From the NCBI GenBank assembly GCA_963921825.1, contig OY997588.1:85457064-85521063 (forward strand): DNA of 64,000 bases, given 5' to 3'. The notes under the pieces were generated by a model. It searched no databases, was not told the DNA's origin, and saw nothing but the letters and a program-made list of their open reading frames with translations. Positions within the stretch are counted from its first letter, which is position 1, and each line of letters starts with the position of its first letter. The stretch is from Erodium maritimum. Its lineage: Eukaryota > Streptophyta > Magnoliopsida > Geraniales > Geraniaceae. The translations under genes and the position numbers were made by a program. Positions 1 to 64,000 of the stretch are shown here, in pieces.

Positions 1-1728
1 CCGAGATCACGCCGGAGCTTAATTGTGCGCTTTTGGAGAAAGCATACGAGGTAGGGAAAAGTAGCCGGATCTCGGCCCTGACTAGGGAAAGTTAACAGTA
101 GAAATGCATGTGACACTTGGGTGTTGTGGGTTAAGTAGGTTATCAAATATTAGAAATGCATGTGACACTTGGGGTGTCGTGGGTTAAGTAGGTTATCGAA
201 GATTGGAAATGCATGTGACACTTAGTAGTGTCGTAGGAGCAGAGAACTTAGCGATATTAGAATTACTGGAGGCATATGACCATGCCCGGAGGTTGTTTGT
301 GAACTTATCGATATTAGGAGTATTGGAGGCATATGACCATGCCCGGAGGTTGATTGTGAAACTGTTGATACTAGAACTGTTGGAGGCATTGGTTATGCCG
401 GAGGTTGTTGTGTTTTACTGTTGTGCTTTGGGTGGCCATGAGAGCCCGTATTTTACTGTTGTGTTTTGGGTGGCCGTGAGAGCTCGTATTTTACTGTTGT
501 GCCTTGGGGTGGCCATGAGAGCCCGTATTTTACTGTTGTGCTTTGGGTGGCCATGAGAGCCCGTATTTTACTGTTGTGTGTTTGGAGGCCGTGAGTGCCT
601 GTGGGGTTGTTGAATCGTGTTTTACTGTTGGTGTGTCTTGGGAGGCCGTGAGTGCCTGTGGGGTTGTTGAACCTGTGTCTTTATTGTTGGTGTGTCTTGG
701 GAGGTCGTGAGTGCCTGTGGGGTTGTTGAGCCCGTGAGTTATTGTCGGTGTGTCTTGGGTGGCCATGAGTGCATGTGGAGTGTTGAACCTGTGTTGTTGC
801 TGTTTGTTGAACTTGCTTGTGATTGTGATTGTGGTTACCTGAGTGAGAGAGATTACTGAGACATGTCGACTGCCTGGCCCGACTTTGTGTCGGGGAAGCG
901 CGTGAGTGAGGGAGGTTACTGAGACAGGTCGACTGCCTGGCCTTAGTGGTTCGGCAAAGTGCGTGAGTGAGGGAGGTTACTGAGACAGGTCGACCGCCTG
1001 GCCTGAGTGGTTCGGTAAAACGCGTGAGGGAGGGAGGTTACTGAGACAGGTCGACCGCCTGGCCTGAGTGGTTCGGCAAAGCGCGTGAGTGAGGGAGGTT
1101 ACTGAGACAGGTCGACCGCCTGGCCTGAGTGGTTCGGCAAAGCGCGTGAGTGAGGGAGATTACTGAGCAGCTGGTATGCGATCCTTTGTGATCTTGTTTG
1201 GTGTGCGATCCTTTGTAATCTTGGGTGTTGCGTGGTGGTCTTTTGAGTCCTTGGAAGAGGTCGTGATCGTTCTGTTGGGTCTACATTACGAGTCCGAGTG
1301 TTGAGTCTGTTAAGGAAAGTAACGGGTTGTGTGTCAGTTGAGTACTTGAGTTTGGGATTGTATTCCCGGTGTTGGGTTTGGTTTTGGTGTTACCGGCATT
1401 GTCTGCTAAGTATGCCGTAGTCAGTCTGTTATCTGTGGTGGTGAGCGAACGCTCACCCATAGCTGCTTTTCCTACAGGTACCAGTCGCAGGTTGGACTAG
1501 GTGAGCTTCTGAAGCTTGAAGAGCTAGGAGCGGGATTCTGGGTTTACTTTTGAGTCTAGTGACGGATACCTTGTTTTGTCCACTTGTTGGGACTTATTTT
1601 GAGTTGTACATATTATTTTGATGAACAAATGGTGATTTTAAAGTGATTTATGGAAAAGGTTTTCAAATGGTTTATTGTTTCAAAACGTTCGCGTCCCGAG
1701 TTCGGTTTACTGAAATTGGGGCGTGACA
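1..1728 (+). mobile_element. 3' part of a gypsy-type LTR (family A), cut by window edge
   Basis: The sequence from the start of the window to GGGGCGTGACA at 1718-1728 matches the 3' half of the complete solo LTR at 22122-25482. Shared landmarks are the GGTAGGGAAAAGTAGCCGGAT block near 50-70, the TGCATGTGACACTT repeats near 105-225, and the CTGCTTTTCCTACAGGTACC block near 1462-1480. It contains two minisatellites, one of about 60 bp (about 405-775) and one of 61 bp (902-1165). No protein is encoded; the short ORFs here come from the repeats. The 5' end lies outside the window, so I cannot tell whether it is a solo LTR or belongs to a longer element. Confidence 0.85.
902..1165 (+). repeat. 61-bp tandem repeat inside the LTR
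   Basis: Units starting GTGAGTGAGGGAGGTTACTG recur at about 902, 963, 1024, 1085 and 1146, a spacing of 61 bp. The units are nearly identical. The same relative place in the other LTR copies of this window holds different tandem units. Confidence 0.9.
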
Positions 1729-2501
1729 TCGTCGGGCACCAAGAAAATGTGGACTATGTGGTACAATTGGTCATACAAGGACAACATGTGCCATGTCATC
1801 TGTTATGTAATTATCATGAACACTTTGTTAATTTCAACATTAGTTAATTTTCAACACGTTGTGGAGTTATGAACACTTTGTGGTGGGTTTTTTTTATTGT
1901 GATAGAGCATTAATAAATTTGTTGAACACTTTGCTATTTTTATTGTCACTAGATGGATTTTATACCTCTATCCAAACTTCATCAGTTATGTACTTGGAAG
2001 AACACTTTGCTCTCTGTTTTACCCGACCCGACCCTAAATACATCCCAGATTGGCAGTAAGAACTGAACATATTTCCCAGATTGGCAGTAAGATATGACAA
2101 TATTTCCCAGACTGGCTGAATGAACTAAAACTGTACTCGCATACCACACCGTCATTCTGGGTAGTAAGTCCCATATACAAAATATGAACTGCATTATTAA
2201 CTATAGATCTATTATTATTATTATGCTAGATCTATTATAAATTTTCCAGATTAGCAGATGTTAGGCAGATGGACACCCAAATTGCAGAAACTCGAGTAGA
2301 AGTTACAAACATAGATATTAAACCTTCATTACTATTTCACCAAAATAGATTTGACTGCATATCAGTCAAATCAACAAAAAAACAAACTTTTTAAGGATGG
2401 TTGCAAGTCAACCATCCAAAATCTGACTAGATTAAAAAAACAAACTCACATAACTAATCCTGGTTGTTCTTCTTCTTCCTTCCTGTCCTTGGCGAGGTGG
2501 G
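1729..2501. other. AT-rich spacer with short dispersed repeats
   Basis: I see no gene here. GAACACTTTG occurs at 1818, 1871, 1924 and 2000. CCCAGATTGGCAGTAAG occurs at 2044 and 2075, with a degenerate copy at 2106. Such spaced short repeats are typical of the subterminal zone of a DNA transposon. This may be one end of the element that carries the acidic ORF and the Ulp1-like gene to the right, but I could not pair it with an opposite terminus. Confidence 0.4.
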
Positions 2502-3100
2502 TTACATCATAGCATCATCATCATTGGAGCCGCAGTTCTCTCCAACGTCATCATCATCATTGGGGTCGTTCACTGGGGGGTCGTCTTCTTCCATGGCTAG
2601 GGTTTCGTCGTCTTCCTCCAGGTCGTCTTCTTCCATGGCTAGGGCTTCCTCGTCGTCTTCCTTTTCTTCCTCTTCCTCTTCCTCCTCGGGGTCCTCCTCC
2701 TCGTCTTCCTCCTCCTCCTCCTCATCATCACCGGCGAGTTGCTCGTCTTCGTACGGGTCTCCCTCTTCATCGTCGTCGGAAAATGGCTCGTCCTGCGGGA
2801 GTTCGTCGTCGTCGGAGCAGCCCTGTCTCCGGGAACCGACCTCTTCCCCGTCTTCGTTGTCAGAGGAGTTGATGCTGGTAACATCGGACCAGGAGAACTC
2901 CTCCCCCGGTTGGAAATAACCTGCATCCTCAAAGAACCAAGGCGCATCTGGGGATGGCGGCGGTGGTGGTGGTGGTAGCAGCCCTGGTCCGCGATGTAGT
3001 GGTGGTGGTGGTTGACGGGCTGGTGGTGGTGGTTGACGGGCTGCTGGTGGTGGACGGGCTGGTGTGGTGGTGGTGGTGGTGGTGGTGCTGAAGAGGCCAT
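2502..3100 (-). pseudogene. Proline-rich then acidic hypothetical protein, one frameshift
   Basis: The ATG at 3098-3100 follows a pyrimidine-rich leader and opens MASSAPPPPPPP. That frame then runs into histidine-rich sequence that looks like a CCA/CAC slip. One frame over, the same DNA reads as proline-rich and continues as PDAPWFFEDAGYFQPGEEF, then a long Asp/Glu tract ending NDDDAMM and a TAA at 2502-2504. The likely original product is about 199 residues: proline-rich in the first third, strongly acidic in the last half, with no catalytic motif or membrane segment. I do not recognise the family. It lies downstream of, and on the same strand as, the Ulp1-like pseudogene, so it may be a second gene of the same mobile element. 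The serine-rich ORF on the plus strand is its antisense shadow. Confidence 0.5.
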
Positions 3101-3845
3101 GATCACGATCAAATGGTAGAAGGAACGAAGAAGTGAGAAAGAAAGCAAGGAAATTTGAGAAGGCAAGAGCAAGAGCAAGGCTGTAAAAACTAGAATGGAT
3201 GGAATGGGTTCTAGATCGGCTCTTAAATTGGGTTCAAAAAGTGAAAATCATCATTACAAAAATTGAAGAGACATGACACTTAGGGTTAAGAAGTTATTAA
3301 AAAGGCACCTATTAGTAGTAATTCGAAGGGACTCGTCGGTTCAACTAATTTACTTGACAAGACCCCACTATTCACCCTTAAATGGGGACTGACACATGTC
3401 ATCATCACTCGAATATGAACCCGACCTGACCATAATGTTCCAGATCGACACCCGGATCTTGTCCTACTGAGTCCCCGACCTTAGAATTTACACATTACAT
3501 CCATTAATACAAGTGTAGTCCACTAATAAATTTGATAAGACAAGACAAGACAATACGGTTCAACCATAAATCAGACTTAGTGTTTGTAAATATATTGTGC
3601 AAATCTATCATAATATGATTGTAGACATTAATTATACAAATCTTTTGATGGAATAGATCCCAGATCTGGTCAGAATGTGTCCCCTACCTAATCAGATTAT
3701 AATAAAAAAATCAGATTATAATCAAACTGGCATTTCTCAAACACATTAATTAATCCATTCAACATTGATCATTTGTAATCCAGTAGCTTAAACCAACAAA
3801 TATGTTTCCAACAGTAATCAATTAAACATTTCTCCAAAAACATAT
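3101..3845. other. Intergenic stretch, nothing recognised
   Basis: This is AT-rich sequence between the 5' end of the acidic ORF and the stop codon of the Ulp1-like pseudogene. The first ~80 bases are probably the 5' leader of the acidic ORF. I saw no ORF with a recognisable motif. Confidence 0.4.
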
Positions 3846-5369
3846 TCAGTCATATTTGTAATCAAGTAGCTTCTCGAACTTGTTGGCTACATCCACACAC
3901 ATCTTCAATCGATAAACAGGGACTTGATACTATTGCATATAATCGGCAATAGGAAATTCTTGTAGCTGCAGCTCGTAGTGCTTTATGGCATAAACAACTG
4001 AGTCTCCTCTGCACAATAAAAACGAATTAGTGACAATAAATATTAAGTTATAAATAAATTTTAAGATGAAAAGTGTTTATGCACACCCATACTTCAACTC
4101 TTGTTGAGGCACACTCGATGCCCTTTCATACGTCCAACTCGTCCCCGAATTCAGTAATTCCCCGTGAAACATCTTCGAAGCAATGAGCATGGGTGGGATC
4201 ATTTCCAAAAAAAGGTTTCATCATGCCGTATAAGACAGATGCTTCTGGAACAACTCTTGTATCACTATCATACACAAAAAGGATGCAGCGATATATGTCC
4301 GCCACGACCATAACCCAATGTGCCTCTTTTTTGTCCAGCTCCACAGGAAAATATATTTTGTCACACCCTCCCCAAGCCTTACCAGCATGCAGCGGACGAT
4401 CACCTCTAACATACGCCATTAAGCACTGTGGTACTTTCCATAAATCAGTGATGCTGCATTTCACGTGCTCTTCCTTGATTGCAATAGCAAATGATGTGTC
4501 CAACACCATGGCATCTTGTGCATAGTGCTTAGTGAAACGCCCCTGCCACTTTCTAATTCCAAACATCCCATCATCCATGTGCTGCATACATGAAAGTGAA
4601 TTAAATTCCTAATAAAAGTAAATTGAAAACAATGAAAATAATAAGTAAAATTACACCTTACCTTGTCAGTCAACTTGTCGTGACACCGGCTTAACAGATG
4701 GAAGTAATACCGGGTGAGCTCCCCGTAAGGTGTACATGGGATTTTTTTCCTTGGCTACGTTCTTCATCCGCAGTACTGTTCTTGCATCCGAATACACCTG
4801 GGCTGTGGATGGATCAGGTTTTAAAAGAGGGTCCAACTTCTCCAAATTGACAAGAAGTCTCATCTTTTTGGTCTTTGTTGCTTCACTATCATCTTTGTGT
4901 ATAACAGGTTTTGGCACTTCAATCTTTGGTTCTCTCTTCCGCTTCTTTGTTGCGACGTGCTTCTTTGTTGTGACAGACTTTGTGACAGACTTCTTTGGGG
5001 TGATCTTAGCAGCGAGACGCTTGGTTCTTGTTCTTGTAACTGGCACTTCCCTCACAACATGCAGCTCCATCTCCATCTCCATCTCTTGGTTCACATCCGA
5101 CATTTCCATTTCACCGACATCTTTTTCAACGGGGACATCCTTTTCAACGGGGACTTCGTGTTGGGCCACTTCGTGTTGGACATCCGGCATTTCCAGATTT
5201 TCAGCAGCCATTTCTTCATGTTGGGCCACTTCCTCAACATCAGCCTCTTGTTCTTCTTCTCGTTGGGCCACTTCCTCTACAGCGGACATTCCAATTTTTA
5301 CGACCTCCTCTACATTGGGCACTTCATCTTCTTCTTCTTGGTTCACAACAAGTACATCAGGTACTTCTT

Positions 5370-5480
5370 CTTCTTTTTCTTTTTCTTTTTCTTTTTCTTT
5401 TTCTTTTTCTTTTTCTTTTTCTTTTTCTTCTTCTTCTTTTTCTTCTTCATCTTTTTCTTCTTCTTCTTTTTCTTCTTCAG
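5370..5480 (-). repeat. (GAAAAA)n/(GAA)n low-complexity tract in the coding exon
   Basis: On the plus strand this reads CTTTTT repeated about ten times, followed by TTC-rich sequence. On the minus strand it encodes an alternating Lys/Glu run within the central exon of the Ulp1-like pseudogene. The long Ser/Phe-rich plus-strand ORFs across it are artefacts of this tract. Confidence 0.85.
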
Positions 5481-6799
5481 TAGGTACAACGGGTACTACT
5501 TCTTCTTCTTCTTCTCGGTTCCCTTCAACTTCAACTCCAGCGGGCAGTCCTTCTAACCCTCCTTATTGGTTCACATCCCGGTTGTCTTGGTTCACATTCC
5601 CATCCGTCAAATCCTCGAACATGTACATGTCATCGTGGTTGTTCTGGTTGTCATGATCAGGAATTGATGCTTCAGAAGGTGGACGGAAGTCGTTTGATGC
5701 ATGATTGAATGCATCATGCCGGATGGACAGAGCATCCATGATCATATCAAATTGTTTCTTCTGCACTTCCATCGACCTTTCCAGATCAGCCTTCAGTTCC
5801 AGGAATTGTGTCTTTAGCACCTCAATTTTCTTCATGACAGCCTTCGAAAGTCCATCATCGGACTGTGGATGTGACTGAGGCTTTGACGGTGGGTGTGACA
5901 TATCAACCTCTGGTGGGGTTGGCGTTGCCACATGGACGGTTTCATCCTGAGGAAATGAGACTACATAGCCTTGCTCCAACTTGTCAACCATGTTGTCCAG
6001 CAACGGATTCGGATGTTCTTCTTCAGGGTTTTGGAATTCTATCATCCAAGGCTGCTTCTTTTCTTCCTCATTGGGGACCAACAGACTTACTATTTACTGA
6101 GCACAAAAAACAAATAAAATTAGTATGTTAAAATTTATATCAAAAGTGGAGTTGCAACTAAATTCCTAACCTCTGGTGTGCTTTGTAAGAGTGCTTCCTT
6201 AACAGCACTGTAAGAGGGATTTCTACTCCACGTTTTCCTCAATTTCAAAATCCTAGGTAAGTTTGCGCAGAATTCTTGACGAATTGTTGCAAACTTCCTT
6301 GCTAATGATGATATGCATTCAAATGAAAGTACCTACGACATAAGATACAAATCATAAGAGAGCATGTATACTACGATATTTATTTGGTATTAATGAATAT
6401 CTACTTACCGTTAGAGGAAGAATAAATCTGGTATACGTCATACTACTCTCATTTCTTGGGTTCTTCTGAGCCTCACTTGCTTTACTTCTCAACTTCTTCG
6501 ACTTTATTTGTTTCAGCAGATACTTGAAGGACAGATTACCCCAAGGGTATGTGTAGAACATCTTTAGGTTATCTACTAGTGCCAAATAGTCTCGATCCAA
6601 CTTATGGTATCGTCTGTCCAATGACATCAATACTCCCCCGATCATCAACAGCAAACACACCCTAACGATATCCCAATTACGCTTCGTCTGAGGCCTAACA
6701 AGCATTTGTTCCTCAACCAAGTCAGTCAATTTCTTCTCTAAGGTCACCTACTAGCTTCTAGGGTCGGGAAGTGTTTGGTGGAAAATACTTTGGACTTCA

Positions 6800-9700
6800 T
6801 GTCACGCCCCAATTTCAGTAAAACCGAACAAGGGACGCGAACACTTTAAAACATAAAAACACTTGAAACCTGTTTTCATTAAACACTTTAAAATACCAGT
6901 TTAGTTCAACAAAATAATAATTACAGTTACGACACGTCCCAACAAGTGGACAAAAGTACAGGTATCCGTCACTAGACTCAAAAGACAAGACCCGGACTCC
7001 GCTCCTAGCTACACAAGCTTCGAGAGCTCACCTAGTCCGTCCCACGAACAGTACCTGTAGGAAAAGCAGCTAGGGGTGAGCGTTCGCTCACCACCACGGA
7101 TAACAGATTGACTACGGCATAATTAGCAGACAAACAAGTAATACCAACAACAACTTAACACCGGGGAACACCATCCCCAACCCAAGTACTCTAACTGGAC
7201 AAACACCCACGATGACCTTCCTCGAACGACTCAACACTCTGACACGTAAAGTAGATCTGACCCAACGATTGGCGACCTCTTCCAAGGACTCAAAAGAAAG
7301 TACGCAACACAAAACAACATCACAAGGGATCTCACACCAACCAAGATCACAAAGGATCGCACACCAAAACAAGATCACGAAGGATCGCACACCAAAACAA
7401 GATCACGGAGGATCACAAACCAGCTGCCAAGAACGCCCTTCCGGGACTCTAACCCGGTCAGGCCAACCCAAGAATGCTGCAACTTACCAGGACTCTAACC
7501 CGTAAGCCAGCCGGAAAATGCTGCAACTTACCGAGACTCTAACTCGTAAGCCAGCCGAAGAATGCTGCAACTTACCGGGACTCTAACCCGCAAGCCCGCC
7601 AAGTGTGCTCACAAACCCAAACCACACACGCGCGGCCAGGACCCCTTTATTGGCGGGCGGGCCCCCTACCCCGTCTGAACATGCAGACGCGTGTGCTCGT
7701 GGACCCCCGTTTCAGGAAGCGGGCCCCCAACCTCCGGTAACCACAAACACAATCACAAGCAAAATCAACAACCAGTAACAGCACAGGTTCAACACTCACA
7801 GGCACTCATGGCCACCAAGACACTAACCGTAAAACTCGGACTCAACAGCCCCACAGGCACTCACGGCCTCCCAAGACACACCGACAGTAAGACACGGACT
7901 CAACAACCCCACAGGCACCCACGGCCTCCCAAGACACCAACCATAAAACACGCTTGCAACTTACCGAGACTCTAACTCGTAAGCCAGCTAAAGAAAGCTT
8001 GCAACCCCCTGAGACTCTAACTCGGTCAGGCCAGCCAAAGACACCAACATTAGTACACGGGCCCTCAAGGCCACCCAAAACACCAACTTAAATGCACGGG
8101 CTCTCATGGCCACCCAAGACACCAATTCAAATACACGGGCTCTCAAGGCCATCCAAACTCAATCAATAAATAACACGGGCTCTCAAGGCCACCCAAAACA
8201 CTAAATAAGCAATCAACCTCCGGCTTAACCAAGCCTCCAACAGTCCTAATATCAACAGTTTCTCAATCAACCTCCGGGCATGGTCATATGCCTCCAGTAA
8301 AACAATTAACGCTAAGTTCTCTGCTCCTACGACACTACTAAGTGTCACATGCTTTTCTCAATAAACGCTACAATCCCGTATCGCCTTTCTAATAATTCCT
8401 AAGTTCCCGTAACATGCTTTTCTAATAATTGCTACGTTCCCGTAACATGCATTTCTAATATTCGATAAACCTACTTCACCCACGACACCCCGGTGTCACA
8501 TGCAAATCTACTGTTAACTTTCCCTAGTTAGGGCCGAGATCCGGCTACTTTTCCCTACCTCAACTGAAGAGCAACCGCTACGCTTCCTAGCTGCTGACGT
8601 TCTGGCTCGCTACCTCCGGGCTCCACTTCGATCGAAGCCGGACGCTAAAGGAAACACGAAAGCCATAGATTAATAACGGTTCCGCCGTTAAGTTAAAGGT
8701 CATGATTTATCCAGTTTTAAGACCGACAGTTGTCCCTTAAACTCGAGCGGGAGAAAAGCGGGATTACAACGAATCGGGTTCGAGCGTCCGCGCACCGAAA
8801 CCGGTGCATGTTCCCAAGGGAGAATATCGAGGCACGGGTCCCAATGCACGGATATCGAGGCTTCCCGAGGTCTGATTCATTGTTCCGCTATTATCCCGTT
8901 CAAGGTCCGATTTAACGTTCGGTTTAGTCGATCCACGCTTTCTAAAATCCGATCACAGATTGGTTCACTCACATCTCGATTTACTAGTCCGTTTAAGACG
9001 CCCGTTTTCGTTTAAATCTGATTTTAACCCTGTTTAATTTAGAACCATTTTGATTTTCAGATCCTTTCTCGTTAAAACTTCTTTTGGTTCTCAAATCCCC
9101 ATTTTCGTTCTTTTTTTTTGATAAACCGATTAATTAGCCAAAACCTTTCTGATCCTTTCGAAACTTAAGGAACAAAATTTAGATCTAAAGGAAGCGTTTT
9201 TGTTTGTCAAACCCGAACCACAACAACAATTATAGTGAATAAACTAACATTAATATCATTAATAACATTTCCGAACAAGATAAACAGAGCCACCAAAAAG
9301 CTCGGGAAGGAAACAACAAAGTAGAGGAGGTCAGATTGTGTCCGGCCGACCACCGACGAAGACGCCGGCGACCAGCCTCACAGGTGCACCGAAAGTTCAC
9401 CTGAGAAAGGGACGGCTGGGCGATCTCGCCTCAGATCTGTGCCCAACGGTGAGGGCCTCGCCGGAATCGAACCCGAGATGAGACAAAGGGGAAACGGCCG
9501 GCGGCGGAGGCTCTGGTCCGAGAAGACGAGGGAGAGAGGCGGGGCTCGGTGGCGAGGTCGTGGCCGGTCCTCTCCAGATCGGAGACGACGGGTAGCTCGG
9601 TGGTGGTGCCGTGGCTGGACGGAGGCTCGGCCAACGGCGGCGGCGGCGACGTGAGCTGGAGAAGACAGGGGCGGTGGTGGCTCCGGTAGCTCGGGAGGGA

Positions 9701-10094
9701 GAGACGGGGAGGAGAAGACGAGGAGTGGGAGGAGCTGGCCGGACGTGGGAGGAGCTGGCCGGACGTGGGAGGCGGTTCCGGCGAGGGTGAGGTCGGGAGA
9801 GGAGATGGGCGGCTGAAGGAGAAGAGAATGAGAGGGATTAGGGTTTGAGGAGGAGGGGTGGGGTTTAAATACCCTGGGCTAACCCGAGTTGGGCCTCGGA
9901 TGGGATTTGGGCCGCACGGCCCAAAACGCTTGTTGGCCTGCTCAGGTGGGGGTCGGGTCCTGCCTGGCCGGGTCTGCAGCTTGGGCCGGGTCCGGTCCGA
10001 CCCAAAAGTTTTTTTTTTTCAGACTTTTCGAACCGCTTCCCGATCCCGTCAATTAAAACCCGTAAAAGGCAATTTAAATTTTCAGGACTTTACA
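6800..10094 (-). mobile_element. Solo LTR, gypsy-type, subfamily B (TSD CTTCA)
   Basis: The element starts TGTCACGCCCC at 6800 and ends GGACTTTACA at 10094. CTTCA flanks it at 6795-6799 and 10095-10099, a 5-bp TSD. It lies between two exon parts of the DUF1985 domain, which rejoin if it is removed. Read in its own orientation it begins TGTAAAGTCC and ends GGGGCGTGACA. The 3' two thirds match family A (CAGGTACTG/TAGGAAAAGCAGCTAGGGGTGAG block, TGCATGTGACACTT repeats, GGTAGGGAAAAG block), but the 5' part (about 8570-10094) is unrelated and GC-rich. No gag or pol is present. A ~44-bp minisatellite sits at about 7466-7610. Confidence 0.92.
7466..7610 (-). repeat. ~44-bp minisatellite inside solo LTR B
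   Basis: The motif AATGCTGCAACTTACCG plus GACTCTAACCCGTAAGCCAGCC repeats about three times, with degenerate units again at about 7950-8040. It occupies the place held by different repeat units in the other LTR copies. Confidence 0.75.
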
Positions 10095-10640
10095 CTTCAA
10101 TTGTTTTTTATAAACTTTTTCCTCTAGAAAATTTCCACACCTCAGCCCCGATATTAAACAATATTCCTTCAAAGATAATCTCACTGGCCTACATTGGACC
10201 AAAAACCAAATCTCGGACGACCGCTCCAATTTAATTTCTCGAAGTAACAATGCCTAAGGAATTTGACAAGAATGATCACTATTCGGTTGGACGTCCAACA
10301 AATGCCGGAATGGAGATCGTCGCAGCTCTCTCAGGTGGACCTTTTCATCATTTAACTTCTCAAGTTCTCCCTTGATGAACCTGGAAGTCGCCCCTAAATG
10401 ACTTTTGACTGAAATCTTGTAGTCAAAATGTTCATTCTCGGCCAAAACAGGTTCAAAAGTAGGCACCTCAATTTGTACTACTTATGCATTTTCTTGGCTT
10501 GAGCTGGAACTTTCTCCCTCAAAACTAGGAATTTCTTGTTCAGAGGAAATTTTCCTAGCACTTTCAACTTCTTCATCAAATGAGTTTGACCTAGGATCTA
10601 GGGATGACAAACTTGCTTGGAAGGGTACACAGAAGGAATT

Positions 10641-11347
10641 ACACAAAACAATTCAGCTGCAAAAATGTAATAACACACATAGAACCACATAGAAGGGGGA
10701 TATAATTTCCCGACAGCTAACCAGAACTGGTCTCAATTTTTCGACCTAACCATCCATTCGGGGAGATAATTACCAGACGTCGACCTAGGACAGACTACGA
10801 CCTAGAAATCCCCTGATCCGTATCCAAGCATACCAATCCCCTAAATGCATACTTTCAGACCGAAATTAAATGTATCTACACAACAATTATACCTATCTAA
10901 GCATACAAAGGAATGGAAATCAGATGGGTTAGGGATTACTTACCATATCAGATCAGTGGGTAGCTCGGACAATACTGAAACTGGTCGGAAAAGGAGAAGA
11001 ACTGCAACTGGAACTTGATCCTCCAAGCTTGGAGATGACAACGACGAAGGAGAAGAGCAGAGATGAGTTGGGCGCCGGAAATCAGTTGGGTTTCGTGGGG
11101 TTTCGTTTGAGTTCAGGTGAAGAAACGTGAAGGAGGGGAAAAAAAAGAAAACAAGGCTGACTAGGATGGAGATGGGAGAGATTCGTGGTTTTTTGGCTAA
11201 GTGCTGAAAGGGTATAAGGGTAATATTATATTTTTTAGATACAAAAAGAAAATCAAAATGAAAAGAAAATAAGTTTGGTATATTACGAGGTCTACCCTCC
11301 TAACACTTACAAAAAATAAGGCTCTTTCAGTAAAAATCTCGTTACTA
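10641..11347 (-). other. Probable 5' region of the Ulp1-like pseudogene
   Basis: On the minus strand an ATG at 10946-10944 is followed directly by GTAAGT, as if a short first exon ends at the start codon. Upstream of it (about 10950-11120) is a leader rich in CTTCTCC. I could not confirm the splice into the DUF1985 exon, so the first exon is a suggestion. The rest, up to the terminal repeat at 11348, shows no gene. Confidence 0.35.
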
Positions 11348-11568
11348 GAGCATGTACATCAACCGGGGCAAGAGTAAGAGGCAGAACCCTTTGTTTATTG
11401 GACTGGATTAAGCTTATGTCCCTCTAAAATTGAAAGTGTTCCACATCAAGAGAGACAAGTATGGGGATCATGCTCCTATTAAAATATTGACGGGATAATT
11501 AACTATGTTTTTGCTGAATTTGTTTTTTTAGTAAAAGTGCAATTCGTATTCCATTAAAGAGAGCTAGT

Positions 11569-12556
11569 TAAAGGGGACAGTTCCAAAATTTTTGTAGAGA
11601 ACAAGGCTAAAGCGTTCCGCTACCTCTTTCAGAGGTTCTTCTCTTACCCTAACTAGGGTTCACGCTTCCGCCGCCCACCGATCCCACACCGTCCGCTGTA
11701 GCCGCCCAGATCCCTCGACCGTACTGCCCGACTGCACTCTCCTCCTCCACACCGCTCAAGTCTCCCCACCTTCCTCAGTCGACGACGATGGTCCACCCTT
11801 TGCACAACTGTCATGCCGGTGGAGGCAGCTCTCACCCGGGTATGCCACCGTTGTCGCCGGTGGTTCCTCACCGGGTCCCGCCTCCTCCCTTCGGCTTGGC
11901 CATGCGGCCAATGGCCATGCACTGACGGTGCAATTGGCCCATGAAAGGGGGGGCACACAGGCCCCCGTGGCCGTACTTGCAGCACCGGCTCGTAGAAGCT
12001 CCGCCGATGGATCTTCGTCCGGAACCGGGTGACCGTCTAGGGAGTCAACGCCCGGAACTGGCATGGTACCGGGCCGAGATCTACCGGAGCGATCACCACC
12101 CGATGATGCTCACTGAGGAGGACTAGTTGAAGTAGACGGAGGCAGGGAAGCCTCTGATGCAGGGATGACCCGACCCGGCAGGGGTGGGTGGAGTCGATGT
12201 CAGACTATACCTACAAACCCGGGACAACCAGTGCTGAGAGGTCCCGGGCAGCCTACAACAACAACTCAGCTTTTTTATCTGCTTTATCTTTATCTGCATT
12301 ATTTCTGGAACAATTTATTTTCTGTTTTGCTTAGGATTTTTCATTTCATGTCTCGCTGTTTTGAGACGTTGGTAAGGAGATGTCCTGAGTTATTGCATAC
12401 GATATCAAGTAGGCTATTGTTATGGGTCCATGAGCGCTGGGCCTGCTATGGTCGGCCCAGACATACATCTGGAACCCTGGGCGGTTACGCCCTATATTGT
12501 TTGATTACCTTTGGGTATTAATGCAATTCTCCGGTTACCCGTTTCAAAAAAAAAAA
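11569..12556 (+). mobile_element. Non-coding ~1-kb retroposon, same family as 49210-50221
   Basis: The element ends in GGTTACCCGTTTC plus an A-run at 12546-12557. AGCTAGT is repeated at 11562-11568 and 12557-12563, a short TSD. The 3' end matches the minus-strand element at 49210-50221 (TTAATGC.ATT.C.GGTTACCCGTTTC; GGTCGGCCC; CATGAGCG). The 5' leaders also correspond. It has a CpG-rich middle and no meaningful ORF. It probably uses the machinery of an autonomous LINE with the same tail. Confidence 0.7.
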
Positions 12557-12687
12557 AGCTAGTACATGCTTGGGGCCTTGACGGGACAAACACAATAAAT
12601 CTTAAACTAACATTAACGTCTATGACGTATTTTTTGAAGGCACCACTAGGGCAAACAGAAATTAAAGGGTACAGAATAGCACCACTG

Positions 12688-12900
12688 CTCAAGGTAGGGT
12701 CTGTGGACCACTGGGTCACCCGAGGGCGACACGTTTCTTCTACTGTAAAACCGAACATGTGGGTGTCAGAGCGACGATGGTAGACGTACTGACGAACACT
12801 ACTCAAGGTAGGGCCTGTAGACCGCTTGGTCTCCCGAAGGCGACACGTTTCTTCTGCTGTAGCACCGAACGTGTGGACGTCAGAACGATGATAGTAGATG
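12688..12900 (+). repeat. Tandem duplication, ~114-bp period
   Basis: CTCAAGGTAGGG at 12688 and again at 12802 begin two similar units. Both contain GGCGACACGTTTCTTCT and end near GTAGA. It lies within the minus-strand retroposon. Confidence 0.75.
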
Positions 12901-14131
12901 TAATTCAGGGATCCCTTCCCGCAAAATTCCTTGAATCCTTGGGTAGAAGCCCTGAACCTTCGCTCTCGAATCAGCATCCTTGCAATAAAGAACAACATAG
13001 GGAAAATAAAGTGAAACCAGATAATCATCGTACCCCAGAACTGTTAGAGATTGAGAAAAAAGCCTCGGTGGAGGAAACGGGGGCAGATACAATGATGGCG
13101 ACTTCCCTGGCAGTTGTAGAGGCTGCATGATCTGCGCTAGAGAAGCAGACGGCAACCACCAGAACGCGCCGCCCGGCAGGACACCCAGAGCAAGGTCATG
13201 GGAAACATGCGACAACCCCCGGAAGAGATTTTCGCAACCAGGAGAGCAGTGAAGGCCCCTAAGATGAGGAGGGGTGGGGCCAACATGTGAGGATGTGCGC
13301 CAGGACAGCGGAGAAGGACCAGACATTAGCCGGGAGAGGTAGCCGGAACCTAGACTTGTGACACGAGGGAGAACTTGTCCTTCGCTTGCAAGGTGCACGA
13401 CGACTGCCACAACAACGGGTTGTGGTGTAGTCGTCGTGCTCGAGATCCGGCTAGAGCTTCCAGGACAATATCAATGGATGCTCGAAATCCCGGTGGCGCA
13501 CTAGAGCATGACGACGGCTTCATGGAGGAAGGCGGCAGCATCATAGAGGAGGCTAGGGTTGAGAGGCCTCAAACCCTAGTAGAGAGGCTTATGGCTAAAT
13601 CCATACACACCTTTTTGTTGAATTTGTTAAATTCATATTTAATTAACAAAATAACAAATAAAATAGAAATAAAATAAATAAAATAAATTAATTAATATAT
13701 AAATGTTAAAAATACATAATTAATTAATTAATGCAATTAAATAACTAAATGGATAATGAAACTTGAAATTTCATTACAACTCGTCGTCATACATTTTTTA
13801 TCGAATTAGAAAACTGATTTTTTTTAAATAAAAACTGATTTTTTAAATTTAAAACTCAAATTTTAAATTAAAAACAGATTTTTTTAAATAAAAAAGTTTT
13901 TATATATTAAAAACTAATTTATATATAAAATGAAAAAAAGAAAAAAAAAAGGACGCGTGTCAATAGCAGAGAAGAGAAAGGAGAAGCACGAGGTAGCTTT
14001 TTGCCACGCACTCCGAACCTGCCCCCCGCGCCCCGCGTATTCGGCTCCCCACATCAATAGGAGCAAGAGGCAACTACCTCTTGGTCCCCCCCCCCCCCGC
14101 CTCATGCCCCTCCTCGATGTACATGCTCTTA

Positions 14132-15007
14132 GAGCATACACAATGACCACGCACCCGGATTCCGCGCCAGCGGTATCGTGGTTCGGAATTCGCACGATGT
14201 GGCATGCCTAAACCGTGGACCCCGGACCACGAACCTGCGGATCATGCGTCTGAGTGCAGCCCACGATGTCGAAAAAGGGATCGAGGTGCGCGGATGCACA
14301 ACTTTGTCGGCGCCCAAAGATTCTTTACACGTAATTTTTAAAAAGTAGTTTTTATTTTTTATTTATCTTTTGTTTTTTTATATTTCTTATTAATTATATA
14401 TTTAATTTTGATAAATATTCTTTTTTTTGTTAATTCTTTTTATTTTAAATTCTTTTATTAGTATATTTATTAACTATATTTTCAGATTTTAATAAATAAA
14501 TATTCATTTTTGTAATTTTATAAGTATTTTAAAATTCTCTTACTACTTTTTAAATATTCATGAATCTTTTTGTAAAAAAAGAAATAGTTTCTTATATGTT
14601 TTTATTTAATTTGGTTACGAGTAAAGAATTTCAAAAAAAAAAATTAACAATTTTTTGATGTACGAGTCATAAAATTAATATTTACCTCTGACAATCTTTA
14701 CAGACATCTCACTACTGTATTCAAGTTTAATTTTCATTCTAGTTAGTTTATTTATTTATTAATTAATTTTTTTCAATCTTATTTAGTATTTAGTTAATTA
14801 AATATGAATTTAACAAATCCAACAAAAGAATAATTAATTATCCAGACAACATTTCTGCAAACCATGATCTCCATTCCTACCCCCTTGATGTGGAACACTA
14901 TAAGTTTTAGGGGGCAGATCACCATTCATCCTAATTGGGACTGGGATCCTGAACCGGGTGCAGTGCACCTTACATCCTGCATCTTGCCCCATTTGATGTA
15001 CATTCTC
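14132..15007. mobile_element. Possible second Harbinger-type MITE, AT-rich interior
   Basis: TTA at 14129-14131 and TTA at 15008-15010 flank a segment beginning GAGCATACACAATGACC and ending TTTGATGTACATTCTC. The termini match only over the first bases, so this may be a MITE, or its right end may instead pair with 11348. The 14340-14860 interior is very AT-rich and has no ORF of note. Confidence 0.35.
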
Positions 15008-15755
15008 TTAATGAAATGGCCTCAAAATCCACATTCCTTTGCACCATGACCTCCCAACTTCTATTCATTTTAATTTGTTTTGGAAAAAATTCAATATAAC
15101 ACCTTATTAAATATTTACTTTCAAAATAATACCACGACATTATTTTTACAGTTTCATACCCAAACCAAACATTTACCAACATTTTCATACCCAACCGTCA
15201 GTTTCAATTAACTTTCCGTCCAAACTAAGTAAAAAGTCCATAATACCCCTAATTATCAGTCAAATTTTCAAAGACACGTCATCCAGAAGCCACAAGAACT
15301 ACAATTCATCATTCAAATCCACTGATCAACCACCACGGCTTCCTATACAATAAAGAATCATACTTAGTTCTAAACCAAATACACCATATTCTAGTCCCTA
15401 ACCAACGAGTTTGAAAATTAATTGAAATCATCAGATTGATAAACAAGTGAACAAGAAACAAAACTTTAAAACTCTAAATCCATTTGAATCCATATGAAGA
15501 GACAGAAACAATCTAGAGCAAAAACTAGACCAAAATCAAAAGAATCTGGGATTTGTAAAATATAGTTAGCCCATTCACCTCTCAAAACCGACGAGAATCA
15601 AAATCAAGAGATAGTTTGAGAACGGAACAACACGCTAAATCTAACTTCAAGGGAATGAGTCTAATGGGAACTGAAACATCCATAAAGACCAGATTATGAA
15701 GCCCACAAAAATAATCTGCTGAGATGTCCTTTAATGACCAAAAATACGTAAAAAA

Positions 15756-17665
15756 AATTTGATAAGCGAAAAGTTTTATTAGGCAAACGTTCTACAAGAA
15801 AAGTAAAACGATGCAAGAAAAACAATCCTAAAAGGACCTTTTCCCCAAACCGAATATGCATAAGCAAACTAAAAACAAAAACAGAACAAGGAGCAAACTA
15901 AACAGGGCCCCACCCTCCTTACCTACTTCCTATCTGGATTCAAGCACAGAAATCGGTTAGAAACCGAAACAGGAGTTAAATTTCCTGGATTCACTTCCGG
16001 AATAACCTCAATCTCGCTATCCTCGAAGTACTCCTCAACCTCAACCTGCTGTGGAGATTTAAAACCTGGAGAATTGGCAACAATCTTTTTCACAAATCGC
16101 TTGCTAAAGCTCCACGAACCTTCTTTACTTTGTTTAGCAATATCAATATTGAAACCTCTCTCAGGATCCCCTTTATCAGCCGATGTTTTGGCTCTTGTCT
16201 GGTAAAAAACAGTTGGAGGGGCTGTCTTTTTTGGCTGTCCTTTTTTTGGACGACCACGCTTCTTTGGCACCTCTACGAGAATAATTTCTTTACTCAAAAG
16301 AATGTCTTTCCACAGACTATCTTGTAAAACTTGAGTGTCTGAAACAGAGCCCACGCCGACTATCGGTCTCAGATCAGTGTCAATGCGTTTAAAAACATCA
16401 AAAAAGCTCGGGTCGTTGACCGACTTCTTGGAACCTGAGCCCAGATCAGCATATGAATCCTTGGTGACAACCTGGTCCATCCCACCTTCATGGGCTGCTA
16501 GATCTGATCCAGCAGCATCCATAACGTCTCCACTGTTCAAGCCCAACACAACCGGCCCTGGCTCTCTCACCCCTGACCCACGCTCAAGCCCAACATTCTT
16601 AAGCAGTACCGGCCCAAGCACGGTGTCTTCTTCCCCACTCTTTGCAGAGTCCTGTCGCGCTCACGTCTCTAAAACAGGAAACACTCACGTTTCTCCCAAA
16701 GGAAATCGATTTAAACCATCGGGGATCACGGGAACGGTGATTGCGGGCGTAGATACAGGAAGATCAGAATTTCCGTAACAGGTGATTCTGAAGATACAGA
16801 CGTGATTTTCTGAGGATTCAGAAGTCCAGAAAATCTCTCTCCCTGCGTCGGACTTGCAGACGATGCGCACCCAAGCTCAGGAGCACCGATTTCCGGCGAA
16901 GCTTGTCGGGGAAGATCCGCCCCCACCGTGCCAGAAGTAAAACCCATGATGCCCTGTTCCGCTGATAGTAAAACAGGGGCACGGGCATGCTGATCCAAAA
17001 CTGAATCTGGCCTAGCCATTGCTACCAAGAGGCTATAGCCGTTCAGGTTAAAACCATTGAGCACCTCTATCGCCTGTAAGGCCGACTCTTTGAGTTTAAA
17101 CTCTAAAAAACCAAAATATTGACCCTTACGATTCGGTTTCTTTAGAACCTGAACTGACAGCACTTCACCGAAGACTCCCAATGAGTTCCGTACCCAGTCC
17201 GGTGATGTAGCATAAGGCAGATTGTAAATGAAAACCTTACCTCCTTTATTGTCATCGACCACCGGCAGAGAAGGATTGACAACAGTTCCCTCGTGCATCA
17301 CCTTCTGAGCCTCAATTCCCACATGAAGTTTCGGCTGTGAGCTGAGCAACTCAACCTCATCTTCAATTCTATTCTCTGAAAAAGGCTCTATAGAATCTGG
17401 TACAGCCTGAACCTTGGCCGGGGTCGTTCGAGGCCGTGCTTTCTTGGTCGCAACCTTCTTGGCCGGAACTGTCTTCACCTTTGCCTTTGCGTGTGCCTTG
17501 GTAGAAGACGGAGCAGACACCTCCTCCCCCGCAGAACGAGCCATGATTTGAACATAAGAACCATAGCTAGACACTAATACCGAACAAAAATCTGTGAAGG
17601 AAATTGGCTTCCAACTCTGAGAGAGAACCATTAGTTCTATACTTTGTAAAAAAAATAATAATAAT
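15756..17665 (-). mobile_element. ORF1-only LINE derivative (RRM type) with TSD
   Basis: The element is flanked by AAAATACGTAAAAA near 15741-15754 and AAAATACGCAAAAA at 17666-17679, an imperfect TSD of about 14 bp. It contains one coding region (the ORF1 described separately) followed by only about 165 bp of 3' tail. That tail, read on the minus strand, has GGTTTGGGGAAAAGGTCC and CCTAATAAAACTTTTCGC. The same tail words occur in the element at 41482-42415. There is no ORF2 (endonuclease or reverse transcriptase) between the ORF1 stop and the tail. With TSDs at both ends, the ~1.9-kb unit appears to have moved as it stands. Confidence 0.7.
15923..17544 (-). pseudogene. LINE ORF1 with RRM domain and AT-hook, one frameshift
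   Basis: The ATG at 17542-17544 opens MARSAGEEVSAPSS and a Lys/Pro/Ala-rich basic tail (residues ~14-45). An RRM fold follows at residues ~102-178, with RNP2-like VFIYNLPYA (104-112) and RNP1-like QYFGFLEF (142-149). The frame breaks near 16730 and resumes one frame over. The C-terminal half carries KKRGRPKKGQPKK, an AT-hook-like nucleic-acid binding motif, and ends LCLNPDRK at a stop at 15923-15925. Plant L1-type LINEs have RRM-class ORF1 proteins that coat element RNA; I infer that role here. The ORF is long (about 540 codons) and mostly open, so decay is modest. A host RRM gene is an alternative, but the tail and TSD argue for a retroelement. Confidence 0.65.
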
Positions 17666-18067
17666 AAAATACGCAAAAATTTAATCACTACATTTAAGAA
17701 ATTTGAAATTAAATATGAAATCAAAACAAAATCCATAAAAGAAATCACTACAGAATCCGCGTTTGGAAGTGGATTTGTGGAGGAAGGAAAGGAAAGCCGG
17801 AGACGGGGAAGAACCCGACGAGGACCAAACCAAGCACATAACCCGTACTATAATGCCATGGAATATTGATGTAAAGGACGAAAGGGCAGGGCATTCTGTA
17901 GAGAACCTATAGGTATATTTAGAGCGGAAGCTCTCCACCGTTCTTTGGCGACCATTCTGTAGAGTGTGAGTGGTTTGGTGTGGGCTGAGTGTTAGTATAG
18001 AGAGTTTCAATAGGTTAAATGTGCTTTTATATAAGGGTTTTTTTGGTCATTTTTTAATAATAAAAAA

Positions 18068-18086
18068 TCATGTGCGAAGCACATGA
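18068..18086. other. Short perfect hairpin
   Basis: TCATGTGC, loop GAA, GCACATGA. It lies just inside the right inverted end of the 15147-18170 element. It resembles terminal hairpins of plant transposons, but no Helitron CTRR end follows. Confidence 0.5.
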
Positions 18087-18170
18087 CTATTTTCCATCCA
18101 AAACTAACAGAAAGTTAACGGCTGGGCATGAAAGTGTTGGTAAATATTTGGTTTGGGTATGAAACTGCAA

Positions 18171-18935
18171 CAATGATTTAGATTATAGATATATAGGGAT
18201 GATTAGTAAATTTTATTGGTTTATTGAGCGATATAGAAACGTTTCTAGGATAGGTGTCCGGTTTGGGAAATTTAGCCAAGTGAAGAGTTGTGATAGACGG
18301 GTTGTGTTGTACGGTATCGATCGAGATATTATATGTGTTATTTGAATGTACATTATGGTTGAATATGTCTCTATCGGTCAAATATGTGCGGTATTCAACA
18401 GATGCATCGTAATTAATGATTATATAAGTTTGATTTGATATCTTCTTATTTTTAGGTATAGATGTGATCATGTAATAATAATGAGAGGTTTACATTAAGA
18501 TAGTACATAATGATACGTACTTGTTTTTGTTAAATATGAATAGTGCATTGCACAATGGCATACAACGACAAGTTACACTTTGACCTCAGGGTAGAGCATC
18601 GTTGAGGACGCAGAGGACAAGGTATTGTCCCGAAGAATAGCAAGAACACCCGTTTTCATATGGGGGTTCCACCTGATAGGGGTTCTTCTTCTTATCAACC
18701 TGGTCCATATATCCAGCCTTAGCCTAAGGTCATTTTGCTAATTCCCTTATAGGAGGAAGAAAAAAAAGAAAGAACAAGAGCATGATGTAGTAATAACTGA
18801 ATTGTTCAAGGAGTTTGGACATATAATAGAGGAAGAAAAAAAATGGAATCAGCAAAGAAGAAGAGCAGCAACGGGATGGGGTAATTGCTGGATTATTCAA
18901 GAAGTTGAACAACAAATGGAGAATGATCGACTGTG

Positions 18936-18985
<50 letters not shown>

Positions 18986-19012
18986 GACTTGGAATGACTT
19001 TCTTGTTATGTA
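18171..19012. other. Spacer with a Glu/Lys-rich coding remnant
   Basis: Nothing is recognised from 18171 to about 18540. From about 18750 to 18935 the plus strand reads open as EQEHDVVITELFKEFGHII and on to EVEQQMENDRL before a stop. This looks like the charged C-terminal end of a transposon-associated protein, but I cannot name it. It runs directly into the ATT microsatellite. Confidence 0.3.
18936..18985 (+). repeat. (ATT)n microsatellite
   Basis: About 16 uninterrupted ATT units, followed by ATGACTTGG. Confidence 0.95.
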
Positions 19013-19022
19013 TGACTATTAT

Positions 19023-20354
19023 GAGGAGAAATCTAATAAAAACTCCTCTTATCCTAAAAACTGTGTGAACCAATCCTAGCCATACACTTTTAAGATCCAA
19101 TATTCATCATAATGCCACATCATCACCCCAATTCTAGCCAAAACTAGCACCACTTTCTTCATTTCTTACACAAGCAATGACATAATTGTAATAGCATGGT
19201 GCCATGTGGACAAGTATAGATTTTTTTCTTCAACAATTCACTAATTTAATCATTCCCGCTTTGTTTCAACTCCGATTAGCTTCAAAGTTGCACCAATATT
19301 TTTCTGTTTCCAAGGGTTTTAAATCAAGATCAGTCATGAATATATTTTGAAGCACGAAAATAAAAAAAGTTATATTGAGGTGATAAAAATAATGTTCAAT
19401 GTTGATAAATTTTCACTAATAATTTTTTTATATCGGGGTATCTAACTAGTGCTAAATGTTGATAAAAACCATGTAATGAGGTGATAAAAAACAATAATGA
19501 GGTGATAAAGACGTGTACAAATTTGATAACAAGTGCGATAAAATAGAGTGTGTTGATAAAAAAAACATGTGATAGGGTGATAAAACACATGTAATTTAGT
19601 GATAAACATAGTGTTTAATGTTGATAAAATTAGTGCTTAGTGTTCATAAAAAAACATGTGATGAGGTGATAAAAATCATGTTCGGTTTTGGAAAATGAGG
19701 TGATAAAACTACTATTCAGTGTGATAAAACCAGTGTAAAGTGTTGATAAAAAGTTCCCAGATATAAATTTTTTTAAATCATCCCCGGAATAATTTATTTT
19801 TTTCTTGCTTTAAAACACATTCACCACTGATATTGACAGAAAGCCCTTAAAAAACGAAGATATTAGCAAGTTTGAAGCCAATCGGAGTTTAAACGAAGCA
19901 GAAAAAATTAAATCATGTTTAGTTTTGAAAAATGAGGTATAAACCTAGTGTCCAGAGTTGATAAAACCAGTGTAAAGTGTTGATAAAACCAGTGTAAAGT
20001 GTTGATAAAAATTACCCAGATATAATTTTTTTTAAATCATCCCCAAAGTAATTTTTTTTCGTGCTTCAAAATATATTCATGATTGATCTTGATAGAAATC
20101 CCTTGAAAAAACAAAAATATTGGCGCAAGTTTGAAGCCAATCGGATTTCAAACAAAGCGGAAAAAATTAAATTTGTGAATTGGTAAAAAAAATATAACAG
20201 TTTTACCAAAAAAACCCCTACAACTGACCAAAAAAATGCTGTTTTTTCAGTCAACAACTCAATTGGATCCCATCCATGCATTGTTAAATTGGATGGCTTG
20301 GATTGGTTCACACGGTTTTTACGTTAAGAGGTGGTTTCTATTTGATTTCTTCTC
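19023..20354 (-). mobile_element. Family X Mutator-like non-autonomous element, copy 1
   Basis: The ends are GAGGAGAAATC at 19023 and the inverted GATTTCTTCTC at 20344-20354. The inverted similarity continues about 55 bp through the GTGTGAACCAATCC block. The flanks TGACTATTAT (19013-19022) and TGACTAGTAT (20355-20364) are an imperfect 10-bp TSD, as expected for Mutator-like transposition. The interior has no ORF. It holds repeated TTGATAAAA / GGTGATAAAA motifs (19380-19760, 19930-20010). Compared with the copies at 52887 and 57440 it is inverted and lacks a nested LTR, so it shows the uninterrupted 1.33-kb form. Confidence 0.82.
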
Positions 20355-20765
20355 TGACTAGTATTATGACTTGTACAATGACTTTATTATGTATGTATGA
20401 GTTTATTGTTGTAGTTTTTATTTGTGTGGTCCCTCGCGATTAAGAATTTGGGTACTTAGTTCATGTCTGTAGTTGGGGGTCAATGTCGTCTTACATTTAT
20501 GGTCTATCGATATCCAAGATATATTTGAGCCTTTATCAGCGGGTATTGTAAAGGATCTGACCGTTGCAGTGTAGAAAGGGACAAGTGTATATCGATGGGT
20601 ATATTTTGTGTATCGATCGAGAAATAGAGTGTTTTGTGTTGTCTTTAATGGCAAGCTTTTATGTTGGGATTTCTGTCTATCACACACACACACTAACTGG
20701 ACCGGAGGGATGGATGGAGGAGAATAAATTCCTTCTCACCTACCTAGATACACTACACACTACGC

Positions 20766-20840
20766 TACACTACACTACACTACACTACACTACACTACAC
20801 TACACTACACTACACTACACTACACTACACTACACTACAC
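20766..20840 (+). repeat. (CTACA)n microsatellite
   Basis: About 15 pure pentamers follow two imperfect ones. The ORF that crosses it (LHYTTLHYTT repeats) is an artefact. Confidence 0.95.
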
Positions 20841-21457
20841 GTGACTACACAGTCACTACAATACTACATACACACATATTCCACTATTTCCCCCCATAAA
20901 TAAGCATATTCCCCCTCTTCACATCATCTTGTCACTAAACAGAACTCATCTAATCTTGTGCTTATCATCTTCATTCATTCACCTGTTATACCCACCGCTG
21001 AAATAATGGCCCAAGACCTAGAACATTAGAGGAGGGTTCTAAAATTTCAGAATATGAAGACTAGTCTACTTATGATACAAGTGAGTGCGGTTTAGATTAT
21101 GGAAGACCTGAGGACGGTGGACAAATCGGAATGGACAAGCCTTGAGCAGAGAAATGCGGATGAACTCATAGAGAAACTTCTTGTCCTTCAAGACTTCATA
21201 GTGTCATTCACAACATCGGAATGAATAAAGGGCGATCGAGCAAGTTTGTTTGTATTTTATCGAAAAGTAGACCACAATTTTCAAGTATGTGTGGGTCTTT
21301 ATTGTAATAAGTAGGGTTGACGTGTAATGAACGAATGTTCAATATGTGTAATGAATGAAACATTGTAATGAATGTTTAATATTTAGTTGCATATGATTAT
21401 CATTTTAGAGAATGACTAGTGTATCTCGATGTTTTTTGTGTTGAAAGGTTCTTGATA

Positions 21458-21499
21458 TGTTTCTCGATCGTCCAAGAACTCACAGACGATCGAGAAACA
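21458..21499. other. Perfect 15-bp stem hairpin with GATC core
   Basis: TGTTTCTCGATCGTC at 21458-21472 and its exact complement GACGATCGAGAAACA at 21485-21499 enclose a 12-nt loop. More CTCGATC words lie nearby (about 21426 and 21545). Its role is unknown. Confidence 0.8.
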
Positions 21500-21660
21500 C
21501 ACATGTATATCTTATATGGTAAACATGTTGAAATGATTATGATTTTCTCGATCAGTCCTTCTTTATTTGACCGTGGTATTGAAAATACAGTGATTTTTAA
21601 ATAGACACTGTTCTGAGGCCATCGTACCAGGTTACTTAGCCTTATCAAGAGCTAGTGCCA

Positions 21661-22121
21661 TTTTTTTTAAAGGATAAAATTATTATTGCTCACTCAACCA
21701 TTGGTTACAAGAAGAAACCTAAGGCTAGATATCATAATTGACCTCTGAAAACAAACATCAAGAACAACAAATAAAAACACGAAACAGAATAGGAGCTCCC
21801 GACCCAAAAATCACTTGGGAATCTTGACCAAGCTACCCTTTAGGCACTAGGCTGGATTAGAAGCCTAATATGAGAATGAGACTCATTTTCCAGCAAATTA
21901 GCATACCACGCCAGCCCATAAGAAAAATGTTGCACTTTCATCACTACCGTGTCAATTCCACACATTTGTTTTTCGAACAGAGCAGAATTACACAACAGCC
22001 ATAAATACCAAATACCCTGTTTGCTCCCAAGCTACCCTCCATCGCTTGCTTACCAAGCCTTTCCAACAACATAATAAAGCTCAAACCGTTCCACGCATAA
22101 CCCATCTGACCCCCCACCACA
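21661..22121 (-). pseudogene. LINE-1 block 4: end of zf-RVT region, 3' tail and poly(A)
   Basis: The minus strand reads GYAWNGLSFIMLLERLGKQA and ANRVFGIYGCC, then CSKNKCVELTR, matching the tryptophan- and RN-containing end of plant LINE ORF2. Non-coding tail and the T-tract (poly(A) on the minus strand) follow at 21661-21668. Confidence 0.7.
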
Positions 22122-25100
22122 TGTAATAACCACTCCCGGTCAACGCCAGTCAAATCTGCGAAAAACAGGAAAATTTAAATATTTTCAGCAGACACTTGAT
22201 TGAACCTAAATTTGACCCTGAGGGTCATACCGGACTTAAATTGACCCCGATATCGACCAAAGTGAGTTCCGGGGGACTCAGGGCAACTTTCTGATCAATT
22301 TGGGAAATGTTGACTTTTCACTGGAAAAGTCAACCGAGCGACGTTTTGGTCCATTCGAGGACCGTTTTGGGTCCAAAAAGCTTAGCCGTCGTCGCAGCGG
22401 TCTTAGTTGAGCCGTTTCCTTGTAGCCCGTCAAGTTTCGTAATTTCTTGGAAAAAGTGCCCGTTCGGGGCCCGAAACATCTGAATTTCGCGAATCTGATT
22501 GGAAAATATCTAGTAGATAGTTTTCAAAAATGTGTGGGACCCACCTTGCCACCTGTCAAACAAGTGGTGGTGTTAGGTTTTGGGACAAGACAAGACAAGA
22601 CTTTGATGGTTAGTTTTGCTTTTTAAAGTGTTATTTTTTTTAATAAAACAAAAGGGAAATAAGATGATACACGTCCATTTCAAAAAAAGAAGAAGAAAAG
22701 GGTAGGTTTTAGAGAGAGAAAATGAGTTAGGAGAAAAGGAGAGAAAAGAGAAGAGGCTTGGGGAATTTGTGACGTTTCTCGATCATCCGACCGGTGGATC
22801 GTCTCAACGATAGAAGAATCGAGTTCGCACCGTCATTCTCTACGGTGAGCACCTAACCGATTTTCGTTTTCGAAAGTTCTAATTTTAGGTTTTGAGTTTA
22901 AACGATTCAAATATGGTTGGGTTTTGTTTAAGTTTGGTTTAAAGATGATTGGTTGAGGTTTGGAGTTCGTTAGGAACGTTTTGGGGCGAAAAGGGAATTT
23001 TTCCCATTGTGGCCATGTGGGGCCCACGTGCCCGGGTATCAGGTTTTTGTGTTCGGGTGGTTTAGAACGTTCCCTGGATCATTAATCCACAACCGGATCG
23101 AAATTTGGAATTAAATTGCAAAAGTTGCATTTATCGGGTTTAGAAACTTTAAACGCTAATTAATTGACTCGGAAGTCGGAATTCGATTCCGTCGAGTGCC
23201 TTGGGACCCTTGAATTATTCTAAGACCGTATAAACGAAAACGGGAATTTTTGGAGCCCCGGAAGGGCATTTACAAAACCCGGGCAGATTCGCCATGTCGG
23301 GCAAATCGGGCCTTTTCGGGTCCAATATCGACAATGTCGAGTAATTGGAGAGTTTGGGAGTGATCGACATTGTTGGGGTTACTTTTGGGCGTCAGGTTTA
23401 TTAAAATTCAGCATTATGCCTGCAAGCTTAAAAGCGTTTAAAATTGTGTTCTTTTAGATCGTGCTGCGGACCGGGGCCAAGGAAAGCTAGGCGAGTGACG
23501 GAGATCACGCCGGGGCTTATTTGGGCACTTTTGGAGAACATGCACGAGGTAGGGAAAAGTAGCCGGATTTCGGCCCTGACTAGGGAAAGTTAACAGTAGA
23601 AATGCATGTGACACTGGGTTGTCGTGGGTTAAGTGAGTTATCGAATATTAGAAAGGCATGATACGGGAACGTAGCGAATATTGGAAATGCATGTGACACT
23701 TAGTAGTGTCGTAGGAGCAGAGAACTTAGCGATATTGGAATTACTGGAGGCATATGACCATGCCTGGAGGTTGATTGTGAACTTATCGGTACTAGGAGTA
23801 CTGGAGGCATATGACCTTGCCCGGAGGTTGATTGTTTAATTTATGTCTTGGGTGGCCATGAGAGCCCGTGTATTATTGTTGGTGTCTTGGGTGGCCATGA
23901 GAGCCCGTACTTTACTGTTGTGTCTTGGGTGGCCATGAGTGCCCGTGGGGTTGTCGAACCCGTGTCTTTATTTTTGGTGTGCCTTGGGAGGCCATGAGTG
24001 CCCGTGGGGTTGTTGAACCCGTATTGTTACTGTCGATGTATCTTGGGTGGCCATGAGTGCCCGTGGGGTTGTTGAGCCCGTGAGTTATGGTTGTTGTGTC
24101 TTGGGAGGCCGTGAGTGCCCGTGGGGTTGTTGAGCCCTTGAGTTATGGTTGGTGTGTCTTGGGAGGCCATGACTGCCCGTGGGGTTGTTGAGCCCGTGAG
24201 TTATGGTTGGTGTGTCTTGGGAGGCCGTGCGTGCCTGTGGGGTTGTTGAGCCCGTGAGTTACTGTTGGTGTGTCTTTGGTGGCCATGAGTGCTCGTGGGG
24301 TTGTTGAGCCCGTGAGTTACTATTGGTGTGTCTTGGGTGGCCATGAGTGCCCGTGGGGTTGTTGAGCCCCTGAGTTATGGTGGGTGTGTCTTGGGAGGCC
24401 GTGAGTGCCCGTGGGGTTGTTGAGTCCGTGTTTTACTATTGGTGTCTTGGGTGGCCATGAGTGCATGTGGAGTGCTGAACCTGTGTTGTTGCTGCTTGTT
24501 GAACTTTGCTTGTGATTGTGATTGTGCTTGCCCGAGGTTAGTGACCCGACTGTGTGTCGGGAAGTGGTGTGGACTTTGGCTGGCTTACCTGACAGGGATC
24601 GGTAAGTTTCGAGCGTTCTTTGGTTGGCCTGACCGAGTTCGAGTCTCGAGAGGTTGCGAGCGTTCTTTGGCTGGCTTGACCGAGTTCGAGTCTCGGGAAG
24701 TTGCGAGCGTTCTTTGGCTATCCTGACCGAGTTCGAGTCTCGGGAGGTTGTGAGAGTGTTTAGGCAATGAGAGGGCAGCTCCCCTTCCGACTAGCTATCG
24801 GAAAAGCAGCGCTGTATATATCGCCAACAGGTCGACCGCCTGGAGCCTGACAGGGATCGGCAAAGCGCGTGGGGCAGGCTCGAGCCCAGCCGGTTAGCAA
24901 CCGGCACTGAGCAGCTGACAGGAGTGCGATCCTTTGTGATCTTGTTTAGTGTGCGATCCTTTGTGATCTTGGGTGTTGCGTGGTGGTCTGTCGTGTCTTT
25001 GGAGGAGGTCGTCAATCGTTGTGTCGGGTCTACCTTACGTGTCCGAGTGTTGAGTCGGCTGAGGAAAGTATCAGTGTGTGGGTGTCGATCGGGTTACTTG

Positions 25101-25482
25101 AGTTTGGGGATGGTGTTCCCGGTGTTGAGTTGGTTGTTCGTGTTACCGGCATTGTCTGATAATTATGCCGTAGTCAGTCTGTTATCCGTGGTGGTGAACA
25201 AACGCTCACCCCTAGCTGCTTTTCCTACAGGTACCGGTCGCAGGTTGGACTAGGTGTGCTTCCGAAGCTTGAAGAGCTGGGAGCGGGATTCTGGGTTTAT
25301 TTTGAGTCTAGCGACGGATACCATACTTTTGTCCACTTGTTGGGACGTGTTTAAAGTTGTAAATATTATTTTGTTGAACAAATGGTGATTTTAAAGTGTT
25401 TTAATGAAAAAAGGGTTCAAAGTGTTTTATTGTTTTAAAAGTTCACGTCCTGAGTTCCGTTTACTGAAATTGGGGCGTGACA
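22122..25482 (+). mobile_element. Complete solo LTR, gypsy-type family A (TSD CCACA)
   Basis: The LTR runs from TGTAATAACCACTCCCGG at 22122 to GGGGCGTGACA at 25482. CCACA lies at 22117-22121 and 25483-25487. It is 3361 bp long with no internal region, so it is a solo LTR left by LTR-LTR recombination. It sits between the zinc-finger and tail blocks of LINE-1. It has a ~59-bp minisatellite at about 23850-24470 (GGCCATGAGTGCCCGTGGGG units) and a ~55-bp one at about 24590-24750 (GACCGAGTTCGAGTCTCGGG units). It carries no coding capacity. Confidence 0.95.
23850..24470 (+). repeat. ~59-bp minisatellite in solo LTR A
   Basis: Around ten units contain TGTCTTGGGAGGCCGTGAG and GTGGGGTTGTTGAGCCCGTG, with small variations between units. 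A shorter second array with another unit (GAGTTCGAGTCTCGGGA) follows at about 24590-24750. Confidence 0.85.
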
Positions 25483-25689
25483 CCACACCATCACCCTACT
25501 CCAACAAACCCATGCCACCTGACAGTGCAGCAATACATGCTCAGTCGTTTCAAAATCAACTATACACGTGGAACACATCATTTGATTTAGAGGAAGCCAG
25601 AGCCCTCGATCCTCCAAGAAACGTGTAGTAGGAAAACACAATGTACTGCTAACCAAACCATCGCATAAAAATTGGGTGGTACTTTAGAC
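25483..25689 (-). pseudogene. LINE-1 block 3: zf-RVT zinc finger
   Basis: The minus-strand frame includes CSTCIVDFETTEHVLLHCQ and then VAWVCWSRVMVW. This is the C-x2-C ... H-x4-5-C arrangement of the zf-RVT domain at the end of plant LINE ORF2. The finger is cut at its tryptophan-rich end by the solo LTR and at its start by the copia element. Confidence 0.85.
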
Positions 25690-28600
25690 TGTTAGTCTTA
25701 GTGGCCGTAGTTCAATCCTAAATGTCCAAATGTATATATTATCATTATCAATAAAATTAAAGCGGCTTTATATTACTTATGTGTTGGAGTAATATATCGA
25801 TGTGTGCTCTGATCTATGCCCACCATGCGAATAAAACCATAGATCGAGATAGTGTAGGGTCTCGAGGTAGGGTTGGAGATGAACCAACTCGCAGCGGAAA
25901 ATCAATGAAAACCAAGAGACAATTAAAACCATGAAACAACTAACAAAGAATGGATTAACAAGAGAAAAATTCAGCACTAGTTCTTACCAAAACAAGAACA
26001 CTGGTTAACGAATGATTGGCTTGAGTCTCCAAGACGCCTACGTATCCACATGGGAATCAAAGCCACGTAGTTCTTCTCCTTGAGGACTCAAGAACACAAA
26101 AATGGAGGTGGGAGCTTGCAAAACCCGAAATTGCAAGGGAAGGGAGAGAGACGTTGTATTTCCTATTCTTGTCTTGTGTTTGTTATGTTGAAAAAAGATG
26201 ACTTAAACATAACAAAACCCATACTTGTCCAACTAAAGGCATGGGACAAGTATGGTGTCAAGTAAGGTGTAAATAGGACAAAGTATGGCAAGATAAGATT
26301 GGGTTAGGTGGTGAATCACCAACACCATAATCCTTGTCTTGCTTGCTTAGTACTAATTAATCAAGACTTGATTAATTAGTTCCATGGGCCTTGGTTGCAT
26401 GGGCCTTTCATGGGCCTCTTGGAATATGGCCCGTGGCCATTTCCAACGAGGTCCCGTGATTCGCTCATCACCTCCAAACCTTCCATACCGGAAATGTCCA
26501 ACATTATCCGACGCGATCAATCCCAAGACTCCAAGCCTTGTCTCGATCCGTAAAGTCCTATTCACTTACGGGCACATGACCCAAAACCCAGTTTTGGTCA
26601 TGTCCCGAGACAACTCCCTTTTGGCCATTCTCCATAAATGTGTCAATGAGTTTCATCCTCCGGTGTGACCCTTAGGTTTATGCATGTCAATAGATCAACG
26701 TAAAATACCACTTTACTTGATCATATTTAAGTGGCAACTAACGAGACTTTAGTATTGCCTGACACTACATAATGAATCGACCCTGTCGATTCTAACCTTT
26801 CCGTCGTCCCTGTCATTATCCTTTTATCTCCGATATCCTGATTGAGATAAGGCATAGAGCCGTCATCCTTATTATTCTCAATCACCGTTCCTTGATATGT
26901 GAGATGACTGAAGATATGATACCCAGTATCATGTGCATGGCCATGCTATTCTTCCAGTCACTCTCGATCAAGCAGCCGAGAACCGATATCTTTCCCATAC
27001 CTTAGTATGAGGGATAAATCCCTTAGCCGTCTTTCGTGTCACTCATGTAGCCCGTCCCCAAGCCAATCCTGGCCGTTATGGAAGCCCTGTTACGGACAAC
27101 GTTAGGCTCAGGTCAAACTCAGTTGTTGACTACATAGCGATCACAAAGACTCCTTGGTCTAAGGATACATGACAAGCTACAACACTGAATATGTTCATGA
27201 CTTAATCTATGGCACATATTCAGGGCGGGTCGTCCAATATCATGTCCCACATGATATCTATGATCAGACTCCGGAATCCCATTCCAATGACTAACAGAAC
27301 GTAAGCCATAAAGAGCCATCTTTCATACTAGTCGCTTCTAGTGAAGCTTTGTTGACTAGGGACCCATCGAGTGTGATCTATCTCGATCTATGGTTCTATT
27401 CGCATGGTGGGCATAGATCAGAGCACACATCGATATATTACTCCAACACATAAGTAATATAAAGCCGCTTTAATTTTATTGCTAACGATGATATATACAT
27501 TTGGACATTTAGGATTGAACTACGGGCACTAAGACTAACAGATAGATCACGCTCGATGGGTTCCTAGTCAACAAAGCTTTACTAGAAGCGACTAGTATGA
27601 AAGATGGCTCTTTATGGCTTACGTTCTGTTAGGCATTGGAATGAGATTCCAGAGTCTGATCATAGATATCATGTGGGACATGATATTGGACGACCCGACA
27701 TGAATATGTGCCATAGATCAAGTCATGAACATATTCATTGTCGTAGCTTGTCATGTATCCTTAGACCAAGGAGTGTTTGTGATCGCTATGTAGTCAACAA
27801 CTGAGTTTGACCTGAGCCTAACGTTGTCTGTAACAAGGCTTCCATAACAGCCAGGATTGGCTTGGGGACAGGCTACATGAGTGACACGAAAGACGGCTAA
27901 TGGATTTATCCCTCATACTAAGGTATGAGAAAGATATCGGTTCTCGGCCGCTTGATTGAGAGTGACTGAAAGAATAGCATGGCCATGCACATGATATTGG
28001 GTATCATATATTCAGTCATCTCACATATCAAGGAACAGTGATTGAGAATAATAAGGATGACGGCTCTATGCCTTATCTCAATCAGGATATCGGAGATAAA
28101 AGGATAATGACAGGGGCGACGGAAAGGTTAGAATCGATAGGGTCGATTCGTTATGCAGTGTCAGGCAATACTAAAGTCTCGTTAGTTCCCACTTAAATAG
28201 GATCAAGTAAAATGAGATTTTACGTTGATCTATTGACATGCATAAACCTAAGGGTCACACCGGAGGATGAAACTCATTGACACATTTATGGAGAATGGCC
28301 AAAAGGGAGTTGTCTCGGGACATGACCAAAACTGGGTTTTGGGTCATGTGCCCGTAAGTGAATAGGACTTTACGGATCGAGACAAGGCTTGGAGTCTTGG
28401 GATTGATCGCGTCGGATAATGTTGGACATTTCCGGTATGGAAGGCTTGGAGGCGATGAGCGAATCACGGGACCTCGTTGGAAATGGCGACGGCCATGTTC
28501 CAAGAGGCCCATGAAAGGCCCATGCAACCAAGGCCCATGGAACTAATTAATCAAGTCTTGATTAATTAGTACTAAGTAAGCAAGACAAGGATTAAGGTGT

Positions 28601-29068
28601 TGGTGATTCACCACCTAACCCAATTTTGTGTTGCCATACTTTGTCCTATTTACACCTTACTTGTCACCATGCTTGTCACATGCCTTTAGTTGGACAAGTA
28701 TGGGTTTTGTTATGTTTAAATCATCTTTTTTCAACATAACAAACACAAGACAAGAATAGGAAACACAACTTCTCTCTCCCTTCCCTTGCAATTTCGGGTT
28801 TGGCAAGCTCCCACCTCCATTTTTGTATTCTTGAGTCCTCAAAGAGAAGAACTACGTGGCTTTGATTCCCATGTGGATACATAGGCGTCTTGGAGACTCA
28901 AGCCAATCATTCGTTACCCGGTTTTCTTGTTTTGGTAAGAAATAGTGCTGAATTTTTCTCTTGTGAATCCATTCTTTGTTAGTTGTTTCATGGTTTAATC
29001 GTCTCTTGGTTTTCATTGATTTTCCGCTGCGAGTTGGTTCATCTCCAATCCTACCTTGAGGCCCAACA
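25690..29068 (+). repeat. 5' LTR of the copia element, interrupted by an inverted copy of itself
   Basis: LTR bases 1-163 lie at 25690-25852 and the remainder (about 1523 bp) at 27546-29068. Joining them restores the sequence seen at 32347 onward in the 3' LTR. The start TGTTAGTC and the end CCCAACA are followed directly by the primer-binding site. Confidence 0.93.
25853..27540 (-). mobile_element. Solo copia LTR inserted backwards in the 5' LTR (TSD GATAG)
   Basis: It starts TGTAGGGTCTCG at 25853 and ends AAGACTAACA at 27540, which is the LTR read in reverse. GATAG flanks it at 25848-25852 and 27541-27545. The 1688-bp length equals the restored 5' LTR (1686 bp). Because it belongs to the same family, it forms a long inverted repeat with 27546-29068. 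Confidence 0.95.
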
Positions 29069-29069
29069 G

Positions 29070-29081
29070 TGGTATCAGAGC
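29070..29081 (+). promoter_or_regulatory. Primer-binding site (initiator Met-tRNA type)
   Basis: TGGTATCAGAGC begins two bases after the 5' LTR. This is the standard copia primer site complementary to the initiator methionine tRNA 3' end. Confidence 0.93.
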
Positions 29082-29349
29082 CGTGCTACCTTCGGGATTC
29101 ACAAGACGGTGTTCAAAGTTTCGGTTTTGCTTGAAAGTTTCGTTTTTGGCATGTTGTTTTGCTAAATTGTTTGATAACATGTTTTTAATTCTTTTTTATG
29201 GATTTAATGCATGTAAAATGAATTTTTGAAAATTATTTCAAATCTGGAAATTTTGAAAAAAATTTGATTTTTCGGGTCTCGGGAGCGGGACTCTCGTGGA
29301 GCCGAAACCGGGACCGAACGGGGCTCCGTTGGACGGAGCTAGGCCAAGC

Positions 29350-32330
29350 ATGACCATTGGATGGTGTATATGCCAATGCTAAACCATTTTGTTAGTTATG
29401 ACAATTTTGGAACCATCATGACGAACTCGAAGATCAAATGTTCAAAAGTTTCATTTTTGAACGGTTTCGATAAACCGAGCATCAAAATTTTTGCTTTGCC
29501 AAGTGTCTTTGTCTTAGTATTGTATAATGTATATTGCATACCTACTTTTAGTAGGAATATTATATCTGTATCCGTGTTTGACAAAGAAGGATATAATGTT
29601 AATATTGAAAATGGAGTTTTCAATGTTCTATGCAATGATATGTTTAATACCAGTACTGACTTGGTTGGAGGATTGTACATATTAGATATGGGTAACAATG
29701 CCTCAAGTTCTATATATTACGTTAATACCAAGAGGTCTAAATCCAATGATTTAAACCTAACTCTGTTATGGCATTGTCATTGGGGCCGCATAAACAAGAA
29801 GCGCCTATCAGCATTTCAGAAGTGCGGACTTTCAGGTTCATTCGAATTCCATTCAATCGATAGGTGCGAGGTTTGTTTGATGGGAAAAATGACTAAAGTG
29901 CCCTTTCTCGATCGCGATGAAAGGGCGTGTGAATTATTGGGGCTGATACACTCGAATGTGTGTAGACCAATAAGTTCACTTGCCAGGAGGTGTTTTAGCT
30001 ACTTTATCACATTTACTGATGATTACAGTAAATATGGTTATGTCTATTCGGTGAGACATAAGTCTGAAGCTTTTGATAAATTCAAAGAGTTTAAGACTAA
30101 AGTAGAAAACCAGCTCGACAAAGATATTAAGGCACTTTGATTGGATCGAGGTGGAAAATACTTGACCACAGAGTTATTAGATCATCTAAAAGAGAATGAG
30201 ATCCTTTTGGAATGGACTCCTCCTGGGACACTATAGTTGAAAGGTGTAGCCAAACGGAGAAATCAGACATTGTTAGACAATGGTCTGTTCCATGATTAGT
30301 TGGACTGATCTCCCAATCTCTTTCAAGGGTTATGCTCTAGAGACGATCGCATTCATAGTGAATCAGGCTTCGACGAAGGGTGTGGAAGGGACACCATTTT
30401 AAAAATGGTACGGGATGATGCCCGCTTTGTCCTTCCTAAAGATTTGTGGTTGCGAGGCTTATGTGAAACATTTGGTTTCGACTAAGCTCGAACCAAGATC
30501 TGAGATATGCACCTTCGTGTGGTATCCCAAAGCAACAAGGGGATACTACTTCTACATTCCCATTGAGAACATGGTGTTTGTCGCTTGGGGTGGGGTCTTT
30601 ATGGAAAATGAGTTTTGTTTCCAAAGACGTCATTGGGAGGACTGTGCATCTCGAAGAAATTAAGGATGGTACAGATCTATCTAAACCAATTGACAACCCA
30701 GTAGAAAGGAGCCAGAGATTGTCGTAGAGTAAGAACCAATTCCTGTTACAATTCCGGAAGGTCCAAGGCAATTTGAAAGGATCAATCTTCCACCTCCAAG
30801 ATATGGTATCCGGAGGTGACAATGAAGTCATGGTGGATCACGATGATCCATCCACCTTTAAGGAAGTCGTGGATGGGCCCGACTCCGAGTTATGGCTGGG
30901 AGCCATGAGGGAGGAAATGCAATCCATGTCGGACAACCGAGTCTGGGAACCGGTTGATCCCATCAATGGTGTGAGGACCATTGGATGCAAATGGATCTTC
31001 AAGGTGAAGATGGACATGGACGGCAACCCTCTGACCTACAAAGCTCAACTGGTGGCGAAAGGTTATAAGAAGATCCAATGAATTGACTATGAGGAAACCT
31101 TCTCCCTAGTGGCTATGGTCAAAATCGATCCAAATTCTTCTTGACATAACTGCGTATCATAATTACGAGATATGACAAGTGGATGTCAAAACCACTTTCC
31201 TAAATGGAAATTTGACTGAGTACGTTTGTATGTCTCGGCCTAAAGGTTTTGACGATCCGAAGAATAAGGGAAAGATTTATAAGTTGTTGAAATCCATTTA
31301 TGGATTGAAACGAACTTCTCGGAGTTGGATCCTTCGTTTTGATGAAGGTGTAATTGGATTTGGCTTAATCAAGAACGAGGATGAATCTTGCGTTTATAAG
31401 AAGGCTAGTGGGAGCAAGATTACCTTTCTGGTTCTCATTGAAAACGACATCCCAACCTTGCACGAGACTAAAGCTTGGTTGAGGAAGTGTTTTTCAATAA
31501 AGGACTTAGGCGATGCTTCTTATATCTTAAGGATTAAGATATGTAGAGATCGCACCAAGAGGGTCTTGGATTTAAGTCAGGGTACCTATGTGAACAAGGC
31601 ATTGAGTAGGTTCTTAATGCTCGATTCAAAGAAAGGACTCTTACCCACTAGTCATGGCATTCATCTCAGCAAGACTCAGTGTCCTAAGACACCTGATGAG
31701 CTGAAAAGGATGATGAGAATCCTATGCGCCTGAGGGCAGGATCGATCATATATGCCATGACATGTATGAGACCGGCTGTCTCGTAAGCCTTATGATGTAC
31801 CAGTAGACATCAGTCTAACCCAGGGAAAGATGATGCTGAACTAGTCGTCGAAGGATGAGTAGACGCTAGTTTTCCAAGAAAAATCCAGATGACTTTAGAA
31901 GTCAGTCAGGATATGAGTTTATGCTGAATGGCAGAGCTTTAGCTGGGAGAGCGTAAAGCAAGATACCATTGCCGAATCTACAACAGAGGCAAAGTACATG
32001 GATGCTGAAGAGGCAGCTAAGGAGGCTATGTGGATTTGGAAATTCACGACAGGGTTGGGTGTAATTAAAAACCCATCCAGCCTGGTGAATCCATTTTGCG
32101 ACAACACAAGGGCCATTGTGCAAGCTAAAAGCCCAGATCGCATAACAAATCCGAACATGTACTACAACGTATCCACCTAATCAGAGAAATACTGAACTGA
32201 GGTGAAGTGAAGATAACCCATATTGCAACAGATGATAACATAGCCAACCCTTTGACTAAGGCAGTGTCGCTGCCTAAACATGTTAGACATGTAAAGTCGA
32301 TGGGGACATATTGGAGTTTAGATTGGAACT
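29350..32330 (+). pseudogene. copia pol remnant: integrase, reverse transcriptase, RNase H
   Basis: Domains in order: a protease/spacer remnant (29361-29700), a GAG-pre-integrase zinc region (LLWHCHWGRINKKRL ... CEVCLMGKM), and an integrase core (FITFTDDYSKYGYVY, about 29990-30140). The frame is then broken, with residual motifs (ICGCEAYVKHLVS at about 30440). Reverse transcriptase follows (WIFKVKMDMDGNPLTYKAQL; MDVKTTFLNGNLTEYV at 31179), then RNase H (AESTTEAKYMDAEEAAKEA; VNPFCDNTRAIVQAK at about 32090). Key residues are lost: the zinc-site GH of the canonical motif reads GR, the first integrase Asp reads Asn (IHSNVC), and the YVDD catalytic box is deleted between FLVL and NDIPTL near 31435. 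Many stops are present. It cannot be active. Confidence 0.9.
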
Positions 32331-32335
32331 AGGGC

Positions 32336-32346
32336 AAGTGGGAGAT
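32336..32346 (+). promoter_or_regulatory. Polypurine tract of the copia element
   Basis: AAGTGGGAGAT stands directly before the 3' LTR start TGTTAGTC at 32347. This is the usual place and composition for plus-strand priming. Confidence 0.9.
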
Positions 32347-35300
32347 TGTTAGTCTTAGTGCCCGTAGTTCAATCCTAAATGTCCAAATGTATATATCATC
32401 GTTAGCAATAAAATTAAAGCAGCTTTATATTACTTATGTGTTGGAGTAATATATCGATGTGTGCTCTGATCTATGCCCACCATGCGAATAGAACCATAGA
32501 TCAAGATAGATCACACTCGATGGGTCCCTAGTCAACAGAGCTTTACTAGAAGCGACTAGTATGAAAGATGGCTTTTTATGGCTTACATTATGTTAGGCAT
32601 TGGAATGGGATTCCGGAGTCTGATCATAGATGTAAGAACCACTCCCGTTCAACGCTAGTCAAAGCGGCGAAAAACAAGAAAATTTAAAATTTTTGGACAC
32701 ACCTAAATGAACCCAAATTTGACCCCGAGGGTCATACCGGACTTAAGTTGACCCCGATATCGACCAAAGTGAGTTCCGGGGGACTCAGGGAAACTTTCTG
32801 ACCAATTTGGGAAATGTTGACTTTTTGCCAGAAAAGTCAACCGAGCGACGTTTTGGTCCGTTCGAGGTCCGTTTTGGATCCAAAAAGCTTAGCTGTCGTC
32901 ACAGCGGTCTTAGTTGAGCCATTTCATTGTAGCCCGTGAAGTTCCATAATTTCTTGGAAAATGGGCCCGTTCGGGGCCCGAGACGGCCGAATTTCGTGAA
33001 TCTGACTAAAAAATATCTAAAAGATATTTTCCAAAGGGTGTGGGACCCACTTGCCACTTGTCATAAAGGTGGTGGTAGTTGGTTTTTAAAATAAGGTTGG
33101 GTTGGTTTTTGAACAAAACAAAAGGCAAACAAGATAGAAGTGTTCGGCCATTATTCAAAAAAAGGAGAAATGGAGAGAGAAATAAGAGAGAGAAAGGGAA
33201 GGAGAGAAAAGGAAAGAAAATGGGAGATTTTAGTGATTTCCCGACGATTCGACCGACCGATCGACTCAACGACTGCGGATTCGAACTCCCCTCGTCATTC
33301 CCTACGGTGAGAACCTATTCGATTTTCGTTTTGGTACGTTTGAATTTTAGGGTTTGAGTTTAAACGATTCAAGCATGGTTGGGTTTTGGTTAGAATTGGT
33401 TTAAAGATGAATGGTTAAGGTTTGGGGTTCGTTAGGAACGTTTTGGGGCGAAAAGGAAATTTCCCTATTATGGCCGTGTGGGGCCCACATGTTGGGGTCT
33501 CGGGTTTTCGTGTTCGGGTGGTTTAGGACGATCCCCAAGTCGTTAATCCACAACCGGAACGAGTTTTGGAATTAAATTGTGAAAGTTGGAATTTCGGGTT
33601 TAGAAACTTTAAACGCGAATTAAATTACTCGGAAGTCGGAAACTAATTCCGTCGAGTGCATAGGAACCCTTGAGTTATTCTAAGACCGTAGAAACGAAAA
33701 CGGGAATTTTCGGAGCCCCGGAAGGACGTTTTCCAATCCTGGGCAGATTCGCCGAGTCGGGCGAAACGGGCCTTTCCGGGCCCATTATTGACAATGTCGA
33801 GTAATTGGGAAGTTTGGGAGTGATCGACATTGTCGGGGTTGAGTTTGGGCGTCAAATTCATTAAAATTCAGCTTTGTCTGCAAACTTAAAAAGTGTTTTA
33901 ATTGTGATCTGTTAGATCGTACCGAGGACCGCGCGAAGGGAAAGCTAGGCGAGTGATCGTGAGCACGCCGGAGCTTGGTAGTGAACTTTTGGGAAAGCGT
34001 ACGAGGTAGGGAAAAGTAGCCGCATCTCGGCCCTGACTAGGGAAAGTTAACAGTAGAAATGCATGTGACACTTGGGTGTCGTGGGTTAAGTAAGTTTATC
34101 GAACAATAGAAAGGCAGGCGACACCGGGTGGTGTCGTATGATACGGGAACGTATCGAACAATAGGAATGCATGTGACACTTAGTATTGTCGTAGGAGCAG
34201 TGAACGTATTGATATTAGAAATACTGGAGGCATTTGGTTATGCCCGGAGGTTGATTGTATTGTTTGTGGGTGGCCATGAGTGCCCGTGTGGTGTTGAACC
34301 CGTATTTTATCGTTGGTTTCTTGGGTCGCCATGAGTGCCCATGGAGTTGTTGAACCCGTATTTTACTGTTGGTGTGTCTTGGGTGGCCATGAGTGCCCGT
34401 GCGGTTGTTGAACCCGTATTTTAACTGTTGGTGTGTCTTGGGTGGCCATGAGTGCCCGTGGGGTTGTTAAACCCGTATTTTACTGTTGGTGTGTCTTGGG
34501 TGGCCGTGAGTGCCCGTGGGGTTGTTGAGCCCGTGTTTTACTGTTGGTGTCTTGGGTGGCCATGAGTGCACGTGGGGTTGTTGAGACCGTGTTTTACTGT
34601 TGGTGTCTTGGGTGGCCATGAGTGCCCGTGGGGTTGTTGAGCCCGTGTTTTACTGTTGGTGTCTTGGGTGGCCATGAGTGACTGTGGGGTGTTAAACATG
34701 TGTTGTTACTGTTTGTTGAACTTTGGTTGTGATTGTGATTGTGGTTGCCGGAGGTTGGGGGCCCGACAGAGATCAGGGGAAGTTGCGTGGGGGTTGGCTA
34801 GCTTTCCGACAGAGATCGGTAAAGTTGAGCATTCGTTGGCTAGTTTTCCGATAGAGATCGGTAAAGTTGAGCATTCTTTGGCTAGCCTTCCGACAGGCAT
34901 CGGTAAGGTTGAGCATTCTTCGACGATGAAGGGTTTCTCCCCTTCCGACTAGCTATCGGAAAAGTAGCTTGGTACATATCGGAAAAGGGATTTATCCCTC
35001 ATACTAAGGTATGAGAAAGATATCGGTTCTCGGCCGCTTGATTGAGAGTGACTGAAAGAATAGCATGGCCATGCACATGATATTGGGTATCATATATTCA
35101 GTCATCTCACATATCAAGGAACAGTGATTGAGAATAATAAGGATGACGGCTCTATGCCTTATCTCAATCAGGATATCGGAGATAAAAGGATAATGACAGG
35201 GGCGATGGAAAGGTTAGAATCGACAGGGTCGATTCGTTATGCAGTGTCAGGCAATACTAAAGTATCGTTAGTTGCCACTTAAATAGGATCAAGTAAAATG

Positions 35301-36139
35301 GGATTTTACGTTGATCTATTGACATGCATAAACCTAAGGGTCACACCGGAGGATGAAACTAATTGACACATTTATGGAGAATGGCCAAAAGGGAGTTGTC
35401 TCGGGACATGACCAAAACTGGGGTTTGGGTCATGTGCCTGTAACTGAATAGGACTTTACGGATCGAGACAAGGCTTAGAGTCTTGGGATTGATCGCGTAG
35501 GATAATGTTGGACATTTCTGGTATGGAAGGCTTGGAGGAGATGAGCGAATCACGGGACCTCGTTGGAAATGGCGACGGGCATGTTCCAAGAGGCCCATGA
35601 AAGGCCCATGGAACTAATTAATCAAGTCTTGATTAATTAGTAATAAGTAAGCAAGACAAGGATTAAGGTGTTGGTGATTCACCACCTAACCCAATCTTGT
35701 GTTGCCATACTTTGTCCTATTTACACCTTACTTGTCACCATGCTTGTCCCATGCCTTTAGTTGGACAAGTATGAGTTTTGTTATGGTTAAGTCATCTTTT
35801 TTCAACATAACAAACACAAGACAAGAATAGGAAACACAACTTCTCTCTCCCTTCCCTTGCAATTTCGGGTTTGGCAAGCTCCCACCTCCATTTTTGTGTT
35901 CTTGATTCCTCAAAGAGAAGAACTACGTGGCTTTGATTCCCATGTGGATACGTAGGCGTCTTGGAGACTCAAGCCAATCATTCGTTACCCGGTGTTCTTG
36001 TTTTGGTAAGAATTAGTGTTGAATTTTTCTCTTGTGAATCCATTCTTTGTTAGTTGTTTCATGGTTTAATCGTCTCTTGGTTTTCATTGATTTTCCGCTG
36101 CGAGTTGGTTCATCTCGGATCCTACCTCGAGACCCAACA
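32347..36139 (+). repeat. 3' LTR of the copia element, interrupted and partly deleted
   Basis: The first ~284 bp (32347-32630) match the LTR start. Family A gypsy sequence follows (32631 to about 34985), then the LTR resumes at GGATTTATCCCTC and runs to CCCAACA at 36139. Compared with 27546-29068, about 270 bp of LTR around the junction are missing. Confidence 0.9.
32631..34985 (+). mobile_element. Truncated gypsy-type LTR, family A, in the copia 3' LTR
   Basis: It starts TGTAAGAACCACTCCCG at 32631 and follows the solo LTR at 22122 closely until CTAGCTATCGGAAAAG near 34965. It then stops and joins copia LTR sequence at about 34981-34988. The 3' ~0.5 kb of the LTR (the block with CTGCTTTTCCTACAGG and GGGGCGTGACA) is absent. 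One deletion therefore removed its end together with adjoining copia LTR. A 42-bp minisatellite (GATCGGTAAAGTTGAGCATT) lies at about 34795-34925. Confidence 0.9.
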
Positions 36140-37447
36140 TAGACACCCACAAAAAATGGGCCCAAGGAAACGAGCCATTAGATAACACTACCAAATTTCG
36201 ATACGCCCCCACCACCGTGATTCCTTCTTTTGCTGCCACCCACACCACCCCATCATCACGGCTAGCTTCGACATGTACGTCCAGTAGTTCATCAATTAGA
36301 TCCCACAATTTATCCTCCTCCCAAGGCCTCAAGTTCCTCCTAAACTCTATAAACTAGCCCTCCTCGTCCCAAAATTCTCCAACCTTCCCTGACTTGAGCA
36401 CAACTAAGGAGAAAAGCCTAGGATAGCGATACCTTAATGCTCCTTCTCCCAACCAAACATCATGCTAGAAGGAGATCTTGTCACAAGCCCTCAACCTCCA
36501 TTCCATTCCTTGGTCTCCAAACAAACTCCTAAGTAGGGGCTCAAAACACAAAGCCAAAATATGCCAATAACACTGTATTTCCATTCCAATAAACTTTAGA
36601 TAGATCCCAATGTCTAATGTATCACCCCATTTTAGCACATATGACCTGTTTCCACAAAGTGTCCCCCTCCAATGAGAACCGTCCCCACCATTTCGCTAAT
36701 AAGTTGTTGTTTATCTCCTCTAGCCTCCTTATACCGAGACCCCCTTCTTCCTTCGGCCTAGTCACGATGTACCAATTTATTTTACAAGACACCCGACCCT
36801 CACTTGTATTCCTCCATAGAAACTTACGCTACCAGCGATCCATCTCCTTAATCACCCCATTTGGCGCTTTATGCAAGGTCATGAAAAAAAGGGCAAACAA
36901 CTTAAGGAAGATATAATCAACACAATCCTACCACCCAAAGATAGATACCTCGCCTGCCACAATGCCAATAAATATTTGAACTTCTTCAAAACCGGTTCCC
37001 ACATAGTTTTTAACCTTGGATTAACCCCAATATTAAAGCCTAAATACGACATTGGCAAAGAACCTGCCGAGCATCCCAAGGTAGCCACCACCTCCTCTTG
37101 AGACATATGGTCCGCATTAAGAAGAACCACTCTAGATTTAGAGAAATTAATCTTTAGCCCCGAGCATAACTGAAAAGAAAACAAATTCCTCTGTAAGGCC
37201 TCAAGTTCTTCCCTCTTCGCCTTTACAAAAAATAAGTGTCATCAGCGAACTACAAGTAAGAAATCACTGACCCTGACTCTCCCACCTTCATCCATCTGAA
37301 TTCTCCAATTCTAACCCCTGCGTCCACTGTTTGATGCAAACCTTCTGATGCTAGTAAGAAAAAGAAAGGGATATAAAGGACATCTCTAATGCAATCCATT
37401 AGCAATTGCAAAGTCTATTGTGGGTGAGCCACAAAAAAGAATTGATA
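36140..37447 (-). pseudogene. LINE-1 block 2: reverse transcriptase end and following region
   Basis: The minus strand shows PFLFLLASEGLHQTVDAGV, the catalytic FADD at 37249-37238, then SGLKINFSKSRVVLLNAD, LPMSYLGFNIG, and LSLGGRIVLI (36879-37184). Beyond this the sequence matches the less conserved ORF2 stretch before the zinc finger (KLWDLIDELLDVHVE at about 36270-36320). Stops and frame changes are frequent. Confidence 0.85.
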
Positions 37448-40021
37448 TGTAAGAACCGCCTTCGGTCGATCCCGGTCGAATCGGAGGTTTTCGGCGAAAG
37501 TTGACTTTTTGCCAGAAAAGTCAACTGATGACTCCGGGAGTCATTCAAGACCTTTCCGGGGCCCAAAAAGCTTAGCAGTTGTTACGGTTAGCTTAGTTGG
37601 GACGTTTCCTTTTCGAGGACTGTAATATTGGGAAAAGTCAACCCGGAGTCTTTTCGGTTAAACTGCAATTCGGTTAGATACTAAATCCGATAAATTAATA
37701 GAGCTGGAATTAATTAAGCTTGGAGTGGTCCCCACATGGACATGTGTCCATACTTTCTTGGAAGGGAAGAAGTGGTTGTGTTTTGACCTTCTTACCCTTG
37801 GTTGTTAGAATTGAGGAGGTAAGAGAAAAATGGCTTTTTGGAACTTTCATAATTGGGTTAAAAGCACAAAAATGAGAAGAAATCAGCTCATTTGAGCATT
37901 GTTGGCTGAATTTTCAGAGAGAGAAAAGCCTAGAACCTTGAGGAGGAAGAAAGGAGGAAAATGAGAGATTTTAGGCTTGGTTTCTACTCAAATCCCTTAA
38001 AAAACAATAGATTCTTCTTCTACGCTCCATTTCCAAGGTAATCATCTAACTCTTTTTCGTTTTTGGTGAATTGTGGTTCATGGGTTTGAGGGGAAATGAA
38101 GAACATGGTTGAGGTTTGAAGCTTTAATGGTGGATGTTGAATTTTGAAGAAGAAAATGAGTTAGATGATTGGTTTTATTTGGGATTTGAGTAGTTTTGAT
38201 GAAACCCTTAGTGGGTATTGAATTGCTGAAGCTTTGGGTTATGTTTTGGAGTTTTGAGGATTCATCAATGGTGTTTTGTGGTTGATTTTCGTGGAAAACG
38301 AATTGGGGAGGAAGAAGGGAGTCTGCTCTGGTCTGGCACGGAACGTGCTGGATTCCAGCACGGAACGCCGCCCGGAACGGGCTAGGTTCTAGCACGGAAC
38401 TCGACATAGAACGGGCTTTGTCCCGACACGGCACGCCGCACGGACCGTGTCTGGTTCCGGGCAGGTGCGCTGCGCGGACCGTGCCTGGTTCCGGGCCGGT
38501 CTGTGACACGCGCCGGGTCTGGTTCCAGGCCGGTCATTGGCACGGGTCGGTTCGGGTACCGGGTCGGCACGCTGCACGGGCCGGGTCGAATTCCGGGCCA
38601 ATGGGCCATCTGAGTTGGGCCTCGTTTTGGCACTTTTCGTTTTAGCCTATGTTGGACGTCAGCAGCTAGGAGTTGATCGTTGTTTATTTCTGAGGTAGGG
38701 ATCGTAGCGAATACCGGTTCGATTGTGGAAAGTTACTAGTATGCATGCATGTTAATAATAATAACCGGAAAGGTCCTAGTTCGCATATAGGATGTGATTC
38801 AATAGAATAACCGCTTTCAATTACATTAATAACCGAACGAGTCTTAGTGTGCATGTAGGATGTGATTCACTAGAATAATTGCTTTCAATTCTTGGGAAAT
38901 TGCCGTGCTGGTAGAATGGCCATGTCGAGCCTTAGGTTGTTTGTTGATTGAAATGCCTGATCTTTGATTGAGATGCATGATGTGTGACTAAGTGTCGATA
39001 AGATTAAGAATCATGTTATGAGATACTCGGTGTAGCATGTTGTGGCTATGTGTGGGCGAGTGTGCCGTGTTTGATGTGATGTGAATCCTTGGTTGTGATA
39101 TGATCGGGTGAGTGATAGACCGACTTGTGTGTTATGGTGAGTTGGCTCGGTTGGTATACCGTGGTCGAACTATGGCTTTGTGATGCGTGTTATTCTCCTG
39201 TTGTGTGTTCCAAAAGGAGGTGGGTTCGGCATGATACCTACACTGAGAGAGTATGCCGGTGTAGAGTATCGATGACGAGGACGGTTTAACCATTACCCCG
39301 ATGCTATGTGGTCCGGGATGGCGTACGACTGAGGTATGTGCCGGTCTGATATGCGTGAGGCCCCGAGTCTGTGTGCCGGGAAGACGTCCGACTGAGGGAT
39401 TTCCGGACTGGGATGTTACCCCGATTCTACGTGACGGGAAGATGTTGGGACCGATGTTTCGTGTTCAGGTACGATATAAATGGGACAGGATGTGATAGCT
39501 GGAGATGTTTGGAATAGTTGTACTAAGTTATGTGTTGTTCTGCTGTGTGTGTTGTGCATGTTGATTGGCTTTCTGCGTTGTCTTATTTGTGTTTTTGATC
39601 TTACGAGGGTGGTTGGTATTTGTTCCGTGGGCGTTGTTGATAGCTATGCCTTACTAGTATGCCCTAATTGGACGGTTACTCGTGGTATTGAACTGATGTT
39701 CATAACCTTAACTACTTTTCCTACTGAGCGAAAGCTCACCCCTTACCTTGTTGTGTTTCAGGTCTTGAGTGGGATTTGTACTAGCTGGATGCTCGATGCT
39801 TGGGAGCTAACGAGGGTCCTAGGCTAGCTTGTCTAGAGACGTACTGTGTTTTTTTTTTGAATTAAACTTTAACACTGGATTTATGAGCTGTTGACTCTTT
39901 TATCGGTTTATGGTTACAATTTATTATTACTTTAAACTTTATTTCCTTTAAAACTGCTTTACTTATTATTCCTTTAAGTTCACGTCTCGAGTCCGGTCAG
40001 AACCAGATTTGGGGCGTGACA
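37448..40021 (+). mobile_element. Solo LTR, gypsy-type subfamily C, in LINE-1
   Basis: It starts TGTAAGAACCGCC at 37448 and ends TTGGGGCGTGACA at 40021. It shares the terminal motifs and some U3 words with family A (GACTTTTTGCCAGAAAAGTC, CCAAAAAGCTTAGC), but most of its body differs. The reverse-transcriptase reading of LINE-1 continues on both sides. The neighbouring pentamers TGATA and GTTAA do not match, so the TSD is lost or the flank has changed. A degenerate GC-rich repeat of about 50-60 bp (CGTGTCTGGTTCCGGGC) lies at 38330-38600 and creates the spurious ORFs there. Confidence 0.85.
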
Positions 40022-40173
40022 GTTAAATAAGCACGAAAACAAAATTGCATCTACCTCCTCTATTTCGACCCAAAATTCATCACAATCATTATTGAATCTA
40101 AGTAATCCCAATTCAGTTTATCATACGCTTTTTCAAAATCCAATTTTAACACCACTACCTCCTCCTTCTTGTT
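40022..40173 (-). pseudogene. LINE-1 block 1: reverse transcriptase motif
   Basis: The minus strand reads KKEEVVVLKLDFEKAYDKLN and then WDYLDSIMIVMNFGSK, the conserved KxDFEKAYD motif with its following helix. Two stops occur within 45 codons. The homology ends at about 40173, where CACTA-related sequence begins. Confidence 0.85.
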
Positions 40174-41481
40174 AGATTAGAATTGTGTTTAGATTTGTTA
40201 GTGTATTGTTAATTTGTAAAGTTTAAATTTGTTAGGTTAGAATTCTATTTAGATTTGTTAGGTTAGAATTGTGTTTAAATTGATAACTGTTAATTTTGGT
40301 TATTTATAGTGTTAATATTATGTTCATTTCTGTTTTTATATATTTCTATGAATAATGATGTTGGTTTTAAATTGCAGTATGCCGCTAAGAAAGAGAATTA
40401 AAATGCGAGACCTCGCCCCTGCCACTACCCCGCCTGCTACCCCCGCCCTCGCCTCCGCCCCTGCCCAAGGGAAGGGGATTGCAGATACCTCCCAAACCAG
40501 CTCCCCTCAAACAACCTGACCGACGATGGTTGCTTTGGTTTTCCTGTCAACGGATCCTACATTACAAGGAGGGCCTAGTTTGGGAGTGGCATCGAGCTCT
40601 ATTGTTGCGGACTCGTTTGGTACGTCCTAAAGGCAGCGAAAAAGAGGCGGCCTACTAAACCTACTCCACCTATGGAAATCATCTATGACATTGAGATCGG
40701 TAGCGAGAGCGGGAGCAACAACGGGTCCTCCTATGAGGAAGAAAGTTAGGGCGTTGACGCTACTCTCAAGAGTGAAGTTTTTGACGCCTCTCTCGAGAGT
40801 GAGACCATTGAATCGTCGAACGCCCCTGCTAAAAAGAAGAGGGTGGGAAAATGGATTCGTGTCGACCGCCTGGACATAGAAGGAGGTGGAGAAAAACAAG
40901 AAAAAGTATCGCCTCGTTTATGACCCCACAAGAACGAATATTTACTACCTGGACCATTCGAAAATCGAGGGCCAAAGAGCGACCCGAAATATCATATCTT
41001 TCATCCGGGTGTACTTGCCAATATTGGCCCCCACGTGGGATGAGACTAAAGTAGATGAGCGACATAAATTGCAAAGGAAGCTTAAGGTAATTATTTTTCT
41101 ATGTAAGAATTGTTTATTTTGGTATTTAAATTGTGGCTTTATTAATTTCTCATCATTTTGTTTTGTAGTGTCTGTACCATTACAGACATGAAGATGATTA
41201 TGTTTGCAAGTGGATCCATTCCGAGTGTCGAAGTCGGTTCAAGGATTGGAAGTCCAAGATCACCGTTACCCGCAAAGCTAGAATCGAGGCAAAGGAGACC
41301 CCGTTGATCTCCACTCCGCATGAGTTATAGTGTCGTGAGGAAGAGTTGAAGTGGCTTTGCGCCCACTTCGATTCTGATGAGTTCAAGGTAAATAATCTTC
41401 GTAAATCAATTTTTAGTTACAATTTTCTAAGTAATAAATTAATTAGTATTTTTTTGTAAAAATAGCAGGCCAAGTTCGATC

Positions 41482-42415
41482 GGGCATCGCGATCACCGAA
41501 AGTGTGTCGTTGCTTCTATAGCGATGAAGATACAAAACAGAGCATGGGTGGACACACGCGTTTGATGATTGGCGATGATCTAGTTGTTTAATCTGATGTC
41601 CCATCACCGACTACTTCCTCCGGTGAGCTATTCAGGAATGAATTGGAGGATCATTTGGATTCGGAAATTGAATCGGCAAATCGCGATCCCGATTTGATCG
41701 GAGAATGGGATGTGGTTGGTTGTGAGGATCAGGTCAATCAGGCCTTGATTCTCGCTTCAGAACGCATGACTGCTAAGTTGGTTGTGACTTTGAAGAGAGA
41801 CGAAGCCAACTGGAAAAGTTTGTTGGTGGGGGATGGGTTGCTTTCTTTTCAAGCAACTCACCCTATCCAATTCCTTGACCCGGTCCAGGTTTTAGACCTG
41901 GTCCAGATTTATGACCCGATTCAGGTTGATCAGGTTCAAGTTTTTATGATGGGATCTCCTCTGGGCAAGGTGTCAACCCTTGACCCGATTATGGAAAATC
42001 TGTCTCAGGTGGTTCATTTTGTGGGCCACGACTCAGTTCAGGGGACAAATACGTCAGATCATTTACAGATTAGTCCTTGGAAGTACGCTCTTCTTAAGCC
42101 TGGTCTTAAGGGTCGTCCTCCGAAGAAGCAGACTGTTCCTCGGTTCAGCTCTACTTATCTTCATTTTATCAGGTCTAAGTTGCATGGTACTAAAGCCGTT
42201 TCGTCTTTTGGGACCGATGCGTGGGCTCAACTTCGTGAAATGACGGCCAAGAAAGGTGGTTACTAGCAAATTTTTTGGTTTAGGAAAAGGCTTGGTCCTT
42301 TTACCTCCCCTTTATGGAGCTCCTGTGTAATATTGAACTGGTCTTTGACCATTTTAGAGTCTTTCCTGCTTGGAAAGTGCCTATTTTATTAATAAATTTT
42401 CGAGCTTATAAAAAA
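41482..42415 (+). mobile_element. 5'-truncated ORF1-only LINE derivative in a CACTA exon (10-bp TSD)
   Basis: AAGTTCGATC occurs at 41472-41481 and 42416-42425, and an A-run precedes the second copy. Removing the insertion rejoins the CACTA exon in frame. The insert has one ORF followed by only ~145 bp of tail containing GGTTTAGGAAAAGGC, AATAAATTTTCGAGC and TTATAAAAAAA. The tail matches that of the RRM-type element at 15756-17665. There is no ORF2, so this is a second ORF1-only copy of the same kind. Confidence 0.75.
41643..42266 (+). pseudogene. C-terminal part of a LINE ORF1 with AT-hook-like motif
   Basis: An open frame of 207 codons starts MEDHLDSEIESANRDPDLIG and ends LREMTAKKGGY. The same frame extends upstream to the insertion border with a single stop, so the Met is probably internal to a longer ORF1 cut at its 5' end. 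The basic stretch KGRPPKKQTVPR resembles the GRPKK motif of the 15923-17544 ORF1. No RRM is present because the N-terminal half is absent. Confidence 0.55.
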
Positions 42416-42999
42416 AAGTTCGATCAGGTAGCAGAAGCCAAGAAAAATGTGACGACTACGCACCGAGCCGGGTCTTGCTCGATAAAAGGTCACGCCAAGG
42501 AGATCGTAAAAAAGGACCCCTCCAAAAGGCGACGCTCCTGGAAGCCTCTAAGAAAGCGTTCCCTCCAAACGACAAGAAGAAGGTCAACCGCAAAAAAAAG
42601 GGTAAGTGCATTTTATTCCAATAACACCAAGACGTTTATTTTTCATTTCCATCATTTTTCTAATTTATGCTTTGTTTCTGCTCCCCGGAAGATCATTACT
42701 GCAATCCAGGAAGTCCGACGATCGCTCGACGTCTCTTCATCCGTTCCGGACTTGGTTCAGGTTGAGGCACTAGTTGCCAAGTTAAACATATAGACGAAGG
42801 GAAGCGTGTAGAGTCATCCTCCCAATGCGGAAGAAAATTGCGTCTTCCTCGATCGTCGCTTCCTTTGAAGTCTCTTATGAAATGGAAAATAGAGTGCCTG
42901 TGTGAACCGATGAGAGAGTGAAGGAGGAGGTGGAGAAACAATTAAGGTAATAGAAGGAACAATTGGACTTAGCCAAAACGAATTCTGCTCTCCTGCGAC

Positions 43000-43475
43000 G
43001 GAATAACACACCTCTGCGACGCTAGAATGAAGTTGTAGGAGAGAGGTACTACCAACTTCTACGACGCCATATATGGCCTCGTAGAAGTGTGTCCTGATAT
43101 AACCTCTACGACGCCATTCTCAACGTCATAGAAGGGGTGTAATTCTATCTTCTACGACGATGTGGATGGCGTCGCCGAGGCGATATCTAGACACACATCT
43201 ACGACGTCATTTAAGGCGTCGTAGAAGAAACAATCTACTACAACGACATATATGACGTCGTAAACGGGTAACCCACTTCTACGTTGCCATAAATGGCGTA
43301 ACAAAAGTGATAATCTACTACGACGGTTTTGTATGGCATCGTAGAAGCGCTTTTTTTATGCAAATCGACAGGACACTATTTTTTAGTATCGTAGAAGTTA
43401 AAGTGTGACTTCTGCGACAACCTGGGAAGCTTGTACGACGCTAGGGAGTCGCAAAAGAACCTTCTCCTTGTAGTG
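43000..43475 (+). repeat. CACTA subterminal repeats and terminal inverted repeat
   Basis: CTTCTACGACG and its complement CGTCGTAGAAG recur in both orientations (for example at about 43057, 43072, 43153, 43196, 43215, 43279, 43314, 43339 and 43392). The array ends at the CACTA terminus at 43475. In this superfamily such arrays bind the element-encoded TNP-type protein. Confidence 0.85.
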
Positions 43476-43480
43476 TCAAA

Positions 43481-43846
43481 CTAATCAACCGAGAGCCTGT
43501 ATGCTAACATTCGTATTGCGGCGGTGCATTTTGGTTGCTTTGATAAACTTATGCGTTCGAAAGCGTCCAGATTTTGGACGAAGTAATCGTTATGCTCCAC
43601 TACTTTTTCCATCACCCGAATAAAAAAGGGTCGGCTCATACTATATCTACGCCTAAACATTTCAGGCCCATAGGTAGGGTCGTCGACAAAATAATCATGC
43701 ATTATTTGTTCGTTGACTTTGACACGACCTTTATTAATATCTCTTTGGGAATATTTCCTACTTTCGAGCGTTCGCCTCACTGCGTCCAAATACGGTTGCA
43801 TTCTTGCTTGTTCATACTCTTCCCTTCGTCGGATTTGTGTCGCCAT
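43481..43846 (-). pseudogene. HARBI1-like (PIF/Harbinger) transposase, N-terminal fragment
   Basis: The minus-strand ATG at 43844-43846 opens MATQIRRREEYEQARMQPYL. The sequence PTYGPEMFRRRYSMSRPFFI and LSKQPKCTAAIRMLAY are hallmarks of plant HARBI1-like nucleases. It stops at the expected ...AYGLSxD position with a TAG, two codons before the CACTA border, so the DDE domain is not attached. Upstream, the inverted terminus CGGTTTGGATGCTC at 44266-44279 with TAA at 44280-44282 looks like the end of the same Harbinger element. Confidence 0.8.
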
Positions 43847-44263
43847 AACATGAACGTTGGCTTCTTAATCATCTATAGCTCGAACAAAAAAACGATTGGA
43901 ATGCAAATTTTATGGGAACAAGAATTTAAGATGGAGTTTTTTTAGAGGAAGAGAAATTGTTGTGTATTGATGAATTAGATTGGTTGGTATTTATAGACGA
44001 TAATATATATTTTTAATTTAGAAAGTAATAAATTTGATTAAAAAAATTATCGTTGCACTAACTGTTGGCAGAGCCAACAACTATTTTATGCCACAGTAGT
44101 GCCACATGGCGCCTTATGATTGCGCGACCGCGACTCGTGAACCGCTCGCATTTGGTTCACGCCTCTGATTCGCTAAATAGTGATAAGGAACCGAGCCAGC
44201 CGCACATCATATCGTGCGACGGTTTCCGATTCACTATTTTATGAATTAGATACGCAAACCTCA

Positions 44264-44282
44264 CACGGTTTGGATGCTCTAA
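44264..44282 (-). repeat. Harbinger-type terminal inverted repeat with TAA target
   Basis: GAGCATCCAAACCG, read on the minus strand and ending at 44279, is followed on the plus strand by TAA. It fits a PIF/Harbinger terminus (GAGCATC...) with a TWA target site. The matching left end was probably removed with the rest of the element at the CACTA border. Confidence 0.5.
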
Positions 44283-44359
44283 TATAAATATTCTTCCCTA
44301 AGAATTTTATTTCGCTTCCTTCAAATGTTTTTTTCAGCACAAATTATTTTACGAAAGAA

Positions 44360-44940
44360 ATGGAGAAAATTGTATTTATAAATATGAAAATAACATGCGG
44401 GTATCTGAGAATGGCCATTAGTCAATTGTGTTATGGTATTTCAAGCGCTGACATGGACGAGTATTTGAGAATGGTCGAAAGCACGGGTCTTGAGTGCTAT
44501 AAGTATTTTTGCAAGGCGGTAATTACCATATTTGGCCAGACCTATCTACGAAATCCTACACATGACGATATGAATCACATAGTAGCAGTGAATGTTGGGC
44601 GTAGACTCCCCGGGATGTTGGGTAGTCTTGACTAGATGCATTAGGAATGGAAGAACTATCTGACGACATTGAAAGGATCTCATTCGAGGAGGAATCACGG
44701 TAACAAACCGACAGTGGTCTTTGAGGTCGTTGTCACGCGAGCCTTATGGATTTGCACATGTTTTTTGGGATGACAAGTTTGAACAACGGCCTAACTGTGC
44801 TTAACCATTCAAGGTTGTTCTCGTACGTTGTGACCAGTTTTTATGAAAACAATCCCGTTGACACAATAATCTTGCAGAAAGGAAGGGGAACGAGCATTTG
44901 GGGTCCTTCGAGTTCGGTCTCACATTATCACTAGCCCGAA
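44360..44940 (+). pseudogene. HARBI1-like transposase fragment (DDE part), opposite strand
   Basis: The plus strand reads DMDEYLRMVESTGLECYKYF, GQTYLRNPTHDDMNHI and PGMLGSLD, a stop, then MH-stop-EWKNY and CFFGMTSLNNGLTVLNHS. These are the middle blocks of HARBI1, including the first catalytic Asp (GSLD). The second catalytic Asp in the SLND context is Asn here. It starts at about the residue where the minus-strand fragment stops, but in the other orientation. It is dead: two stops, a lost catalytic residue, and no N-terminus. Confidence 0.8.
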
Positions 44941-45483
44941 TCAAATGTGAAATCCCTCGTCCCTTGGCCTAGTCATGAATACATGTTTTATCATGAACAA
45001 TCTGATTCTCGAGGCAAGACGTCATGCGTATGATAATTATATTGAACAAATAGATCAAACAAACCTACATTCATGCAGAGAAGATTTGTCCCCGCCCATG
45101 TCATACTAGCAAATAACAAAATGATCCACAAGCAACATGCTCATCATACACTAAAAGTAGACCTCATCGAGCACATTTTTGACTATTGAAAATAAAATTG
45201 ATTCAACCAAGTTAAAGCAACATGCTCATCATGCACTAATATATTAGACTGAAAATAAAATTGATTCAACCAAGTTAAAAAAACAAGAGAAACAATTTTA
45301 TTCTTATATTTTTTCATTCAGCTTCAGCCATACTAAATGACTGCAGATGCTCCAAAGGTATCGGTTTCGATCCGTAACATAAAGCTTTAAGCCCAAAAAT
45401 TTAAGAAGTTGCGAATTTTATTTTGCTTCACCCAAATGTTTTTTTCAACGCTAACAAATTATTTTACGACAAAAATCGAGAGT
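44941..45483. other. Spacer downstream of the P450 pseudogene
   Basis: AT-rich sequence with a near-duplicated phrase at about 45186 and 45250 (AAATAAAATTGATTCAACC). I see no gene. It probably includes the 3' UTR of the P450 on the minus strand. Confidence 0.4.
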
Positions 45484-47030
45484 TTATAAATCTGAAAATA
45501 ACATACGGTTTCTCACACATATATCATAATTTAGTGATACGTAGTTGCAATCCATGTCCAGCTTAAAAGCTGGTGAGTGTATGTAAGCCGGCGAGGGGGA
45601 GAAACAAAACTTGGAGAGAAGGAGAGATAGAATGACCTTCAGCTCGGTCATGGCAAAATGTTGTCCTAAACAGGTGTGAGAGCCAGCCCCGAACGGATGT
45701 AAGCTTGCGGAGACTTGCAAGCTCCAAGAATGCCATTGGCGGATTGAACCACAGATGAGTGTCTTGCTGTATCATGAATACCGGGATTTGGATGTTCATT
45801 CCTTTAGGAACTTTGATGCCTTTGAACTCCATTTCTTTGCGCGTTTCTCTACTCACAAATCCCGCCGGCGGGTAAAGCCGCAGCGTCTCTTGAATCACCA
45901 TCGTCAACTGCATCAAATACAAATTTAAGTATGAATGATACGCATATAAGTTTATCAATCTCAACTATAGGCGTAATAACTTACTACTTTCATGTTCCGC
46001 AGCATAACAGCGTCGGGAGCTGCGCCGCCACATACTTGTAGTACCTCTGCCCGCGCACGATCTTGCCATTCTGGATACTTGGCTAGCAGCATCAAGCACC
46101 ATGACGCCGCGGTCGCGGTGGTCTCATGGCCTGCAAAGTAGACGTTCTTGCAATTATCGACTATGAACTTGTCGCGACCCATTGGCATGTCTTTGCTCGC
46201 ACCGCAGCTTTGAGCTCCCTCCAGTATCATCTGTAGGAGGTCTCTCTCATCACGTGACGCTTCAACGCGTTGTTTTACCACGTTTAGTATCATGGAGTCG
46301 ATGTCTTTGTGCAGTTTCCATATCTGTCTGTTAATCTTGGTCGGTACATATCTGTAACATGACATGTGACCATTATTGTCAAAGTGTAAGTGATCTTCAT
46401 TCAAGATTGTTCAAGTAAATAGTTACCTTGAGCCGGGGACACCGATCTGGCCCTTGGACATGAAGTTTAGAAGTTGTCCGAGTTTAATGAATATTTCTTG
46501 TCCCTTTAAGTAACTGCTTCCGAAACAAGCCCTTGAAATGACATCCCCCGATAAGCTTTTCAAATCCTCGTCTATTCTTATTTCTGCTGAAACTCCCTCA
46601 CTCTCCACCATACTCTCCCATTTTCTTACGACCGAGGCCGTTGAGTCTATCATTAGCTTCAACATACCCTACAAAAACGAAAAATCCAACCTTGTCAAAG
46701 ACACCACAAACGACAAACAAGAAGTGAATGAGGCATATATTATATACCTTGATCTTGTCCATGTAAAACTCAGGAGCAATGATATTCCTTTGATGGGCCC
46801 AAATGGGACCACTGGAGGAAAGAATGCCCTGACCCAATAGAGGCCCACGGTCCTTAGAGAGGTAAGAAGGCTTCCCCAGAGACAAGTATGAGCTGAGGCA
46901 GACTTGCTTCACCATCTCTACTTCTGTTGTGTATAGTAGTTGTATGCTTCCGGTTGAATACACAAATGTGGGACCTGCCACGTCATTGGAATGTTTCCAT
47001 CCTTTTCATTTCACGCATAATTAAAAGCAT

Positions 47031-47116
47031 ATATTATATTATATTATATTATATTATATTATATTATATTATATTATATTATATTATATTATATTATATT
47101 ATATTATATTATATTA
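47031..47116 (+). repeat. (ATATT)n microsatellite in P450 intron 1
   Basis: About 17 pure pentamers. It directly precedes the ORF1-only LINE, whose far end (49182-49200) again carries TTATA units, so it was either the target or a copy of the element's own tail. Confidence 0.95.
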
Positions 47117-49194
47117 AAACAAAAAATCAACCAAAAACTACCTCTTCGCCTCTGTCGAGACCTCTAAACCCTAATCATGTGCTTCCGTATCTCTGCGTAT
47201 TACGCCGACCAAATGGCGCGCGTTGCTTTTCCACAGGCGTCTCCTCCCACGGTTGCTCTACCCTCGCCGCCTCGGGTCATGTCCGATCAGCCACTGGCGT
47301 GGGCGCGGCTCCGGGGGCTCTTGTCTCATTAGTCGCTGGCGTGGGACCAGGACCAGCGGCCACCCATCCTCTTTGCCCGTCGCATGAGATCATACGACCT
47401 AAGCGGGCACCTCGGAAGAAGAAGGCCTCTGCATTGCAATCGGGTCCACCCCAAGAATTGTCGCCCCCAGCTTTGGATCCCCTATTGAGGCTGACTCTAG
47501 GAGCCTATGCACAGGGGGATCATCCTCCGTCGTCAAAGTCGTCTCAGGCGCGGCGGTGTCGGCCCACGAAAATGGCATCTCCTTCACCGATCCCTCCGTT
47601 GTCGCCTAGGGTTGTGGAGGCTCATCGGCTGCAGGTTGCGGACGGGTTGTGGCCAACGCATGGTAAAGCTCCTGGTAGTCCTACCGATCAAATCCCGCCT
47701 ATCCCCCGGCCTCGGTTCCTTCAAATAGGGCAACTCTCGATGATCGCGCCGGCCGAGGATATCGTCCTCCATCCGCCTCTCTTTGATCCTCGTCCCCCAT
47801 CTTCCCCTAGATCATGGAGACTCGCTTCAAGCCCTTCAACACAGTTCTCATACTGCTCCTTAGGGTTTGAGGAACCCTTGGAGGTTACGGTTATGAATGG
47901 GGTGCTGGACCCGACTGCGCTCTCCCGCCAACAATATGGGATGGTGGGTCGGTTGCTCACAGATTGTCAGCCCCGAAAGGATACTCTTCTCCGTATCCTC
48001 ACAAATGCATGAGGAAAATATGCTATTGGGTTGGTCATTAAGGACGTCTCCCGTGGAGTGTTTGGGTTCTGCTACTTCGCCAGGAAGGAGAACCAGGATT
48101 GGGTTCGGCTGCACGAAACGTGGTGCTTCGATGGCAAGCCCTTGATGCTGGCAGAGACGGATCCGTTCGTCCAAGACCTACCAGCCATAGATAAGATGCA
48201 ACTGTGGGTTCATGCCCATGGTATACCGCATATAGTTAGCACCAGGACTACAAGTACCATGATAGGTGAGGCACTGTGCGGAACGGTGGATGTTCCTTAT
48301 GATGAATTCGGTCAGTGATGGGGTGGGACGGTGAAGGTCCGCTACTGGAAATCCCTTAACCGACCCCTGTGCAGGAACATGCGTCTCAGATTCCCTGAGT
48401 TCCAGGACCTGATCACCCGCTCTCTTACCTATGTTAAGCTGCCGGGCTTCTGTGGGAATTGTGGATGTATAGGGCATCCACCTACGACCTGCGATAAGGA
48501 CATGCTGGGCATTCATACTTTTGACAAGTCCTTAAAGCACTATCAGAAGGATCAGAGGGAGAAGGGATATGCCACGACTTGGACGCAGGCTCCTAGGGTG
48601 CCTCCAGGCTTTGCTCCACTGATACGCCAGCCCACTCCTCCGCCCGTTGCACCTAGGGGGTGAGCGGACACTTGGTGGAGATGGAGAGGGTCGTCATCGG
48701 GAGGATCTTCGGGAGCCTCGTGGGCAGGAACACATGAGGAACCTACAGTGGTTCCAGGAATGAAGAGGGACTCGGCGGGCGAGCCTCGTGAAAATCAGGC
48801 GCGGGCTGGGAAACAGCCCCGCCAGACGCCATGAGTCGTGTGGCGGGGCTCGGGGGAAGTTGGGTACTCCCCCTGAGGTCACCCTGTCCTTACCCCGATA
48901 CTGGAGGGCATATGATCGGTTTTATATCAACTAACAAGTGTCACCTTTGGGTGGCACAACGACTTTTAGGCCCTAGCTTGAGCGGTGCCTGCCAATATTT
49001 TACTAGTTTAATGGTTTTGGTTTTGATGTTATATCTAGTTTGGATTTATGTTTTATCTAGCCTTTATGGATCCCCTATTCAATGCGTCCTGGACGTAATA
49101 ATAGCTATAGGATCAATGTGTTTGTCCCGACATGACCCCCAAACATGTATTGATTCTAGTTAATGGAATGAAAGCAACAGTTATATTATATTAT
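47117..49194 (+). mobile_element. ORF1-only LINE derivative (DUF4283-CCHC type) in P450 intron 1
   Basis: The element lies between the (ATATT)n tract and TTATATTATATTATATTATA. It has a leader with CCTCTAAACCCTAATC, a long ORF1, and then 360 bp of tail ending TTAATGGAATGAAAGCAACAG, in the style of plant L1 tails. There is no endonuclease, reverse transcriptase or zf-RVT sequence. The TSD cannot be separated from the microsatellite. It is antisense to the P450. Confidence 0.7.
47119..48834 (+). pseudogene. LINE ORF1: DUF4283 domain and CCHC zinc knuckle, three TGA stops
   Basis: A single frame of about 572 codons is open from 47119 to the TGA at 48832-48834, except for TGA at 48010, 48316 and 48661. 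The N-terminal ~250 codons are proline-rich and basic. DUF4283-like sequence follows at 47869-48170 (GVFGFCYFARKENQDWVRLH; WCFDGKPLMLAE), then LWVHAHGIPH. The zinc knuckle FCGNCGCIGHPPTTCD lies at 48451-48492 with all four ligands. The last part is proline-rich. All three internal stops are one transition from CGA, so methyl-CpG decay of an otherwise intact ORF is likely. In plant LINEs this type of ORF1 binds element RNA; a gag-like role is inferred. Confidence 0.75.
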
Positions 49195-49209
49195 ATTATA
49201 GCCATTGTT

Positions 49210-50221
49210 TTTTTTTGAAACGGGTAACCAGAGATTTCATTAATGCCAAAAGGCAATCATACAGAAAGAGGCGTGACCGCCTCGGGTTCCAGATATTTGT
49301 CCGGGCCGACCGTAGCTAGCCCGACGCTCATGGACCCATAATTTTAGCCCACATGAACTCATGGGCAACAACTCAAGACAACTCCCTACCGACGTTTCAA
49401 CATGCGTTACAAGGAATTAATAAACCAAAGTCCTAAACTTATTCGACCTAGCACAGTCCCAAACGGTTAAACGACTTAGCACAGTGGATAACCAATAACT
49501 TATTCGACCTAAAACAGGAAAAGAAATTAGCACACAAACGAAAGAGCAGACTACCAAAACTGTGATGACAGGTCTTCTAGGCCCCGTGCCATTGGAGCGA
49601 TCTGGTATCGTCAATTCTTCGTCTTGATTCGCCCTGCTCTTTCGAAGTAGTGCAGAAGGCGAGAGCATCGATTCGATCCGCAACGGTTTGATCGAGATCG
49701 AGGGTCCCGACTTCGGGTGTCGTGGAGGCAGATCATGTCTTATCGACCTTCCTCCCGGATCCCAGATCCGTCGGGGGAACGGACCCATGCCGACGATAGG
49801 TGGCACGGCGCATGGAGCCCGTAACCCGGAGAGTGGCAGAAGGGCCACGGTGGCTGCGAGACGTCCGGGCAACAGGACGCGGGGCGAGAGAGCGGCTGGT
49901 TGGCGGCAATGGACTGCGATGATGGCAGCGGCGGAGCCTAAGCCGGGTAGACAGGATCTCACCTGGAGGTAGTGGAGAACCTTGAAGCCGGGGGTTCGAT
50001 GGTGGAGGCATGGAATTGCCATGTAGGAGGCTGGCGGTGGAGCGGCGGCGGCGGCGACGATAGAACCTTAGAAAGGTTAGAAGAGAAACCTCAACGAGGT
50101 TGTTTGGAGAGCTTTGAGTAATTTAAAGTAGAGGCTTCAATGGTGGAGAAGAAGGGGGGAAGGGGGAGTAGGCTGTGCAAAGCAGCCCCTAGGGTTTCAA
50201 TATTTTACCACTATGGTTGTT
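49210..50221 (-). mobile_element. Non-coding ~1-kb retroposon with 15-bp TSD in P450 intron 1
   Basis: ATTATAGCCATTGTT occurs at 49195-49209 and 50222-50236, a perfect 15-bp TSD. The T-run next to the left copy is the poly(A) of a minus-strand element. The 3' tail (GGTTACCCGTTTC on the minus strand) and leader match the element at 11569-12556. The middle is CpG-rich. The 201-codon minus-strand ORF in it has no recognisable motif and no counterpart in the sister copy, so I treat the element as non-coding. Confidence 0.82.
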
Positions 50222-50799
50222 ATTATAGCCATTGTTAAAGATACCAAAGCTTGACAGTGTGTCGCCTAGTGTTTGTGTTGCACACCCAGAATCCGAATAT
50301 TGGACCCAAATTAAAACAGTTACATGATATAATATGCAATACTCAATAATGCCTGGGTATTTTTATGTCATAATTATCCTCCTATCGTGTGTGGAAGTGA
50401 AAGTAAAATCAGAGGTGAAGCATTATTAATTAATAAGTGAAAGTAAAATGAGGCATAAACAGAATCTAATCGGGATTTTTAGAACACTGAATGAACATGA
50501 TTAATTAATAAGTTATATAAAAAAGAATTACCGTAGCAGTTAGTCCAAGCATGGAGATAGGGGAAGAGAGAAGGAGGCCACCAGTGATACTGATCCAGCT
50601 TGATTTGACTTTGATTTGTGTTGGTAAGAATTGTGTTGATTTCAGGGATGTTACCGACCATAAACGACGTCGGAGAAGGACCTCCGATCCCTTGCTGTGC
50701 CATGATGGATCTCACCCTCCTCGGGTTCCATATGAGTGCCTTGTAGAGATGAGCCAAGAGCAGTGTGAGAGCTGCCAAAGCCAGGCCCAATATCACCAT

Positions 50800-50988
50800 C
50801 TCTGCTGCGCATCTGATTTTCTCTGTATGTCTATGCGCTGCTTATATGGAGTAAACAGAGAGATCATATGTTTGGGAAGGTTGAATTATTTACTTCATTG
50901 TCTTCATTTTTTAGGGAGGGCATTAAATTTTTCTAATGATAGATGCATGACGTTCAAAGAATTTGAGAGGAGCGTGACTTGGAAATAA
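50800..50988 (-). promoter_or_regulatory. Upstream region of the P450 pseudogene
   Basis: This stretch lies directly 5' of the P450 start codon on the minus strand and is bounded by the retroposon at 50999. A TATA-like TATGGAAC or TATATG near 50846 is not convincing, so only the position supports a promoter role. Confidence 0.3.
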
Positions 50989-50998
50989 AAGAAGTATT

Positions 50999-52337
50999 AA
51001 AATACTGAACATTCTCATAAATGCTCTCTAAACTAAAACCTAGCCGCCTCTCATTGTAGCTTCGTCTTGTTCCTTGCCCCGCCGGCGGTGGTAACCTCCT
51101 CTCCCTCCTTTCTTTTTCCCACTCCTTCTAGCTTTTCACTTCTGTCTCCTTCTTTCTTTGGTTTCTTCTTTGGAATTAGGTCACGTTTCCGGTGCTGCTC
51201 ATTGTTTTTGGAGAAGATCCGACCGGTTCCGGTCTCGTCGTGCGTTTTCACATAACTGGACCTGGGACGAAGCTCCTCCCGAGCTTCTTTTTCGCTAGAA
51301 CTGTTGCCTTGTGTTTCTGACCGCAAGTTCCCTGTTGATCTGCTCTATGCCCTTCTTCGTCTTGTACCTGCAACTGGAGAGCCCTATGGAAGGAGTTAGC
51401 TTTGTGGTGGCCGGACCTTCTCCGACCGGTTTGGCGTCAGTGATTCATTCGCCGGAATTACTCCGGGTTGACTTGGACAGCTTCCCTTCAAGCCACCTCT
51501 TCTCCGGCAGGTTCGTGGTCGTGTCGTCAGAGCTCTACCTCTGTTTAATGGTAGCTGTTTTGGTGCCCCGGAGGGTCACTGTGTCTTTGGTACTGTTTTG
51601 GGGGCGATGTGTTTTTCGGTAACTCCTTTTGGCTCTTTTCGGTTTGGGTGTGTTTTAATTGATTTATGTCCCTGAACATCTATTATTGGTGAGTCGCGTT
51701 CTTGTCCTTACTTTCGAATTCCGCTCGGTCTTCTCGGTTTCTCTACTTTGTGAGTAGGGGCTCGTCGGTATTTAGGTGATGGCCTCCGACGAGTTTTTTG
51801 GTTTATGGGCATGTGTTTGAAGATTGTCGGATTCGGTGATAGGGATATAGAGTTTTCGGCAGTTTTTAACTGCTGACCTATCTTTGTCGTATTCGGCGTT
51901 GGCCGTCGACGTGTTGGTGGTCATTTATCTCACTAATTAGATGGCCACCATGAGATAAGGTGCTCCCCACTAGTTTTGTCTTGTTTGAGGGTGCTATTAT
52001 TATAAGTTGGTTATTGAGGTGCTACAATCGGGAGCGATGGGCGTTTGAGGTGCTTTACTTGGAGCTTCATGTTAGTTAAATTTAGGTATTAGATCTATTA
52101 GTGTTTTGGTTTTTCTTGTTTGTAATGGTTAACCCCTTGTTGGGTTTGTGTTTGCTGATTGTTTGTATCTGGTTCAGAGACCTGTTTCGGTTTTATTCCT
52201 CTTGTTGGGAATTCATTAGTTCGAGGTTGTGTCTACATGACCAGTGTTCTTGTTTGTAATGAGGGTTCGCCTTTGTCCTTCGTCTTCATTTTGAAGCCGT
52301 TGGATTTTTAAATCAAAAAACTGTTGATCAAAAAAAG
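50999..52337 (+). mobile_element. Non-coding LINE-like retroposon upstream of the P450
   Basis: AAGAAGTATT occurs at 50989-50998 and 52338-52347, a likely 10-bp TSD. The 5' part is CT-rich (CTCCTCTCCCTCC, CTTCTAGC), like a LINE leader. The 3' part has GAAGCCGTTGGATTTTTAAATC followed by A-rich sequence. Translation in all frames gives only short unrecognised stretches. The family differs from that at 49210. Confidence 0.55.
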
Positions 52338-52347
52338 AAGAAGTATT

Positions 52348-52886
52348 TTTTAAAAAAAATTCAAGAAACAGATAAAAAAATTCAAAAAAAAGAAAGGGGT
52401 CATGGTCCCCCCGGAGCCTTAGTAGCTTTGCCCTTGATAGTAAGTATGGTAAAAGACCCGGCCATGTCGGGGACCTGAATCCCAGTCCCGAATGGGTCAG
52501 ATTCATGTTAGTTACTTTTTTCGAACAAAGTTGATTAAAGGGAATGTTTCGGGCATGTAGTGGAGATTGTTCGGATACAAGTACGGAGACCCGGTATTCA
52601 TTTTGTTTTCATAGTTACTCATATCCCCCAATCTTATATTCACTTGAAAGAGAAGACAAATTTTGTTTTTTCATTATTAGATTTTATGATAGATAAATAT
52701 TATCATATTATTTTATATTTTATTTCTAAATACACCGTTAAAGTTTTGAAGAATATTTTTTATACTTATCATATTTCATAATAAATATTATTATATTATT
52801 TAGAAATAAAAGAAAACTATGTCATTTGATTTCTTCCTATACGATTGGGACTTAGAAAAAAAAAACATGATTGTATTTCATTCAAG
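52348..52886. other. Spacer, no gene seen
   Basis: A-rich sequence with one GC-richer segment (about 52400-52505), then AT-rich sequence with several TATTATATTATT words, ending in the TTCATTCAAG target at 52877-52886. Confidence 0.4.
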
Positions 52887-53183
52887 GAGGAGAAATCTGG
52901 TGAGAAATATGTTTTAACGTAGGAACCGCGAGAACCCATCTCAGTCATCCATTTTAAGAATGGATAGATGAGATGCAATTGAGTGGTTGATTACAAAAAA
53001 ACAGCACTTTTTAGTAAGTGGTAATGACTTTTTTTAGTAAAACTATCATATTACTTTTTTTTAACCAATTTACTAATTTAATTTTTCCCGCTTCGTTTGA
53101 ATTTCGATTGGCTTCAAACTTGTGCCATTAGTTTTGTTTTTTTAAGGGCTTTCTATCAAGATCAATCATGAATATATTTTGAA

Positions 53184-54140
53184 GCACGAAAAAAAAATTA
53201 TTTCGGGGTTGATTTTTTTTATGAAAAAATATGGGTAATTTTTATCAACACTTTACATTAGTTTTATCACTTCATTTTCCAAAACTGATCATGATTTTAT
53301 CACCTCATCGCGTGCTTTTTATGAACACTAGTTTTATGAACACTAAACACTAGGTTTATCATTCAATTAACGTGTGTTTTATCACCCCATCACATGTTTT
53401 TTTTGAATCACGAATTTTTTTTATTTCAGGGCTGGTTTTTAAAGAAATTATATCTGGTTAATTTTTATCAACACTTTGCTCTGAGTTTATCAACACTTTA
53501 CACTGGTTTTATCAACACTTTACACTGGTTTTATCACCTCATTTTCCAAAACTGATCATGATTTTATCACCTCATCGCGTGCTTTTTATGAACACTAGTT
53601 TTATCAACACTAAACAATAGGTTTATCATTCAAAATACGTGTGTTTTATCACCCCCATCACATGTTTTGTTGAAGCACGAAAAAAAATTTATTTCGGGGT
53701 TGGTTTTTAAAGAAATTATATCTGGGTACTTTTTATCAACACTTTGCTCTGGGTTTATCAACACTTTACACTAGTTTTATCAACACTTTACACTAGTTTT
53801 ATCACCCCATTCTCCAAAACTAATCATGATTTTTATCATCTCATCACGTGCTTTTTATGAACACCAGTTTTATCAACACTAAATACTATATTTATCATTG
53901 AATTACGTGCGTTTTATCACCCCATCACAAGTTTTTTTATCAACGTTAAACTCTAGTGTATCACACTTATTATCAAAATTGAACATGGTTTTTATCACCT
54001 TATTATTTGTTTCTTATCACCTTATTATTTGTTTCTTATCACCTCATTACATGTTTTTTTATCAACATTTAGCACTAGTTTGGTACTCCGATATAAAACA
54101 TTTATTAGTGAAGATTTATCAACGCTCAACATTATTTTTA
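53184..54140 (+). repeat. Higher-order array of TTTATCA motifs in family X copy 2
   Basis: Short units such as TTTATCAACACTTTACACTGG and TTTATCACCTCATT alternate dozens of times. They are grouped in larger units of about 225-260 bp that begin near 53184, 53411 and 53672 with GAAGCACGAAAAAAA and TATTTC.GGG. Most units keep TTATCA (TGATAA on the other strand). Confidence 0.85.
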
Positions 54141-54338
54141 TCACCTTGAAATAAATTTTTATTTTCGTGTTTCAAAATATATTCATGACTGATCTTGATT
54201 TAAAGCTATTGAAAAAAGAAAAATATTGGCGCAAGTTTGAAGTTAATTGGACTTCAAACGAATCGGGAAATATTAAATTAGTGAATTGGATAAAAAAAAT
54301 GGACACTTGTCCACATGGAACCATGCTATTACAATTAT

Positions 54339-57214
54339 TGTCACGCCCCGAATTCAGTTGGACCGAACCCGGAACGCGAACGATGAAACAAAAGATATTT
54401 TTCAAACATTTTAATAAAACCGCTTAAAATCACCACTTTGAGTTAAACAAAATAATATTTTACAACTTAAAATACTTCCAAAACAAACGGACAAAAACCA
54501 AAGCGTACGTCGCTAGACTCCCAAAAAGAAACCCGGACTCCCGCTCCTAGATCTTCAAGCTTCGAGAGTTCCCCTTGTCCGCCTCGCGACCAGTACCTGT
54601 AGGAAAAACAGCTAGGGGTGAGCGTTCGCTCACCACCACGGATACCAGACTGACTATGACATACTAGCAGAATATGCCGGAAACACCAACAACAAACAAA
54701 ACACCGGGGACTACTATCCCCAAACCAAAATAACCCGATGTCATACGAAAACCGTTACTTTCCCCAACCAAACTAAACACCCGTACACGTAATGTAGACC
54801 CGACAACGTAATGATGACCTCAAAGAACACGACACAAAAGTGATCAAAGTCACGTAAAACACAACCACAAGCCTCAGCACTTTACCGATCACGCGCCGGA
54901 AGGTGCTACTCACCTGATGGGGACCACAGCCCTCTGCTCTTTACCGACCGCGCACCGGAGGGTACGACACACCCCTCGGGCATAAATCCAGACTCAGCAC
55001 TTTACCAATCACGCGCCGAAAGGTGCTACTCACCTACGGGGACCACAACCCTCTACTCTTTACCGACCACGCATTGGAGAGTACGACACACTCCTCGGGC
55101 GCAGCTCTAACCTTAGCACTTTACCAATCACACGCCGGAAGGTGCTACTCACCTATGGGGACCACAACCCTCTGCTCTTTACCGACCACGCATTGGAGGG
55201 TACGACACACCCAACGGGCATAGCTCAACAGTACCACCAGAACAATCGCAGTCATCACCCAAGGTTCAACAAATAGCGACAACACAGATTTAACACCCCA
55301 CAGGCACACATGGCCACCCACGACACACAAAACAGTAACATACAGGTTCAACACCCCTAAGGCACACCTGACCACCCACGACACACAAACAGTGAAAATA
55401 CGTGTTCAACTCCCCACAGGCACTCATGGCGACCCAAGACACACAAACGGTAAAATACGGGTTCAACTTCCCACAGGCACTCATGGCCACCCAAGACACA
55501 CAAACAGTAAAATACGGGTTCAACTCCCCACAGGCAATCATGGCCACCCACAAACACAAACAATTCAATCAACCTCAGGGCACAACCAAATGCCACCAGT
55601 ATTTCTATTGTTCGATAAGTTCACTTATCCTACGACACTACTAAGTGTCACATGTCTTTCTACTGTTCGATACGTTCACGTATCATACGACACCACTAAG
55701 TGTCGCCTGCATTTCTAGTGTTCGATAAACTTACTTATCCTACGACACCACTAGGTGTCACATGCATTTCTACTGTTAACTTTCCCTAGTCAAGGCCAAG
55801 ATCCGGCTACTTTTCCCTACCTCGTAACGCTTTCCCAAAAGTCCACGCCCAAGCTCCGGCGTGCTCGCGATCACTCGCATAGTTTCCCCTTTCCTCGGTC
55901 GGTGGCACGATCGAATCAAGAACACAATTAAAACACTTTTTAAGTTTGCAGGCAAAGCTGAATTTTAATAAACTTGACGCCCAAATGCAACCCAGACAAT
56001 GTCGATCACTCCCAAACTTCCCAATTACTCGACATTGTCAATAATGGGCCCGGAAAAGCCCGATTCCCCCGGCTTGGCGAATCTGCCCGGGATTGGAAAA
56101 CGCCCTTCCGGGGCTCCGAAAATTCCCATTTTTGTTTCTACGATCTTAGAATAATTCAAGGGTTCCAATGCAATCGACGGAATCAAATTTCCTACTTCCG
56201 AGCGATTTAATTCGCGTTTAAAGTTTCTAAACCCGAAGTTTCCAACTTTTACAATTTAAATCCGTAATTCGTTCCGGGTGTCGATTGACGACTTGGGGAT
56301 CGTCCTAAACCACCCGAACACGAAAAACCCGAGACCGACACGTGGGCCCCACCCGGCCACCCTTAGCCGTGGGTGGCTGGACCGGTTTTGGACCGGTTCA
56401 CCACCATGGTGGCCGGTTCTAGCTCCGGCCAACCACCACCCACGGTGGCCGGAGCTCCCCCGAGCCTCCGGTCACCGGAAACCGATCCTTTTCGCTCCAA
56501 AACGTTCCCAACGAACCCTACACCTCGACTCATCCATATTTAACCCGTTTAAGCCCAAACCCTAACTTTCAAAAGTATCAAAACAAAAATCGAAAAGGTT
56601 ATCACCGTAGGGAATGACGATGGGAGCTCGATTCTTCAACCGTTGAGACGATCCGTTGGTTGGATCGTCGGGAAATCACAAAACCCTAACCCCTTTCTTC
56701 TCTTTTTCCCTTTTCCTTCTCTCCTTCTTCTCTCTTCTTTCTCTCTCTTCTTTTCTCTTTTTTTTCCCTTTTTTTTCTCTAAGTGGCCGAACACCCTCAT
56801 GGTGTCTTCCTTTTGTTTTGTTCAAAATTACCTAACTCCACCACTTGTGTGACAAGTGGCAAGTGGGACCCGAACGGGCCCATTTTCCAAGAAATTACGA
56901 AACTTCACGGGCTACAAGGAAACGGCCCAACTAAGAGCGATGTAATGACGGCTAAGCTTTTTGGATCCAAACGGACCTCGAACGGACCAAAACGTCGCTC
57001 GGTTGACTTTTCTGGCAAAAAGTCAACATTTCCCAAACTGTTCAAAAAGTTGCCCTGAGTTCCCTAGAACTCACTTTGGTCGATATCAGGGTAAACTCAA
57101 GTCCGATATGACCCTCAGGGTCAAATTTAGGTTCATTTAGGAGTGTGTTCCAAAATTTTAAATTTTCCTATTTTTCGACGATTTGACTGGCGTTAACTGG
57201 GAGTGGTTCTTACA
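54339..57214 (-). mobile_element. Solo LTR, gypsy-type family A, in family X copy 2 (TSD ATTAT)
   Basis: It starts TGTCACGCCCCG at 54339 and ends GAGTGGTTCTTACA at 57214, with ATTAT at 54334-54338 and 57215-57219. It is 2876 bp. The uninterrupted target ACAATTATGCC is present in family X copy 3 at about 61490. It contains a ~120-bp minisatellite (about 54874-55225, CAGCACTTTACCAATCACGC units) and a ~60-bp one (about 55290-55560). Confidence 0.95.
54874..55225 (-). repeat. ~120-bp minisatellite in a solo LTR
   Basis: Three units contain AGCACTTTACC, GGTGCTACTCACCT and CTCTTTACCGACC. No other LTR in the window has this unit. Confidence 0.8.
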
Positions 57215-57744
57215 ATTATGGCCTTGCTTGTGTGAGAATGGATGAAAGTGACGTGAATTTGGGTAGAATTGGGGTGATGATGTGGCATCATGGTGAATCT
57301 TGGATCTTAGGTGTGTGTGGGTAGGATTGGTTCTCACGGTTCCTATGTTAAGAGTGGTTCTCAATAGATTATCCCTCTTCATTCAAGATAAAAGAAATTA
57401 TATTATTAAATGTAACTAATCTGATACCCATCGGAAGGAGAGGAGAAATCAAATACAGATCATGTCTTAACCTAAAAACCATGAGAACCAATCTAAACCA
57501 TTTATTTTAAGAATGGAGGGGTGAGATACAGTTGAGTTGTTGACTTGTTAACTGCAAAAAAAACAACATTTTTTAGTAAGTGGGAAGAGCTTTTTAGTAA
57601 AACTATCATATTACTTTTTTTTACCAATTCACTAATTTAATTTTTTCCCACTTCGTTTGAACTCTGATTGGATTCAAACTTGCGCCATTAGTTTTGTTTT
57701 TTCAAGGGCTTTCTATCAAGATCACTCATGAATATATTTTGAAG

Positions 57745-58415
57745 CACAAAAAAAAATTATTTCGGGGCTGATTTTAAAAAAAAATTATACTTGGGTAATT
57801 TTTATCAACACTTTGCTCTGATTTTATCAACACTGTTACACTGGTTTATCAACACTATGCACTAGGTTTATCACCTCATTTCCAAAACTAATCATGATTT
57901 TATCACACCATCACGTGCTTTTTATAAACACTAGTTTTATCAACACCAAACACTAGGTTTATCATTAAATTACTTGTGTTTTATCACCCCCATCACATGT
58001 TTTTATGAACCACGAAAAAAAGAATTATTTCGGTGCTGATTTAAAAAAAATTATATCTGGGTAATTTTTATCAACACTTTACATTGGTTTTATCAACACT
58101 TTACACTGGTTTTATCAACACTGGACATTAGTTTTATCACCTCATTTTCCAAAACCGAACATGATTTTTATCACCTCATCATGTGTTTTTATGAACACTA
58201 GTTTTATCAACACTAAACACTATGTTTACCATTAAATTACATATGTTTTTATCACCCCATCACATTTTTTTTATCAACGCTAAACTCTAGTTTATCACAC
58301 TTATTATCAAAATTGAACATGGTTTTTATCACCTCAGTACATGTTTTTATCAACATTTAGCACTAGTTTGATACCTCCGATATAAAACATTTATTAGTGA
58401 ACATTTATCAACACT
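57745..58415 (+). repeat. Higher-order TTTATCA array in family X copy 3
   Basis: This has the same short units as in copy 2, here in two and a half larger units starting near 57745 and 58010 (GAAGCAC / GAACCACGAAAAAAA). The nested LTR cuts the array at its 3' side (ACATTTATCAACACTCAA). Confidence 0.85.
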
Positions 58416-58418
58416 CAA

Positions 58419-61301
58419 TGTCACGCCCCGATTTCAGCGAACCGAACTCGGGACGCGAACTTTTAAAAACATGAACACTTGAAACCTGTTTTCAATAAAA
58501 GCTTTGACATTTCCATTTACTTCTCAAAATAATAGCATTTACAATACAAAAACGTCCCAACAAGTGGACAGGGTACAACATCCGTCACTAGACTCAACAA
58601 AAGTAAAGACCAGACTCCGCTCCAAGCTCCATGAACTTCAAGAGCTAACCTAGTCCGTCCGGTGATCAGTACCTGTAGGAAAAGCAGCTAGGGGTGAGCG
58701 TTCGCTCACCTCCACGGATAACAGACTGACTATGGCATAATTAGCAGAAAAAGCCAGTAACACTAAAACCAAACCCAACACCGGGACTACAGTCCCCAAC
58801 TCAAGTACTCAACTGACCCACAACCCGTCACCTTCCTCAACAGACTCGACACTCGATAAAAACAGTGTAGACCCAATACAACTATCGACGACCTCCTCAA
58901 GGACTCGAACGAAACGACACAACACCAAACAAGATCACAAAGGATCGCACACCAGCTGCTCAGTAACCAATCTCAATCAGGTCAGGGTTCGACCTATCGC
59001 AATTCCTCGACACGAAGTCGGATCAGGCTGTCGACCTTTCAAACTCGCAATTCCTCGACACTAAGTCGGATCAGGCTGTCGACCTTTAAAACTCGCAATT
59101 CCTCGACACTAAGTCGGATCAGGCTGTCGACCTTTAAAACTCGCAATTCATCGACACTAAGTCGGATCAGGCTGTCGACCTTTAGAACTCGCAATTCATC
59201 GACACTAAGTCGGATCAGGCTGTCGACCTTTAGAACTCGCAATTCATCGACACTAAGTCGGATCAGGCTGTCGACCTTTAGAACTCGCCACCCCAGGTAA
59301 CCACAATCACAATCACAGGCAAGTTCAATCACACAGGCACTCAAGGCCACTCAAGACACCTCAACAGTCAAGACTCGGGTTCAACAACCCCACGGGCACT
59401 CGCTGCCACTCAAGACACCAAATTAAATACACGGCTCTCATGGCCACCCCGACTCAACAATTAAATACGGGCTCTCAAGGCCACCCAAACTCAACAATTA
59501 AATAAAGCGCACGACAACCTCCGGCATACTCGATGCCTCCAACAGTCCTAAAATCGCTAGTTTCACAAACAACCTCCGGGCATGGTCATATGCCTCCAGT
59601 AATTCAATTATCGCTAAGTTCTCTGTTCCTACGACACTACTAAGTGTCACATGCCTTTCTCTTAAACGCTACAATCCCGTATCATGCTTTTCTAATAATT
59701 AAATAAATCTACTCAACCCACGACACCCCGGTGTCACATGCAATTCTACCATTAACTTTCCCTAATCAGGGCCGAGATCCGGCTACTTTTCCCTACCTCG
59801 TATACAATCCCAAAAGCGCTCCAACAACACCCGAAGCACACTCAGTCACTCGCCGAGCTTCCCCTTGCCTCGGTCCGTAGCACGATCTAAAAGAACACAA
59901 ATTTAAAGTACTTTTAAACTAGTACGAGTAAACCGAAAATTAATAAACTTAACGCCCAAACGTAACCCCGACAATGCCGATCACTCCCAAACTTCCCAAA
60001 TACTCGATATTGCCGATAAAGGACCCGTAAGGGCCAGATTCGCCCGACATGGCGAATCTGCCCGGTTTTGGTTAATTGCCTTCCGGGGCTCCAAAAGTCC
60101 CCGTTTTCGTTTCTACGGTCTTAGAATATTTCAAGGAACCCAACGCACTTGACGGAATTGAATTCCGACTTCTAAGTCAATTAATTAACGTTTAAAGTTT
60201 CCCAAAACCCGTTAATTACAACTTCTCCAATTTAATTCCAAATTTCGATTCGATTAAGGATAAAGTGGTCCGGGGGACGTTTTAAACCACCCGAACATTA
60301 AAACCCGAGCAACCGAGCACGTGGGCCCCACCCAAGAGGCTTGGCCGAGACCCTAGGGTTTGAGGGAGGGGCTCGGCCACCAAGTGGTGGCTGCTGCCAC
60401 CTCCGGCCAGCCACCACATGGCCGGCCGGCCACCACCCACGGTGGCCGGAGCTCCTCCCGAGCCTCCGGTCACCGGAAAACGTGAAATTTCTCTCCCAAA
60501 CACCTCTAAAACGTCTCCAACACCTCTTTAATCTCTACACAACCCTAAACCAAATTTTATAACCAAACCCTAGCTCTTGAAAATAATCGAAACGAGAATC
60601 GGTTCGGGTATTACCGTAGAGGAGAATGAGGGGAACGGGATTGCTCTTTGCTTTGACTCGATCCAAGGGCTCGATCACCAACCCTAGCCCAACCTTCCTT
60701 CTTCTCTCTTCTTCTCCTTCTCCTTCTCTCTCTAAAACCTCTCTTCCTCTTTCTAATTTTTAAAACAAATAACAACTAACTCCAATTCCTTTCCCTTTTA
60801 CCCTATACTCGGCCAACTCACCACATCCACCCATTTTCCCTCCAAAAATTACACCACCATATACTTGACAAGTGTCAAGGTGGGTCCCATACCTTTTGGA
60901 AAATATCTAGTTGATATTTTCCAATCAGATTCGCGAAAAACGGACGTTTCGGGCCCCGAACGGGCACTTTTCCCAAAAATATTTTAAACTGGACGGGCTT
61001 CAAGGAAACGGCCCAACTAAGACCGCTACGACGACGGCTAAGCTTTTCGGGTCCAAAACGGTCCTCGAATGGACCAAAACGTCGCTCGGGTGACTTTTCC
61101 AGCGAAAAATCAATCTTTCCCAAAATGACCAGGAAGTTGCCCTGAGTCCCCCGTAACTCATTTTAGTCGATAACGGGGTCAACTTAAGTCCGGCATGACC
61201 CTCGGGGTCAATTTAAGTTAAGTTAAGTGTCTGTCTTAAAATTTTTAAATTTTCCTGTTTTTCGCAGGTTTGACTGACGTTGACCAGAAGTGGTTATTAC
61301 A
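58419..61301 (-). mobile_element. Solo LTR, gypsy-type family A, in family X copy 3 (TSD CTCAA)
   Basis: It starts TGTCACGCCCCG at 58419 and ends AAGTGGTTATTACA at 61301. CTCAA is at 58414-58418 and 61302-61306. It is 2883 bp, with the same body as the copy at 54339 except for the minisatellite zone. The uninterrupted target (CAACGCTCAACATTATTTTT) is present in family X copy 2 near 54120. It has no internal region. Confidence 0.95.
59037..59290 (-). repeat. 48-bp minisatellite in a solo LTR
   Basis: More than five units of ACTCGCAATTC(C/A)TCGACAC plus TCGGATCAGGCTGTCGACC recur every 48 bp. Because 48 is a multiple of three, the minus strand stays open and yields a repetitive pseudo-protein. 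Confidence 0.9.
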
Positions 61302-61738
61302 CTCAACATTATTTTTATCACCCCGATATACCTTTTTATGATTGATCTTGATTTAAAGCCCTTGAAAAAATAAAAATACTGGCGCAAGTTTGAAGCTAAT
61401 CGGAGTTCAAAAGAATCGGGAAATATTAAATTAGTGAACTGGTGAAGAAAAAAAATGGACACTTGTCCACATGACACCATGCTTTTACAATTATGCCATT
61501 GCTTGTGTGAGAAAGGATGAAAGTGGCGTGAATTTGGGGTGATGATGTGGCATCATGGTGAATGTTTGATCTTAGGTGTGTGTAGTTAGGATTGGTTCTC
61601 ACGGTTTTTAGGTTAAGAGTGGTTTGTAGCCGATTTCACCTCATCGGAAGGATACAAAAAGTTTAAAACTATTTTTTTGAGCAAAAAAGATTTTACCAAT
61701 GATCTGAATTGAGATACAAATGAGGTCAACTAAGATGG

Positions 61739-62703
61739 TGACGGTGAGCTCTGCTAGGGTTTTGAGAGCTTTGTCGCCGTACGCAATACCATGGTTATGA
61801 CTATGGAAATTGTCATAGCTTATGACATGGTTCTTCTTCTCTTCTCTATCCATCCTCCCCTCTGCGCATCCCTTTTGGGTCATGCGAGAGTTTTCTCAGT
61901 TAGGGTTCCTCTTGAGCCGCCGTTAGCCACCGCGCCGTGGACTCTCCCCCGCCACCACCGACGCGTATCCCGATCCTGTTCGGTCCCCACTATGCAATTT
62001 AAATGGTTCTCGTCTGGCTTACCTCGGCGTCAACCATCCTTCACGCCGCCTGATTCCGCCGACGTCTCTACAGCCCCCGCCGCCGGTCATGAAGCACCTC
62101 TGATACCGCCACCTCGAGGGTTTCCGTCTTACAACCGCCATCCCTGATGTTGCCGCCGCCATCCTTGAAGCCGTCGACGTCCCTACTACCATCCCCGCTT
62201 CTGATGCCGCCGCCATCTCTAGAGTCGTCCTTGAAGTCACCGTCGTCGGATCTGCAGCCGCAGCTGGTGCGTCCTTTTCCCTAGCCTCCACCGCTGCAAT
62301 CGCCTCGACCCCTTTCACGATTCTGGATCTGGCTAATCGAAATGGTCCTTTTTTTTATTTGACTTTGTCTTTGCAGGATCAACGCCTATCCGGCTGGGCA
62401 TTAAGGACTGGCCTGGGAGGGGTCCCTTGTTGATGTTGTGCCTCCCAAACTGGAGATCTTCTTGGCCAGGACTGCTGCGACAGCTGTTAGGAGCAGGACC
62501 TACAGGTTCATCTTCGCACGTTTAGTTCTTGTTGGCCATTATGGCATCCAAATACCGTCAGTGGCGGTTTTCATAGAAAAAGGATTGGTGAACCTCGGTT
62601 CCGTACTGCCCTTGTTTAGTGGTTAGGAAGTTTGTTCCCTGATGCACATCGTTGTTCCAATATTTGAAGTCTAATGAAATCTACTCCTTTCGTTAAAAAT
62701 AAA
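61739..62703 (+). mobile_element. Non-coding ~1-kb retroposon in LINE-2 (11-bp TSD)
   Basis: AACTAAGATGG is found at 61728-61738 and 62704-62714. The tail reads GTCTAATGAAATCTACTCC followed by A-rich sequence. The leader has CTAGGGTTTTGAGAGC and a CpG-rich CCGCC segment. It holds no recognisable protein. Its general design is like the elements at 11569 and 49210, but the sequence family differs. Confidence 0.75.
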
Positions 62704-62714
62704 AACTAAGATGG

Positions 62715-64000
62715 GATCCATCATTTTCGTGTGTTGGGGGCATATGGAGCATTACGGGAATATAGGTACAAGTCGTCGACATAAATTAGCCACCACTTGA
62801 AGATTACCAGAGAGGATAGGCCAGAGGAAGATACGAATTCAGGGTTGTACCTTTAACTTCCATATAGATGGCCAGATCGGGGGGTTATCCTAGTGTGGGA
62901 TCTCTTGTGGTGGTAATGCTCTATATCCGGCTTTAGTGGAGTAGTGGCCTTTTGGGTCCACCGACTAAAACCAAGTATCGTCTTGTTAGGTAGCAGAAAG
63001 TGGTGTGGCTGGGATGGCCGTTTGGTCCTTTGGCGAGAATGTCTTCGTTATGCGATCGATATCCCATCGTCGAGGCGTGGGTAGGATTAAGGAATCAACT
63101 GTTATTCCCTCAAGCTCCAAGAAGATGGTGTGAATGTGTGGGTCTGCATCAGCAAGCCATGGTGACCGAAGTATGGTACTGGTGCTTCCATTTCCTAGGT
63201 TGCACCTCATGCATGTGGTAATGAGGGATTGAGTGGTCGAATGCGTGTCAATATGTACGTAGGATTCAATCCTCGTGGGGTGGTTTGAAAGTATCCTTTA
63301 GGATAATATTGTGCTCTAATCAATTGGGCCACTAGCGATGTAGGTTGTGTGATCAGATTACATGCATGTTTCCCGAGAAGAGCCAAATTCACATCTTGGG
63401 GATCTCGAAAGGGAATTCCACTTATTATTTTAATTGACATAATTTAGGTCAATACTTCCAAATGATAGGTCTTTTTTTGTCTGTTTGAGCTCTCCACCAG
63501 AAATCGGGCTATGACGATATGGTTTTTGCCTGTGATCGTTTGAGGGACTCTGAATGTGGACATAACATATGTAGGTAAGCTAGACTACGTGTGATATTCC
63601 GCCCTATCATATTTGGGACCCCCAAGTACATGGATGATTATATCGTTTTCGGGATATGGAGGATTCGAGAACATGCTTGGCGGGTTGCTTGGTCAATGTT
63701 GTTGCTGAACAACATAGATGATTTCTGAGGGCTGAGTACTTTTCTTGGCCAAGTACCAAAAACTGAGATGAGGTCCCTGACATTGGAAACTTCCTCTATT
63801 GTAGCTTTGCATAAGATGTAGCAGTCGTCTGCGAATAACATATGAGTGATGATAGGTGCTTTATGTGCTATCCGACAGCCATTGATTCGAATCATTCTTC
63901 GTGCTTGTTCTGTAAGTCGGGAGAGTCCTTCTATGCATAGTATGAATATATATGGTGAGATAGGATCCCCCTGTAGAATGACTCGTGTCGGTGTTATAGG
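62715..64000 (-). pseudogene. LINE-2 ORF2: reverse transcriptase end and zinc finger, decayed
   Basis: From the window end leftwards the minus strand reads GDPISPYIFILCIEGLSRL, then the catalytic FADD at 63835-63824 (MLFADDCYILCKAT) and PQKSSMLFSNN. After this come ISGIPFRDPQDVNLALLGKH, LIRAQYYPKGYF, and the LGNGST...PWLAD block (62986-63210). Next are WKLKVQP and IRIFLWPILSGN, then the half finger CSICPQH. These are the standard blocks of plant L1-type ORF2, in order. Several frame changes and stops occur between them. The catalytic Asp pair is kept. Confidence 0.87.

Follow-up and report, generated by a model that had tools for sequence, protein, structure and literature searches.

ORF1-only retroposon families of Erodium maritimum and their LINE-type 3′ tails

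Three units in a 64,000-nt stretch of Erodium maritimum DNA, hereafter the window (GCA_963921825.1, contig OY997588.1, 85,457,064-85,521,063, forward strand), consist of an ORF1-type reading frame followed by a 3′ tail, with no endonuclease/reverse transcriptase ORF2 between ORF1 and tail. Are such units accidental deletions, or do they belong to families that lack ORF2 as a rule? To answer this, the tails were located in the window by a mismatch scan and relatives were searched for in the 763-Mb genome.

Three ORF-plus-tail elements

The first-pass annotation had reported the three units, a short spacing between ORF and tail, and readable TSDs in two of them. All of this was confirmed: the distance from the ORF stop to the element end is ~168, 149 and 340 bp in elements 1, 2 and 3, respectively, and elements 1 and 2 bear the TSDs. 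ARAGORN detected zero tRNA genes in the three elements. The features of element 1 are as follows:

15755..17665, minus strand: element 1, ORF1-only retroposon (5′ end 17665, 3′ end 15755), bounded by a 13/14 TSD
15741..15754, no strand: TSD copy adjoining the 3′ end (TSD comparison)
17666..17679, no strand: TSD copy adjoining the 5′ end (TSD comparison)
15923..17631, minus strand: ORF1, ~569 codons (translation; stop 15923-15925)
17029..17235, minus strand: RRM domain (Pfam RRM_1, 49.5 bits, E 3.9e-13)
16230..16267 (approximate), minus strand: AT-hook-like basic stretch KKRGRPKKGQPKK (translation)
15761..15836, minus strand: two-hairpin 3′ tail (LINE-tail covariance model R1, 21.5 bits, E 0.0041)

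The TSD pair of element 1 (AAAATACGTAAAAA / AAAATACGCAAAAA) is identical at 13 of 14 positions; a match as good was seen in 2 of 3000 pairs of stretches drawn at random from the window. A frameshift located between 16729 and 16660 interrupts ORF1, both halves of which align across the 549-aa open frame of another copy, L012. This copy and two others that are near full length (L005 and L013) are colinear with a 2.25-kb element 1 query. The basic stretch, which gave no match in Pfam, resembles an AT-hook. The tail folds with a z of -2.75, which none of 200 shuffles equalled.

Element 2 is probably a 5′-truncated copy from a second family of the same form:

41485..42415, plus strand: element 2, probably 5′-truncated copy of a second ORF-plus-tail family (TSD 12/13)
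41472..41484, no strand: TSD, left copy (TSD comparison)
42416..42428, no strand: TSD, right copy (TSD comparison)
41592..42266, plus strand: C-terminal part of the ORF, 224 aa (translation; AT-hook-like GRPPKK)
42330..42410, plus strand: two-hairpin 3′ tail (model R1, 25.2 bits, E 0.00039)

Its TSD copies (AAGTTCGATCGGG / AAGTTCGATCAGG) agree at 12 of 13 positions, as do 3 of 3000 such random pairs, and its tail folds with a z of -1.99 (6 of 200 shuffles equal it). An RRM with AT-hook had been assigned to two of the elements; the RRM was found in element 1 only, and the ORF of element 2 showed no Pfam domain at E up to 1. Comparison of the window with itself (E 1e-5, at least 60 bases) revealed no DNA match between elements 1 and 2, which therefore represent different families. 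The tail words that the two had been said to share reduce to a common tail layout. Between the ORF C-termini of element 2 and of the element-1 family the similarity is weak (hhalign, E 1.6e-4, probability 50%).

Element 3 belongs to a third family:

47117..49174 (left edge approximate), plus strand: element 3, DUF4283-CCHC ORF plus tail (ORF and Pfam), within an (ATATT)n array
48034..48288, plus strand: DUF4283 region (Pfam, 23.8 bits, cut-off 27.2)
48361..48498, plus strand: zinc knuckle zf-CCHC_4 (Pfam, 26.5 bits, cut-off 27)
48832..48834, plus strand: family stop codon, ...KQPRQTP* (translation; frame conserved in relative L107)
48960..49174, plus strand: 3′ UTR and tail (comparison with relatives L096-L099)

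The proposed DUF4283-CCHC assignment stands in that element 3 matches both domains in the order typical of LINEs, with both scores slightly below the Pfam cut-offs. Frame breaks are present in its ORF, and relative L107 is in frame as far as the stop that matches 48832-48834. Because element 3 is flanked by (ATATT)n arrays, its TSD is unreadable.

Copies across the genome and the ORF-to-tail junction

A 945-bp query from element 1 was unbroken from ORF1 into the tail in all of its 40 best-scoring places, 39 of which reach to within 4 bases of the query end and one to base 927, although match lists from long queries are biased toward contiguous copies. Starting from the tail, we scored the best 40 of 1087 candidates and fetched 30 loci. 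The end of ORF1 lay directly upstream in 30/30, no ORF2 intervened in any of them, and the 3′ end was identical in all. The first-pass annotation had proposed to look for a partner that has the element-1 tail sequence together with ORF2; none was found among these 30 loci. Genome-wide, the Lys-stop word of ORF1 (AAGTAG) lay 112-142 bp upstream of 135 of 196 exact tail words; linkage to ORF1 was not demonstrated for the other 61, most of them unread, and of two that were read, one is linked to an ORF1 with an altered stop and one has neither ORF upstream. In the opposite direction, 100 of 110 ORF1-end words were listed: in 62 an exact tail word stands at the expected spacing, 8 further ones fall within known places of the element-1 family, another has its tail word 107 bp away, and for 29 the link to the tail was not demonstrated.

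The contiguity of ORF and tail recurs genome-wide in the families of all three elements. The search with element 2 found 40 places; with element 3, 40 places were scored, and the match is at least 840 bp long in 32 of them. The differing junctions expected of independent deletions were absent in the scored places of families 1-3. The suggestion that the ORF2-less form is not a single chance deletion is thus upheld, with a single junction per family and families of dozens of copies; neither ORF2 in other copies nor variable junctions occurred among the copies read. These results support the conclusion that the lack of ORF2 is a property of whole families sharing one junction.

Retroposition is marked by poly(A), some TSDs and 5′ truncation. 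Exact TSDs beyond all 50 null draws were found in 6 of the 30 element-1 loci, and a TSD of locus L059 was read by eye. None of 10 translated copies of the element-1 family has an unbroken ORF, and nearest neighbours among the 30 copies are 86.6-95.9% identical, so that present activity of this family appears doubtful.

A two-hairpin tail in common with RRM-type LINEs

The same genome contains RRM-type LINEs (L073 and L075) with an RRM-DUF4283 ORF1 and an EN-RT-zf-RVT ORF2. Covariance model R1 was trained only on 16 RRM-type LINE tails. Three of 20 pieces (L079, L083 and L095) had no recognisable tail and were dropped, and one of the 17 LINE tails, L084, was kept out of the alignments since it seems to have lost its first hairpin. 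In the resulting structure, which was derived from the same sequences as were used for its counts, 95.4% of cells are paired and 9 of 17 pairs have changed on both sides; none of 500 shuffles reached its pairing, double changes or covariation score. Model R1 recognised five held-out LINEs at 55.6-85.5 bits. Across the window it matched the tails of elements 1 and 2 with rough E values of 0.004 and 0.0004, the next unrelated match scoring 11.7 bits. It also matched the tail in 30/30 family-1 loci (11.8-28.5 bits; E 0.01 or better in 14), several copies scoring only 12-15 bits, close to noise, and in four of six family-2 relatives (12.4-23.7 bits), the other two giving no match. Hairpin pairs changed on both sides number none within family 1 and 1 of 5 in family 2. 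The likeness to the LINE tails lies in layout and a short terminal motif, with no overall sequence identity. As judged by this model, the data support the view that elements 1 and 2 carry the structured two-hairpin tail that autonomous RRM-type LINEs have in this genome, and since they end in this folded LINE tail they probably spread via a borrowed LINE copying enzyme. L073 and L075 are likely candidates for the helpers of both elements.

R1 matches were also seen in the flanks of two loci (L034 513-588, 31.1 bits; L033 505-570, 22.9 bits) and in L005 (20.0 bits). Separately, LINEs of the RNase-H type (L061-L068) were considered as helpers of elements 1 and 2 and set aside, their 3′ similarity being short, terminal and seen by eye only; L061 and L067, the two tested, gave no match with R1.

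SINEs are short and non-coding, with an RNA polymerase III promoter or a head derived from tRNA; family 1, which codes for a selected ORF of ~550 aa, does not fit this description. According to passages of Ohshima (PMC3747384), maize and sorghum SINEs pair with LINE1-1_ZM through a stringent 3′ hairpin, the non-autonomous partner and the L1-clade LINE sharing a structured 3′ end with compensatory stem changes. The Erodium elements differ in that they code for protein, under selection in family 1. Plant L1 LINEs of the BNR type are described as having an RRM in ORF1 (PMC9033089; Heitkam and Schmidt 2009 as cited in PMC3747384). By this ORF1 type L073 and L075 appear BNR-like; element 1 shares the RRM, and elements 1 and 2 the tail layout, whereas the Erodium elements have no ORF2, and the DUF4283 region of L073 and L075 is missing from the element-1 ORF.

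Selection, origin and competing explanations

In family 1, the dN/dS of the RRM was 0.20-0.32 in five group comparisons with computable dS, and ~0.2 between subfamilies whose dS exceeded 1.4. Over the whole ORF the median was 0.51 (0.33-0.75 in 134 of 136 pairs), declining with distance (r -0.65), and the third-position share was 0.410 internally and 0.376 terminally against a neutral 0.333, a modest codon-position excess. These values, which cover family 1 only, support purifying selection on the RRM as a protein domain. The groups are much closer to one another in residues 441-549 (dS 0.19-0.47 in all comparisons) than in residues 1-180 (dS 0.73 to saturated).

We consider it probable that the elements represent non-autonomous retroposon families of long standing, each of which encodes a single ORF1-type nucleic-acid-binding protein, lacks reverse transcriptase and is moved via LINE machinery. 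The element RNA would be translated, and the encoded protein would coat its own RNA with a cis preference. In families 1 and 2 an RRM-type LINE would then supply the ORF2 protein that recognises the hairpin tail, and the copy, often 5′-truncated, would be inserted by target-primed reverse transcription that starts at the poly(A). Family 3 may follow the same general route with another tail and another helper, perhaps a DUF4283-type LINE.

Alternatively, a rare parent LINE that has this ORF1 and tail together with an ORF2 might give rise to the copies as recurrent by-products, through splicing or internal deletion at a single favoured site, in which case the selection signal would be the parent's. 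The links left undemonstrated for 29 of 100 ORF1-end words and 61 of 196 tail words leave room for such a parent, and the closeness of residues 441-549 could reflect a common source. However, ORF2 stands between ORF1 and tail in 0/30 tail loci, the ORF2 pieces flanking L037 and L059 belong to separate LINEs, and both RRM-type LINEs read carry different ORF1s and tails that are only distantly similar, so we regard a parent of this kind as unlikely.

The origin of the family-1 ORF bears on another possibility. Of the element-1 ORF, described earlier as a LINE ORF1 derivative, the RRM matches LINE ORF1 (blastp, E 2e-15; 41.7 bits); outside it the ORF has no significant similarity to LINE ORF1, and single-RRM host chains match the RRM almost equally, at up to 36.3 bits. 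With the similarity confined to the RRM of element 1, descent of the ORFs of elements 1 and 2 from a LINE ORF1 through loss of ORF2 is unproven. An alignment by eye of the C-termini (KKRGRPKKGQPKK...TRAKT with SKKPQ...TRSKKGK) was dropped after profile comparison found no match (hhalign, E 0.43). Retrogene families, that is, processed copies of a host RRM and AT-hook mRNA carried by LINEs with no special tail, would account for the nearly equal host scores, for a C-terminus without a match in LINE ORF1 and for an AATAAA-like word in the tail. Such an origin seems very unlikely: exact tail words number 196, dS is saturated among several subfamilies, the element tails are singled out of 64 kb by a model whose sole training set was LINE tails, and none of the 40 scored places of the element-1 3′ part is an intron-split match, in a list that is biased toward contiguous copies. 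Separate internal deletions of ordinary LINEs in every copy, though compatible with the sequence of any one copy taken alone, are contradicted by the identical junction throughout families of dozens of copies and are scarcely credible.

Within the preferred reading of non-autonomous families moved by LINE machinery, we tentatively raise a more specific version, which is possible at best. There would be several old coding-parasite lineages of one LINE clade, whose own RRM and AT-hook protein was built around a different RRM gene, not from LINE ORF1, and fitted to the LINE two-hairpin tail. They would have persisted through many subfamilies with the RNA-binding domain selected and 3′ parts swapped, the supply of 'gag' and of reverse transcriptase being split between elements.

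Plant TR-GAG, which are LTR elements, and Drosophila HeT-A, a telomeric element of another clade, keep a gag-like gene and borrow reverse transcriptase. HAL1 descends from L1 ORF1, which to our knowledge is unrelated to the ORFs of the Erodium elements. Passages of PMC5753468 and PMC4161310 describe HAL1 (half-L1) of mammals as non-autonomous and LINE-linked, coding only for an ORF1-type RNA-binding protein and presumably borrowing reverse transcriptase. The Erodium elements are likewise multi-copy, encode only an ORF1-type protein and presumably borrow the enzyme; they differ in that their ORFs carry an RRM or DUF4283-CCHC and in the two-hairpin tail of families 1 and 2. The parallel with HAL1 that had been drawn for all three elements is therefore sustained by the family form and, in elements 1 and 2, by the LINE tail, and does not extend to the tail of element 3, to which R1 gives no match. 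Since searches of open-licence full-text listings revealed no plant ORF1-only LINE family, the Erodium families may be undescribed. An ORF1-only lineage under protein selection implies that the protein aids its own RNA despite the borrowed enzyme. It would offer a direct handle on the role of ORF1p in plant LINEs, and would inform cis preference and the stringency of hairpin-tail recognition.

The 3′ end of family 3 has a different appearance. Region 49060-49174 of element 3 folds with a z of -0.93; relatives L096-L098 terminate in CTC or CTA followed by poly(A), and L099 stops short of the family 3′ end. By eye, relatives of element 3 and RNase-H-type LINEs both end in CTC and poly(A), which is suggestive only.

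Three ORF-plus-tail elements in the window

The window, 64 kb of DNA judged plant-type by its content, covers C1:85457064-85521063 of a 763-Mb assembly. Three of its units carry an ORF followed by a LINE-type tail (elements 1, 2 and 3; families 1, 2 and 3 are their genome-wide copies). Target-site duplications flank two of them.

15755-17665, minus strand: element 1, 14-base target-site duplication with one mismatch
41485-42415, plus strand: element 2, 13-base target-site duplication with one mismatch

The ORF of element 1 (∼569 codons) is broken by one frameshift and contains an RRM that scored 49.5 bits against Pfam. Element 2 carries only the C-terminal 224 residues of its ORF, and a Pfam search of this ORF returned no domain, so that the RRM assigned to two elements by the first-pass annotation could not be upheld. 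Element 3, whose right end lies at 49174 and which is surrounded by an (ATATT)n array, has DUF4283 and CCHC regions scoring slightly below the Pfam cut-offs. Distances from ORF stop to element end were ∼168, ∼149 and ∼340 bp for elements 1, 2 and 3, and therefore the 145-360 bp of the first-pass annotation hold. Other features of the window are as follows.

45566-47005, minus strand: cytochrome P450 gene or remnant, directly adjoining element 3 and its (ATATT)n array
50999-52335, plus strand, edges approximate: a fourth LINE-tailed retroposon
36117-37457 and 40018-40167, minus strand: ORF2 remnants matching ORF2 proteins of RRM-type LINEs
62704-63997, minus strand: remnant of an RNase-H-type LINE ORF2
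24862-24943, plus strand: tRNA-Ala (AGC) called by ARAGORN, partly within a repeat

The cytochrome P450 piece at 45961-46407 scored 70.9 bits in Pfam. The fourth retroposon has no own-strand ORF above 107 aa and, by eye, a possible short duplication, AGAAGTATT, at both flanks. The repeat overlapping the tRNA call recurs near 1162-1728 and 6800-7365.

The ORF-to-tail junction and insertion marks

A search with a 945-base element-1 query gave 1958 loose candidates, of which the best 40 were scored. ORF1 ran unbroken into the tail in all 40 places; 39 ended at most 4 bases from the query end and the remaining one extended to query base 927. An extra family-1 copy, at locus L014, has its tail separated from ORF1 by another inserted family-1 copy. 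Because long queries favour contiguous copies, the tail alone was also used as a query, the best 40 of 1087 candidates being listed and 30 loci fetched. Analysis by tblastn placed the C-terminal part of ORF1 just upstream of the tail in 27 of these loci, matching to at least residue 545 of 549 in 26 and to residue 527 in L037; in the remaining three (L042, L053, L054) the last ORF1 codons are still there. None of the 30 fetched loci had an ORF2 between ORF1 and tail, and the ORF2 pieces flanking L037 and L059 are parts of separate LINEs.

Exact words were then counted assembly-wide. A 23-base tail word occurs 196 times (reversed control, 0), and AAGTAG, the Lys-stop of ORF1, lies 112-142 bases upstream in 135 of the 196, as it does in 17 of 18 tail words of the fetched loci. 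Two tail words without AAGTAG were read: one belongs to an ORF1-linked copy with a changed stop, the second to a tail fragment with neither ORF upstream. A 22-base ORF1-end word occurs 110 times and is followed at a set distance by a 9-base tail word in 67. Among the 100 of these 110 that were listed, 62 are linked by the 9-base word, 8 further through places found by the 945-base or tail query (one being the interrupted L014 copy) and one more because a tail word follows after 107 bp, so that linkage was established for 71 of the 100 listed places. The ORF1-to-tail junction is a property of the family. The finding is real, and its main prediction, an ORF2-less form recurring with one junction, was borne out among the copies that were read (40/40 places and 30/30 tail loci).

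Families 2 and 3 are alike in this contiguity. With the 931-base element-2 query (489 candidates), all of the best 40 places passed the ORF end at query base 782 and reached at least base 912; of the best 40 places found with the tail alone, 27 were also full-query places. With the 857-base element-3 query (523 candidates), 32 of the best 40 places were at least 840 bases long and 35 reached at least base 835, three ending at 737 and two at 785-786. The 40 best tail-only element-3 places included 23 found by the full query; L107 and L108 were read from the remaining 17, and both have element-3 sequence further upstream, which in L107 enters the end of the ORF. No ORF2 was seen upstream of the tail in either.

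Loci L001-L030 of family 1 share one tail end point, at query base 2241-2243 (L001, the window copy, is the query itself). An A-run follows it in 27 of 30 loci by count; in L014 and L028 the run begins after one intervening base, and L001 has a T-run instead. An automated search detected exact target-site duplications of 9-14 bases in six loci (L004, L007, L012, L019, L023, L030), which none of 50 null draws per locus equalled, and no exact duplication above the null in the other 24. The L004 duplication adjoins a truncated 5′ end. The shared end, A-runs, duplications and 5′ truncation are marks of target-primed reverse transcription. At L059 (C2:65453459 region), a family-1 copy lies within the 3′-UTR of an ORF2-bearing RRM-type LINE, with a 12-base duplication, AACTTGGTGTGA, visible by eye at both sides: a parasite inside its likely helper.

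Tail equivalence with RRM-type LINEs and the origin of the ORF

Searches with zf-RVT gave thousands of LINE ORF2 candidates. L073, an autonomous RRM-type LINE and likely helper, has an ORF1 of 878 residues (RRM and DUF4283) and an ORF2 of 1239 residues (endonuclease, reverse transcriptase and zf-RVT). The domain order is shared by L075, the second long element read, in which ORF1 is broken and its RRM visible in translation. Of 20 pieces fetched downstream of similar LINEs, 17 had a usable tail and 16 were aligned, L084 being left out since its first hairpin looks deleted. The tails consist of two hairpins, an AATAA-like stretch, GCTGAT(C) and poly(A). In the structure, drawn from the same 16 sequences used for counting, pairing covers 95.4% of cells, and both partners have changed in 9 of 17 pairs. 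In 500 shuffles the pairing, the double-sided changes and the covariation score were never reached, and a single shuffle reached the count of pair types; slid controls fell to 43-53% paired.

A covariance model of these 16 tails, R1, was run unfiltered over the whole window and gave three matches above noise, the next reaching 11.7 bits; a short calibration makes the E-values approximate.

52255-52329, plus strand: 35.2 bits, best in the window, tail of the fourth retroposon
42330-42410, plus strand: 25.2 bits, rough E 0.00039, element 2 tail
15836-15761, minus strand: 21.5 bits, rough E 0.0041, element 1 tail

Held-out LINEs (L059, L070, L071, L073, L075) scored 55.6-85.5 bits. R1 found the tail at the right place in all 30 family-1 tail loci, window copy included, at 11.8-28.5 bits, with 14 at E ≤0.01 and the weakest within search noise. 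Four of six family-2 relatives matched at 12.4-23.7 bits, and L101 and L102 gave no R1 match. No convincing match was obtained for element 3, its relatives L096-L098 or the two RNase-H-type LINEs tested (L061, L067). As judged by this model, the tails of families 1 and 2 are equivalent to those of RRM-type LINEs. Family-1 stems are nearly invariant and thus show no covariation of their own; in seven family-2 tails, one of five pairs is changed on both sides. Further R1 matches flank family-1 copies at L034:513-588:+ (31.1 bits) and L033:505-570:+ (22.9 bits), and a family-2-like tail with a TTCTTCC-TCCTT-GGAAGAA hairpin lies at L090:128-235:-, ∼500 bp downstream from where an RRM-type LINE ends.

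The family-1 RRM matched that of L073 ORF1 at 41.7 bits; among the best 60 of 111 PDB chains listed, the best single-RRM chain scored 36.3 bits and multi-RRM chains up to 102 bits. The family-1 C-terminus did not match that of LINE ORF1 (hhalign E 0.43) and matched element 2 weakly (E 1.6e-4, probability 50%), and the DUF4283 region of LINE ORF1 is absent from family 1. Kinship between elements 1 and 2 is therefore possible, and an origin of their ORF by trimming of the LINE ORF1 is not supported beyond the RRM of family 1.

Elements 1 and 2 would work like half-LINEs: their RNA would be translated, the protein would coat its own RNA, and the hairpin tail would be recognised by the ORF2 protein of RRM-type LINEs, leading to mobilisation in trans. 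A tail stem-loop is described as required by the cognate ORF2 protein of zebrafish LINEs (PMC4176376) and hairpin-sharing SINE/LINE pairs were reported in grasses by Ohshima (PMC3747384), which by analogy makes such recognition plausible for plants. HAL1, as described in PMC5753468, is the nearest known parallel, as the first-pass annotation had proposed. The general kind is already known; here it takes the form of ORF1-only, LINE-tailed retroposons in a plant, in three separate families.

Protein selection and age of family 1

Selection was analyzed in family 1, whose copies form several subfamilies in a 24-copy tree. Among the 17 best-covered copies, whole-ORF dN/dS had a median of 0.51 and was 0.33-0.75 in 134 of 136 pairs; the two exceptions (0.78 and 0.85) lie within one close group. 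The ratio dropped as dS rose (r -0.65), the trend expected of a lineage that stays under selection while its dead copies drift. For the RRM (residues 96-180 of the L012 reference frame), dN/dS was 0.20-0.32 in the five group comparisons with computable dS, dS being saturated in the other four. A cruder count pointed in the same direction, the third-position share of changes being 0.410 for internal branches and 0.376 for terminal ones (expected 0.333). These ratios indicate that the family-1 protein was selected, demonstrably so in its RRM.

The last 109 residues (441-549) had a dS of 0.19-0.47 in every comparison, in contrast to residues 1-180, where dS between groups ran from 0.73 to saturated, which suggests that 3′ modules were exchanged or homogenised among subfamilies. 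None of 10 translated copies had an intact reading frame; that of L012 is open for 549 codons up to the stop but is broken close to the N-terminus. Nearest neighbours among 30 family-1 copies share 86.6-95.9% identity over at least 500 bases. The families seem to be old and are perhaps extinct.
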